Assembly (NCBI GenBank): GCA_947034885.2
Contig: OX344749.2
Span: forward strand, 25,435,501 to 25,499,500
Source: Thuidium tamariscinum
Lineage: Eukaryota > Streptophyta > Bryopsida > Hypnales > Thuidiaceae
Direction: 5' to 3'
DNA: 64,000 nt
In this document: one piece after another, positions 1-64,000 of the stretch
Position numbering within the stretch: position 1 is the first letter of the stretch
Layout: every line of letters starts with the position of its first letter
Program-made: the position numbers and the translations under genes
Notes under the pieces: generated by a model
The model's database searches: none
What the model was told of the DNA's origin: nothing
What the model saw: the letters and a program-made list of their open reading frames with translations, nothing else

Positions 1-66
1 GGACAAGTGTTTCTTGCAATTGCCCTTCAGTCCTTAGATGGTCCATTATAGGACCTTCTACCTTAG
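1..66. repeat. Right end of a GGAGG-ended repeat (family J)
   Basis: The first 66 bases share a block of roughly 40 bases with 18665-18706, including CCTTAGATGGTC and GGACCTTCTACCTTAG. At 18376-18706 this block is the right end of an inverted-repeat element. The window therefore seems to begin inside another copy whose left part lies upstream. No coding potential is seen. Confidence 0.45.
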
Positions 67-200
67 TGCCAAATGATGAGAAATTAGTTTGTGTAGAGCA
101 ACCTCCAGTAATTTCAATATTGTGTGATTTTGTATCCAACAGTTCCAGTGAGTGTGCTAGGGCTTCCGGCGGAGGTCCCCACCCTTAATCCAAAACTAGC

Positions 201-1098
201 TTAACCCCTAAAGGACCATTGTCACCTTGGGGGACAATTTGGAGTTCAGTCAGGTTCTGTAGACCTCAATTTTTAATGAATCTTTTTGAAACTTTCTCAT
301 AAGATTGGAAAACTTATTAGCTTCATGGGAATGTAATTTTTATTTCAATTGGTGACCGGGAGCAAAAGTTATACCACAAAAAGCATGGATTTTAGTTCAA
401 CGGGCAGAATTTCTTTTGCAAAAAGTCAAATATATATATATTTGCCTACATGTGAAGCTTTGATTCACTCTATTTGGACTTATAATGAGAAAGTTATGGA
501 CAATCTTGTTTTTCGGGCAATCTAAACAATTTCTTGAAAAAACAACTTATAGGATTCATTTTTGAATGCAATTTTCACAATTTTAAAAAAAATTGTTGGA
601 AAAGGTTATGTTTACTTTCTAGAACAATCTCACCATTGCAATTATTGTATTTCAATCCCATCTTAGAGTTATTAACCATTTAGTTTTTCTTTCAATCTTG
701 GACCTACATCTACTTAACAATTTTTTAAAGGATGAAAATCAAGTGTTTTTTGTGTGAAATTTTTTTCCTAGACTCTCAACTCAACTTCTTAACACAAAAA
801 ATTATAAATTCAAATTCTATAGTGCAATTTTTTTTATAAATGCCAATCAAAGTCATCTAAAATTGCAAACCACAGTTCAAAAAAACTTGTATTTCCAACT
901 TTGAATGCTCATATCTTCCAATTTGTACGGTCAAACTTCATGAAATTCTCACTACTTGATCTCAATCAAGTTAAGTAGAAGATCCTACAGTTAGATTCTT
1001 AAAAAATTATTATTTTTGTTTTCTTGGGTAAAATGCAATAGAAATGGCAGTTTTGAGAGGTTTTTGACAGAAAAAAGGCCTTGGTCCTTTAGGGTTAA
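201..1098. mobile_element. TTAA-flanked MITE, family A copy 1 (piggyBac-like)
   Basis: The element begins TTAACCCCTAAAGGACC and ends GGTCCTTTAGGGTTAA, giving about 17 bp of terminal inverted repeat with the TTAA target at each end. A second copy at 40651-41575 matches it along its whole length with few differences and the same orientation. At about 900 bp it has no meaningful ORF, so it is non-autonomous. TTAA targets with inverted repeats starting CCC are known from the piggyBac superfamily; the assignment is inferred from ends alone. Confidence 0.85.
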
Positions 1099-1286
1099 TT
1101 TTGCTCATTTTCTACTTCATTTTTTCATACCCTTTGTATAAATTTTTTTTAAATCTTCCAAAAATGAACATTTGGCTAAAAACCCTAAATCTGTTCTAAG
1201 ATCACTGGTCCCCGCCTATGTTGGAATCTTCCAAATGCAGATAACGTCCCTTCAATGAGAGCAGCCCCACAGGCACACAGCGTGCG

Positions 1287-1558
1287 TTAAATCCTGTAAT
1301 CGAAACTAACATGGCGCAAATGAATTTACCCCAGGGTAAACACTGAAATTTTCTATTTTTTTTTTTTTTTTTTAATTTTCAAATTCTGAATTTGGATTTG
1401 GATTCAGAGACCCTAAATTAACTAGGAAGGACCTTGACGCAACCAAAAAAACCAACAAAACATAAACCCCCAAACCCTTATCAACCCCTGGTAAAACAAG
1501 TTTCACCTGCGGGGGCTTGATTTACCTGCGCCACGTCAGGTTCGCTAACAGGATTTAA
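1287..1558. mobile_element. TAAATCC-ended MITE, family L copy 1
   Basis: Ends are TTAAATCCTGT and ACAGGATTTAA. The interior (an ACCCCAGGGTAAA block, a long T tract, then AACCCCTGGTAAAAC) is shared with copies at 6768-7018 and 20058-20308. The family is about 250-270 bp with no ORF. The superfamily is not determined; only the 20058 copy shows a clean flanking duplication. Confidence 0.65.
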
Positions 1559-1947
1559 CGTCTTGCCCTCTCAGTCGGTTTTTTCGTGCACACCACCCTG
1601 AATTGGGGTTGGGACGGACTTTGCATGTTCATGGACTCCAGCTCCAGCCAACGAGAGCACTTGGACATGATTGAGGAGCGCCAGCCAACTCTCCCTCCCA
1701 GGCGATCCCAACAGTAACTTACTGGCATGTGCGTGGGAATGGAGCAAGAATATTCGCACTACGCCACCATTTGAGGATTTTTTTTTTTTTTTTTTTAAAT
1801 TATTTTATTACACAAATGAAACGGACGTTTGATGAGTATATGCAAAATCATTTTTTAAAAAGTAATAATCAGCCCTACAGGTCGTTTTTTACTAAGGTAT
1901 GTATAAGATAGAAGCACCCAAATGTAGTAGGATTTGTTTACCAAGAC

Positions 1948-2215
1948 TTAAGGTGGGTACACCCAAAAGTGGTATTGTGCCTAGTTACTATTATAAAGTT
2001 GGTCAAGTTTTCATATAGTCTTGATGGCAAGTGAAAGCACATTTCGATGCACCAATGAATATTGCATTTGGATATAATATGCAAGAGCTATTAATGGTCA
2101 AAGTCTGTTTCTAGAAGCACCATCTACAGCATGCGTACACAATTGCTTTTGAAAATGTACATCCAATGTAGATGGCACTTTAAGGTCAACTGCACTTTTG
2201 GGTGTACGCAGCTTA
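1948..2215. mobile_element. GGTACACCC-ended MITE, family K copy 1
   Basis: Inverted ends TTAAGGTGGGTACACCC and GGGTGTACGCAGCTTA bracket 268 bp. A second copy at 38961-39239 shares the interior, including CAAAGTNTGTTTCT and GAAAGCACCATCTACAG. Non-coding. A TTA/TAA target, as in PIF/Harbinger elements, is possible but not proven. Confidence 0.7.
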
Positions 2216-4020
2216 GAAGAAGCCCCAAAGTAAAGTAGAAGTGGATCCAAAGTTGATAAGTGGGGTATAGGAAGTTGTCACGATGATGAAGGTGGGATTT
2301 ATGTTGTTCAATTTCCTACAAGGGATTCAAGCTCAAGTTCTGTTAGTATTGTACTAGGGCATTTCAAGGACCGCTTGTAGGTCAATCTATTGTTTATAGT
2401 AGGTGCATCTATGCAGTTGATTTTTACAAATTTGTATTGTACTCATGTAATAAAAATAAAAATTCTAGACCAATTTTGTTGGTTTTCTAAACCATTTTCT
2501 ATGAAGCACACATCATTAATCAATAGCTACCCTCAAGATATCCAAATCTTGAACAAGTGTTGCTTTTAGGTATGTCTACATTATTCAAAATGGCACCCTA
2601 TAATTGATGCCCTATAACACCTTCTTCACATTCAAATGTGGTTAAAATTGTAATTGGAGTAAATAGAGGAGTCATTTGCATAGGACGTGACATACCATTT
2701 AGTAGCCTTCACTAATACTACATTTGAATCTTCTCCATGAAGTTCATCCAACAATACTTACTACTATTGACTAATGTGCTTTTATTGATTGCTATTGATC
2801 AATGTATTATGTACTAATTGCTTTGTTTATTGCTATTTTATTGTTTCTTTATTACAAATATTTTTACAAACAATTTTTGTAAGTCTTTCACCATTCTCAT
2901 GCTTCTTGCTACATGGCCCCCCCAAGCTTACCAATAGGGGATGAAATGATGTGGAATATTTGACATCATTATGTTGGGAAAAGGCCAACACAACTAACTA
3001 CTATTGAAAGTTATTAAAAGGGCTAGTGAATTTGGTTGAATAGTCATTGTTTTATAACTTCAAAGAATAATTTATGCACTTTAGACATAGAGACAAAAGG
3101 TTCCTTTATTATTCTATCATTTGAAAAAGATGCTATATACTCATAGTCCACCATTGCAACCATCCCTTTTTTTACTTTTTGAAAAAGTGCCAAGATGGCA
3201 ATCACTTCAAATTTGATGAAGCATTGTATTTCTACATTCATCCGCCTTTTGGACTTAAAAACACTTTTCCATCATATTCATACACTTCTTCATCCAAATT
3301 TTAAAGAGAATTGGAAAATTTATAGCAAAAAAAAATTACTTTTATCTGGCAAAAAAAAGACATTTATTTTGAAATGGTGTGATTTGACCCCATGGTGCCA
3401 AAAAAAGGAATGTTTGTAACCAAGTAGGGACTAAGGAGTCTAAGAAATCATCATAGATTTCAAAAGGACAAAAAAAGTCCTTTGTAGGGAGAATAATGGG
3501 AAGTTATATGTTTTTGCTTTGACCACCTATAATGTGTGTATTTTCATTGAAAAGTGAGTTGGATAAAATACTTGCAAAAATCCCTACTCAATTGTACATA
3601 CCTTTAGTCCTACATCACACTTGAAATTAAGCAAAAATATTATTTGTTAGACTTAGAACTTCATAGAGCAAAGACCAAAATCCTAATTCTAGATCCCAAG
3701 TTTTTTCATGTATTATATATATATTTGGGGCACTGGCATTTAAAGGTTCAACTAGTAGATTTTGACAATATAATATTTTTAGACACATTGCTTAAAATGG
3801 AGATCTGCATTTTGGAGGCCCTTATTTTTATAAAAGGTGTAGGTGAGGAATATCTATCATGTGATCTAAATTTCATTACATTTGAATATACAAGTCAAGA
3901 TTTATAGCCTCCTAACAACCTAGATGACCACTATTTTGTGCATATAACAATTCTCAATAGAAGAGAAAGACAACAATTGGGTCAAATAATTGTTATATAG
4001 ACTCAAATTTTTGGTGTATA
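2216..4020. other. AT-rich intergenic DNA, no feature recognised
   Basis: I see no credible exon, RNA gene or paired terminal repeat. The short open frames at 3044-3241, 3195-3419 and 3644-3907 have AT-driven composition and no recognisable motifs. Confidence 0.5.
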
Positions 4021-4243
4021 TACTACAAGAGAAAGGGGTGTTTCAAGTGAGATTTTAATTATAGTCCTAGACATAAGATTATAAGTAATGATTTTTATGG
4101 CAATTTTTAGCAAAAATTTACAACAAATACATACATTTTTTTGTAAATTTTTGCTAAAAATCACTGTAAAGGTCATTACTTATAATCTTATGCTTAGGAC
4201 TATAATTAAAATCTCACTTGAAACACCCCTTTCTTTTGTAGTG
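4021..4243. mobile_element. CACTA-like hairpin MITE
   Basis: The left end TACTACAAGAGAAAGGGG and the right end CCCCTTTCTTTTGTAGTG are inverted copies. The pairing runs inward for about 100 bp on each side, so nearly the whole 223 bp folds back on itself. The right end reads CACTACAAAAG on the minus strand, as in CACTA (EnSpm-type) elements; the left C has become T. A 3-bp target duplication is not preserved. Confidence 0.65.
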
Positions 4244-4984
4244 GTGGACTCAAATATTTCTTATACAAACTCAAATATTTGTTATTTGTTATTCAATGAA
4301 GTCACCTCACCTTCTTCCATTTATATCCTTTGCAATCCTTAATTGGTAATGAGAGTATTGTGGTTGTGGTAGTGACTGCTGATGTTGGATGCATTGGCAT
4401 TGTGATTTTGTGTCACAATGCACCCAAAAAAAAGTTTTAATTTTAATTTTTTAAGAAAAATAATAAATTTCTTCTAGACCCTAGGGTTTTTTTAAATTAA
4501 TTATTTAATATTAATTCCCTCCCCTCCTTCCTATGCCCTACTTGTAATTTTGAAAACCCAGCTAACTTGACAATTAATATGGGATAATTCAGAATCATAT
4601 ATCACATATCTGAACCCGCTCTCGTATCCATATTTGTACACATATCTCTATGAAGTATTTGTATCTTATATTTGTATAGTATTTATATCCATATTTTGAA
4701 TTCATATATGGAAGGCTCACATTCAACGGCTTGTGATTTTCTAAGAAATCGACAGCATTTTAAAAAGGAAGCATTTAAGAAAAAAGAATCGACGGCCAAT
4801 GATTTTTGAGAGAGGGTGGAGGAACTAAGGGCAAACTAGAAGGTGACTAGTTTTTTTTTATGCATTGTAGTGTGATGGGTTTTTTGAGGCCATTTTAAAC
4901 TCTTTTCTCATATTTTTGAGATCTTTGGCTTATAAGAATAAATACACAATTGAGGGTTCATAATAGAATGATGTCATGTTAATG

Positions 4985-5118
4985 CACTAAAAAAAAAGTG
5001 TCCACAATGATTGTAACTTAACAATGACTACAAAATGACTATTTTGTAGTCATTGTGGACAAGAAATGATTACTATAGTCATTGTAGACTAATCATTTAT
5101 ATCCTTGCCTTTTTAGTG
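4985..5118. mobile_element. CACTA-type MITE with ATG target duplication
   Basis: It starts CACTAAAAA and ends TTTTTAGTG, and is flanked on both sides by ATG, the 3-bp duplication expected for CACTA elements. The 134-bp interior holds inverted blocks built from GTCATTGTGGAC and ATGACTA. It is non-coding. Confidence 0.75.
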
Positions 5119-6194
5119 ATGTTTTCAAATTTCAAATTTTTTGAGCATGTTTTGTATTTGATTTGAATTTTCTTCACTATTCTTCAAAAATTTATAATAA
5201 TTTAAAATTTTTCCCAAATAGTATGAAAATTTTATGACATATACCAAACATGTGATTTCATCTTTGAAAGATTAAAATAATGCTTCACTCATAAATAGAA
5301 ACAAAATAGAGGATTCAATGCAAAGATTTTTGAAGTTTGACTAGTAAGTTAGGGCTTTGTCCTTTCAACATTAATTCCTAAAAGATTGATGTACATTTCA
5401 AGAAAAAAGATATGAAAATTGCTACTATTTAGGGTAGTTAAAAAAATGGAAAATTGGAAGTTTTTGCTTTCAAAATTTAATTATTCAAATTTATTTTAGA
5501 CTTCTATAGTAATGTGTGGAAAACAATTTAGAAACTTTAATTACATGGATTGAAAGATGATAACATTTGAAGTATGAAGAAAATAGAAGTTTAGAGTTGG
5601 AAGATGATACATATGTGTTGTTTGCATCTTGTTCACATGAGTTTCATGCCTACCAAACTTCAAAATTATATAAAGAGGTTTTAAAATGATGTCCAAAGTT
5701 TTGTAGGTTGCTGCAAAAGTTCAAAGTAGCATATCTTTTGAATTAAGAAACTATTAGATTTTTGCTAAGGGAATATATAGTCACACCTTCTGTCAAAAAT
5801 TTATAAAACTTTGTCTAGAAGTGACTTTGTAGGAATCTATCTAAGATTTTTTGTATACATTTGATGAATACTCAATCCTTTTGGCCAATTAAACCATCCA
5901 TTTGGGATGCTCCATCTATGCACATCAACTTACATGGTTTTAGATATTTCTACCATACACTAAAGAAATAGTGAAATTAAGTTGTTCCTCACTAATTTCT
6001 TGACACTTTACACTAAACAAGTACACTATTTTTGTGCTCTTAGACAACTCAGGATGCCATAATCTTTCATCCACAACTATTCCAATATAAAGTAGGAGCA
6101 TCCAAAACTGAATCCAAAACCAATGGCATCAATTTCTAAGTGAAGCAATGATTGATTTCAGAACCTAAAACTAGGTTGCTTAAAAAAATTTATA

Positions 6195-6725
6195 CTACCT
6201 CCGTCCCAAAATGATCTTCATGTTTAACAAAATATTATGGATTAAGGCCAAAAATAACATTTTAAAGTCCCCTTTGGATTTGTAAGCAAAACTTGGTTCA
6301 CTCTTAGTATCTTTGAAACTTTGAGTTTTAAAAACCTTTTCCAAAGTGTAATTTTAGAATATAGAAAAGTAGAATTTTAAAGGCATTTTCAAAAAGCACC
6401 AGTAGGCATTTAAATTTTGAATTTGAGGTTGTTATTTTGTTGGTGATTAGTATGGGCCTAAGACCATGTGTGAACCTTTGTTCCACCTACCAAAGCTTCA
6501 CCTCCCTCAAGTAGGCAACACTCAAAAAGATGCAAAAAATACAAACAAAAAGTGTTGATTAACCCCTTTAGTCATTTCTTTTGTCTTTTGATTGATGATT
6601 TTATGAATGGAAGGGAAATTATTGCTTAAAGTTGTTTGCTAGTCTTGGACAAGAATTAAAATCCAAATTTGACAAATTTTCATATCACAAAAGGCAACAA
6701 GAAGATCATTTTGGAACGGAGGGAG
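6195..6725. mobile_element. Stowaway-like (Tc1/mariner) element
   Basis: The ends CTACCTCCGTCCCAAAATGA and TCATTTTGGAACGGAGGGAG are inverted repeats that extend to about 25 bp, flanked by TA at 6193-6194 and 6726-6727. CTCCCTCCGTCCC is the well-known terminal motif of plant Stowaway elements, which move with Tc1/mariner transposases into TA. At 531 bp it has no transposase. The left end carries one A in place of C within the classic motif. Confidence 0.85.
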
Positions 6726-6767
6726 TATTGTTTTGGTCAACACATAATGACATATCTATGCGCGGCG

Positions 6768-7018
6768 TTAAATTATACCATCAAAGGTGGGCTCCGCAAG
6801 TTGGATTTATCCAAGGGAAAACGCTGAAATTTTTTATTTTTCGCATTTTTTATTTTTTTCAAATTCAAAATTCAGATTCAGAATCAAAGAACCCAAATTA
6901 GTTAGGGGGACCCTAAATAGACCCTAAAACCCAATACAAATATAAACCCCAAACCCTTGTCAACCCCTAGTAAAATGAAATTTATCCCGCTGGGCCCACC
7001 TTCAATGGTATGATTTAA
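6768..7018. mobile_element. TAAATCC-ended MITE, family L copy 2
   Basis: It begins TTAAATTATACCAT and ends ATGGTATGATTTAA. The interior matches the 1287 copy (AAACGCTGAAATTTT; AACCCCAAACCCTTGTCAAC). It lies only 42 bp from the Stowaway-like element. Confidence 0.65.
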
Positions 7019-7297
7019 TGTTTTGTCATATCTATAGTCCATGTGAATTTTTAGGTTCTAAAATAATTACATTGTCTAGATATTGACGCCATGAGGTTCG
7101 CGTGCAGCCGTTTGGATGCTCCCATTGTCCATATCCAAAGTAAAACTTAGAGAGTCCCATTGTATCTTCCTAGTGGACAAGCAGTGACTCATGAGGTAAC
7201 TTCCCCTGGTAAGGCAATGTAATTGTTTTAGGCAACCTACATCAACTTAATTTCACTATTCTATGCAGATCCCAAGTTTGCAATTGAAAGCTGCCCA

Positions 7298-8014
7298 TTA
7301 ACCCTGAAACGCCGGGCCTATGACCACTGGTTTCAGGCTGCACTCTCTGTCACTCAGTTTGTTACCATTTTGTAATCAGATGTATATGGAAATTTTTATT
7401 TTTATTTTTCAAAGATGAAACTGCATGTCCTCTGTACTTCACAGAAATTTCAGATTTTCTTGAAGAAAATTGTATTTTCCGAATTTTTTTGAAGAGAAAC
7501 TGAAGAAAAAATCATAGAAAATAGAAAATATTCTCAAAAAATCTGAAAATTTCACCATGTGTGAAAAATACAGTGGAAATCATCATGGTGTAAATCAATT
7601 TGCCGTATACATCTATAATTAGAATGCAGTGGACATTAAAAATACAGCCAAAGTTCAAACTGCAATAAAATATTCAGTTTTACGAATTTTTCCAAATTTT
7701 CAATTGGAGAAGAAACTAGAGTATAGGACCTCCATTTCATTAGTTGGGCTCAAATTGAAAAAATGTCGTTTTCAAGGAGAAATTTCAGATTTACTCAATT
7801 TCTCAAAATACACTAAAATGACAAATTTTGCCATTCGTTTTTCTTAATTACTTCTCATCTACATGAAAAGAAACATCAATTACATTAGAAATTCACTTGG
7901 ACACTCTTTGTAACTCAACATGAAAGGTCATTGAAAAAAAATGGATGAAAAAACTACTGTTCAGGCCTTCTAGTGGTGTGGAGAAGTCATTTGCTGCCGG
8001 CGCTTAGGGGTTAA
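7298..8014. mobile_element. TTAA-flanked MITE, family E (piggyBac-like)
   Basis: Left end TTAACCCTGAAACGCCGGGC; right end GCCGGCGCTTAGGGGTTAA. Both TTAA targets are intact. The 717-bp interior is AT-rich with short palindromic stretches (GAAAATTCTC-type) and no gene. Only one copy is seen here. Confidence 0.75.
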
Positions 8015-8517
8015 ATTAACCCACTAAATTTGGGTTTGGTAAAATAAAATCCTCGATAGCTCCCTTCTGAAGATACCCAGCTCCAACACGTTATGAGGTG
8101 ACTAGATGTTATGTGCCCAACCAACCAGACCACGACAAGAAGCATCCCAATCACCTTCTGGAAATTGGAGTTTAGGACAAGAAAGCGGAGTGGATCTTTG
8201 GATCATACCAAGAAGTTTCCATCAATCAACGCCTGCCATGTGGCACTGGAGTATTCAAACTCTTTCTTGTGAACGAGGATGCAACACCAATGGCCAAGGT
8301 GGGGACCAAATTCATGAGTTGGAACTTGGTACGATTTGCCGTAGAAGTCACATTACCGATGTAGATGTGGTGGTGGAGTTTTTTAAGAACTACAGTATAA
8401 TGGAGGATGAAAGTTATGGTCATTTACAGATAAGTAGTGAATATGTGTGAGTCACTTAAGATTCACTATTTAGTGCAAGTTGACAAAATATTTTTGTAGT
8501 GCACTACTATTTTGAGT

Positions 8518-8714
8518 TCAATGAATGACAAAGAATCTTTTCTTGTAGGACAGAAGTGTAACTAATCACCTCGGTATTAGAGGTAGAAAGGGGAAATGTT
8601 CTATAGTCCTTTGACTTCCAATAAATATATTTGCCACTTTTTCAAAGTAGATGATGTCACACATTATCAAAATGCATGATTTCCACGGCCACTAATCCAT
8701 CGTTCTAGGGTTAA
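8518..8714 (-). mobile_element. TTAA-type MITE, family B copy (inverted)
   Basis: Read on the minus strand it starts TTAACCCTAGAACGATGG and continues TTAGTGGCCGTGGAAATCAT, matching family B at 13385. The other end is worn and placed only roughly. Confidence 0.65.
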
Positions 8715-8879
8715 AAAATCTTTCTACATCTTATCTTGTACAGGTGTAAAGTTAAAAGTTATATATATAAATAAGTGTATGTGTACAAGTTATGTATATG
8801 TATGTATATAAGAATCTCAATTTCAAGACTTCAATACTTGATTTGACATTCATGACTTGACTCCTCCTTTACTCCAAAC

Positions 8880-10660
8880 AAGGCGTGATAACTCAGTTGA
8901 CACTTATCCTCCAAAGGTGTCGTGTCAATTTTAGGGACTTTCATACGACTGACTGAAATTCCTAAGTGCCACCCCAGCACTGCATGAGCTATGCTTTCCT
9001 TTTGCTAAAGTCTAAACTACTCCGGAGTCCAAAATACAAGCCAGCAGTCCTCATCACAGTACTCTACAAATAACTGATGACTCCGTACTAGGAAAGATGC
9101 GGCCTCCGACATTTCACCAACCACGGAGAGATCAAGAGAGGGCGAGAGAATTTGCATAACTTCACGTGCTTCCAGGAAGCGTCCTGGAAGAGAGATCGAG
9201 CGGCGTGTGTGTCAGTGCCGCCCGCTGGCGGCCGGGTGTGGCGAAGGAAGGTCCCACCCTGTCTGGCTCCCACATTGAAGGATCGGCGGCCACGTCCAGA
9301 GCTGGACTGCTGGAGGGTAACGTAGGGACCGTTAATAAATAACGTAGCATTCGAAGCCGGGGGCCCAAGGCACTGCAACCCAGGGAGCCAGCGGCAAGCT
9401 AGTCCCGGCCGGAGCCGCAGCCGAAGCCGGAGCACAGAACTTCAATACGCTTTAATTTCTGTAAAGTGCGGCGCTGCAGCAGTCAGACGGAATGCAACGA
9501 CGGAGAGTGCGACCGACCGGTGGGAGCCCTGCTCGAGTTGGTCAAGTCTTTGCATTGGTTGTTCAAATTGTTTAGAATAAGCTAGCTTCAGGTGTGGCCG
9601 GTACTGTACGTACGTACGTAAGCATGCGTGATCAGATCAGCTCGATATGTATATATATTGATCGGAAGGCATCTTTTCCGTTGGCCAGGCCCCTGACGGA
9701 TCACGGATCACGGATCGATGAGTAAGTTAAGCTGCATATTCCTGAAGATACTTGTGTGTTGTGGAGCCGGATATGATTGCTTGGATGCCTTCCGGCCTTC
9801 CAATTGGGCATCTATCTGGGCCCTGCCTGCCTGCCTGCCTGCGGAAGACCAAGGCTGGAAGCAATCGATCGAGGGGCAACAAGCAACTGACAGCGAGGAG
9901 CCGCAAACGTAACATGGACACCTCATCGATCACAGCCAGTGAGTGTTGACTGGTGAGTGAGCCAGCCAAATTGGCAAGAGGAAAAAAACAAACTCAGGGG
10001 AAGAGGAGACAGACACCACTTCCATGACTCCATATATCTTTCGTCCACGTGTGCTGCACCCAATTCTTGGGCACCTTCCCGTTATGATCTTTACCTATCC
10101 CGCTTTAGCTCTTTTCTTCTCTCGAATAAACTTATTATAACTTCAGGGATTTTTGTTTTTGGAATCAATTGAAACGTACGGAATTCCATTGCCATAAAAT
10201 AAAATACAAGTCTGCCAGTCGATCACAAGTGGCCTGGCAGGGAAAGACACGGTCGACGACGACGGAACTTCACTACTTCAGGGTTTCATTTCATTGCAAG
10301 ATTCAAGTACAGTACAAACTACGGAGCGGCAGACTCGATCACAGCAGGAGACGGCCAGCAATCCACGGAGTTGAAGTCAATCTAGAATTAATGAGTTACA
10401 CAAGAACGGGCCCTGACAAGACCATGGACAGGCATCAGGTTAATTGCAAAGAAGTACGTTACGGCCAACAAGCAAGGAAGCACGTCGGGCGGCTTATTGA
10501 GCACCCGCCCATTGAACTTTCTCTCTCTCTTTTTTGTTCGACACAACGAAAGGAGATTCACAAGCCTATTACCACCCTGCATTGTAATCTGACTCTCTCT
10601 TTAGGCCAATTCCAAGAAAGGTGCTTACTTTTTCAAAGGTGTGTGCTTGTTTCATGACTC
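8880..10660. other. GC-richer island, no supportable gene
   Basis: Base composition rises sharply from the AT-rich flanks and falls again after 10660. It contains simple runs such as CTGCCTGCCTGCCTGC near 9823-9841, GTACGTACGTACGTA near 9606-9619 and a triple GGATCAC-like run near 9699-9717. Open frames at 9088-9435 (minus) and 10169-10657 (plus, 162 codons) show arginine-rich or biased composition and no domain. Possible readings are a promoter or 5' leader region of a lost gene, or DNA inserted from elsewhere. Confidence 0.4.
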
Positions 10661-11112
10661 AAACCCAAGTGGAATTATAATCTTTCAATTGAAGTTGTAA
10701 TTTCTATAAATTTTTGAAGTCTTTAGCTGGAAATTACAAAAACACACATAAATTAGGGCCACGAATACCGTAATAACAACCCATGACCACCTTCTTATGT
10801 ACCTTTTAGCATCTAAGTAATCACCAATCACCTAATGATAATTTATCCATAATGACATTAATGCATTGATTTTCCCAAAATTTTCAGCATATTTGGCTAA
10901 TTATTAGACACATTTTGATGTTTGAATGAACAAAAATGGGACTAAATACAATTGAGGTGATAGAAATGGATTGGAGATAGAATTAGGCTAGTCTAATTCA
11001 TTACAAGATAACACCGATTGGAGTCTTCCAATTCAACTCATAGCCAAACTACTTCCCTACTTACTATTTCTTGTGTACTTTGGGACAATTTTTGACATGT
11101 GTCATGTACCAA

Positions 11113-11344
11113 CAATGCCAGTAATCCAGTATGTGAACATGAAAATTAATGCAAGCATGTGAGCCTTAAGCATTTATAGAAGTAGATATTGTACAACTAT
11201 GGAAGGTGTTTATTATATAAACACTTATAATATAGGTATTTATAATATGATTACACTATAATCATTGAAGGTTTCCATAATATAAACACTTATAGCATAG
11301 ATGTATAGTCTTCTAAGCTTATAGGCTCACATATTAGCAACCTT
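11113..11344. mobile_element. hAT-like MITE, family D copy 1
   Basis: This is a 230-bp copy of a family with left end CAACAATGCYAG..GTATGTGARC and right end GCTCACATAYTAGCAACC. The middle is dominated by short dyads such as ATAATATAGGTATTTATAAT. An 8-bp target duplication is visible only in the 23260 copy. Confidence 0.7.
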
Positions 11345-12163
11345 CTTACATGTCCTATCCTTGAAAAGGAAAAAAATAGACATTTCAAGATTGAACAACC
11401 TTCCTGGTCTAAAATAGAGTATCCCACAAGTTGGTGATGGTTTTTTCATTTGAAATAGGTTGTTCTACCTTAGTCATGTTTCATCACACACAAGGAATGC
11501 TACTTGTGGAGGATAGTAGAATTGCCTATTATAAATAACTTCCATTTGTCCACATAACTATCGTTGAGTTCTAATAGTTAATTTTTTCAATCATATATGT
11601 TGCACTGGTGACAAAGCCAAGAAAATATAAAAAAGTCTTGTCAATATTTTGATTTGATTGAGATTGTGCCGCATCAAATATTAATTTAATTTAATTAATT
11701 TCTTTAAATTAAAAACTTTTTTTAATTTTTTAATTTTAAAAAAAAATAATAATAATAATAATCATATTGTCTAGGCTACTTTGTAGTTCCTAGACAACAT
11801 AGGAAATTGCTAGAAGAATAATCTAAAATAGTCTCTTCTTGCCCTCAAATTTCATTTAATGTAAAAACTATTGTTTGCAATGGGCATCATTACTATTTAC
11901 GAATGTGACATGTAGGGCATTGCAAAAGCAACATAGAACAAATACCTTTTGGGATTTTTGATTTTTAAGTGTCATTTGTGGGATTAAACTTCCCAATGTA
12001 TCTATTGTGAATGTGTTATGGGTATGGAAGTAAAATAAGTGTATCAATTATAAGGCTACAAATGCATTAGCAAGCATTAATGAGTTTCTATAATAAGTTT
12101 TTTACTCCTCCAACAAGCTTCGTCATTGCTACACCATGATTTGACCATGCTTTATTGCCTCAC

Positions 12164-13102
12164 TTAATCGATAAACTAAGGTTTTTGACCATGTTTCCAC
12201 CAAAATCACTCCAAAATTGTAATTTCCAATACAAGTGCAGTTTTTTTGAATAAAAATATTTTTTGGCATATTTAACCATAGGATCTTGTAGTTAGGTGGT
12301 TTGAAAATATATGGAAAAAATTTCAAAATTTTTCATTGTGTAGATTGCAAGATATTATCATTTGAAGTAGCAAAAATCCTTTTTTTATCCTTGCAAAAAC
12401 TTGGGTAGCTACTCTTCACAAGGTCACATTTGTATAAAAAATACTCAAAATGATGGTTACTCTTTGAATTCAATTTATAATTCAAGTCTTCCATATGCTC
12501 AAAAAATTTCAATCATTTCGAATTGTACAACATATAGGAAAAAAATAGTAAGTAGGAAGAAGTAGAAAATGCTTGAAGATAATAAATTGTAAACAATTTA
12601 TTTATAAACATGAAAAATGCCAATCTCAATGGTTAAAATATTTTAATAAACAACATTCACCCAATTTTATAATTTTTTTTCAAAAATATTGAAAATTGAA
12701 TTAAATAAAGAATTTCAAACTTTTTTTTTATATAGAATAAGATTCTATAACTATCCGCAAACTACCCCAAATTAAAATTCCTCGTATTTTTTTATTCATA
12801 TATCAAAATGAAATAATTCAAAGCTTTACATGTAGATGAAAATATAATAAACCAATTTCAATTTTTTTTAAAGTTTTTTTTGCTGCCCAGGTTGCTTGAT
12901 GTTCAAAGGAAACAACATATCATGTCATAAATTTTTAACAATTTAGTCAAAAGTTATGAAAATTGTTGGCCCTTAAAGACACTCTTTGGACACATGTTGT
13001 GTGAAAATTTTATAGAAAAATAAATAAAAACTCCATTTTGTAGTAAACTAACTGAAATCACTATGTTGCCAAAAAAACATAGTTCAGGGCTTTAGGGGTT
13101 AA
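12164..13102. mobile_element. TTAA-flanked MITE, family C copy 1
   Basis: The right end is CTTTAGGGGTTAA, preceded by TTGCCAAAAAAAC; the left end is worn but aligns from TTAATCG into TTTTTGACCATGTTTCCACC. The interior blocks (GTGTAGATTGCAAGATATT; TTGTACAACATATAGG; GACACTCTTTGGACACATG) recur in the copies at 14434, 21391/24338 and 53724. Its length of 939 bp closely matches the 937 bp of the 53724 copy. Confidence 0.75.
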
Positions 13103-13310
13103 TGCACTTTGGTAAAATGAAGAATTGTTACAATGCAAATAAAGAAATATACCCCAAACTGGATAAAGATCCACACATTTCAACTATTGGTTGGAAGACT
13201 CTAGACATTTCAACTATTGGTTCAAAATATTGTTTGGCTCTCCAAATTTGCACTAATTTCAATTTCAACAAAAGAACTACAAATATTAGAATGTGTATGT
13301 GGTGTGTGTA

Positions 13311-13342
13311 TGGGGTGGGGTAAGGTGGGGTGGGGTGGGGTG
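13311..13342 (+). repeat. GGGGT minisatellite, potential G-quadruplex
   Basis: GGGGTGGGGTAAGGTGGGGT continues as two more GGGGT units, giving at least five G4 runs with one- to four-base loops within 32 bp. It lies between two TTAA elements. Confidence 0.7.
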
Positions 13343-13384
13343 TCATTGTACTGTTTCTTTATGCAATGGAAGTTGTCCATGTGT

Positions 13385-13614
13385 TTAACCCTTGAAGGAC
13401 GGACTAGTGGCCATGGAAACCATGCATTTTGATATCGTGTGACATCCCCTACTTTGAAAAAGCCAAATATATGCATTGGAAGTCAAAATACTATAGAAGA
13501 TCTTTCCTTTCCACCCCAACTACCGAGGATGAAAAGTTGCATTTCTATCTTAAAAGGAAAGATTATTTGTCATTTAGGAGGCGCCAAACATCCACGGCGT
13601 CGTTCAAGGCTTAA
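13385..13614 (+). mobile_element. TTAA-flanked MITE, family B copy 1
   Basis: It begins TTAACCCTTGAAGGACGG and ends CGTCGTTCAAGGCTTAA, an imperfect inverted repeat of about 16 bp with TTAA at both ends. It is 230 bp long. Other copies lie at 14206, 31178, 8518 (inverted) and 54765 (inverted). Shared interior blocks include ATGGAAACCATGCATTTTGA and TTCCACCCC. Confidence 0.8.
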
Positions 13615-13653
13615 AAAAATAAATTACAAGCATTATATTTGTTGGATGTTGGC

Positions 13654-13883
13654 CACTACGGCAGAGGCACCCAATGGCGCACCTACACCCAATGCCATCC
13701 ATTTCTAAGTCAATCATTCATTCTAAAGTAGAAATGTAGCGGGACTGTAGACTGCTTATTGTTTTAGGTCAAAAGAAACAAGCCATGTACTGCCTACCTA
13801 CATTTATAGCCTGAAACGATTGTGTGCTTTAGAAACGGACGGCATTGGGTACACGTGTGCCATTGGGTGCCTCTCCCTTAGTA
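13654..13883. mobile_element. CACTA-like MITE with about 40-bp inverted ends
   Basis: The left end, from CACTACGGCAGAGGCACCCA, pairs with the right end, TGGGTGCCTCTCCCTTAGTA, over about 40 bp. Both arms contain CACCCAATGGC and ACCCAATGCC. The flanks GGC and GGT are compatible with a decayed 3-bp duplication. A partial match to the end block (GCATTGGGTGCCTCTGCCTT) lies at about 19640. Confidence 0.7.
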
Positions 13884-14205
13884 GGTTAACTTCACTTTGT
13901 AAGGAAGAAAAAAATCAGCAAGATTCCTCGGTTAGCATTTCATGTGCATTGCTCAGCAACCAAGGAAATTGGCTCAGCATGCCTTGGACTCATGGCATGT
14001 GAATATATAAAACTCCGCACAGTGGGCAGCAGTCGGTCAGTCAAGCGAGCTCTGCAACTTTAATTTTATTGACGTACTTGAAAGTACAGGGTATGCAATG
14101 ATGCAATGATCAGCGGTTGCGAGTGTTCCATGAGAAGTAAGTTCTGATCAGCAAATGCATGCCACGTTTACGATATTTTATTGGGTTTTTATCAGCTATC
14201 TTCCT

Positions 14206-14437
14206 TTCATCCTTGAAGGATGGATTGGTGGCCATGGAAATCATGCCTATTTGATACCGTGTGACATCATCTACTTTGAATAAGCCAAATATATTCAGTT
14301 GGAAGTCAAAGTATTGGACAATATCTGCCCCTTTTCACCCCTAATATCGAGGATGAAAAGTTGCACTTATGTCCTACAAGGGAAGATTCTTGTCATTCAA
14401 AGGACACCAAACATCCGCAGCGGTGTACAAGTGTTAA
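14206..14437 (+). mobile_element. TTAA-type MITE, family B copy 2
   Basis: It matches the 13385 copy throughout (CCTTGAAGGATGGATTGGTG; CGAGGATGAAAAGTTGCA). Its left TTAA has decayed to TCAT-like sequence. The right TTAA (14434-14437) is also the first base block of the next element, so the two lie end to end on one TTAA. Confidence 0.75.
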
Positions 14438-15468
14438 ACCTTAAGGGTTGTTGACTATGTTTTCACCAAAACCACCCCAAAAGTGTTATTACTAAGACAA
14501 CTACCAAATTTTAGGAAAAAAAGATTTTTGAAATGATGTAACTATAGGATCTTTTAGTGCACTAGTTTGAGAAGATGTAGAAAAAATTTCAGAAATTTTT
14601 GTTGTGTAGATTACTATTTTATTTTTTTCATTTCTCAAGAAGTGCTAAAGTGGTAATATTTCATTTTATTGTAGAGCTCCAAATCTAAAAATTCATCCAT
14701 ATATTGGATTGAAAAATATCATATTAGCACATAATACATATCTATCATTCTACTTCCATCCATTATTTGGGGATTTCATCCAATATTTTTTAAAAATTGA
14801 AGTTTATTGGTGATTTCTTCCAAAGATTTACTATTTTTTTCCTATAGGCTTGGTGCCTGGCAAAAAAATTTGGTGCAATTTTGCACCAAATTGCCAAAAA
14901 AAACACTGGTGTAGATTGCAAGATATTGGTGGTTGAAGTTACAAAAATCATTTTTTACCACTGTAAAAATCTGGATAGTTGCACTTTAGAAGGCCACATT
15001 TGTATGAAAAATATCCAAAATGGTTGTAACTCTTGGGATTCATTCATTTTTTTATTCAAGTTGTCTACATTCTTGAGATTTTCAAATCATCTAGACATTC
15101 GATAACTTCCTACAAACTAAAACTCTGATAACTTACATCTCATTAATTAAAATTAAAATTATTCAAAGATTTCCATGTATACATAAATTTAAATAACCAA
15201 TTTCAAGTTTTCATTTTTATTTCAAGTGATTTTTGAAGAAGATTTTTTAGCTGCCCGAGCTACCCATTGAGCAATGAAAACTGCATATCATACATTAACT
15301 TTTGAACCATGTAGTCAAAAGTTATGGAAATTATTGGCCTTAAAGATACACCCTGGGAATATGCTGTGTGAATATTTTATAGAAAAAAAGTAAAATATCC
15401 ATTCATAGATACTTGCCCAAAATTGCTACATTGCCAAAAAAACCGCACTTTGGTACTTTAGGGGTTAA
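14434..15468. mobile_element. TTAA-flanked MITE, family C copy 2 (with insertion)
   Basis: It begins TTAAACCTTAAGGGTTG and ends ACTTTAGGGGTTAA. It is homologous to the 12164 and 53724 copies but longer because a separate 296-bp repeat sits at 14613-14908. The left TTAA is shared with the neighbouring family B element. Confidence 0.8.
14613..14908. mobile_element. Interspersed repeat with 9-bp target duplication, copy 1
   Basis: GTGTAGATT occurs at 14604-14612 and again at 14909-14917. Uninterrupted family C copies have this segment once, so the 296 bp between is an insertion. It begins with a T-rich tract and ends after a perfect hairpin, TTGGTGCAATTTTGCACCAA. A second copy at 40346-40637 has its own 9-bp duplication. 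The class is unresolved: 9 bp suits Mutator-like elements, but the ends are not clear inverted repeats. Confidence 0.75.
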
Positions 15469-16387
15469 GTCCTATTGAGCTGTTTATTTTTTCAACTATC
15501 TAATGGCGGGATTTATTCTCAATTTATTAGTCAATGTAGAAAGATTTTTTAGGTTTTTTCACCATGTTTTTTGCGATGTTCAAAAATTGCAATTGTTTTT
15601 TTTTCCCAATTCCATTAGATAGGGTAGCTATTGACATTGGAGCTGAGAAACAAGTGCATGATGATGAGGCCACTAAAAAAAATACAATCCAAGGCAACCA
15701 ACATTGGGTTCCTTTCATTCCTTAGCCAACCATTACCTATACCTCATGAGATAATTTGGACAAAATATGAAAAGGGTGTAAGTTGGCTTACAACTATTGT
15801 CATATGTTTTCAATCTTGTCATGTAGGTTGATAAATTAGAACTCCCTTTGTTTGTATGAAAGATCTTTTCCTACTCCTAAGTGCTTGGCTAGTGCATGTT
15901 TACCAAAATCTAAACCCTTTGTAACTCATTCCAATCAAATTGTCATTCAAAACAAGATCTATAAAAGCTATCTATAATAATTGGTAGTAGAAACAAGGTT
16001 CGAGCTATACATAAAAGGACAAATGATCTTATCAAACTGTTGAAGAAATTTTAGTAGTCAAATAAGGCAATCTTTCAATTTTGAGAGGCTATGTTTGAGG
16101 CATTGGAACATTGAGGGGTTAATGTAGAATCTTTTCCTCCTCTTTCTTTTTAGAATGCATGAAAAGTTTGGATTGCAAACCTAAGTTTTTAAAAAGTGTA
16201 TTTTAGTGTGCTAACATACTTTGTAGTTGTTCATGTCAATCCCAAATAACTTTTGTATTCAAATTTCTAGAACATTGTAGGGATGGGTAGCACATTGAAA
16301 ATAGAAAACATTTCTCTTTTTATAATGTCACAACTCCTATGCAATTTCACACTTAAAAATTGGTATGCATACTAATAAGTAAGCTCT
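15469..16387. other. AT-rich DNA between TTAA elements
   Basis: No gene is recognised. An isolated GAGGGGTTAA at 16113-16122 looks like the right end of another TTAA element whose left end I cannot place. Confidence 0.4.
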
Positions 16388-17324
16388 TTAACCCCTAAAT
16401 GCCCAAGCCTTTTCAAGTGTATTTTGACTATGAAAAAAGCACACTGGCTTGTAGTCATCTCTAATGAAGCAAGTTGATTTTTTTTTCAAAATCTACCCAT
16501 ACAAATGTTTAAAGGGTTTGTTTATTAAAAAGTAAACAAATTTTGAGTGCTAAATTGTATAGGAGTTGTAAGATTATAATGAGAGAAGGGTGCATTTTCT
16601 ATAATTAGTATATTGCCTTTTCCCACAATGTTTCCCAAATTTGCATATTATTTTTTGGGGGGATTGGAGGTGATATGAACACCTACATAGAGTTTAAGCA
16701 CACTAAAATGCACTTCTAAAAAACTTGATTTCAGATGAAAAGCTACTAAACTCATTACACAATCCACCTTGCAATTGTTGAAATGCAATTTTTTTTATAA
16801 GTAGAAATTGCAAATAGCTCCAAACCAATAGTTATATGTTAAAATTTTCAATGGTGAATATCATGAAAACACTTTACACTTTCCATTGGAACCATTCTCA
16901 AAGCAAATGGATATGTACAATTTCTTAGATCTCAAATCAAGTGAAATTGCTCAATGTTAGGAAATGAAGAACAATTGACAAGCTTTATTCTTCACTTTTG
17001 GCACATGTATGCCTTTGAAGACCTCTCAATAATCAAATATGTACTTTTTTTTAGTGAAAAATGAAAGTTTTCAATAGTTAACCCTTAGAACTGCCCGAAA
17101 AAAATTTAAAAATGGTCAAAGGAATTTAACTGCCCGCTCAAAAATGGGCTTGAAATTTCAGATCCACCATATATGGTTGACTGGGCAGTTAGGGGTTAAG
17201 CATCAATACAGTTAGATTATGTAAAAGAAAAAAATTTACTTCATCGTAGTTAACTATAAGCCAAATGAATGTTGTTTTTCATAATCAAAATACACTTAGA
17301 AAGGCTTAGACATTTAGGGGTTCA
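16388..17324. mobile_element. TTAA-type MITE, family F copy 1, with about 50-bp inverted ends
   Basis: The left end TTAACCCCTAAATGCCCAAG pairs with the right end CTTAGACATTTAGGGGTTCA. The match continues inward through AAGTGTATTTTGAYTATGAA to about 50 bp, the longest terminal repeat of the TTAA families here. The right target has changed from TTAA to TTCA. A second small element is nested at 17078-17199. Confidence 0.8.
17078..17199. mobile_element. 122-bp TTAA-flanked MITE nested in family F
   Basis: It starts TTAACCCTTAGAACTGCCCG and ends GGGCAGTTAGGGGTTAA, with TTAA on both sides. It lies near the right end of the family F element, so it entered after that element. The CCCTTAGAA opening resembles the CCCTAGAAA end of the original piggyBac element. 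Confidence 0.8.
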
Positions 17325-18375
17325 TAACATTCAATAAACCATAGAAGGACTACCTTTCCTTTCGTGAAGTCCTCACCTCTTAATTACATCAATGACATCC
17401 CTTAGGTACTTATGTTAACTTGTCAAGCCCATATAAAAATAACATTAGAAACAGGATTTATGTTTAAACTAAAATTCACATCATGTGAAGATTGGCATTA
17501 ATAGCTAGTTGTTTGTTGCTAGTTTGCCATGCTACATAAAGAATGATGTATTAGTTCCATTCTTAACATAACAATGTTATTTAATAATTTGAATCCTACA
17601 ACAAAGTACATTTTGCCCCATTGGCTTGCTCTAAAATTTCATAAAGGTTATAACTTTAGTTCTTGAATGGTGTGAAATATTCCACATCATTCTATCCATT
17701 GGGAGGCAGTTTGGCAGACTACTACTAAATGTTATGTGAACCGGTGACTCTCCCCAAATTATTGATGCATGTACTCTTTTACTTTCTTTTGATTGGAAGG
17801 TACCTGGATGTAAGGGCAAAACACCCATTCCTACACCTATTCCTTACAGTGGACTGTAGATTCACCCAAATGCGTCAGTAGACTTCCCTTAATGTGTTTG
17901 CTACATGTGTGATTGTAATTTGTTGACGCAATTGAAGGACACATAGGGAAATTTGGTTGGCTGAGTGCTGATTTTTGCAGGGTTCAGTTTTTGGGGCACC
18001 TACAGGACAGTTCCACAGGTCTTGGGAGCCAACACTTTGAAAATTTGTAGAAATTACATATTGTATCCAAAAAATCTATTTCGTTTTAATATTCATGATT
18101 TTCACTCGCTAATACTAGAAAAATATCATTTTTAGAAAACGTTGCCTCCAACTATGCTGAATTCCTTATTTGGACGGTTTTGGGTGTTTCCACTGTAGGT
18201 TTAATTAAATCAATTTTGATTTTGATTTGTACAGTATCGGTAGCTGTTTTTTTGCAACAGTGCTGTTCTAAATATAGACATGAAATATTTGTAAATTATC
18301 CTCATTCGAGAGTAGGTGAAATTGGAAGTTAGGTAAACTTCAAAAATAACTTATTTTTTAGAGGATGAATGTCAA
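17325..18375. other. AT-rich spacer, no feature recognised
   Basis: No exon-like segment or paired ends were found. The block TATTCCACATCATTCTATCC near 17680 resembles GATGTGGAATATTTGACATC near 2949, which hints at another dispersed repeat without clear limits. Confidence 0.4.
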
Positions 18376-18706
18376 TTAAGGGAGGAGGCTCCAAAACCGC
18401 TCAGGCTCCAAAACCGCTCACTTGCTGAAATGTACATTTCAGGTACATGATGCTTTTTAATCTTTACAGTAATGTACAATGAGTGAACATTTGAGGAGGT
18501 GGACGGTTTTGGAGCCCTATGCCATATTGACTTCAGAAATTCATAACTAATTCTACAGAGCTCCAAAAAATATGAAACGACTTGGGTTAGATGCCTATTC
18601 AAGCCGTCTTTCAAAAAAATTCACTGAAAAATATTTCAAGATGTTTGACCTGCCGAAAATTCTGTTCCAGCCCTTAGATGGTCGGTTTATGGACCTCCTC
18701 CCTTAG
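18376..18706. mobile_element. GGAGGAGG-ended inverted-repeat element, family J
   Basis: The left end TTAAGGGAGGAGGCTCCAAA pairs with the right end TTTATGGACCTCCTCCCTTAG. GGCTCCAAAACCGCTCA is directly doubled at the left end. A related left end lies at 19053 (GGGAGGAGGCTCAGAAAC), perhaps paired with GAGCCCTCTCC near 19615. The start of this window carries another right end. Confidence 0.55.
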
Positions 18707-18768
18707 ACGTCCACCCCTTTACTTGTGTCAAAAAATTTAAAAATTTAAAAAAAAATTATACACATCCT

Positions 18769-18845
18769 ACTCTGACCTCAAAACTGTACTGATCTGTACT
18801 ACTCTGACCTCAAAACTGTACTGATCTGTACTACTCTGACCTCAT
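18769..18845 (+). repeat. 32-bp tandem repeat, about 2.4 copies
   Basis: The unit, which contains CTACTCTGACCTCAAAACTG and TACTGATCTGTA, is repeated twice exactly, followed by a partial third copy. No coding role is seen. Confidence 0.8.
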
Positions 18846-18939
18846 AAATTGAGTAAGGAGGCGGAACAAAAAAATCGACACTGCCTATTTCTGCTGTCCT
18901 GGATGATATTCAGGCAGTCAAAAATGATGATTTTTTGGT

Positions 18940-19050
18940 CCGGAATGACCTTAAACTACCAGGTGATGGTTGCGGGTTCAACACCTGGCAGCACCTGGTT
19001 CGTTCTTAGCTTAAAATCAGCCTCTACTCTTGATGGAGCCCCTCACAATG
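18940..19050 (+). other. tRNA-like B box, possible SINE fragment
   Basis: GGTTCAACACC at about 18974-18984 fits the Pol III B-box consensus GGTTCRANNCC and sits in the context GTTGCGGGTTCAACACCTGG. No convincing A box or cloverleaf surrounds it, so this is at most a decayed tRNA-derived promoter. A chance match is quite possible. Confidence 0.25.
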
Positions 19051-20057
19051 CATGAGGGAGGAGGCTCAGAAACTGCTCATTTAAGAGCTGATCTCCCTTT
19101 TTCATGTATTTCTTTTGATGCAAATATTTTGAACTTATTTTTCAGTCAAAGAAAAATATTCTAGGAATCTAACACAAGTTGTTTCATATTTTTGGAAGCA
19201 TTACTGCATTAGTTATGAATTTTCAAACACAGTCTGGCATAGGGCCTTATTTGTGATCAGTAGGCCTCACAAACTCATACATGCACAGTTTGGAAATAAA
19301 TCTGGCTTTGTTCAAGAACTAACATTGCAACATGGAAAAAGTAATCAAGGTGGTTTCTAAATGCGTTTCTTCCTAAATGCGTGAATTAATCATTATTTCA
19401 GATTTTGTAACACTTGGAAGAAGGGAGTTCAACAACCAAGTCTTATTTTATTCACTTAGTTGTGAATGAAGCCACTGTGGCTCTGAAACCATCCATTGAA
19501 GAAGGAAAAAACAAACTCTTATCATGCTCCAATGTAATTGGAAATTCATTTACCTACAGTCAAGTTCCATTTCACAACCTCCTATTGAATGGTTGCAAAA
19601 GCCTGGGCGATTTCAGAGCCCTCTCCTATAACATTCAGTAGCATTGGGTGCCTCTGCCTTCCAGAGGGTGTGGAATATTTGACACTCCAATAGTGTTTCA
19701 TCAGTAACTATTGAAGTAAGTGGACATGTGGAGGATGGAGAGGTTGTTGGGTGTAGAATATGCCACACCCTTCATTGTAGAGAAAAGATAGAGCCACAAT
19801 GTGCTACTGAATGTTATGTGTGTTTCCTCAACACACTTGTGTCAAAAAAAAATGATGATTTTTTTTCTTTTAGTTTTTTACACAAGTAAAGGGGACCTTT
19901 ACTGCAAGAAGTCGGCCAGGTAAAATACAAGGACCTCCCTAGGCTGAATTTTCCGCGTGAGCTGGATTGATTATTCCTTTTCCCCTTTGATTTTTTAATG
20001 GTCACCGCTTTCTTCCAAAAAAAAATACAATTATCCAACTGCAAGTGGAGGTCCGAC

Positions 20058-20308
20058 TAAATCCTCCATTCAAACGGGGCCTCGTAGGAACAGATTTACC
20101 CTGGGGAAAATACAGGAATTTTTTATTTTCTGGAAATAATGTTTTTTGCAAATTCTGAATTCATATTTGCTATCAGGGACTCCAAATTAGCTTCAGAAGG
20201 CCTCTTGAACATACCTAGATACGACCCCAAAATAGGGGACTTTTTTTACTTTAATCCCTAGTGAATCCAAAAATTACCATGTGGGGCCCAATTCAAATGG
20301 AGGATTTA
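20058..20308. mobile_element. TAAATCC-ended MITE, family L copy 3, GAC duplication
   Basis: It begins TAAATCCTCCATTCAAACGG and ends CCAATTCAAATGGAGGATTTA, with GAC immediately outside each end (20055-20057 and 20309-20311). The interior block GATTTACCCTGGGGAAAATA matches the copies at 1287 and 6768. The 3-bp duplication suggests a CACTA- or Harbinger-type mover. Confidence 0.75.
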
Positions 20309-20589
20309 GACTGCAAGTGCCCCTGTGGGCCAAGAACCAATAAGGAGTGAGTAAAATTTTGATGTCAAATTGTTAGCCTCCTCAAGAGTCCAAGTAGTTT
20401 TGTATTTTCAACACTCTCACAATAATTTATAAATTTTCAAAGTTGAAACATAGGGTGCCATATGTATAGCGGGATACAATTCATTTACAAACTATTGCTT
20501 TGAAGCATTCAAATAATTTTGTACATTGTATAGAATAATTGGTGTATTTTGGTAAGCATAAATATCATTGCATCTTTGTGAAATCCCAA

Positions 20590-21180
20590 TAAAGCATAAA
20601 AAAAGAGAAAAATTCCATTTTTGGTTAATTTTTTAAGTCAATTTTCATGGGATTTATATGATATTTTATGGTAAAGAATTGGAAAAGAATTATTTTAATT
20701 TGATAGCATAGATATATACTAAGGGAACGACCATAAGCACATCTTCTATATCAAAAATATCTTGTCAAGTAGCAAAATACAATCTAGGAAGAGTTCTATT
20801 TGAAGCATTATATGATCAAACTTTGTGAAATAGATAATATTATGTTTAAACTAGATTTTGGCAAAGTAATTATACCATCATGCTAAAATGTGAAAAATTA
20901 GTTACAATTTGAAGGTCAAGTAGCAAAATCTAGTTAAAAAATAAAGGAATATATTTCATAAAGTTTGATCATATGACACCCTATATAGAACTCTTTCTAG
21001 ATGATATCTTTGGCACCTAATGGGGTGTTTTCTAATATGAAAGATGTGCTTATGGATTTTCCCTAAATACATATGCAATTGAATTAAAATAATTCTCTAC
21101 CAATTTTTAAAGATAAAATATCATATAAAACCACAATAATTGGCTTAAGAAATTCACTAAATATGGAATCTTACTTTTTT
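20590..21180. repeat. Large imperfect palindrome
   Basis: The arm around 20620-20760 (ATATGATATTTTATGGTAAAGA; GGGAACGACCATAAGCACAT) recurs inverted around 21025-21175 (ATGTGCTTATGGATTTTCCC; AAAATATCATATAAAACC). Further inner pairs are AGAGTTCTA with TAGAACTCT and GATCAAACTTTGTG with TAAAGTTTGATC. The arms are about 230-280 bp. Pairing may extend further out in decayed form. It looks like an old foldback transposon. Confidence 0.7.
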
Positions 21181-21678
21181 TAAACTAAAATGAGGTATGC
21201 TTGATTGAGATTGCATTGAAATTGGGTGATAATTATGCAAGATAAAAAGTTCAAATTTTTTAAGTACTATGCAAAAAAAATTGGATTATGTCAAATTGAA
21301 AAGTTGTAAAGGAGTTGCACCCCATTGTATAAGGTTAAGAAGAGTGAAGAGGCATATTGACACCCAAAGTTGAAAATATAGTGTACCCCTGACTCTTATC
21401 CGTGGTGGTTTTGACACACACAATTGTAAGATCTTGTAGTACATTGGTTTGAAAAGACATAGAATTTTTTTAATGTATTTCTATGGTGTAGATTACAAGA
21501 TATTAGAATTTGAATTGACTGAATTTTTTTTTTTGGCCCTATAAAAAATCAAGCAACTACACTTCACAATCTCACATATTTATAAAAAAATGTCCAAAAT
21601 GGTCATGCTTCTTTCAATTCATTCTTCAAGTCAAGTTAGCTACATGTTTAAAAAATTTCTAATCATTTTGAACTGTAC

Positions 21679-23250
21679 AGTGGGGTACCAATCAAAATGT
21701 CGTTTTCCAATTTGCAGTGAAAAAAATTTCAGTATTGTCAACTTTGAAAGCCTCCCAAGAGCTCAAAAATTGATATTTTACCACAAAATTGTTACTACAA
21801 CATCAACTTTTAGGTTAATTATATGTATGCCAAATTTCAAGGCCAAAAGATTCACTGAAAAAAATTTATTCAAAATCTACCAACATAGGTAGTGGTGAGA
21901 AACATTTCACTACTTTCAACTTTGACACCTTCCTAAGGATTGAGTTTTTTTTTCTTTTGCCATGAAATTTTTGTCATGAAACAATCTCTATGTTTTTAAT
22001 ATGTATACAAAATTTCAAGGTAAAATTTTTCTTTTTAAGAAGATATTTGAAATCTCCCAACAGGTGTAGTTTTGAGAAATTTTTCACAATTGCCAACTTT
22101 GACACCCTCCCAAGGGCTGAAAAATTGGTTTCTTACCATGAATTGTTTTTTGTGAAGTCATCTCTATGTTGATAATATGTTCTTCAAATTTCAAGTTCAA
22201 ATGAATTACCAAAAGAAAGATATACAAAATCTCCCAACAAGTGTAGTTGTGAGGAGGAGTTTTTGAGCCCTTAGTATAGTGTTATTTTGTGGAGCAAAGT
22301 TTGACACGAATGTAAGAACTCAACCTCACAACTACACATGTTGAGAGATTTTGAATATCTTTTTTTGGGTAAGTGCTTTGAACTTGAAATTTGAAATATA
22401 TATTATCAACATAAATTTGATCTTATTCAAAAGAATTCATGTTAATTAGACAAATTTTCAGCCCTTGGGAGGGTGTCAAAATCAGCAATAGTGAAAATTT
22501 TCTCACAACAACACATGTTGGGAGATTTTGTATATCTTTTTTTTGGTAATTCATTTGAACTTGAAATTTGGAGCACATATCATCAACATAGAGATGACTT
22601 CATCAAAACAATTCATGGTAAGAAACCAATTTTCCAGCCCTTGGGAGGGAGTCAAAGTTGGCAATTGTGAAAAATTTCTCAAAACTACACCTGTTGGGAG
22701 ATTTTGTATATCTTTTTTTTGGTAATTCATTTGAACTTGAAATTTGAAGGACATATTATAAACATAGAGATGAATTCACAAAAAACAATTCATGGTAAGA
22801 AACCAATTTTTCAGCCCTTGGGAGGGTGTCAAAGTTGGCAATTGTGAAAAATTTCTCAAAACTACACTTGTTGGGAGATTTCAAATATCTTTTTAAAAAG
22901 AAAAATTTTACCTTGAAATTTTGTATACATATTAAAAACATAGAGATTGTTTCATGACAAAAATTTCATGGCAAAAGAAAAAAAACTCAATCCTTAGGAA
23001 GGTGCCAAAGTTGAAAGTAGTGAAATGTTTCTCACCACTACCTATGTTGGTAAATTTTGAATAACTTTTTTTCAGTGAATCTTTTGGCCTTGAAATTTGT
23101 CATACATATAATTAACTTTAAGATGATGTTGTGGTAAAAATTTCGTGGTAAAAAACCAATTTTTGAGCTCTTGGGAGGCTTTCAAAATTGACAGTCATGA
23201 AATTTTTCTCATTGCAAATTCGAAAATGACATTTTGATTGGTACCCCACT
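21679..23250. mobile_element. Foldback element of inverted arrays of about 176-bp modules
   Basis: The ends AGTGGGGTACCAATCAAAAT and ATTTTGATTGGTACCCCACT are exact inverted copies. Both arms are chains of a module of about 176 bp that carries a motif like CAGCCCTTGGGAGGGTGTCA. It occurs near 22459, 22635, 22812, 22992 and 23164, and inverted near 21748, 21925 and 22098. The arms are so alike that near-identical 60-codon frames appear at 21990-22172 (plus) and 22756-22941 (minus); these are by-products, not genes. TAC lies just outside the left end and one base outside the right end. Confidence 0.8.
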
Positions 23251-23259
23251 ATACAACAT

Positions 23260-23749
23260 ACAATGATGCTAGTGTGTGAGCATGAACATACAAGCATGTG
23301 AGCTTCCAATATGTATATAAGTAGATATACTACCACCTTTTTCTTTTTTTTCTTTTTTTTTGAAACACATAGACGATTTCCATTGCAAGGGGAAAAGGTA
23401 CAATGAACCAAGGGCAAGGCCCCGACAGAAAACCCAAATTTTTTGTTTTTTGTTTAACAAACCAGAACAACGGCACTAACATCCCAACAACCAAAACTAA
23501 AGTACAACAGAACAGAAGAGTGAGCGCCGAAGCAGGAAACCATAACAACAACGGTCGCAGAGCACCGAGGCCCAATATACTACCACCTTTGAAGATGTTT
23601 ATAGTAAAAATATCTATAATATACGTACCTATAGTATAAATATACTCTTATCATAGAAGGTTTCTATAGTATAAGCACCTATATTATAGGTGCATAATCT
23701 TTGAGGCTCATAAGCTCACACTTCTATACTCACATACTAGCAACCCTTG
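23260..23749. mobile_element. hAT-like MITE, family D copy 2, 8-bp duplication
   Basis: TACAACAT occurs at 23252-23259 and 23750-23757, immediately outside the element; 8 bp is the hallmark of hAT transposition. The uninterrupted family C sequence has TACAACAT once, which confirms the insertion. The ends are CAATGATGCTAGTGTGTGAG and CTCACATACTAGCAACCCTTG. Without the LINE fragment inside, it is about 240 bp, like the other copies. Confidence 0.85.
23341..23574 (-). mobile_element. 5'-truncated LINE-like or SINE tail with 16-bp duplication
   Basis: A 16-bp direct repeat, ATATACTACCACCTTT, brackets this 234-bp insert (23325-23340 and 23575-23590). On the minus strand the insert is GC-richer than its host and ends in an A-rich tail (a CAAAAAAAAAGAAAAAAAAG-like run). 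A long target duplication with a tail is typical of target-primed reverse transcription. The minus-strand frame at 23330-23575 is open but has no reverse-transcriptase motif, so it is a 3' end or a SINE. Confidence 0.8.
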
Positions 23750-24338
23750 TACAACATATTGGAAAAAATAGTAAGTAGAAAAAAATAGACAATGATAAAA
23801 AAATAAAAAAATAGTTAAGAATTTAGTTGATTAATTAAATTTGTCAATTCAAAAGTTTGTAATGTTTGTAATGTTGTAATAGATAATCTACACCCAATGT
23901 TTTTAATTTTTTTTTAAAACAAAAAATTGTAATTGAATTTAATCAAGGAATTCAAATGGTTTATTTTAGAAATTTGAATCGATAACAACGTGCAAATAAA
24001 GAATCCTTGTAACTTTTGACTCATTGATCAAAATGGAATGATTCAAAGCTTTCTATGTACACCTAAATCTAAAAGATTCAATTTTGAAATTTTGTTTATA
24101 AGAAAAAAAGAATTTTTTCAAATTTGTCCAAATTGCTCAAGTTGAAAAAAAACATATCATGCAATTAGTTTTTAACTATGTACTTATAAGCTTTAAAAGT
24201 TGTTGGACCTTAAAGATATTTCTCATCCACATGTTGTGTAAAAATTTCAAAGAAAAATAATGAAATCTCGAGTCACATGATCTTACTCAAAGTTTCTATA
24301 TTGCCAAAAAAATGCACCTTAGTCCTTTAGGGGGTTAA

Positions 24339-26275
24339 AAACAAGATCCTCTAATTACAAATTCTAGAAAGAAGATAAATTTTGATATATAGACCTATTT
24401 TAAAAGATTTTTTTTCTTCAATTTTTGGCATATTTTCTAATTTTTGACTTAAAGAACTTTAGAAATTAATACCTTAAGGATTAGGCTCGTTTGGATATAG
24501 TTCTTTCAACAAGCATAATTGTATGGAATAAAATTGATGATTACCATCATTGAAACTTACTTAGCTTTTCTATTAAAAAACACACTTTTTTTAAAGATGA
24601 CACCTTTGATAGGATTAGTGAAAGATGTTCAGTTAGGCAATACTTTGTATGTATGATGGAATTGAAATCCTCAAACTGTAAAATCACTTAAGTGCTCCCA
24701 AATTGTAATTTTTTCCCATTGATATATATCATCATGATTCTATCATATAATTTTTTCAAATCATTATGAAATTTGGAAAAAAAGATAGGAATATGTGAAG
24801 TGACAACTTAGAGAACCTTCTCCACTCTCAAAAATTCACTCAAAATTGTGTACTTGATTATTTTTTGACTCAATAGAGAAGTAATCTAAGGTCTCTTTAG
24901 GCTTTACAAACTATTAGCAACATTAACATTTTCAAATTTTCTACAAATGTAAATTTGAAAGTCACATTGTGGTCTTGTTGTCCTTTAGGAATTAAACAAC
25001 TGTCTTTAATGTAGAAAATGCTTCACCTTCCATTGGTTGTCTTTATGCACTTAGCTTGTCACAATTAGAAGTATGGCAAGTTTTGGACTCAAGCTATACG
25101 ATTGATTATTCCAATTATATGTTTGTAGCACAAAAGTTGTATAGAATGTAATGATATGTATCATATTTCAAAAAAAATTGAGAAAAAACTTACCAAGATG
25201 GCTTTGAAATAATTATATACATAGTAGCTTAGTTTTGACATTTTTTTTCCTTAAAATCACATAAAATTTCACAAACTTTGATATTTTAAGCAATCACAAT
25301 TTTGGCATCATTCAACATAATATGCACTAATTTGAATGCACACCACTCAAAATGTGTAAAACCTATGTGTAAATATATTAAAATAAAACTATGATCAAAG
25401 AAAACTTATAATATGTTCTAGTTTTAAAAATTATTTTGAGATTTTTGATTGAATTAAGGATAAGGTCTCAGTAGCCATTGTTAGTGATCTATAGGTTGCA
25501 ATATGAATCATTATTGACTATACTTTATGTCATTTTGAAAATTTATGTTCCATTAGATAACAATCTTGAATTAATCAAATAATTAATTTTCTTACTCACT
25601 TCTTTGTAATATCCCATATTAGACATCACTTCATACTTTACAAGTCTTTGTGTCCAAAGTAGTATTTTGATCTCTTTTTATTTAATGCATTGTAGTTTTC
25701 AATTTATACACTAAATAATTATTGAGATAAAAAATATTAGCCATGCCAAAAATTATGTAAAGAATGACATAATTTCTCATTCATAATGTGCCATCTATTT
25801 CTGAAAATATTTCTTTGTCGATGACATTGTAGCACATTATTTTACTAATAAAAGAAAATTGAAGTGTTTGAGGTTAATTATCTGAGTTTTGAGTAATGAC
25901 AATATTATGAGATTGAAGTTATAACCACATTCATAATTTTGTTTTATTGATTTAAAAGGTTGTACAATGACAAGATAGGAGGCAAATTTGTAAAAAAGTT
26001 GAATTCTCATGGAACATGTATAATAGCAATTGCTAAACTAAAAACCCTTGTGCACCATTCTTTAAAAATGGTTATACAATATGTATAGACTAGGAGTACC
26101 ATTGACAAGAAAATCCATAAGCCCACTTATACTACAATAGTAGTAATGCACCAATGATGATATTTAATATTTGCAACACTTATAAAAAACTCCAACACTA
26201 AATTTCAAGATAACTTCTATTGTATGTGAATTTCAAGATAACTACTATTGTATTTTGATCTCTTTTTGCTTAATG
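24339..26275. other. AT-rich DNA, no feature recognised
   Basis: I see no exon-like block, RNA gene or paired terminal repeat in this stretch. Confidence 0.5.
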
Positions 26276-26520
26276 CATATTCGTTATATTGAGACTTTTT
26301 GTAGATTTTGAGACAGAATGCTAGTTATTGGAGAATTCATTCTAAAAAATAGTAATTGAAACAAAAAATAAGTAATGCTGAAATAGTGGTCCTATAATAA
26401 AATTCTTAAAGTTGGTGTTGTTACCTATTTATAAAAAAATACTAGTAAAGAGATAAAGCAATTTATTCTCGAGTTGAGGATAAAAATGAGACTGTGAAAA
26501 CTCTCAATATAACGAATATG
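26276..26520. mobile_element. Inverted-repeat MITE, CATATTCGTTATATTGAGA ends
   Basis: The left end CATATTCGTTATATTGAGAC pairs with the right end CTCTCAATATAACGAATATG over about 20 bp. The element is 245 bp and non-coding. No flanking duplication is clear and no second copy is seen in the window. Confidence 0.6.
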
Positions 26521-26699
26521 ACCTTAAATTTTATATATTAATCCCTCCACTCTTATATTTTCTAGACTCAATTTGGTGAACATTTGATATGCATTCTTTG
26601 TATGTATTTTGTATCCATATCCATATTTTGTATCTATCTTCAATATCCATATTTGTACCCGTATCCAAAAGTATCCATATCTATATTGTTAATTTTTCA

Positions 26700-27959
26700 A
26701 GATCAACAACGTTGGAAGGAGGGACGGGGGATTTTTGTTAACAAGATCAACGGCTCTTGATTCTTGATTTTTACAAAGTGTGTGTGGATGGGTATAATTG
26801 CAACGTAAACTTCTGGTAGTACTGGGTCACAGGAGATAGTAGAAGTTGTCATGGCACCTCCAGGTTCCAGATTTTCTCAAGGAATTGAGGGAAAAGGTGA
26901 GCAAATCGGTTTGTTGGAAGCTAGAGGTGGTGTGACACCCCTTGGGAAGGACAAAAGATGATCCCCTGAGGTTCGTTCACCTTGAGTGAGACCTAGGTAA
27001 AAAAACATCAGTGTGTTTGTGAGCCTTTGATTGTAGCAAAGGGGCAAATAGTGCCACGGAGGGGTGAAACTATGAAGCGGAAGATCAAATTTTCCCAGGG
27101 AATGAAACCTAGAGAACGATTAAGCACCCGTAGAGGTGAAGAGAGCTACAATGAATTTCCCAGGGAATGAATCCTAGGCCTGACACAGACCACAAATGGA
27201 AACCTGCCTCCACAGCAAGTGAAGGTGCCGTGACAACCCCTAGTAAACCAATGGGTCTTTTAATTAGTCATTTCCCAAGTCTTCTCAGACCATGTTTCCA
27301 CTCAATGACATAACTTCGAATTGACCCTGTGAACCTCTCCTAGCTTGTAGCTCTGCAGTGACAACCCTGATTGAATGTGAAGAATAGGTAGGAGGTGGGT
27401 GCGTTGCATTTCACCACCAATCTTGAAGTACCCAACTTTCGGCAAATTCCAGAGCTGGAACCACCAGGTCTGATACTGTACTCCCTCGTGATCAAGCCCT
27501 CCAGCAACCTTGTCAGGGAATTCCAAACCAAGCCTGGTCTGAAGCGGTTACAATTTAATTGTCAACCCAAGTCACATGTCTGTTTGTTCGATTGACATCC
27601 CAAATGTGGAGAGGCAAGTCCCACAACCCAAAAACGTCCATGGAAAGCATTCCTGAGCACCCTTCCAGCGCAGAAGAATAGATTTCTCAGTCTTCTGGAA
27701 CATTCTAAACCACTCCGTTACTCCAAGTTACAAGGTGTGAAGGAGTTTACTTGACATAGCTTCCCTTTGCACACCATAAATTGACCAGATTTTCTGCCAA
27801 CCCTAATTGCTTGCAAGTGCTGGACGCTGCATTGTACTGTACATACCTGAGGTCGATCACATTGAAAAAACTCTCCTTGCTCGCTCGGCCTCCTTTTTCC
27901 TGATCGTTAGTTTTTGAGCTCCATCAAGGTCTACTTACCTCGCTGTCGAAGTATTCATC
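26700..27959. other. GC-richer DNA upstream of a possible gene
   Basis: Composition rises here. The phrase TTTCCCAGGGAATGAA occurs twice (near 27091 and 27148). The open frames at 27302-27595 lie on both strands over the same bases and show no domain. A pyrimidine-rich leader (about 27860-27959) precedes the ATG at 27960. Confidence 0.35.
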
Positions 27960-30900
27960 ATGGCGAGGCCGACGCAGTCACAGATAGACGACATGTACAT
28001 GAATGTTTTGCAGTCGAGACCCAACATGCTGGATGTCGCCGTGGAACAAGCTGCTCTGAAAGCTGTAATCGCTCCGACACTATTTCTAATGTTGGTTGTT
28101 TCCCAATTTCACGCAGGAGCGATGTCTTTGAAGAATCTGTATGATGTACAGATACAGTCAGGACTCATCCACATTCACCACATAACGCCCTGTGGATTAA
28201 AAGGACGACAATTTATGAGGTCTTCTGAGTGACGAGATCTTAAAATTGGAGATTTTGACACTGATTTCAAGTCAGATTGATTGATTCTGATATCCGTAGC
28301 ACAAATTTTTCAAGCTGATCGCCACATCCCAAAATGCCTACAATATTTTGCCCTGAATCATATACATTACCTCAGCCATTACCACCAAAGCTGACGAATC
28401 TGTCAAGTTTGTTGGCGATGACGATTGCTAATCACTGAGCGACCTGCCATTTCACAGTAATAACACATCTCTCGCCCTGGCAAAAACTGTGCAGAAAGGA
28501 CCCAACATAAGTCGTCTGTTATACGCCGGCAAAATTCCCGAGGACAAGCAGCCGGAAACCTCAAAGGACCGCGTAGTCGGTAATCTTCAACCAATCACCG
28601 CATTTCCGTAAACTGCTTACACAAGTCTTAAACCCTAAAGGACCAAGAATTCACGGTTACGATCCCACCCAATTTGATTGACCACAACGTAAGAATACAA
28701 TTCAGACAGGGTCAAATTTCGTATCACCAGAATCATTGAAGAACACCGCATGCATAGGAGAGAAAATCAAATGAATTGAACAGAAAAAAACATTCCCACA
28801 TGACCTCAAATAAACTCAAGACCCAATTAGGTATTCCCAAGACTACTAAAAATCGAGTTGGCCGCCGTGACTAGGTGTGCAGGATGGCACGAATCGACGA
28901 TGAGAGGTGCAGGGCCGATCTCCAGAATGACAGGGTTTTTGATGGTGTACCCGACGTGTGTAGTGCATTTACTTGAGGTAACCCAAAGCACAGAAACAAG
29001 AGAACAAAGCAAGATTGAATTTCTTCACCTGGGGGTCGGATGTTTGTTTCTTTGTTGCAATTGGGAAGGGATGGTTCGCGCAGGCGGAGACGCCGACGCT
29101 GATGCATGTGGTGGCAGCGTTGCGCGGCGAAGGCAAACTGGCGCCCATTCTGGAAGGAGTGTGCATCCTCGCCTTCACGGAAATGGTAAGATTCAGTGGA
29201 ACTCCTGAAAACTGGATGAACTCCTGATTTCATGTCTCTCTGTCTATCATGCTGCCATTTCACAACTGGATATGGATGAAAAAAAATTATATTTTGTTTT
29301 TGAGATGAAGTCATACATCTACTACAAGTCATAAAAATTTGAAAGTTTTTGGGGAACATCTGAAATTACTGTGAATGTTCTTAAGAAAAGAAAAAAATGA
29401 AGAAAATTCATATCAAATACAAAATATACTTGAAAATTCTGAAATTATCTCCGCGGATGATTATTGTAGTGTAAAACATCATCACATCCTTATCTTTCTA
29501 ATTTAATGTCTTTAGAATGCATCATGACTAAATGATTATTTAATTTTATTAATCACTTAAAAAATTATTAATTTTTTTAATTGAATTCCAATGTTTAATA
29601 TATTGGTTCAATTCTTATTTATAAATTTTGCAAGACAATAAAATATTATAAATCTCAAACAATACAATTTTATATGTGTGTATATCTCTCTCTATATATA
29701 AGAGAATAAACAATAACAAAAGCAAAAAAGTTTGGAAAATAGCGTAGTGTTTATTTCTCAAGGCCATTTAATTATTGTCACCTAGACGTGAAGAATAGTG
29801 ACAATATAGGTGCAACTTCGAGCTTGGCCAGCATGGATGAATGTATATATTAAAAGTGAAAATCTAGGTCCATATGATGAATTCATTCTTGAAGATTTTA
29901 ACGTGATTCAAAAGGTAATTGTTTCAACTCAAATGATATCATGAAAAATTCTCGAAAAATAACGATGATGCTATATATGTAAAGCATATATAAAAAGATA
30001 TTGTATATAGTTAAAAATAAATTTGAATTTGGAAATTAAAAATTAAAAATTTCTAGAAATAAAAGAAGATTGGAAATATTATATATATATGAATATATGA
30101 TAGAATTGTTTATTTTTTGATTTGGATCTAAATTGTTAATAGTAGTTGTTCAACATATTTTAAACAACCAAAAAGACATGACATGGAACTTTTTGTTTAG
30201 ATAAATATCTCAATCAACAAGTCATTTTTTCAATATAAACTTCTATTAACTCCATTGTAATTCACCAATTTAATATATTAATTAATAAGCCAACTAATTT
30301 GCAAGCTAGAAAAATTGTCATTCCATCAATATATCACTCACTTTGTCTTTTTGATCTACCAATATATTGCTTTAGAAAGTAGGAATAGATTGTTCCTTGA
30401 ATGGTGAACTTAGGGTTAATCCACTCACTTTGTACTAGATGAAATTTGGTAGACTAAGTGACAAATTTGGTAGATTGAGAGACATGTGTGGCTCAATAAA
30501 TCTAGTATGTTGAAGTATATATTAGTGGATTGAATAATATTTGATATAATTGGATGATAATTAGTGTATTGAGTGATAGATTTGACTAACTAATTTGGTA
30601 GAGTCAGTGATAGGTTTTCAATTGACATGATTGATTTAGATAGATTAATGGATTTGGAATTTTAATAGATTGAATGACAAATTTGAATTATGTAACCTAA
30701 TAGATTGAATAATAGATTTGTAGATGGAATGATTGACCTAGATAGATTAATGCATTAAGTGAAATTTGATAGATTGAGTGGCAAATTATAATTGACAAAT
30801 CTAATAGATTAAGTAACCAATTTAGATGGATTAGTAAATTGAAAGCTCTTTTATACATACTCATAATATAAGCAAGTTTAGCATGTGTCTACTATCCCTT

Positions 30901-33900
30901 GCCATTGACTTTTCATTAGTCCTTGAGTAGTCCAATGCTCAAAATTTGGCCTTCTCCTATGAGACATTTGGCCATTACAGTCTCATAAGTTGTATTGTGA
31001 AATCTTCCACTATAATTCCAAAGTCGATTTCCTTAATTCTCTCACAATCTCAACAATTATATCTTTTGGATCTTATTTTTTTAATTAGAAATGCCAACTT
31101 GAGTGGCAATTTATAGATTGCTTTTGAGGTTCATCTTAAGCACTCATGGGTTAAAATTTACTAATGAATCAAGCTACTCTAATCCTTGAAGGATGGACTT
31201 GTGGCAGTGGAAATCATGCATTTTGATACCATGTCACATCATCTATTTTGAATAAGCTAAATATATTTTTTTGAATTCAAAGTAGTGTAGAAGATCTCTC
31301 TTTTCCACCCCTAATATCAAGGATGAATAACTGCGCTTTTGTCCTACAAAGAAAGATTCTTTGTCATCCATTGGATGCAAAACATCCTTACCCTTGTTTA
31401 TAGGCTAAAGAAGTTTGTCTAGACTCTAATTTGCAGAGCATGTCTACATAGTGTGGCCTAGAATATATCTTTCATGGCTCACAATCAACAATGCTAGTAT
31501 GTAAGCCTTGAGCATATATATAAGTAAACATCATGCAACCATTGAAGGTGTGGATAATATAAACACCCATAATATAGGTATTTATAGCATATATGGACTA
31601 TTAACATAAGTGATTGATTTGATATAGACACTTATATCATAAATGTATAGTCTTCTTGGCTCATGGACTTGGAGCTCTAAGCTCACATAATAGCAACCCT
31701 CAAATCCCATGTACTAAATCTAGATAGTTATCATTTCTATTGCATAGTAAGTGTTGAATTACTTTTTTTTTTTTTTTTTTCATATTTGACCACATGATCT
31801 AGGACTTAATTTGTATGAAATTGAATTGAAGAAATATAAGAAACTTTGATCGCTTAGATTGCGAGATAATTGTGATTGAATAAAGGAAAGGATTTTTATT
31901 GCACTATAATTGACTAACTTTTAAGGCTTTGAATTTTTTTAACTAAACAAAGAAATCTTTCAAAACCAATTATGAATTAAAAAATTTACATTGAAGAATT
32001 GAATTGAGAGTCTTGGGGAAAATTTCCCAAAAAATAATGTGATCTTTATTCTTAAGAATGTTTTCTAATAGAAGTAAGTATAAGATAGAAGAAAAAAATA
32101 AAATGTTGATTGAAGATTAAATTGAAATGCACTAATCCCAAACAAAAGATTATTTAGCAAGCAAAATAAACCATGTGCAACTTTTTATCTAATAAATTGT
32201 GAAAATCAAAGTATAAAATGAATCCCATGAGTTTTTTTTGAAGGAGATGTTGTGATTGCTTGAAAAAAAAAGACTCTTTGTGACTTTCTCATCACTAGTT
32301 TAAATTGAGTGTATCAAAGCTTTTCGGATGTATACAAAAATATTTTTTTAAAGAGTTTTCTAAAAATTTGTTTTGGATTTTTTAAATGGATTTGCTACTT
32401 GACCACCTCCATCTTGAGTTTTGAGTGGCATACCTCTTGTTTCTATTAGCACCAATTAAAACGCAAATCAAATTTTCCAAAAATTGAGATCATAAGAACC
32501 TACTTGAACCTTCAAGAGTTCCATGAGGGAAATCATGGTCCTCTAGGACTTAAACATCTAAATGATTCATTGACAATTTATTAGATTGAGCAAAAGAAAT
32601 TGAATTGGGTGATTGATTTGAGTAAATTAGTAGTTTGAGTGATTTTTGGTGGATTGATTGACAAATTTGAATTGACCAATCCATTATTTAGTTTTTTGTT
32701 AGATGAAATCCAAAATCAAATGAAGATTGTTTGGCTTTGTAATGGGGGTTACTTGAGAAACTAACTTAGTGAATAATTTAAAGACAAATTGACAAATTGA
32801 TTTATTGGCAACAATTCATGTACAATATATTGAAGATTAGGAAGATACAAAAAAGAATCAATACCTACATACTACATAGAATTACCAATGGATAGATAAA
32901 TGGATATGTAATTGATTGACTTTATTAATTAAGAAATTTTCCACATGACTTGCTCAACTTTGAATATGAGAATATATATTATGCACACATGAATGCGATA
33001 CTTAACCAATTACTTTGGTAGAAAATAATTGCATCTTGAGGTTGTTGCAATGTACCAAGTTCTAGTAGGATGAAAACTCAAAAAAAAATCTAAAACTACA
33101 TTAAATAAATGTTAGGGAGATAAAGCACTTAATATGCTAGTAACTTATGTTACATACACACATATACATACACATTTAACCAATTTCTTATCATCAAATC
33201 AATAAATAACTTTTTCATTTCAAATTAGTCGATAATTTAGTTTGAGTTATCTAATTATCCATCAAATTATTTGACTATGTTAGTCATTTTTAATGAAATT
33301 CTAACCATCTTAAAGTTTTTCTTTCAATCTTCCAGACAAATACTTACAATTCATATTTTCAATTTTTTTCCAATTCAAAGTCCACCATACCACCCACCTT
33401 GCAATGATATGATTCCATATGATTCCATATGATACAATATTTTTTTTTTAAGTTCATAAAAGATTGTAAATATTGGCATGCAATAACAATTGCATTGTAA
33501 TATAAAATTTGAAAATTGATCTTTGGATGTTTCATAAACAGATCATTGAAATAAATATCAACATACTCAAATGTGGTAGAATTTTCACAGACATGGCTAA
33601 GGTTTGATACTTTCTTTAATAAAAGATTAATCAAAATATAATTCATATCATATATTAATTTGCAATTCAAATTTTGAACTTCCAATTATAAAAACAAATA
33701 TAAATGCTAAAATTTTCAAATTGATATTAAAATTAAATATTATTTTTATTATTTTTAACTTTAAATTGATATTACAAGTAATTGTGAAACCTCTTTCCTA
33801 TCCACATCATTAGGATGAATGGCCAGTTGCTTTGGAATCATTAAGAGCCACTGTTGAAGATCTTTTAATTTACGACCCCAATGAAATATGGGCTTGTAAG

Positions 33901-36900
33901 ATTTTTTTCATGATCCACCACTATATTTTGCACTAAAATTTTAAAACATTATAATAGGAATTATGTACATGTAATAACATAAAGGTTAGTATCAATAATA
34001 TTGATGATTGAATTATTAATTAAATTAATTTTCTTGTTGTATTTTCATGCCAAAAAAAATGAAATTTTCGTTATTTTTTTTTAATATATTCACTATTTGT
34101 TATCTAAATTCACTACAAGAATAATAGAAATAATTGTTAAATTCCTAAAAATTTTAAATTGAAAAAAACCCCTCCAATCTTCTTTCAATTGTTCAATTAT
34201 TTCTTTTCCTTTGAAAATTTAGCCAAATCAAATGGCTCAAAGGATAAGAATCTTCCAACAAAAAAATTTGATGTTGTACTACAGTAAGATTTTTTTTTCC
34301 ATCCAACTTTTACCACTAAATATCCAACACTCTTTGTTGGATTTTTGAAATTTGTTTTAAATTGAATCCAAAAGAACATTTTGATAAGTGCGATCGTTTT
34401 AAAAAAATTATAATTATACAAATTCAAACAAGACATGTTGGAGATCACATGTTAGAAAATAAAATACAACAATTATATCACTTATGGATTGAAAGATCAT
34501 AATGTTTAATCATGAGGGTGTTAGAATTGTGAAAGTCATTTGGAGTCTTTCAATTTTTTTTCAAATATCAAATCTAAAAAACTGGTCACCTAAGAAAAAT
34601 AAGGTTAAAAGCCATAACATGCAGAACTCCAATCATTGTATGGCTTTTCAAATCTACTCTATAATTTTTGGAATGAACTTCTAATGTAATTTTTTCTCCA
34701 AGATGTTGTGTATTTGAGGCTCATTTCCATGAGCCTCAATTCTAGAATTTCAAGATATGCAATTAAAATCCTTATAAAAATTGAAATATTTGGAGTAGAA
34801 AATTTACAATCATGAATTTTCAAAATGAGATTTTCCTTGCTAAAACTAAAATTCAAAAATAGTTTTGTATATGTATAAATTATTAAAAATAACAACTTAG
34901 TGAAGTTGTATTTAACTTCAAAGCATTGTTGAAACCGGAATTTGATGCCTTGGGCATTCATGGGTTAAATGTAAATGTAAATTTTTTGTATTTAAAGGTA
35001 CGTGGTGAAATTTAAAGTAAGAGCCCCTACTTGTGTCATGCAATTATTTGTGCCTATTTGTAGGCACTTTGTACTAGTAGAGGACATTTGAAAGTTTAAA
35101 GAGCACACTACCAATAGGTAATGGCACAAATAGGATAAATTCTTATTTGTGATACAAATTGATAGAGTCTCCTACCTTGATAAGTCTCCTAAATAAAAAC
35201 TTATGCATGTTTTTCATATTGTTTTATCCACCTGACGACTTGTAAGGCCAACCATCTAAAATTTGTTAAATTTATTTTTGATAGCCAAAGAGACAATATA
35301 CGGAGGCCTAACAAAGCCTAATAAGCAAAAAAAATAAAATTTTGGAGCCTAAACTATGTTTTGTGGTCTAGCTATGATAAACCATGGTTAAAGGAAATTT
35401 ATTTACTTTCATTTTAATTCATGTAATTCTAGTTATATAAACCAAAGTCTCCTCCCTTAACTTCTGATTGGTTCTTTTGCTCATGTACAATTTTTAAAAT
35501 TATGTATTCAAAATCAAGAATGTTTTTCATACAAAAACAAAGTAATACATTTAGATTTATATAAGTTTTGTAAGCAAATTTTTTAACTGGTCTCTTCAAT
35601 TGGAATTTCAATGTCATTCTCTAATAATTATAGATTATAATTAGAATAGTTGTAAAAGACATGAGGTTTGTTTATAGAAAAAGTACCTAGTATTTTATTC
35701 AAATTCAAAATCAAGTTAGGTTTAATTTGAAATAGAAAAAGAATGAAAAAAATCATTTTAATTTGATAAATTTTGAAATGACTTTTTTTTAATCATAGCA
35801 CTCTACCATTATATCGTAAACAATATGGAAAAAACCATTTGTACTAGATTCATAGATTGAAATTGTATTGATTACATTTAGCACAACAAAGGTCTTATAA
35901 TACTATAGCTTTCTCTTCCAAACTACAAATACATTCAACATTTTGTGATAGTTTTAAATCTAAAATAATCTTCAATTAATTTTCACAAATAGATAATTTA
36001 TTATCCAACCAAACTACTATCATTGGTGAAATCATCCATTGTTGATGCAAATGTGGACATTGGACAAGCCTATTGTAAACTTCATTACACTAAAAATGTA
36101 CCTCCTATACTTTGGGATAAAAACCACTAGTACAATTCAATATATTGTTGGCTTTGACAACAAGACCATTTACCTTGTATTATGGTAATAAATGTGTCAC
36201 ATTCAATAATAAGAATCATGTTAGTTTTCAATCTGCAAGTTATTCATAGAACTCACATAGTATAGTAGAAATTAGATCACTATTATATTGATCAATTCCA
36301 TCTACTTCAAAAGAATCCCACATCTAAAACTAGTTAACTATTCATTGATTTTAATAAGGTGACGTAGACTTCGTAGTTGAAATAAGACATGGGTTGAACT
36401 AGCTAGTATACCATCAAAAGCAATTCCAACCTTTACAACAACTTGCTAACTTCCTAGTAAATGAGATATCATTAGGTGTCATGCATACTTCACCTTGCCA
36501 TCTTGCCCTTTAAGGTTTTATTACTCACTACAAATATCACCCAATATAATATAAAATAACATTCAAATATTAGAATTCATTATAAAGTGCCTTAAATGAG
36601 GGACTAAGAGCCAATGGTTGAAGATATCAGAGAAAAATGAAAGACAAAGTTTTTTGAAGCAACAAAATTGGTGTCTCATGGAATTTGTTGTTGTATTTCA
36701 ACAAGCCACCTTTATACTATTCCTTGTCAAACAACCTTTGAAGCTCTTGGAACCTTTGTACAAGGGTCATTGCAAGAAAGGGCGTCTGTTTTTGTAGCGT
36801 TCTAGATTTGGACGTTTTTTTTTCCGAGAGTACTATTTAATTAGAAAAACAATTTAAAAAAAACATGAAAAATATGAAAAATGCATATACCTTAAAGAAG

Positions 36901-39900
36901 AAGGTTCCCTATGAAGGAAAAGCTTTGGAAAATTCTTTAAGTAGGAGAATTAGAAAAGTGCCAAAACTCATGAAAATGGGCATATTTAGATTTTAATTTG
37001 TAAAAAATAGGAAAAGTTATTTTTCTCAAATCTAAAAATTGGCCATTTGGGTAGAGTTGATGGTGATGAGATTTTACCAAAAAAATTATCTTAGTACCAT
37101 CATCAATGTTCAGAAATTGCATGCAATGGGAGTGTTGTTTGCATGCATGTGGAGGACATAAAATAATGTATTTTTAGATTTCCTTTGGTAGGAATATGCT
37201 TTCCTACTATGCAAATGCACCATGAAAATTTCAGCTTTAGATCATTAATTTTGGGGACTCCGAACGTAGTAAAAACCCCTAACCTCTGCTTGTGACAAAT
37301 TAAGAAAAATGATTTTTAAATATAAAATTATTATTTTTAATTTCTGAAAAATAAGGGATGTGAAAACCATCAAGTTAGAGAGGTCCAATAATTATTTCAT
37401 ATGTTAGATCTTTAGATTCAAAAGTTATAGCAGAAAAGAATGACGTCACTCCCATTGTGATGGAGAATAGGATCGGCGTTTCTTGCAATGACCCACAAAT
37501 TGTAGACAATCTTATAATTAATTCTATTTTATATCACTAGTACAAAAAAAATGTTTAGATAAAATGTAGTCTACCTAGATAAAAGGGGATTTTGTATTTT
37601 ATATTTATAAAAAAATTAAAAAAATCTATATATATCAATTCATTAGAAAGTTTTTTTTATCATGTATTAGGAATTTAAATCCCCTAAGTTTTTTGCTTTT
37701 AATAAAGTTTAAACATTTCTGGATGTATTAAAAAAAATTGCCATTTTCTTTACTAAGCATTAAATTTTGTACCCATACAAAATATCTATTTTTAAGTTCG
37801 AACTTGATAAAAAAAAAGGGTTTGAATTTGAATATTTTTCTTCAAATTCTAAATAAATACAATATGCTTTTCTTTTATAGTCACCTAATTAAGATTACTT
37901 TGAATTCTATATCAAAATTGTAGGGCATTAATGTTGGAAATTAATTCTTAATACAAATGTTGAAATTTTTGAAATTTTATTCTTTCAAAAACTCCTTCAA
38001 TGAATAGGAGTTTTTCAATTTTTAGCATGTGGCAAACCTTCTTTAATGGAAATAATTAAGTATTTGGAAGATTTTTGCTAATTGTACCCTTCACTTTTAA
38101 ATAGTAGTACAGAAAAATATCTTACATGTGGTTCAAATTAAGACTTCAACCTTTTTGAAATTGAATTATTAAAAAATTTATTATGTATAATGAGTGAAAA
38201 AGGTTAATACAATCAAACTCCAAGAATTTCTATGGATCACCATTTCATTATCAAATAAATTTAAGAGCATCTATAGTTTATGATAAGCTGTTTGTTTTGT
38301 TTGTTTGTTTGTTACATTTAGATCTCTCAAATCGTACATCTCCGGGTTGCATGCTTAATATTTTTGGAAAGGTCTTAGTGAAGAGGCATTAGGAAAAATT
38401 CCAACCCTGCAAGAGGCTACTCAAATGTGTTTAATAGACCCTCCAGTGCAAATACAGAATATTATTATATTATAAAAAATATTTAAAAATTAATTAATTT
38501 TTGAAAATACCAATTTGATGTGGCCCTGGCATGGCATCAATGGTGCCACGTCATTTTCTAAATTTAAACAAATTCAATTTGATTTTTTTTCTGTAATTGC
38601 ATTATAAATGTTCAAAACTTGCGGCCTCTTTGAGGGCTGAAATTTTTCCTAATGGGTATATAGGCTTTATTTTGTGGCATTCTGACCTATGATGGAAAAG
38701 TTATGGATTTTTGAGTTATTTTTGGATCTTGAATAATATTAAGTTATGCTAAATTATGTATTTTTTAGACCGTGTATCCCCTGATCAAGTGCTTGGTATT
38801 GTTGAAAGCCTTTGATAAGGAAGGGAGCATGGGCTTTGTTTCATGACATTTGGACCTATAATGCTGTGAAAGTTATTGAATTTTGAAGTTTTTATTGAAT
38901 CAAAAAATTAGAAAAATATTTTTACTTCACATTTTGGCTATCACAACAGCACTGGGCACATTAAGGTAGGTACATCCAAAAGTGCCAGTTTTTCATACAA
39001 TGCCTAGTTCCTGTTATTATGCTGTTCAGATTTTTTTTACAATCTTGTTGGTGAGTGAAAGCATATTCCAACGCACCAAAGAACAGTGGATTTGGATACC
39101 GTATGCAAAAGTTATTAACAGTCAAAGTGTGTTTCTGAAAGCACCATCTACAGTCTAGGTACATGACTGATTTTGAAAATGTATACACGTTGTACAAGGT
39201 GCTTTAAGGTCAGGTGCTATTTTGGGTGTACCTACCTAAGTTCAAATTGAATATTGTTACTAATTCATATAAGTCCTAGAGTGCAATATTGATTTCAAAC
39301 AAGGACTCTCAAGTGCTTTAGTGATTAAAAATATAGAATTTAACTATGGATCAATAATCAAAGCTTGTAATTTTGAAAATTCCCCATTCAATTTTTTTTT
39401 TGACATAATAGAGTTATTCGCAAAGTGAACTGGAGTTCTCTAGAGTTTCGTCCTCACTTTTGAAACCGGATTTAGCTAGTCTAACACACACAAGACACAC
39501 ATTTATTGAGTTGGGACCACACGGTGGCCCACTTAGGCATGGTTTTGGCTTTGGTTTGAGGCTTGGAAGGTGGGGGGGACAATAGCAGCTAAAATCTTGG
39601 GATGTGTCATGAACTCTCATTGGCTCAAACTTCGGTCCAAATTTTTTTTCTCACCTTTTTGGAGGTTTAGAAAGTTTGGTACCCACTTTCTACATCAAGG
39701 TTGCAAACTGGAGTTTGAGAGGGGACTTTACGAATAACTCTAATGGAATAAGTTTTCTATGGGGCTTGTCAGAAGACACTTATGCTTTTCTGACGGGGGA
39801 ACTTTGGTGTAGAGTGTGGGAACACATATGAGATTGAACTTTAGTGCCACTAGGTTTTAACCCTAAAACATCTCGATCCTTTTTTGAATTTTTGCACATT

Positions 39901-42900
39901 TTTGCTTATAGCTTTGTACAGATATATCATTTACCAGAATTTAATGAATTTGGTCATTAAGGAAGGTTGTCTCTTCTAAATTCAAGTGTTACATTTGATA
40001 AATGAAAAGTTGATTGGATGAAACAAGGCCTTGAAGCCCTCTGTTCATCGTCCATAATATGGACGTTGGAGTGCTTCAGGGTTAAAGAAGGAAGGAGTTG
40101 CTTTGATCAATGTTGATTAGGGTTTAGATTAGAATGAATTCTTTGTGCTATTCTTTCATTGTTAGAGTTATGAGGCATAGATTTTGAGTGATTAGGTCTT
40201 ATGCTTTTGATTTTTGTAGAGGTGAGTTTTGCCTCGATTGAGCATTTTGAATTTGAATTGATAAGACTATTTGGGATTTTGTGGACAATTAGATAATGAT
40301 GATGAGGGAGCTGGTGTTGTTTCTAGAGACATTGATGGTGTATATAAGTTTAGTTTTTTTTCATTTCTTGCCAAAGTGGCGATATTTCATTTTGCTAGAA
40401 AGCTCCAAAATCTCAACATTCATCCATATATTGGAGAGAAAATATCATATTAGCACATAATACATATCTATTGTTCTATTTTCATCCATTATTTGGCAAT
40501 TTTATCCACAATTTAAATTTTTTTTGAAGTTTATTGGCAATTTCATCTAAAATTTTATTGTTTTTTTTCCTATAGGCTTGGTACCAGGTCAAAAAAATTG
40601 GTGCAATTTTGCACCAAATTGCAAAAAAACCCACCTTGGTGTATATTGTCTTAACCCCTAGAGGACCACTGTCCCCTTAGGGGACAATTTGGAGTTTGGG
40701 CAAGTTCCGTAGACCTCAGTTTTCAATGAATCTTTTTGAAACTTTCTCATAAGATAGGAAAACTGATTAGCTTCATGGGAATGTAATTTTTATTTCAATT
40801 GGTGACCGGGAGCAAAAGTTATACCACAAAAAGCACGGATTTTAGTTTAGTGGGCAGAATTTTTTTTTGCAAAAAGTCAAAAAAGTCAAAAATAAATAAA
40901 TTATTATTATTATTATTTTTGCCTGCATATGAAGCTTTGATTCACTCTATTGGACTTATAATGAGAAAGTTATGGACAATCTTGTTTTTCGGGTAATCTA
41001 AACAATTTCTTGAAAAAATAACTTATAGGATTCATTTTTTAATGCAATTTTCACAATTTTTCAAAACAAATTGTTGGACAAGGTTATGTTTACTTGCTAG
41101 AACAATCTCACCATTGGAATTATTGTATTTCAATCCCATCTTAGAGTTATTAACAATTTAGTTTTTCTTTCAATCTTGGACCTACATGTACATAACAATT
41201 TTTTAAAGAATGAAAATCAAGTGTTTTTGTGTGAAATTTTTTTCCTAGATTCTCAACTCAATTTATTAACACAAAAATTATAAATGCAAAGTTCATAGTG
41301 CAATTTTGTTTTACAAATGCCAGTCAAAGTCATCTAAAATTGCAAATCACAGTTTAAAAAAACTTGTATTTCCAACTTTGAATGCTCATATCTTCCAATT
41401 TGTACGGTCAAATTTCATGAAATTTTTACCACTTGATTTCAATCAAGTTAAGTACAAGACCCTACGTTTAGATTCTTAAAAAATTATTATTTTTGTTTTC
41501 TTGGGTGAATGCAACAAAAATGGCAGTTTTGAGAGGTTTTTGACAGAAAAAAGGCCTTGGTCCTTTAGGGGTTAATAAAGTATTGCGTGATTTCCTTTTC
41601 TTTTGAATCATTTTCATTGAAGATATTTGTTTTTTAACACTCTATTTTTAGACATTTAAACTGACTTTAGAATCTGTAGGTGAGCAGAGTTTTTTCTTTA
41701 GGTAGTAGTAGACTTACTTGGTCATAAATAGGTTTTGAATTTAGTGTAGAATGTTGTTTGTAGGAAGTAATGTAAAAGCACTATCAAATTGAAGGTAGCC
41801 ATAGTCACACTAGAACAATGCATAGCACATGTAGCTAGTGCCACAGGCTAGGGGCTTTGTTCAAACGTCAAATTACATGGCATGAAATGTACTTCATATT
41901 TTTATTAATGTCACTATTCAAGCTGATACGCTTATGGTTTGAATTTATTACTATATAATTTGGATTTCATGTGATGGCAAGATCTTATTCATCATTTGGT
42001 GATGATGAGATGTTTTGAGTTAAATTCTTGATGGAGCAATTAATTCATATTAATTTACATTGGATCTTTTGTAGCTCATAATGAACAAGAGGTTTCTAAG
42101 TGGGCATATTTTGAGAAAAACAAAGTTGGTATTGAAGTTGCAATAGCATGTTGTAGGGATGGGTTTAAGGTAGCAACACCCATAACCGTCAAAATAAGCA
42201 ATTCAGTAGAGTTGAAGGTCTCTTTTTCTAAAAAAGAAATATTTTTACAGTATTAGCAATTGAAAATCATGAATTAAAAAAATATAGAATTTTTGGAGAA
42301 GGCATCTTATTTCTATGAATTTTCAAAGTAGAAGTGACTAGGGCACCCTATACCGCACTCTAATAAATCTACCTTGATTCTTACAAGAAAATCTAAAAAA
42401 TTCAAAGTTTACCAATTAAAATTAAGAATGGGTGATAGTTTCAAGGTACTCTTGAAGACAATTTAAGAGCACTTGTGAGCCCTCGAGATGGCACTTAGAG
42501 CTCTGGGTCCATTTTTTGCGATTAAATTGCGAAATCTAGCTAAAAATACAAGAAAAATACATAAAAAAGAGAATTGAAGGAGTTTTGGTGGCAGTCTATA
42601 CCAAAATGGTGAAAACCTGCTTAGAAGGTGGAAAATTCCTAATTCTAGGAATTTCTATCATTTTGAGTCTCAAAAGTACGTTTGAATGAAGATTTAGTAG
42701 TTCCTAGAGAAATGAGGAATGAGAGTTAGTTAGTCCTAGTCTCTGTTTGTGCAAAATCAACCTTTTGAGGATGCACATGATATACTGACTAAGCCGAAAG
42801 AGTCTACTACAAGCCTAGAAGATCTACCAAGGCCTACATTCAATTTTAGAATAAATGGGATTTAAAGGTAAAACAATTACATGTGACTTGGAGAATTGGA

Positions 42901-45900
42901 ATTTCACAAGATGGAAGATGGAAGATTGGGGATTGAAGACTACGGAAAGGTGTTCCCAGGGTAGGAACATGCCAAAAGCGAAGAAGAATTAGACAATTGT
43001 CCAAGATTTCCGGGTATCGGGAATTAAATTGTCCAATCAGGCAAAATAATTTCAAATTACTAAAAATAGAATAGTGCAAGGTTGTGTGGAACTTACACTA
43101 AGAATCTAGGAGTGCCCTAGATTTTATCCAAATTATTTCGTATTTTTTTGAAATTCCATGTTGACTCCATGGGAAGTCAACCGCACATAGAAATGTTCGT
43201 AAATTCCTAGAAATTATGTATGACTCGGTAAAATCTCATTAAAAATTAGGATAGGATTTTATGTGATGAATAAGCGCTTGGTCAAGTTTGAAGACATTCT
43301 GACATTCCCAACTACCAGAACCGGCATTGACATCGAATTTCAATGAAATTTACAATTTGGCAGCAAGTTGACCGACGTATCAAGAGCAAATGATGTCCGA
43401 TTGTCGCAAATAAGGAGTTGTTCCTTGCTCTCACATACATTCCTAATAATCCTAGCCTGACAGATTCATCAAAATGCACAAATCCTAAAAGTTAGATTAT
43501 TGACTTTTAATTGGAGTTACCGTAATTCCAATTCGGGTGCGCAAACAGCCTAAGAGTGAGGGATAAGGGATCCTTTAGGCTAATTGGGGTCTTCTGAAGA
43601 CAATGGCGCAAATGGTTTTTCGTTTCAATTTGTTCCCTAAAAGATAGAGAGGGTCAGCTCTTAGTTTGACTTTTTAATCGTTAATTGCGGTTAATTAAAA
43701 GTGATTTTGGAAATATCTCTTGGAAAATCAAAGATTGAGTTTAGTCAAGATCTCTTCTTTGCGTAAAAAGCCATCTTTGGGCTAAAGAAAAACAATTTTC
43801 AAAATGACTTTTGGTTAATTTGCAAAATATCTACGTAAATTAGGGTTAATTCCAAAATATCTTGGGTTAAGATCTTGGATTTGATTTGGCCAAGATTTCA
43901 CTAGCTAAATGGGGATGTTTTTATAAATTTCCACCATTAAAAAATTATTATTTTGAAATTACATTAGAGTAGTTTAGGATGGAAAGTAACAAAGTGTTTT
44001 CACTGACAATTTACCAGGAGGGGCCCAACCATGGGTATATAAGGGCCCCCCTCGAGGTTGCTAGTACCCTTGTTTCTTGCACCGACACTTTGTTCTTCTT
44101 CCATGCTACCAACATGGTCGGAGCACTACTTGGACCAAAAATCTTGGCCAAGTCTTGTTTTGTGTTTTGATATTGGAATTTTGAAGGCTTAGGGCCCCTT
44201 CAATCGATTCTAGGAACTTTTTATTGTGAAAAGGCCAAGTCTTGACTATTTCCGTGGAAATTTCAAGCATTGAGTGCCAAAGTTCGGTTCAAACATTGTC
44301 ATGTGTACCTCCTTTGGTGGCAAAATCTTGAAATACTAAGAAGTTTTGAGAATTTAAAGTGAAAGTTCGGTTCAACACTGTCATGCGTACCTCTTTTTGC
44401 GATTAAAATTCTTAAAATATTATCAGAGAAATCTTTATACGGCGAAGCTCTAGTCTCCTATTGATTGGAAGGAAAAGGGTAGAAATCTAAAGCACCATAA
44501 AAACTCCAAATTCATGATTAGGAGCTAAGCAAATTTGGGGAAAGACTAGTGTGATACTTCTAGCTAATCACCCTTTACATCCCATGATCTCAAAAAACCC
44601 GGGATTTACGGAAGAGATGGCTTAGTAATTGTCTTCATTCTACAACATCCCACCCTTATAGTACTCGTTTATTATTTATTCCGCTCAATTATGCTCATGA
44701 GATAGAAATTAGTGCAATTAGAGTTTGAAATGAGTTCAATTAGAGGTTCCCTGTAGTTAGTACTAAGTTCAAAAATCCACCAAAAACCTTACTTGTTGAC
44801 CAAAATTTAGATTAGAATATTGAGTTCAAAAGAAAAAGAGACTCAATCCAAGACCGAACTAGCCAGTCGACCAGCCCAGCCAGACCGAACTGGCAGTCGA
44901 CCAACATACAGATCAAGTAAGGCCCCGACACCCCACCTGCCAATTGTGCCGCGCCACGTGGCAGACGCTGACGCGTCGGGGGGAAGGGTCCGACCAACCC
45001 GAGGCCGCCACGTGGTCAGGGTCGGGCGGGGTACCAACACCGTGACTGAGACCAACGTTGTACTGGGAGTGGGGAGTCGGGAGCGGCACTGGGATAGTCG
45101 AGAGTCCAGGACCAAACCGAACTCGGTGAGCTCACGAATCACTTGATCAAAATCTCAAAAACTTGATTTTGGAAAAAATCTCTAGATTGGCAGTTGGAGC
45201 CACAACCCTTCCGTCTTTTTTTTAAATTTTCTCTAAAAATCTAATTTTTGGAATCTCAACATTCTTTACTAAAACTTCACTTAAACTCCTAATGCCATAG
45301 CCATATCCCTCTCAAAGTTGTTGCAAAACACTCCGAAACAAGAATGAAATAGAAGGAGGGAGGGATTAGGAAGATTAAGGCGAAGGAATCCTAACAAGGG
45401 AAGCAATTTCCATTAAAAAATTCATTTTTGTGGAATAACACTATTGAACTTGATTCTTATTCCTCAGGGGTTGACCCTTGGGAATAAAATACCAATTTCT
45501 TTAGAATATTACTATTGAGATTATTCTCGTTCTTTAGGAATGTTCTACATTCTTTGGTAGTTAGTCATTAATTAGATTCTTAGAAGGTTTGGATTTTGTT
45601 GGTTTTGTTTTATTAGGCCTAATAAGCCAAAAAACAAAAAACAAATTGACAACCAATTTCTTTAAAAATTAACGCAAATTCAAAAATTAATTAGATTTGA
45701 TGATAATTTTTGATTTAAAATATTTTAATAAGACAAAAGGGAAAAGACAAATTGACAACTAATTTTTTCAAGAATTAACAAGAATTCAAAATTAATTAGA
45801 TTTGAAAAGATTTGATGATAATTTTTTATTTAAAATATTTTAATAAGACAAAAGGGAAAAGACAAATTGACAACTAATTTCTTCAAGAATTAACAAGAAT

Positions 45901-48900
45901 TCAAAATTAATTAGATTTAAAAAGATTTGATGATAATTTCTTATTCAAAATAATTAATTTCATTTTGAAATTCAAATATTAAACAAAAGAACAAAATTAA
46001 CAATAACAAAACACTAACCATTAAATTCCCATTGAACTTTAGAATAGGTAGGCTAGATTAATTTGTAGTATTTTTCCATTACCGTGAAATTAGGAATAAA
46101 AGGAAAATACACAATTAATTTAGAACTATATTACCATTAGTTTTTTAGCCAGGTTGAAGTTTATTTACCAATGACGTGAAAATTATCATGGATTAGATGG
46201 AGAGCCGTGATGATTTCAATGGCGAGGTTGTGGGAGAGTACCTTCATATGATGATGTTCAATGACGGGACTATGGAGATCTACGCGGAAGAATTAAACCA
46301 ATCCCATTTGATTTTTATTCTCATTGTTTTATTGCTAAGTTTCTTCTTACCAAACGTGTGGAATTAGAAATCGATAGAATTTTAACTACTAAATTAGGAT
46401 AGGATAGAATAGAATAGCCAAAATTGTAGACTCAAATTAGACTAAAAACACTTAAAAGACGTGACTAAAAGAGTTCATTGCTTGGAAGGCTCTCTTTGAA
46501 CACTCAATTAGAGAGAAAACTCAATTAAACACAAGACCCATGTGATAAACTTCTAGCTCGAGGGTGGAGTTAGAAGCGCTCACAGCACTCTACTTGCCAG
46601 TTATGGGTGCAGTGACAGTTATGGATGCTGCTACCTTATAGATGTGAGTTTTATCAAGTTTGTTCATGATCCTAGTCAATGAGTTATTTATTAGTGCAAA
46701 TGTTATCATCTAAACATTCAATTTTTGTTGATGTCTCATTAAGGTTTGGTCTATGGATCACGCTTTAAGTGCTTTGCATCCCTTGTTGCAATTTTGACAT
46801 GGACGAGGAAGGCAAGTATTATATGGGGAGGTGGTCTTATAGATGGATGTAAGGTTGATTGGGTTCAACATTTTGTTTGGTGTATTGAATTTGAAGAACA
46901 AAAAATTATTACAAAATCTATGTATTTGCATGTATGATTGTTGTGTCTCATTTACAATTGTATCTTACTTTGAAGATTTTTTTATGCACACTCTATAGTT
47001 TTAAGAAAAAAAATTCTATAGAGTATTGGTCCAAATATCTTTTTGTTGTAAGGTGAATCTATTGAACTAGAAATTTATTGTAGTCATTGTTTCTTTCTAA
47101 ACCCTAGCAGTTTATTCTTTTCAAAATGTAGTGTACAACTATAGTTAGGCATGAGTACTTTTCAAATCTTTCAAGGTATATGAATGATCAACAAAGCATT
47201 TGCTTATCTTGTGCAGTCTTGGAGCAATTTTTTGTCCAAGTATTGAAGTTCAAGAGTTGGGTCCTCATATTGTTGAAGACATTAGTTCAATTGCCTTTGG
47301 ATTTTTTTGATAGGGTTGTCACTTGTTTGGAATTGAAAAAGAATAATTCTTGAATCAAATACTTGGGCAATGATTAGTGAGGAATTTATATAGGGCACAT
47401 GTTTGAAAATAAAACCAATGAGATACTCAACTTAATTGCTTAGATTGTGAAGGTTATGCAAAGTGACTCCATTCTAGGGATCAATGCAAGTATTACCTAG
47501 AGATGCACAAGAATGGTGACTTAAAGCTTAATAGTCTAATAGACATTGTTTTCTATTTGGATATACATTTTTTGGATGTAATTATGATGACTCAGCTAGT
47601 GAAACTCTTAGCTTACATTGACATTGATACCTTAGAAGGTTGTAAACTCCATAACAATTGAGAAGTTGTCTTCACAAAAATGCTTCCAAATGAATGTAAA
47701 GTTGAGATGAAATTGTAAAGTTTGATTACCAATAGTTTGCTACTATTGAAAACTAATTCTATAGCATAAGAGGATTTCTAGTTGGTTTACAAGACTGTGA
47801 GTTTCCAAATGTTGGGAACGCATTGGGAACGCTAGGAACGCGATGCTGATGTGGTCGAGCAAGTGCCATGTCAGAAAATAATAATAATTTATTAATTTTA
47901 ATTAATTATTAAATAATTTTTTTGCTTTTTAATACATTCTGAAGTTTTTTGGAAGTTTTTTTTCAAAATTCAAAAATTTAGACCAGCAAGGGGTTGGTCT
48001 ACAATAGTGGGAACAGTTTTAGTGAACACCCCTAAAATGGTCTTTTGGGGGCCCAAAAATCCTCTTATGGTCACTTGTTTGATTTTTTTGTAATTTGGAG
48101 CATCTTCAATGCAACTAGCAACTTGATTTTGGAGAAAAGTAATTTTTGATCATTAGGAAGTTAGAAACTTACTTGAGGGCAATAAGAATTGTCCATGTGT
48201 TTAAAGAAAACTAAAAAAACTAGGTGGGGATCAAATTTGGCTTAAAGTAAGTCATTTGAGTATAATAATGCCTTATGTCATCTTGTGAGTGGAGCAAGGT
48301 GACATTGACCTTTAAATATCTAATGTAGAAATTTTATTTGGATATTTCTAATGTACTTCTCCAAATATAGTATGAAACTTTCTTTTTAAATGGTTTGCCT
48401 TGTTGGAGAAGCTAAACTCCTAAAAACAATTTTTACTAAAGTTTTGTAGGAAGGAAAATGGAATTGACATCCAACATAAGTTGCTTCATATATTTTAGAC
48501 CTTCACATGGAATAAGACAAATTTTGAAGTTGAATGCAATGGTTACTAAAAGTGACTACCTCCTAAAATGTAAGAGTACATTGTTGGTACATTGAAGAAA
48601 AGAAAATGAACCTTTGAGTCATGATTGCTTATAGAACATGGGCGCTTTCAAATCAAACTTCTATAGACAAACCCAAAAAAGCTCTGATTTCTATTGCAAT
48701 CCATCTTCTTCTTTTCAATACAATCCTTGCATCTTTACATTCTTGAGAATTTGAATACTTCTACAACATGATTATAGGACTAATGTGGGACCATTTATAT
48801 ACAGTAGTTCCATTTGCATTCTAATAGGAAGTCTAAATGTTAACATCCACTAACCACATGTTATGTATCTCTTTTTTCTCAAAAAGATTTTGATCAAAGA

Positions 48901-50154
48901 TAAATGTAGAATGTTCTTTATTCTTGAAGGATGATAAGGACCAAAAGTGTCCAATGGATGACTTCAATGCTTGTTGTAGAAACAAAAAATGCACCTACAA
49001 GTTTATCAATCACAGTATCTTGATGGATACCTTGGTTATGGGGCTTAATGTTCTTCATGGGTAAATAAGTTAACTTCTACTAAACAATACTTCAACCTCT
49101 ACCTCCCTCCAAGAAGACATTGGAGAGGTTCTACATCACCTAAAAAGATTTAGATATTAAGCATTTATTACAAAGTCTAAAGACAATTTACATTATTGCA
49201 CCTATATAGTTGTTTTCAATATTTGAGAGATAAAGACTATAAATAAATTCAAAAATTCTTTATCATAGATTCAACTTCCTTCCATATATGATTTTGTAGG
49301 TGATTCTTTAGGTCCGAAACATCTTGTCCTATTATTATAAAAACAATAAAGCAATAACATAGTGACAAAGAATATGCTATTTATTTTTATTGATTGAAAA
49401 TTCTCACTATTGATATCAAAAAAACAAAAAATTTAAGAATATTTACAGATTTCTTTGAATTAATTATCTCATTTTGTAGCACCGTATATTGAATAAGAAT
49501 AGCCTAATACAATATGTAATTTGTTTTAAATATGAAAGTTTTTAATGAGTAAAATAATCATTGATTGTTTTTTTAATTTTATAATAGATATTTAAAAATT
49601 TTAATATGTGCTCAAGATTGTAATAAATATTCAAATATATATATATATAAATAATATTATATTATAATTTTGTTGATTGGATATAAACTATACATTGACA
49701 GTAATACAAGCTGAGAAAACTCCAAAATTAAATGATTTTTGGCAACTTATGACAGAACCTCCAGTAGTGTCATTTGATTCTGATATCCTTTTAAAATTGG
49801 TTGATTATATTTTAATAATTTATAAATTTAAACATATCTTATCTTGTTTTATAATATCATGGTACATTATCTCATGCATTTTCATAATTTACATTTTATT
49901 TTCTGAATTTATGTGCAATAATATAAATTTGTTCTTTTTTTTTCTTTAAAAGTATTGTAGTATTTTGATGATGATGTATTACAATGATGTCAATTTTTTT
50001 TACATTGCTGGATTTTAATTTCTTAATTTTATATATTAAAAATCCAAATCCAAAATGCTAAATGCTAAAAATGGTTTGAACTAATTTTCTTAACCATTCG
50101 ATAGCACATAAGGTGTGGCCTATGATGGATCTTCCAATTAGAATATTGAATTAG
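27960..50154 (+). CDS. Possible small multi-exon gene with very long introns
   Basis: Five exon-like segments join in phase. Exon 1 is 27960-28064 (starts MARPTQSQIDDMY, donor GTAATC). Exon 2 is 29084-29185 (AETPTLMHVVAALRGEGKLA, donor GTAAGA, phase 0). Exon 3 is 33814-33895 (DEWPVALESLRATVEDLL, ends in YDPNEIWA plus one base, donor GTAAGA). Exon 4 is 49702-49799 (two bases complete a Leu, then IQAEKTPKLNDFWQLMTEPP; weak donor GTTGAT). Exon 5 is 50113-50154 (VWPMMDLPIRILN, stop). The predicted product is 142 residues, acidic and soluble-looking, in no family I recognise. Exons 1-3 have good splice contexts; 4 and 5 are tentative. Exons 1-2 are GC-rich and 3-5 AT-rich. Introns of about 1.0, 4.6, 15.8 and 0.3 kb carry many MITEs. 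It may instead be a broken 5' gene fragment. Confidence 0.4.
28628..28644 (+). repeat. Solitary TTAA-element end
   Basis: TTAAACCCTAAAGGACC closely matches the family A terminus. No opposite end is visible nearby, so this is a fragment or a chance match. Confidence 0.35.
29250..30420. other. Strongly AT-rich intronic or intergenic DNA
   Basis: Long A/T runs and short TA-rich stretches (near 29685-29700 and 30080-30095) with no exon-like block. If the 27960 gene is real, this is part of its second long intron. Confidence 0.4.
30420..30850 (+). repeat. Degenerate minisatellite based on ATTGAGTGACAAATTTG
   Basis: Variants of TAGATTGAGTGACAAATTTG recur more than ten times with uneven spacing. 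A further cluster with the same wording lies at about 32570-32690. It looks like an old, strongly diverged tandem array. Confidence 0.55.
31178..31408 (+). mobile_element. TTAA-type MITE, family B copy 3
   Basis: It matches the 13385 copy (CCTTGAAGGATGGACTTGTG; TTTTCCACCCCTAATATCAA; GATTCTTTGTCATCC). Both terminal TTAA sites are worn. A GCACTCATGGGTTAA terminus just upstream, ending 31154, is the probable right end of a separate family F element. Confidence 0.65.
31489..31700. mobile_element. hAT-like MITE, family D copy 3
   Basis: It starts CAATGCTAGTATGTAAGC and ends GCTCACATAATAGCAACC. The interior has the family dyads (AATATAGGTATTTATAGCAT). It sits about 80 bp after a family B element. 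Confidence 0.65.
34310..34969 (-). mobile_element. TTAA-type MITE, family F copy (inverted)
   Basis: It ends CCTTGGGCATTCATGGGTTAA. Read on the minus strand it tracks the 55506 element (TTTGAAGTTAAATA; CACCCTCATG..AACATTATGATCTTTC). The distal end is approximate, near TTTTAAATTGAATCC..AACATTTTGATAAG. The 100-codon frame at 34659-34961 is a by-product. Confidence 0.6.
36764..37494. mobile_element. Inverted-repeat element with GGGTCATTGCAAGAAA ends
   Basis: The left end GGGTCATTGCAAGAAAGGGC pairs with the right end GGCGTTTCTTGCAATGACCC. ACAA lies directly outside both ends. The 731-bp interior holds no gene. The superfamily is unknown; the 4-bp repeat could be chance. Confidence 0.65.
37495..38960. 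other. AT-rich DNA, no feature recognised
   Basis: It contains a (TTTG)n run near 38297-38312. GATGTGGC..GCCACGTCA at 38518-38555 forms a short dyad. No coding signal is seen. Confidence 0.4.
38961..39239. mobile_element. GGTACACCC-ended MITE, family K copy 2
   Basis: It begins TTAAGGTAGGTACATCCAAA and ends TTTTGGGTGTACCTACCTAA. It aligns along its length with the 1948 copy in the same orientation, roughly 80 percent alike by eye. Confidence 0.7.
39857..40085. mobile_element. 229-bp TTAA-flanked MITE
   Basis: It starts TTAACCCTAAAACATCTCGA and ends GGAGTGCTTCAGGGTTAA, with TTAA on both sides. It has the same size as family B but a different interior sequence. Confidence 0.75.
40346..40637. 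mobile_element. Interspersed repeat with 9-bp target duplication, copy 2
   Basis: GGTGTATAT lies at 40337-40345 and 40638-40646. The 292 bp between matches the insert at 14613-14908 (CATCCATATATTGGA; CACATAATACATATCTAT; the hairpin TTGGTGCAATTTTGCACCAA). Each copy has its own 9-bp duplication, which establishes this as a mobile unit. Confidence 0.8.
40651..41575. mobile_element. TTAA-flanked MITE, family A copy 2
   Basis: It begins TTAACCCCTAGAGGACC and ends TTGGTCCTTTAGGGGTTAA. It is nearly collinear with the 201-1098 copy; the main difference is a short ATT microsatellite expansion near 40900. It starts four bases after the 9-bp duplication of the preceding repeat. Confidence 0.85.
41576..44820. 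other. Mixed-composition region, possible old retroelement remains
   Basis: Between about 42480 and 44800 the sequence is less AT-rich than its flanks and has no long ORF. A TATA-like GGGTATATAAGGGCCCC at 44034-44050 could be a promoter. This would suit a decayed LTR-type element, but I find no matching pair of long terminal repeats. Confidence 0.25.
44830..45130. other. GC-rich patch with CCACGTGG palindromes
   Basis: A sharp GC peak in AT-rich DNA. AGACCGAACTRGC..AGTCGACCA occurs twice in direct order (44849-44904). GCCACGTGG-type G-box palindromes occur at about 44954 and 45009, and TGACGCGTC lies between them. Frames are open on both strands because stop codons are rare in GC-rich DNA. 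It may be promoter-like. Confidence 0.4.
45641..45955 (+). repeat. Tandem repeat, three units of 106-115 bp
   Basis: Units start with ACAAATTGACAAC at 45641, 45747 and 45862. Each contains AAATTAATTAGATTT and GATGATAATTT, and the first two end with AAGACAAAAGGGAAAAG. Units 2 and 3 are almost identical. Confidence 0.85.
46195..46300. other. Short coding-like segment of unknown origin
   Basis: The bases 46196-46293 are GC-richer than their surroundings and open in one plus frame (VVGEYLHMMMFNDGTMEIYA) as well as in one minus frame. No matching splice phase links it to the 27960 gene. It could be an orphan exon or a fragment of an old element. Confidence 0.2.
46940..49680. other. AT-rich DNA, no feature recognised
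   Basis: GGGAACGCATTGGGAACGCTAGGAACGCG near 47815 is a short direct-repeat cluster. Otherwise I see no exon, RNA gene or paired ends. Confidence 0.4.
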
Positions 50155-50506
50155 TTCTATAGTACAAATGTTTTTGAAATATTGTACATTGTAACTATTA
50201 ATTTAAATTATTCTACTAGAGGTTCCATAATATTGATGATAATACTTTAATGAGAAATATAATAAATGATCATATTCATTTGTTTTACATTATGCCATAG
50301 TAGAGCATTATGAATTCAATAAACACAATTGGATTTTAAAATAAATTTTACAATTCCCCCCAAATGTTAAATATGTACAAGTTCAATTTACTTTTGAATA
50401 TATACAATTGTGAATAAAAAAAATATATACTTTCTTTTTACATTGTACCATTGTATCTCATTAACTTCAAGATTTCCTTTGTTTTTTTCCTTCTACTACA
50501 TAAGCC

Positions 50507-50899
50507 ACAGTTGTTAGTATATGAGCATAGAAAGTGTGAGCATATGAATCTATAATTCTTTACACCTACAGTATAAGTGTCTATATTATAAACACTTCAA
50601 TGGTTAAAGTGTATTTATGTTCTAAATACCTATATTATAGGTGTTTATGTTATAAACACCTTCAATGAGTGTAGGATACTTATCTATACTTAGGGTCAAG
50701 GCTCATAGGCTCGCACTTCTATCACTAAAAGAAAAGCAAGTTGCAGTGAACAGAAAATGTGGGCCAGATTTTGTTGATGGTGCATTTGTAAACACAGATT
50801 TTGTGTTTACAAACATGTTGTCAACAAAATCTGGCCCACATTTTTTGTTCATTGCAACTTGCTTTTCTTCTAGTGTATGCTCACATACTAGCATCATTG
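50507..50899. mobile_element. hAT-like MITE, family D copy 4, hosting a CACTA MITE
   Basis: It starts CAGTTGTTAGTATATGAGC and ends GCTCACATACTAGCATCATTG, with the family dyad ATACCTATATTATAGGTGTTTAT. It is longer than its relatives because a 153-bp CACTA element sits at 50723-50875. Confidence 0.7.
50723..50875. mobile_element. CACTA-type MITE nested in a hAT-like MITE
   Basis: It begins CACTAAAAGAAAAGCAAGTT and ends AACTTGCTTTTCTTCTAGTG, with TAT duplicated on both sides. The two arms pair almost throughout (GGGCCAGATTTTGTTGA with TCAACAAAATCTGGCCC). This explains overlapping open frames on both strands. Very little divergence between the arms suggests a recent insertion. Confidence 0.85.
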
Positions 50900-52572
50900 G
50901 TCACTTTGAGCACTTCACTTTTGATTAATAAGTTATTTGGCAAATATTAAATATTTTTTCTTAAACTTTCAACAACCCTTTATAAGTAATTTTATAAGTC
51001 AAATGGGTTTCTTCATTGGATTGGAAAGTGATAGTCATGGATTTCAATGAACTCATTCCTTTTTTTAGTGTAAAGTTAGTAGAATGAATTTGAATTCCAC
51101 ATTATTTAGTGAATGTATTTTGGAATCAAGTTCTATGTGTAAGTTCCAACAATTTGACTTCATCTTTAACTTTTAAAGGACCAACTGACTATTCAACTTA
51201 CACAAGAAATCTTGAGTAGTTGTCTTCCAAGTCTATTTTGGTTGAATGTTCATAAAATTTTGGCACAAGGTATGAACATCTTTACACCCTCGGTAAGAAT
51301 ATGATATTTTTGGATTGAGTGTCAAATAAAAAGTTGTATTGCAATGAATTTTTTCAACTTTGAAAAACATGTGCAAAATCCTCCTCTACTTTTGAAATTT
51401 GGTAGGTATGTATTATCATGATATAGGATATAAATTTAATAGAAACTACAAATAGTGCAAAATCTCATTCTAAGAATTAAAATCTAACTGACTTTGTAGG
51501 GCAAAGTAAAAAAAATATCTTCTAACTTCAAATGTCATAATCTTTCAATCTATAAAGTCTCAATTTCTATACATTTCCATAAAAATCTAATAAAAATTTG
51601 CATGATTGAATTTTTTTAAATAACTTTTTTTCATTATCACATTTGCCAAGAATGTTCTTGGATCCACTTCAGAGATTAATTTTTCTTTGGATTTGGCAAA
51701 GTGACTTATCAAGTTCCAAATCTATTTATATGGCTTCCAAAAATTTCATTTTTTTTCCTTCTGGAGGTAACCTTAGGCTATACTATTACAAATCCAACCT
51801 AATGATAATTTTAGTTTTGGATACCTAATTATTTCATCTTTTTGTATAATAAAACCTCCAAGTACTATTATTGGTTATTGCAAGTAATTTAATGAATATA
51901 AATTCTCTGTAGTCATATAGCACATAGACAAAATCTGAGGTATAAAAACATTTGCAAAAGTAAATAAAAACAAGCACACACTAATTACAAGTAAGGTGGA
52001 ACCACATATTCTTGACCAATGTCTCATAGTCAACTTCTAGATTTATGTATTATCAATCAAGGCTACAATGTTTTTTTCTTCCTTTTCAAAGTTGGGACTA
52101 AAAGTTCATGGCACATGTCCCAAAACAAGATAGTTGACTCCTTTTTGATCAGCCCCTCATTTCCAAAGTCTAAACTATTCAATTTCTACACATAGGAGGT
52201 AGGAGTAATTGGCCTATTATGATGCATTATGAGCCATCGATTTCATTTTCATTTTCTAACTACTCTATGATTGAAATTAGACATACCTATATGTCAAGAG
52301 TAGATCGAAAAAAATTTGAATGAAAAAAATTCAGAGTACTTTTTTTTTGGGTAGAAAGCATGGAAAAATTCCAAATATGTCTTTAATCTATTTTTCTATA
52401 GAAGAATTTTTTTCCCCAATCAAGCTCAACTAGGACCTATGTTGAAAATTTTAAGTGATTGGAAATGGGTTTCAAGCTTCTAATGTGGAAGAAAGTAGGA
52501 AACAATGAGTGGAAAAGTAGTTTTTGAATGATCAAAATTGGAAGAGCCTACAAATTGGCTGTAGATCTGAGA
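50900..52572. other. AT-rich spacer, no feature recognised
   Basis: No gene or paired repeat could be supported. Confidence 0.45.
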
Positions 52573-52801
52573 CAATTGTTGTTATGTGAACTTAAAATTG
52601 TAAGCCTATGAACCTAGAAGACTATACACCTATGATATAAGTGTCTATATTATAGTAACCTTCTATGATAATTGTGCATATATGCTATAAATACCTATAT
52701 TATAGGTGTTATAAACACCTTCAATGGTTTCATAGTATCTATTTATGTATATGCTCAAGGCTCACATACTCATACTTTCATGCTCACATACTAGTACCAT
52801 T
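52573..52801. mobile_element. hAT-like MITE, family D copy 5
   Basis: It starts CAATTGTTGTTATGTGAAC and ends GCTCACATACTAGTACCATT. It is inverted relative to the 11113 copy in its interior (CACCTATGATATAAGTGTC; AATACCTATATTATAGGTG). It is 229 bp. Confidence 0.65.
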
Positions 52802-53723
52802 ATCTCCATCATTTCTATCATTGCACCTTCAAAACATTTGCTTTGCCCTGCACCACACTAAATTATGTCTTCAATACCTTAAATGATCAAGTATGGACAA
52901 TTCTACCCTATTGATTTTTATAAATCAAATTCATATTTGTTGCAATGGATTTCCATTTTAATTAAAAAAACATCTATATTTATTTAAAGTTTCTTTTTGT
53001 ATACCTCTTATGATCATCAATGCAATCCTTCATCTTTATGCATTGTAAATCTTAAAACTCCAATTGAAAATCTTACAGTGTCGTAATTTTGATCCATTAA
53101 CTCTTAGTTCTACAAAGTACGAGAAATTTATTCTTCATAACCGGTTGTTGACTTTTAAATGCTAACTTGGCACCAAGCCATTGGCAACTTGTCATCATTG
53201 CCATTACATGTTGAAACTCATAACCCTCTTTCCTTTCAACTTGCATCCTACACTCTTGGGTCATGAAGATCAAAGGTTATGATTGAAAAATGTACAACCG
53301 CTTATGTATAATAACCTATTTGCCACAAGTGCGGCTCATCAATTATGTAATACATAATGATGGTCCAAATATGCTATAGTTGATTTAACAAATACCTCCT
53401 TTTCATTGGCTTCTTTGTAATTTTTTGACCTGTGCATCAATATTCTTGTATGGATAGGGTTTTAATTCTACTATTGTACTATTTATTATATACAAGAAGT
53501 AATTTATAGACACCTATAAGCATAAATAAATATAATTGACCATAGACACCAAAATTGAACATATATTACTATTATTGAATCTCATTGGCAATTGAAGTAG
53601 AGTCCTTAATACCTTAACATGCTTTATTTGGGCATTAAATAAATAAAAACTATTGCTTTTCATACATAACTTTGTTCATTGAACTTCATACCTTGTGAAC
53701 TTCCAAAAGCTTTGAATCGTTAT

Positions 53724-54660
53724 TTAACCCCTTGAGATCCTTGACTATATTTATTCCAAAAACAATAAAAAAAACTTGTCATTTCTAGTAGCAATACCAA
53801 TTTTTTTTCTTAAAATTTTTTTTTGAGATTTATAACCATAGAATCTTGTAGTAAATTGTTTTGAAAATATGTGCAAAAAATTTCAGAGTTTTTCACCCTG
53901 TAGATTCCAAGATATTTGCATTTGAATGCTCAAATTTTTTTTTTTTTCACCTTGCAGAAAACAAGGTAACTGCACTTCAAAAGGCAAAAATCATATGAAA
54001 AATATTCTAGAATGATTATGCCTCTTTGAATTCATTCTTGAAGCCAAGTAGGGTGCTTTCCTAAAAAGTTTCAAATTGTTTAGAATTGTACAACAGGTAG
54101 GAAAAAAATATTAAGTAAAAAGAAGTAGCAAATGATTCAAAATACAAAATTGTTAAGAATTTATTTATGAAATTGAAAAATGCCAATCCCAATGGTTGCA
54201 ATGTTGTAATAAACAATCTACATCCTAAGATTTTATTTTTTTCAAAAAATATTGAAAATTGAGTAAAATAAAAGACTCAAAAGTTTATTTTACAGTAGAG
54301 AATCCATAATTGTCTGCAAACAAAAAAACTCATAACTTTTGACTCATTGATCAAAATGGAATGATTCAAAGCTTTCCCTGCATACCTAAATGAAGAAAAT
54401 TGATTTCAGATTTTTGTTTTTGAAAAAAGTGATTTTTTCGAATCTACCCAAACTACATAGTTACGAAAAAAATTAATATATTAGGCCATAATTTTTGTTT
54501 CATATTTCCAAATGTCTTAATTTTTAGTACACATGAAAGATATTCCTCATCCCCACCTTCTATTAAAACTTGGGCCCAAAATATAGAATTCTCCAATCAC
54601 ATGTACTTGCTCAAAATTGCTATATTGCCAAATTTGGCATGCTGGTCCTTTAGGGGTTAA
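53724..54660. mobile_element. TTAA-flanked MITE, family C copy 4
   Basis: It begins TTAACCCCTTGAGATCC and ends GGTCCTTTAGGGGTTAA, with TTAA at both ends. At 937 bp it is the cleanest full-length family C copy and serves as reference for the interrupted ones at 14434 and 21391. Confidence 0.85.
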
Positions 54661-54764
54661 TCTCTTCTAGTACATAGAGATGATAAATGATATCATTTCA
54701 AGGGATGATTTAAACATAAGATTTTCAAACTCTTGTGACCCATAAATGATGTCGAGGCTATTTT

Positions 54765-54985
54765 TTGGTCAATGAATGAGCCCGTGAATGAGAGAACATC
54801 TTGCTATGTAGGATAGAAATGCAAGTATTCATCCTCAAAATTAGGGGTGGAAAGGGAACATCTTCTCCATAACTATGACTTCCAATACACACTTTTGGAT
54901 TTTTTCAAACCAATGATTCCCATGGTTTCAAAAATGATGATTTCCAATGTGACCCTTGTCTCATTTAAAGATTAATCATTAAAAA
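54765..54985 (-). mobile_element. TTAA-type MITE, family B copy (inverted, worn)
   Basis: On the minus strand it reads TTGGAAGTCATAGTTATGGA, then CCTTTCCACCCCTAATTTTG and GCATTTCTATCCTACA, matching family B. Neither terminus is intact. Confidence 0.55.
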
Positions 54986-55336
54986 TTTTGAAATCTCTAC
55001 TTCACCATCTCTCCAATACATAGTCAAGAGTAGTGTGCCATGTGCCATTGTCACTCAAAATCAAAGTAATTTTAAAAAAAAAAAATTTCAATCCATAAAA
55101 ACTTTGAAATTCAATAACTTCCTCATCATAAGTCAAATGCCACAAAACAAAGCCCCTATTTTTTTGACGATACCAAATATTCAATTGGGGATGCACAATT
55201 CAAGGGATCTCAACTTGACAAACAAATAGTGTGTCTTAAGGTATAGATATTTTCTCACTTTTATTATCACAAAATTGAAATGATAGCAGGGTTTGTATTA
55301 ATTCTAAATAAAAATAAGTTGAATTAGTATACACCC

Positions 55337-55362
55337 ATATATATATATATATATATATATAT
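55337..55362. repeat. (AT)n microsatellite
   Basis: About thirteen AT units in a row. Confidence 0.9.
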
Positions 55363-55505
55363 TACATGTGATAAGTATAGAAATGTTACACCATTCAAAT
55401 TACATGAGAGAGAAATTTGAATGAAATCTTGATAGTAAGATTCTTTGACTTTGATATATAATACAAATGAAAATTATACACGTTCACTATTTAATTATGG
55501 AGTAT

Positions 55506-56117
55506 TTAATCCCTAAATGCTTCAGGCATCTAAATCTAGTGTTTGCAAAACTTTGAAGTTAAATAAAATCTAACCAAGTTATTCACAATAATTTATATTT
55601 TTAGAAAGTTATTTTTGAAGTCTAGTTTCAATGTCAAAAATCTAAATTGGAAAATGAATGATAGTGATTTTTCTATCCAAGAGTTTGTGCAAAGGTACCC
55701 ATTGCAACCTTGACTTTCCATAGTGTTGAGAGCTCTTGAAAATGAGCCTTGAATACACTAAATCTTAGTAGAAAAATCACATTCAAAATTCATTTACAAA
55801 AATTGATTGGAATTATGCATATTAGGCCCTTTAGCCTCATATTTTTTGATCACCAACTTTTCAAATTTGACTTGTGAAAAGAAGATAGAAATTTGACTTC
55901 ATATCACTTTTGCAATCTTAACACCCTCATGGTCAAACATTATGATCTTTCACTCCATAAGTGACATTGTTATGTTTTCTTTTCCTATGCAATCTCTAAG
56001 TCTAGTTTGAATCTAAATTCAAAAAAATTGATAAAACTTATCAAAATGTTGGCATTTTATACAATTTAAAGCAAAATCCAAGAAGCTCAAAACAGGCCTT
56101 GGGCATTTAGGGGTTAA
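55506..56117. mobile_element. TTAA-flanked MITE, family F copy 2
   Basis: The left end TTAATCCCTAAATGCTTCAG and the right end CTTGGGCATTTAGGGGTTAA are inverted repeats with TTAA on both sides. The 612-bp interior is shared, inverted, with 34310-34969. Its right end lies about 780 bp from the stop codon of the rhomboid gene. Confidence 0.8.
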
Positions 56118-56511
56118 AAACAATATGGCTACCTGCTTTTACATAAAACATACAAACAACGACTTAGTTTCCATCTCTTGCTGAGGTTGAGAAGTTCAAC
56201 AAAGTGATCTATGAAGTCATTACTCATGCCCTCAGTAAAAGAAAAAGATTTTCTTAAAGCACTTGCAAATTACTTGAGTTCAAGATTTAGCAAGGCCTGC
56301 AGTGGAGAAACCAGAGGTCCTAGTTTCCCTCCTAGAATCCTACATTCTTCCCACACAAACAAACCATTTCAAGTTGGTCAAAGATTGAATGACTCACAAA
56401 TACAACGCCTACACAACAGATCTCAAACAAAACGGTCAAACACAACAGATCTCACCCCGCAAAAACAAAAGAAAAGATAATGCTACAATCCTCACTGTCC
56501 CACTGAACATT

Positions 56512-56895
56512 TCATCCCTCCACTGGCTCATATGCAGACAGTTTAGGTAAGCAGATATGCCACGTTACAAGCACTGCTTGTGCTACACAAGCTATTACTC
56601 CAACATCCCCAATTGAATGGTCGGCGATTTCATCAAAGCACAACCAACTATAATATCTCAAGGCACTTCGCCAATCTTTTAGTATATACGCCATATATCT
56701 CTTCGCCAATCGAGTTCCTCGCCTAAGCAAGCAGAAACCATCCAGAGAACGCCATGGCATGATGAAATCAATGGAAATTGAGGCCACTAACTCTCTCCCA
56801 AGCTGATGTGAGAGACTGATCATTTGGACATTCGAACGCTGTAGCACTTGCAGTTTTGAACTCCAAACTAAACTATAATTTACGAGACCGAGAAG
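56512..56895 (-). other. Likely 3' untranslated region of the rhomboid gene
   Basis: This is the stretch directly after the stop codon. A 111-codon frame at 56847-56512 begins 48 bp downstream of the stop, but it lacks recognisable motifs and a plant gene would not normally express it. The poly(A) site is not placed. Confidence 0.4.
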
Positions 56896-59800
56896 TTACC
56901 AGTACTCATCGCCAAGGCCACCATGGAGAAAGTGGAACTCGGTTGCATACGGCACCCCCACGCTGTAGAGAGCAAAAAAAATGGCCACGGAAAGGCCAAA
57001 CACAAGAAAGAGCCTGTAAGGATGGAGACCCTCGTTTAATAAAAGATAAGACTCCATAGCGTCATCGTCGTTGTTTTCAGCTACTTCTTCAACATGGACA
57101 TTCACTTGCACCATCGGGCAAGTGAGTAGGCCGAAGATCACACCCACTGCTGCTGCTCCCAGATGAGTCCTGCAAAATGCGCAAACCAGTCTACAATCAA
57201 AAAATAATCACAGAGCAGTCATTGAGGATCACAAAACCAGTTGCTAATTGCACGTGCCTCTACCTCAAAATTGAAATGTGTAATTTCCATGCCTCTTTTC
57301 ACATAATCTCAAGTACAATCTTCAGTATGATCCTCATGGATTGAAAATTTTAAAACCCCATTCGACATTCATAAATTTATCATAAGCACTACAACCACGT
57401 GTCAATTCTTCTAAGCAATTTCATTGTATAGAATGATGGGCTCCGACATGCTACTGTGTCTCATTTTCATCGGGCACAAGAACCTTCCAATTTTCAGAAC
57501 ATTGATTAGTCTCCGCCCTTCGGATATGGACACAGAAAGGGGGTGAGGGTACGGGAATAATTATTAAAAAATTAAAAATTAAACCGCTTGCATCACTTAC
57601 ACCTAACTCAATTGCACAAGTTCACGTAAATTACTTGAATAATCAGGAAAGGAGTTTTCTCCAGTAAACTCGGTACGAAATTAAGTAATCAACTTACCAG
57701 TCATCAACAGGGAAGGAGTTGCACAATGCGTAAGTGATTGCAGTAAAGATGACAACTTTCCGGACCATGTCACCTGCCACGTCCAATCCAATAATCTCTC
57801 GGTTGCGCAATAGGTAGACCATCCAGGTAGCCATAAGGGCATAAATCGGACCCTGTCCAAACCAATCACATGATCAGTTAGACCAAGTTGATTCCGCAAA
57901 GGAATAATATGAAGTAGCATAAGTGCAGGAAATTAAAGACTAAGAAATAACTAATTACGCATTTTAATCCTTCTCACATTTCGACCCATAGTTAGTCGGT
58001 CCTGAAGAGTAGAAAAATCTTGGCTGTCTGACAATTGCCGCGACACTGGGAGGAATACAATCGGCCAACAAGTAATGTCACAGGAGACATGCGTCGGTAA
58101 CTTACAGTGCCGCCAACAGTGCCTTGAGGTGTGTGGAAGAAGCTTAAAAGGTTTCCATACAACCCGCCAACCACGTAGATCATGGAAAACCCTAAAGTTC
58201 CATACGCACTTTCGACAGCTGGCCCGAATTCAAGCAATGCCCAAGTACTCAAACCTAAGTGCAAGAGACCCGAATGCTGTACTCCCACAGAAACAATACT
58301 AAGTTAGTGCACTTAAGTTGTATCTGTGAAAAGTTCGTTGCATCTAGAATTCAATTTCCACCCAAATCCTCTATGATAGCTATTCACTCTAGATCACCAT
58401 ATCACGGTACCGATGGGATAGTCAAAGCAAGGACAGGACAGGGCAGTCACAATTACCAGAAAAGTTGGAGTAACTAAACGCCACCACTCTCCACTAACGA
58501 TGAGCTCGTTCACTTTTGCTCCATACAAGAAAGGAAGAGAAGCATCTACCATACCCGGCACCTCCAGCGGACTCGCCAAGCCGAATAAGTAGACGGCGAT
58601 ATTCAAAGCCACCAAGCCATTCCTGCAGGTAGAATTGCATTCAGATCATGTTATTGTGAAGCTTCGACCCACTTGTGGAACTTTAAGACCAGATTTCACA
58701 CTTCCATGCTTCTGAACGACACATGAGGAAGACTGTCACAACAGAGCCTCTGGAGGGCAGGGTATTCAGTACAGGTCACATTGACCTACAGTAACCTGAC
58801 TTGGCCGGTTCAACCACTAAAAGGACCAAGGAACCCAAATCGGACCTCCTGTTCTTTCGAGTAGGTCACACGGGAACTTCTTTTGTCCAATTTTGCTAAT
58901 TTTTGAACAAGACGTGCAATGTTCTTCCCTGATTCTGGTGATAAAAAAAATATTTGGCCCCAATTGGATTATATTCTTCACGGTATAATCGATCGACTTG
59001 GTCATATGAAAACCACATATCCTTGGGCTTCCGAGGTTAGGAAACAATCGCACATTGTCCACAGTGTGCAAGTAGTACAAACGGTAAGAGAGGGTTTCAG
59101 AACTTACACAAGATAAGAGTTGGAATTGCCAGCTTGCAAGCCCCAAGAGGAACCAGGTAGGAGGTCCTCCCTGTCTAATGTATTTCCTGATGCAGCTTGT
59201 TGCTCAAGGGCCTTTTCCAGCTCTTCCATAAGTTCTCTATATTCTGCTTCCTCCTCTTCCTCTACAGGGGAGTTCGATATAATCTTTATGTTTACTTTCT
59301 TGTCTTCTTCCTTAAATAAGCTTTCTTTGCTCTCTTGAGCTGCATTCTCAATCTCCCCGTGCAAGGCTTCCTTAACCTCCTCGTCCGAATTGGCAACTGC
59401 AATAAAACGATTTAGCAAGCAATAATCGAAAACCTAATTCTTCTCATTTTCTCGAAAGCAAACGATATCAAGATTGACAATCCAAGATTTCGGAAACCAG
59501 TGACTGGCATCAAGTGGGTCACCTTTTCCAGAATTACTGGGCCGAAGCTTGGTGAAATACGAATCCAGTGCATTAAGACCCCCTACATTTTTTTCATCAT
59601 GGCTTTCTTCTACTCGATCCTTCGTCGCGTTTCCTGTCTGTAAAGCTCCTGAAGAGTTCTGACTGCTTGGAACTGACCCTGTGCTGGAGGGCGGTTGAAC
59701 AGGGATATTCAACCCACTAGTTGTTCCTTGCGACTGGGCTGTAGTTTCATTGGGAGGCCCCTCCACCCTGCTGGCATGGAGCTTGTCGAAGTAGGCATCC

Positions 59801-60150
59801 AGAGCACTCAAACCCTTCTTCACAGCCCAGTCCTCTGTCCCTGCAGGAGCAGCAGGAGTAGAGACGGGATCCAAGTTCTTGCCTTCTTGCTCCACTTCAC
59901 TTGTTTTCAGACAATAAACGGGGCCAATTGAATGCCAATTCCTGCGACATGATGGGGGTAATCGCAGCCCGGGTGCCCTAGAACGCGTCAACCTCTGTTT
60001 CCTTACCTCATAATTGAAATCTTTTGGTTTACCCACATGGTCACCCCTACATGTATTGAAAATGCTACTGAAATCACTAAGCTGGTGAGGAGGTTGCAGC
60101 TGCCGTATATGACTGTAGAGCACAGTTTGCATTCCCTGTACCATAGCCAT
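56896..60150 (-). CDS. RBL9: Chloroplast-type rhomboid-like protein, probably non-proteolytic
   Basis: Six exons, listed 5' to 3': 60150-59523, 59396-59108, 58622-58457, 58276-58106, 57852-57698, 57169-56896. All introns are GT-AG and the phases agree, giving 560 residues. The start is ATG in GCCATGGCT. Residues 1-70 are basic and Ser-rich like a plastid transit peptide. GLSALDAYFDKL (113-124) recurs as GLNALDSYFTKL (191-202). Exon 2 encodes an acidic coiled-coil-like stretch (EEEEEAEYRELMEELEKALE). The rhomboid domain covers about 306-500, with WWR at 352-354, HSGLLHLGLSTWALLEFG, and GGTGP at 416-420 where active rhomboids have GxSG, then DDWTHLG with His at 472. An extra membrane helix follows near the C-terminus. 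The layout is like Arabidopsis plastid RBL8/RBL9; the exact paralogue is not certain. The missing catalytic Ser suggests an iRhom-like or structural role in a plastid membrane. Confidence 0.9.
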
Positions 60151-60164
60151 GGCCTCGATCCGCA

Positions 60165-60270
60165 CACTAGTAATGAGTTACCAATGACGAATTCATTAAT
60201 CTAGGGCATTCATCTTGCATCCTTCTCTGGCGAAGGATTAGAAACTGGGAAACTGTTATCGTAGTTTCTG
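60165..60270 (-). other. Possible 5'-UTR intron of the rhomboid gene
   Basis: On the minus strand, CACAG-GTAGCC near 60275 and TTACTAG-TGTGCGG near 60168 form a plausible GT-AG pair just upstream of the start codon. Transcript data would be needed to settle this. Confidence 0.3.
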
Positions 60271-60350
60271 GCTACCTGTGACATCAACACCAAGCATCAA
60301 TGGCAAACATTAATCTCCACCCCAGAATCTGTTACAACCACGAAGATACA

Positions 60351-60366
60351 CGCACACGCACACGCA
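60351..60366 (+). repeat. ACACGC microsatellite
   Basis: About three ACACGC units in the upstream region of the rhomboid gene. Confidence 0.7.
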
Positions 60367-60399
60367 CAAACTCAAACAGAACTTGGCAACATGGAATAG

Positions 60400-61311
60400 A
60401 CCACAAACTTAAATGACAGGGCCCCGCCCCCGTGACTTCAAAATTAGAGACCGTGAAAGACAAAGCGCGAGTGCCAAAAAGCAACTCCATATCGCAAGTT
60501 GACCACGAACAAGAACGTGCACTTCAAAATCCCATCGCAGCGCTGTCTCAACTCTTTACCTACGAAGAGAGCAACCGAAAAACGACGCCTCACTGCAGAC
60601 AGCCGAGAGAAAAACGAGCGTGAGGCAAAAGCACGCAACAGGCAGCGACTACATTACCAGAATTACACAACCTTCAAAAACATTGGCGAAAACGGCGACC
60701 CACGTTCTCTACTCACCGAAGCCAAGAGTCTTCCGCGTACTTCCGAGAACCGACTGCGTCTTCGTCAGTCTATCATATCTGTTTGTACACCTCCACAATG
60801 CGAGTAGGCGGAGAGAGCGACGGTCACCACACTTTGTGGCTTGAAAAAGGATGAATGTTGCTAACGAATGTTGACACGTCGAACAGATACTTGTGTATCG
60901 TCCAGCAGTAGAGCCTCCGCAGTCCGCTGTAAAGAATCTCCGAATGTATCACTCCATCGATTGCCAGAGGCCGCTGGCTCTCATTACCAAATCAGAAAGG
61001 GAACTTAAGAAATTGAAGCTCTGTTCGAACTTAAACTTACGAAGAGGCAAAGCGCTCGGCCAATACTCCACAGCGCTTTTGAAGATTTCAAGTATGGGCG
61101 ACTGACTGGGACCCAGCGAGGGCGCGTCCATTGGTCGTTGCGTTGCTCTGTGAGGATAAGGTCGACTTTTTTATTGCCTTAATTTGACCTAAAACGAAAG
61201 CGCCTTCCATAGCTAAGCATCTTGAGGGGGAGCGAACCAGTGCGCGGCGAGATTGGATGTTGCGTGTCTGCCTCTGTTTGATTTTTGTTCTGTCACTTTT
61301 GAGGAGATGAG
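60400..61311. promoter_or_regulatory. Shared upstream region between divergent genes
   Basis: A GC-richer stretch with no long credible ORF, lying between the minus-strand rhomboid gene and the plus-strand ATG at 61312. It probably holds both leaders and promoters. I cannot identify a TATA box with confidence. The frames at 60499-60807 and 60620-60844 are compositional. Confidence 0.4.
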
Positions 61312-62065
61312 ATGAGAGATGATGCTATCAAGGCGTTACTGGATTTCGTAAAGGTAGGCTATATCTACAGTATCATAGTACCCTGGAAATATGTCGTGAA
61401 TATCCTATTCTAAGTACAGCGTGTGCTAGAGGATGTGATGAGTTGCGATCATCGCCTTTTTTTGAAATTTTGGGCGCCCATTTTAGTTAATTAAATGTGA
61501 AATGTCGGAGAGAATGATTTGGTGACGAACCGATTGTCTGCAATCACTGGCAACTGAAGTCAGTTGTGCAAATGTCATTTGAGATAACCCTCGAAATTCT
61601 ATTTCTACAATAGCATTAGTACTTAACAAATAGCACCGTGAATAATGTCGTGTCCTATGTGAAGCTTGTGCTGGATGATTTGATGAGTTTCAACTTTCTT
61701 TGCAACGAAACCAGGTTTCTGAAGTTTTGGGTGTTCGTTTCAAATGTGCACACGTTGGTCACAATGGATGCATTGTGTAAATGTGCAATGTCGGAGAGTC
61801 TGATTTGTTGACAATCTGATTGTCTGTCATCACTGGTAAGTCAGATGCGCGGATTTCATTAGACACACACCCCGGAATGCTACGAAGCGCGTTTAGGGTT
61901 TCACTCTAAACCCTCCGCATGTGTTGCATTTGCACTCTGTTTTCGAGCAATCAGATGGGTGTGGAGTTTGATCTCGTTGTGACTGGATTTGCTCTTCCTC
62001 GATGTCTCACAAGGGTAGTTCCATTGGCAAATGAAGCTTTTGTTGGTATCGGCACTGATTGAATG
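61312..62065 (+). CDS. Possible divergent gene start, two exon-like pieces
   Basis: The segment 61312-61353 reads MRDDAIKALLDFVK and ends at AAG-GTAGGC, a fair donor. After an AATCAG acceptor, 61957 onward is in phase and reads MGVEFDLVVTGFALPRCLTR before a stop near 62063. FDLVVTG..LP resembles the dinucleotide-binding start of Rab escort/GDI proteins (FDLIVVGTGLPES), but the match ends there. Either later exons are missed or this is a remnant. Function is not assigned. Confidence 0.3.
61363..61880 (+). repeat. Degenerate tandem duplication in a putative intron
   Basis: Two units of about 250-290 bp share, in order, GTGCTRGAKGATKTGATGAG (near 61423 and 61669), AAATGTGMAATGTCGGAGAG (near 61494 and 61782) and GATTGTCTGYMATCACTGG. 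The copies are well diverged. Confidence 0.7.
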
Positions 62066-62299
62066 ATGTGTTCGGAGATCCGGACCCTAACTCATCTTCC
62101 ACGATAGTAACGTTTGGTCCGAACTCTGCATTGATGGATCTATGAAACCTTGAGTAGCCTCGTTTTGATTTGAAAGGTGGTCACGCATTGCATTGCAACG
62201 TTGACGTTCGAATTGCATAGACGAATTCGGGCATCAAATCGTTGAGGATCTACTCCCCGAAAGATCTGACTGATCACAGTGCAAATGCTAACCCCTAAA

Positions 62300-63557
62300 A
62301 ATTCTATCCATTGACAGCTTAATCTCTAGCGATTTCGCAGGTTTGAGGGTTTGTGGAGAAATTCTGATGTTGATTCCTTTGAAATCTGGTTTTGAGCGAC
62401 GTTGTCGGCAGCGATCGCATACTTTGGAAGGGGTGTCAGGGTTTTGGATTTCAACGTATCATTCTTCAGCGACAGTATCAGGCCCGGTTTACAAAAAAAC
62501 ACGACGGGGCCAAACAATTGAGAACTCTCCTCATTCCAGGCTCTGACTCTCAATTGTGACTCAATTGAGAAGTCCCCTTTTGGAAATCATGACCTTTGAA
62601 TTGGTGTTAACCGTCAAGAGGTTGTAAAATGGCCCAAAAAAAAATTTAATTTTGAAAAAAAAATTCTAATGAGGAGCCCAGAATTTAAATGGGGGACTTT
62701 TTCTAAGGGAGTGAATTTGATTAATCCCATGGGCTCAAAATTTGAAGCTTTTTGATGTCGTTCAAAAAGACCTTCATGGAGACTTGAGACTTCTCATTTC
62801 AGAATATAAACCCACTTTTCAAGGACTTGTCAATTTCAACTAATCAAAACTTTCAAAAGTTTGGTACTCTCACCTTTGGATTTGTTGAAAGATTGTCCTC
62901 CTACTTTTGGATGTCAACCAACATAATCACTTAACTTAATACTTGAAATGAAAAAAATGTGAAGTTTCTATTCAACAAACTATAAAGGAAAGGTTCCATT
63001 GATCATACATATGAGTTTTGAACTTTTTCCTACAACAATTTAGAAATTTGCACCATGTCAAATCATTTATATTTTATTATGTGCCAAGCTAGCAAGCTAA
63101 AAATAAATTAATTTTTTTTTATATTAATAGTTTAAATATTTTTATATTGGGTAGAAATTAAAGGTGACATGTATATTGAATGGAGCTTCAATGTATTGTG
63201 TGGTTAATAGAGTCTTGGTTTTAGGAAGGTTATTTTTGAAATTTTTAATAAATAACTCAAACTCCTTCAAAATATTTGTATCCTTGATTCATATCAAGCA
63301 TTCTTTTTTTCTTTCCACAGATACATTAAGTGGGTTTTTCGGTAATCTTCTTCAATGAGTATTAATTGGATGAAGTGTACTTTTTACAACATTCATTATC
63401 CACCCAATGAATACTTGAGCTTTTAGGTATTAACTTGGATTCTTCAAGTTGATATGTTTGTCAAAAGACAATAAGTTCAAATACTACTAAAACTATAGCT
63501 TATTGCAATCCTATCACATGATCTTGCCTAAAATTTACACTCATTGCACTTATAGTA
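62300..63557. other. AT-rich DNA, no feature recognised
   Basis: The GC level falls after about 62560. No paired ends or exons are supported. CTAACCCCTAAAAATTC at 62289 resembles a TTAA-element terminus but lacks the T and a partner. Confidence 0.4.
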
Positions 63558-64000
63558 CACTAGAAGAAAATCAGGGCTTTTGCAACTGCAGTTAGCAACT
63601 AGTTTTGTTGTCACATAACACGTTTGCAACTAGGTGATAATTTGGAGCCCGCAGTTGCAGTGGACAAGTTGCACTAGTTGCAATGTAGTTGCAAAATCGA
63701 AAAGATTGTTTTTGCATTAGATAACCTACGTGGAACCTCATCGATGAAGTATTCTGATGTGGAACTTGCTTTTGTGCAACTTGCTTGCAACTTGTGTGTA
63801 ACTGCTTTGCAACTTGTTTCTGATTGCTTGGCAACTAGTTACAACTAGTTTGTAACTTGTACATTAAAAGATTTATAGATTTTTTTATCTTAATGATTGT
63901 AGATTTCAGAAATTGAATCACAATGATTTGTGGATTTTAGAATTTTAGATCTAGCTTTTTTTAGATTATCAAATTCAAATATTGATATTAAATAGATTTC
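63558..64000 (+). mobile_element. Left end of a CACTA element running out of the window
   Basis: It starts CACTAGAAGAAAATC. The next 300 bp carry at least ten TTGCAACT / AGTTGCAA motifs in both directions, which resembles the subterminal transposase-binding repeats of CACTA elements. No TAGTG end occurs before base 64000. The left 3-bp flank is GTA; its partner would lie downstream. Confidence 0.65.

Follow-up and report, generated by a model that had tools for sequence, protein, structure and literature searches.

The window, a 64,000-nucleotide stretch of the Thuidium tamariscinum genome analysed as a whole, is rich in repeats that open with TTAACCC and close with GGGTTAA, and the question is what kind of transposon these ends belong to. 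PiggyBac is one candidate, a superfamily whose evolution is documented mostly in animals with limited fungal and plant studies, according to an excerpt of PMC12732532. On the basis of sequence comparison, we found that the repeats of the window are very probably (probability of about 0.96) non-autonomous, MITE-type members of several piggyBac lineages of this moss genome, related to elements of roughly 5-8 kb that encode a DDE_Tnp_1_7 transposase.

TTAACCC is found 27 times on the two strands of the window compared to 10.40 expected (s.d. 2.69, maximum 18; 100 dinucleotide shuffles), and the longer tip TTAACCCCTAAANG is found five times in the window and in none of 100 such shuffles. Because the two tips of one element are alike over only about 15 bases, repeat boundaries replaced the pairing of terminal inverted repeats; a simple score over 16 bases, applied to every pair of TTAA sites, had returned 12 pairs, just two of them starting with CC, with 0-2 pairs in each of ten Markov controls. 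Searches with five moss families gave 1,595-6,434 loci each, which are unscored first-look candidates and not copy counts. TTAA is present on both sides of 38 out of 40 fetched MITE copies, taken chiefly from the best-scoring rows (F1 10/10, F3 10/10, F7 14/14, D 3/4 and F8 1/2). The families cover 12,023 of the 64,000 bases (about 19%), a figure obtained with the window copies among the queries, and a reversed-sequence control covers none. The TTAACCC ends are therefore real, being enriched over shuffles and bounding genome-wide repeats.

The original prediction listed ten termini, all said to open with TTAACCC, as the edges of seven or more families with differing interiors. Eight of the ten do start with TTAACCC, the exceptions being 12164 (TTAATCG) and 55506 (TTAATCC). 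Several groups indeed exist, but repeat comparison sorts the ten termini into six, A to F, and some of the interiors are related.

The F1 element of group A at 201-1098 (898 bp, forward strand) has TTAA at both ends, is 95.0% identical to the family consensus and 90% identical over its full length to the 925-bp copy at 40651-41575 (forward strand), so that 201 and 40651 represent one family. Used as a query, this second copy is matched over positions 1-925 by all 40 scored copies (itself included; 6,434 first-look candidates), along with two partial neighbours, and the ten fetched copies have differing flanks outside their TTAA. Of 385 exact F1 tips across the genome, 373 directly follow TTAA and 12 do not; the reversed tip pattern has no match. 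Among the F2-type members of the group, the old copy at 12164-13102 (forward strand) is 68% identical to the 937-bp one at 53724-54660 (forward strand), and both are distantly similar (57-60%) to the 201/40651 family in reverse orientation. Sequence comparison adds several decayed copies, among them an old F2-type copy at 14434-15468 (forward strand), a group A remnant at 31773-32474 with no strand assigned, and an old split copy at 21409-24338 (forward strand) in which F2 positions 98-369 lie at 21409-21679 and positions 363-937 at 23747-24338, interrupted by an unrelated insert of about 2.07 kb (about 21680-23746).

Group B is a non-autonomous element, F3, at 7298-8014 (forward strand) with 39 non-self scored copies. 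The left part of a group C element lies at 13385-13620 (forward strand) and has relatives at 8524-8714, 14206-14438, 31180-31412 and 54787-54975. The group D element is 812 bp long (16388-17199, forward strand): 37 of its 39 non-self scored copies stop at query positions 811-826, about 17199 in the window, and the other two at 793 and 783. The listed terminus 17078 is thus internal to this family and is not a family terminus of its own. Group E (F7) is a 229-bp element at 39857-40085 (forward strand), and group F (F8) a 612-bp element at 55506-56117 (forward strand) with a second, older copy at 34309-34968 on the reverse strand, 68% identical to the first.

A search of the genome with the DDE_Tnp_1_7 profile, proposed with the original prediction, returned 116 scored matches (657 first-look), all above the Pfam cut-off. 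We fetched 20 loci of 10 kb, chosen mostly among the best-scoring matches, which biases the sample toward intact copies. They represent 11 distinct elements, and in each of the 20 the transposase lies within one or more TTAACCC..GGGTTAA pairs. Borders are confirmed by multiple copies for four of the 11 elements, and for the other seven the ends were picked by motif and position alone among several candidate pairs. Alignment to piggyBat and piggyBac places Asp at each of the four catalytic positions in all 11, and the five transposases scanned with Pfam match DDE_Tnp_1_7 at E values of 1.6e-76 to 1.2e-80. At the C-terminus, the sequence pattern has five invariant columns of Cys and one of His across the 11 aligned elements, with a further Cys missing in element L024, which points to the C-terminal Cys-rich domain of the piggyBac superfamily; excerpts of PMC11707139 describe this domain as absent from PGBD1 and PGBD5 and thus not universal. 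All 22 autonomous tips start with CCC, of which eight follow CCYT strictly, 11 read CCCCT and three CCCA; the piggyBac tip rule is CCYT, with CCCAT and CACTA reported too, in the part of PMC10813416 consulted. Pfam returned nothing at or above cut-off for a suspected N-terminal Tudor-like domain, either in the five scanned transposases or in a scan of four peptides, one of them with about two letters off, and a search of viral contigs with two peptide patterns gave 37 pattern stretches, none of them a relative.

Whether this system is still mobile bears on a first alternative, in which piggyBac has died out in this genome, leaving the families as fossils, and near-identical copies of one element, PB1, come from segmental duplication or gene conversion. 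The window copies are diverged, by 4-7% from the family consensus for F1, F3 and F7, about 10% from relatives for D, 18-25% for F8 and 30-40% for F2, and many transposase frames are interrupted by stops. Thus, none of the window MITE copies need be a recent mover, and the wide spread of ages suggests repeated waves and not the one burst originally proposed. PB1, however, is present in 11 copies, recognised by the transposase frame together with the exact 5′ tip, and all share a stop-free open frame of 1,023 codons. Six copies were read over their whole length; each measures exactly 5,096 bp, with 0-3 differences across 15 comparisons, and all six carry TTAA at both ends while their outside sequences are all different. 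We accordingly regard extinction as doubtful; the PB1 copies point to at least one lineage that jumped very recently and may still be active.

A second alternative is that one active transposase moves all families, the end rule being common because a single enzyme recognises CCC-tips. The CCC shared by all autonomous tips fits this idea, and cross-mobilisation of piggyBac MITEs on a CC[C/T]T motif, together with interior sequence, has been suggested in coral (excerpt of PMC2872659). Past CCC, however, the tips are lineage-specific. The ends of F1 have 143 bp (69%) and 303 bp (67%) in common with autonomous L024 (group A matches to transposase-bearing elements at E 2e-17 and 3e-37), and in group B the first 20 nt of the left tip at 7298 are the same as the PB1 3′ tip and a fetched F3 copy has 45 bp in common with L010 and L017 (E 5e-8). 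For groups A and B, this argues convincingly for end sequence common to transposase-bearing elements. The corresponding matches are weak for group C (tip 81% over 32 bp to the L016 3′ end, E 0.005), group E (40 bp, 75%, to the L026 5′ end, E 0.005) and group F (114 bp of one end, 65%, to the L024 5′ end, E 0.002), which weakly suggests shared ends and leaves the single enzyme some room, and group D matches none of the autonomous elements by BLAST, having only the tip in common. Furthermore, amino-acid identity among the 11 transposases is 30-68%. A single enzyme therefore appears quite improbable: the original prediction was right that transposases exist elsewhere in the genome, but they form several lineages and not the single active source it implied.

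The original prediction offered as a test that uninterrupted target sites should have a single TTAA. Autonomous L016 (7,936 bp) is inserted in a repeat, and all 40 scored copies of this repeat (3,364 first-look) continue through the joined site. Six of six fetched empty sites have one TTAR with no gap nearby, one of them TTAA and five TTAG, so that TTAA as the L016 target is deduced from one copy together with the joined flanks. A MITE within L050 gives a concordant picture, the sole fetched uninterrupted copy having one TTAA. Empty sites thus retain one TTAA-equivalent, consistent with a TTAA target duplicated on insertion as in the piggyBac superfamily. PIF/Harbinger elements duplicate TTA or TAA, and the repeats might accordingly be MITEs of another TTAA- or TTA-using superfamily with the transposases as bystanders; given the TTAA ahead of 373 of 385 exact F1 tips and the end stretches that group A and B MITEs share with transposase-bearing elements, this is very improbable. 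The remaining explanations, namely chance, an AT-rich or telomere-like motif (CCCTAAA is similar to the plant telomere unit) or animal contamination, are negligible given tip counts far above dinucleotide shuffles, repeats and transposases spread over ten large contigs, and the insertion of L016 into a repeat that belongs to this genome, where a moss-like LEAFY gene is also found. The assignment to piggyBac therefore stands, through the transposases bounded by these ends, the end sharing of groups A and B and the empty sites.

A palindrome 24-25 bp inside the 5′ tip has arms matching 5/5 in nine of the 11 elements and 4/5 in one, and falls short in L027, at 3/5, compared to the 3′ tip, where 5/5 is found in none of the 11 and 4/5 in one. 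The background is 17 of 1,110 for 5/5 and 168 of 1,110 for at least 4/5. The score is confined to arm positions 3-7, counted from the centre, and was picked after a first score including the AT-rich centre had given no clear signal and the sequences had been viewed, so that this background serves for orientation and does not amount to a blind test; furthermore, the palindromes of L010, L017, L019 and L025, four of the eleven, are one common sequence. In the window, the palindrome is present at the left end of 40651-41575 (5/5), at the right end of 53724-54660 and, with both arms matching fully, 25 bp from the right tip of 39857-40085, and it was not seen at 4/5 or better at the ends of the copies at 7298, 12164, 14435, 34309 and 55506. 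These observations point to a palindrome inside one tip, as in piggyBac and piggyBat. By homology to the insect and bat proteins, the core of a transposase dimer would recognise the CCC-type tip and the C-terminal cysteine-rich domain the palindrome that lies some 25 bp in from one of the tips. The element would be cut out at TTAA and placed into another TTAA, duplicating that site, and short elements retaining the tips of a lineage may be carried in trans by the transposase of that lineage.

Taken together, the bounded transposases, the near-identical PB1 copies, the end sharing, the empty sites and the palindrome indicate a diverse and recently mobile plant piggyBac population. With about 19% of the window, piggyBac, although rarely mentioned for land plants, can form a visible share of plant DNA. 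PiggyBac is in wide use as a transposon tool, and the moss lineages and the 11 near-identical PB1 copies represent a candidate native plant system, and plant piggyBac biology would become testable in haploid, transformable mosses. We consider it an even bet that large piggyBac elements underwent a radiation of their own in mosses, where no fewer than three deep sets of transposases coexist, one lineage can still jump and the PB1 clade has an extra N-terminal region without Pfam match. In that case, native plant piggyBac would offer a new tool for gene delivery and be a major shaper of this moss genome.

The original prediction described piggyBac as seldom reported from land plants. Plant studies are indeed limited, but the fern Ceratopteris, a land plant like the moss, has a PiggyBac row of 1,230 copies and 122,417 bases in a repeat annotation (excerpt of PMC6890710), and PiggyBac is listed among the superfamilies present in all groups studied, land plants included (excerpt of PMC4438587). 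In a moss genome paper that matched "piggyBac" by text, the matching word is "piggybacking". The coral CMITEs, from an animal host, resemble the moss MITEs in their TTAA duplications, CC[C/T]T-like tips, adjacent insertions and tips matching resident piggyBac (excerpt of PMC2872659). PiggyBac of Trichoplusia ni (PDB 6x67/6x68) shares with the moss elements the Asp positions of the DDE core, the TTAA target, the CCC tip, the C-terminal Cys-rich domain and internal palindromes, but it has the palindrome at both ends (excerpt of PMC11707139), compared to one tip only in the moss elements as scored. It is also smaller, at about 2,472 bp (excerpt of PMC10813416) with a 594-residue chain, compared to 5,096 bp and 1,023 codons for PB1. 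Intact moss elements appear larger than animal ones more generally: they span 4,954-7,936 bp by the ends used, with open frames of 774-1,214 codons in the five long elements scanned (328-693, for example, in decayed loci), and fall outside the beetle range of 2,074-3,465 bp and 500-725 amino acids (excerpt of PMC12732532), an animal-sized range and not a superfamily rule. PiggyBat of Myotis lucifugus (PDB 9c0f) is the best solved-structure match to PB1 (E 3.4e-27) and, with piggyBac 6x67 (1.1e-22), the only one at E ≤0.01. Its host and protein size differ from those of PB1, and its left end carries motif and palindrome three times, whereas the moss elements were scored at the tip-proximal position only; piggyBat likewise has ends that are not symmetric, a palindrome lying close to the left tip (both from excerpts of PMC11707139), and the moss 5′-tip palindrome, about 25 bp in, resembles the published piggyBac/piggyBat docking site.

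We found that the assembly holding the window (363 Mb, 19 contigs) contains piggyBac transposases: a genome search with the Pfam profile DDE_Tnp_1_7 returned 116 scored matches, all above cut-off, out of 657 first-look candidates, on ten large contigs. Twenty of the 116, mainly the best-ranked ones, were fetched with 10 kb apiece; similarity sorts them into 11 distinct elements. At every one of the 20 loci, the transposase is bracketed by at least one TTAACCC..GGGTTAA pair. For multi-copy elements (PB1, L027/L028, L016/L023 and L020-L022, where L numbers denote fetched loci), the similarity ends at, or a few bases from, TTAA. The border is set by six copies for the autonomous element PB1 (5,096 bp), by multiple copies for L027/L028 (5,094 bp), and by L022 for L020-L022, as L020 and L021 have flanks in common via an inverted duplication (G000:C8:23929484-23946654) within which these two 5.6-kb piggyBac copies, oppositely oriented, are separated by about 7 kb. 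The ends of the other seven distinct elements come from motif and position, with several loci offering more than one possible pair.

Compared with solved structures at E values up to 0.01, PB1 matches only piggyBat (9c0f, 3.4e-27) and piggyBac (6x67, 1.1e-22). Aligned across the 11 elements, which have 30-68% amino-acid identity, four catalytic Asp, five C-terminal Cys and one His are invariant, and one further C-terminal Cys is absent from L024. Read from the identity table and not from a tree, the transposases split visibly into a PB1-like set (L010, L015, L017, L019 and L025, with L016 at about 49%), L024 with L026, and L018 with L021 and L027. The PB1 frame has its first Met at residue 15. 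N-terminal to the catalytic domain, PB1 residues 116-456 (within L010:4128-7196, minus strand) have no Pfam match; relatives upstream of the core in four of the ten other elements (28-33% identity, E 6e-31 to 3e-16) point to a putative coding N-terminal region proper to the PB1 clade. The five long transposase frames scanned have 774-1,214 codons, and the shorter frames at other transposase loci (328-693 codons) are probably decayed.

Counted on both strands, the window has 27 copies of TTAACCC, whereas 100 dinucleotide shuffles averaged 10.40 (sd 2.69) and never attained 27; the longer tip TTAACCCCTAAANG is present five times, against zero in the shuffle control. The original prediction of seven or more families, all opening TTAACCC, stands in part: eight of the ten named termini open in this way and two do not, and BLAST within the window plus one genome search place the ten in six groups. 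Group A has termini at 201, 12164, 40651 and 53724 together with more decayed copies, group B at 7298, group C at 13385, group D at 16388, group E at 39857, and group F at 55506 with a second copy at 34309-34968; position 17078, named as a terminus, is internal to the group D element. Within group A, a younger family, F1, stands beside F2, which is older and more diverse, and the two match each other at 57-60% in reverse orientation; F3, F7 and F8 are the families of groups B, E and F. All families cover 12,023 of the 64,000 window bases, query window copies counted in; when reversed as a control, these sequences cover no window base. Six back-to-back joins GGGTTAACCC, where a single TTAA serves two elements or one element plus a CCC-flank, were found in 345 kb made up of fetched sequence and the window, a partly overlapping base biased towards insertions.

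An old group A element is split by a 2.07-kb insert, flanked on both sides by TGTACA, that carries a palindrome of about 1.6 kb (21662-23267; longest arms 308 nt, 97%; repeats every 176-177 bp). The window also holds a hairpin at 4022-4242 (106-nt arms, 91% complementary, 9 nt between), suggested to be another MITE type or a small-RNA precursor, a tandem repeat of about 115 bp at 45587-45922 whose final two units are 97% alike, and a 247-codon open frame at 59434-60177 (minus strand) that has no Pfam match, contains two GL(S/N)ALD(A/S)YF-type repeats and is probably part of a host gene.

TTAA stands on both sides of every fetched copy of F1 (10/10), F3 (10/10) and F7 (14/14), of three of four group D copies and of one of two F8 copies; genome-wide, it directly precedes 373 of 385 exact F1 tips. 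When the flanks of 39 insertions were joined and compared with all sequence fetched by then, nine gave junction-spanning matches and 30 gave none. Five matches look clear (L034, L041, L050, L052 and L016) and two weak (L035 and L045); those of the window insertions at 40651 and 55506 are to their own window locus. A second scan with further fetched copies added one weak case, L057. Two of these cases were taken further. The L016 target is a repeat: each of its 40 scored copies, out of 3,364 first-look candidates, crosses the join at 93-96%, and the six fetched each contain one TTAR (TTAA in one, TTAG in five) with no gap near the join. At L050, one copy matches nearly the entire joined query (90%) and contains one TTAA when fetched; many others align just with a stretch crossing the join, about positions 44-170, at 78-82%. 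With transposases in the genome and such single-site targets, the predicted piggyBac class is borne out and withstands both refuting conditions set for it.

To relate the families to autonomous elements, window-copy tips were compared with 22 autonomous tips, and families with the 11 elements by BLAST. F1 matches L024 over 143 bp at one end (69%, E 2e-17) and 303 bp at the other (67%, E 3e-37), which suggests that it arose by deletion from an L024-like element. The fetched F3 copy L046 matches L017 over 45 bp (87%, E 5e-8, palindrome within) and 32 bp (88%), and PB1 similarly; of these two stretches, the window F3 copy retains the 32-bp one. Weak matches run from the tip inwards between group C and L016 (32 bp, E 0.005), F7 and L026 (40 bp, E 0.005), and F8 and L024 (114 bp, 65%, E 0.002). 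For group D, BLAST finds no match in any of the 11 elements; at its left tip, 18 of 24 positions are identical to one L024 tip. With 1,110 TTAA-side sequences from the window as background, the elements' own ends included, no other equals the agreement of the 7298 left tip and two others equal that of the 55506 right tip; past the first eight bases, both ends of 12164 and the left ends at 14435, 17078, 39857 and 53724 cannot be told apart from this background.

Identity to consensus is 97.5-99.0% for fetched F1 copies (95.0 and 92.9% in the window), 96.1-99.3% for F3 (96.0%) and 94.3-99.1% for F7 (94.8%); F8 relatives stand at 75-82%, and F2-type window copies at about 58-71% to each other. 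Given these differing divergences, the window holds layers of different age. In place of the proposed burst from an active transposase source, the data show several transposase lineages and several waves. Six full PB1 copies differ by 0-3 per 5,096 bases (15 pairwise comparisons). Frame and tip give 11 genome copies: the 1,023-codon frame is without stop in eleven transposase matches, and the exact 32-base 5′ tip occurs 12 times, adjoining those 11 copies and L017. Taking a substitution rate near 1e-8 per site and year, these differences correspond to an age of no more than a few tens of thousands of years. Very recent movement is evidenced only for PB1-like elements, outside the window; transposase activity today is putative.

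The genome contains LEAFY; against 4bhk ('FLORICAULA/LEAFY HOMOLOG 1'), presumably the Physcomitrium protein, 107 residues of the LEAFY DNA-binding domain reach 238 bits, versus 173 for the next chain; the plant is therefore taken as a moss. SAM_LFY, the LEAFY SAM domain, has five weaker genome matches besides LEAFY, concerning L030, L031 and L032; at L031 (G000:C1:35710485 region), a frame resembling a BED-type zinc finger by eye, in the same orientation, hints at a possible transposase-derived protein with a LEAFY-like domain. Among the open-access titles and abstract openings listed, we recognised none on piggyBac elements in moss, and on this open-access scope we claim no priority. A December 2025 paper notes that piggyBac turns up now and then in plant genomes, with red algae as the example, and gives intact beetle elements as 2,074-3,465 bp with transposases of 500-725 residues (PMC12732532).

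Published work describes how the Cys-rich domains of the piggyBac and piggyBat transposase dimer bind a palindrome just within the left tip (PMC11707139). At the transposase-upstream end, 9 of the 11 moss elements have a palindrome with arms of five bases whose centre lies 25 bases in (24 in L024), counted from the tip, while L021 has four of five arm pairs and L027 three; at the 3′ end, five pairs are found in none of the 11 and four in one (L019). In the 1,110-sequence background, 17 have five pairs and 168 at least four. The MITEs carry it at 40651 left and at the left of 10/10 fetched copies (F1), 39857 right (F7), 53724 right (F2), 17199 right with four of five pairs (D) and, again with four, at the right of 8/10 fetched F3 copies and at both ends of copy 201; the ends of window copies 7298, 12164, 14435, 34309 and 55506 have no palindrome of four or more. 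The geometry of the tip palindrome and the Cys-rich pattern support the same docking mode for the moss elements as for piggyBac and piggyBat, with their transposases putatively binding the palindrome.
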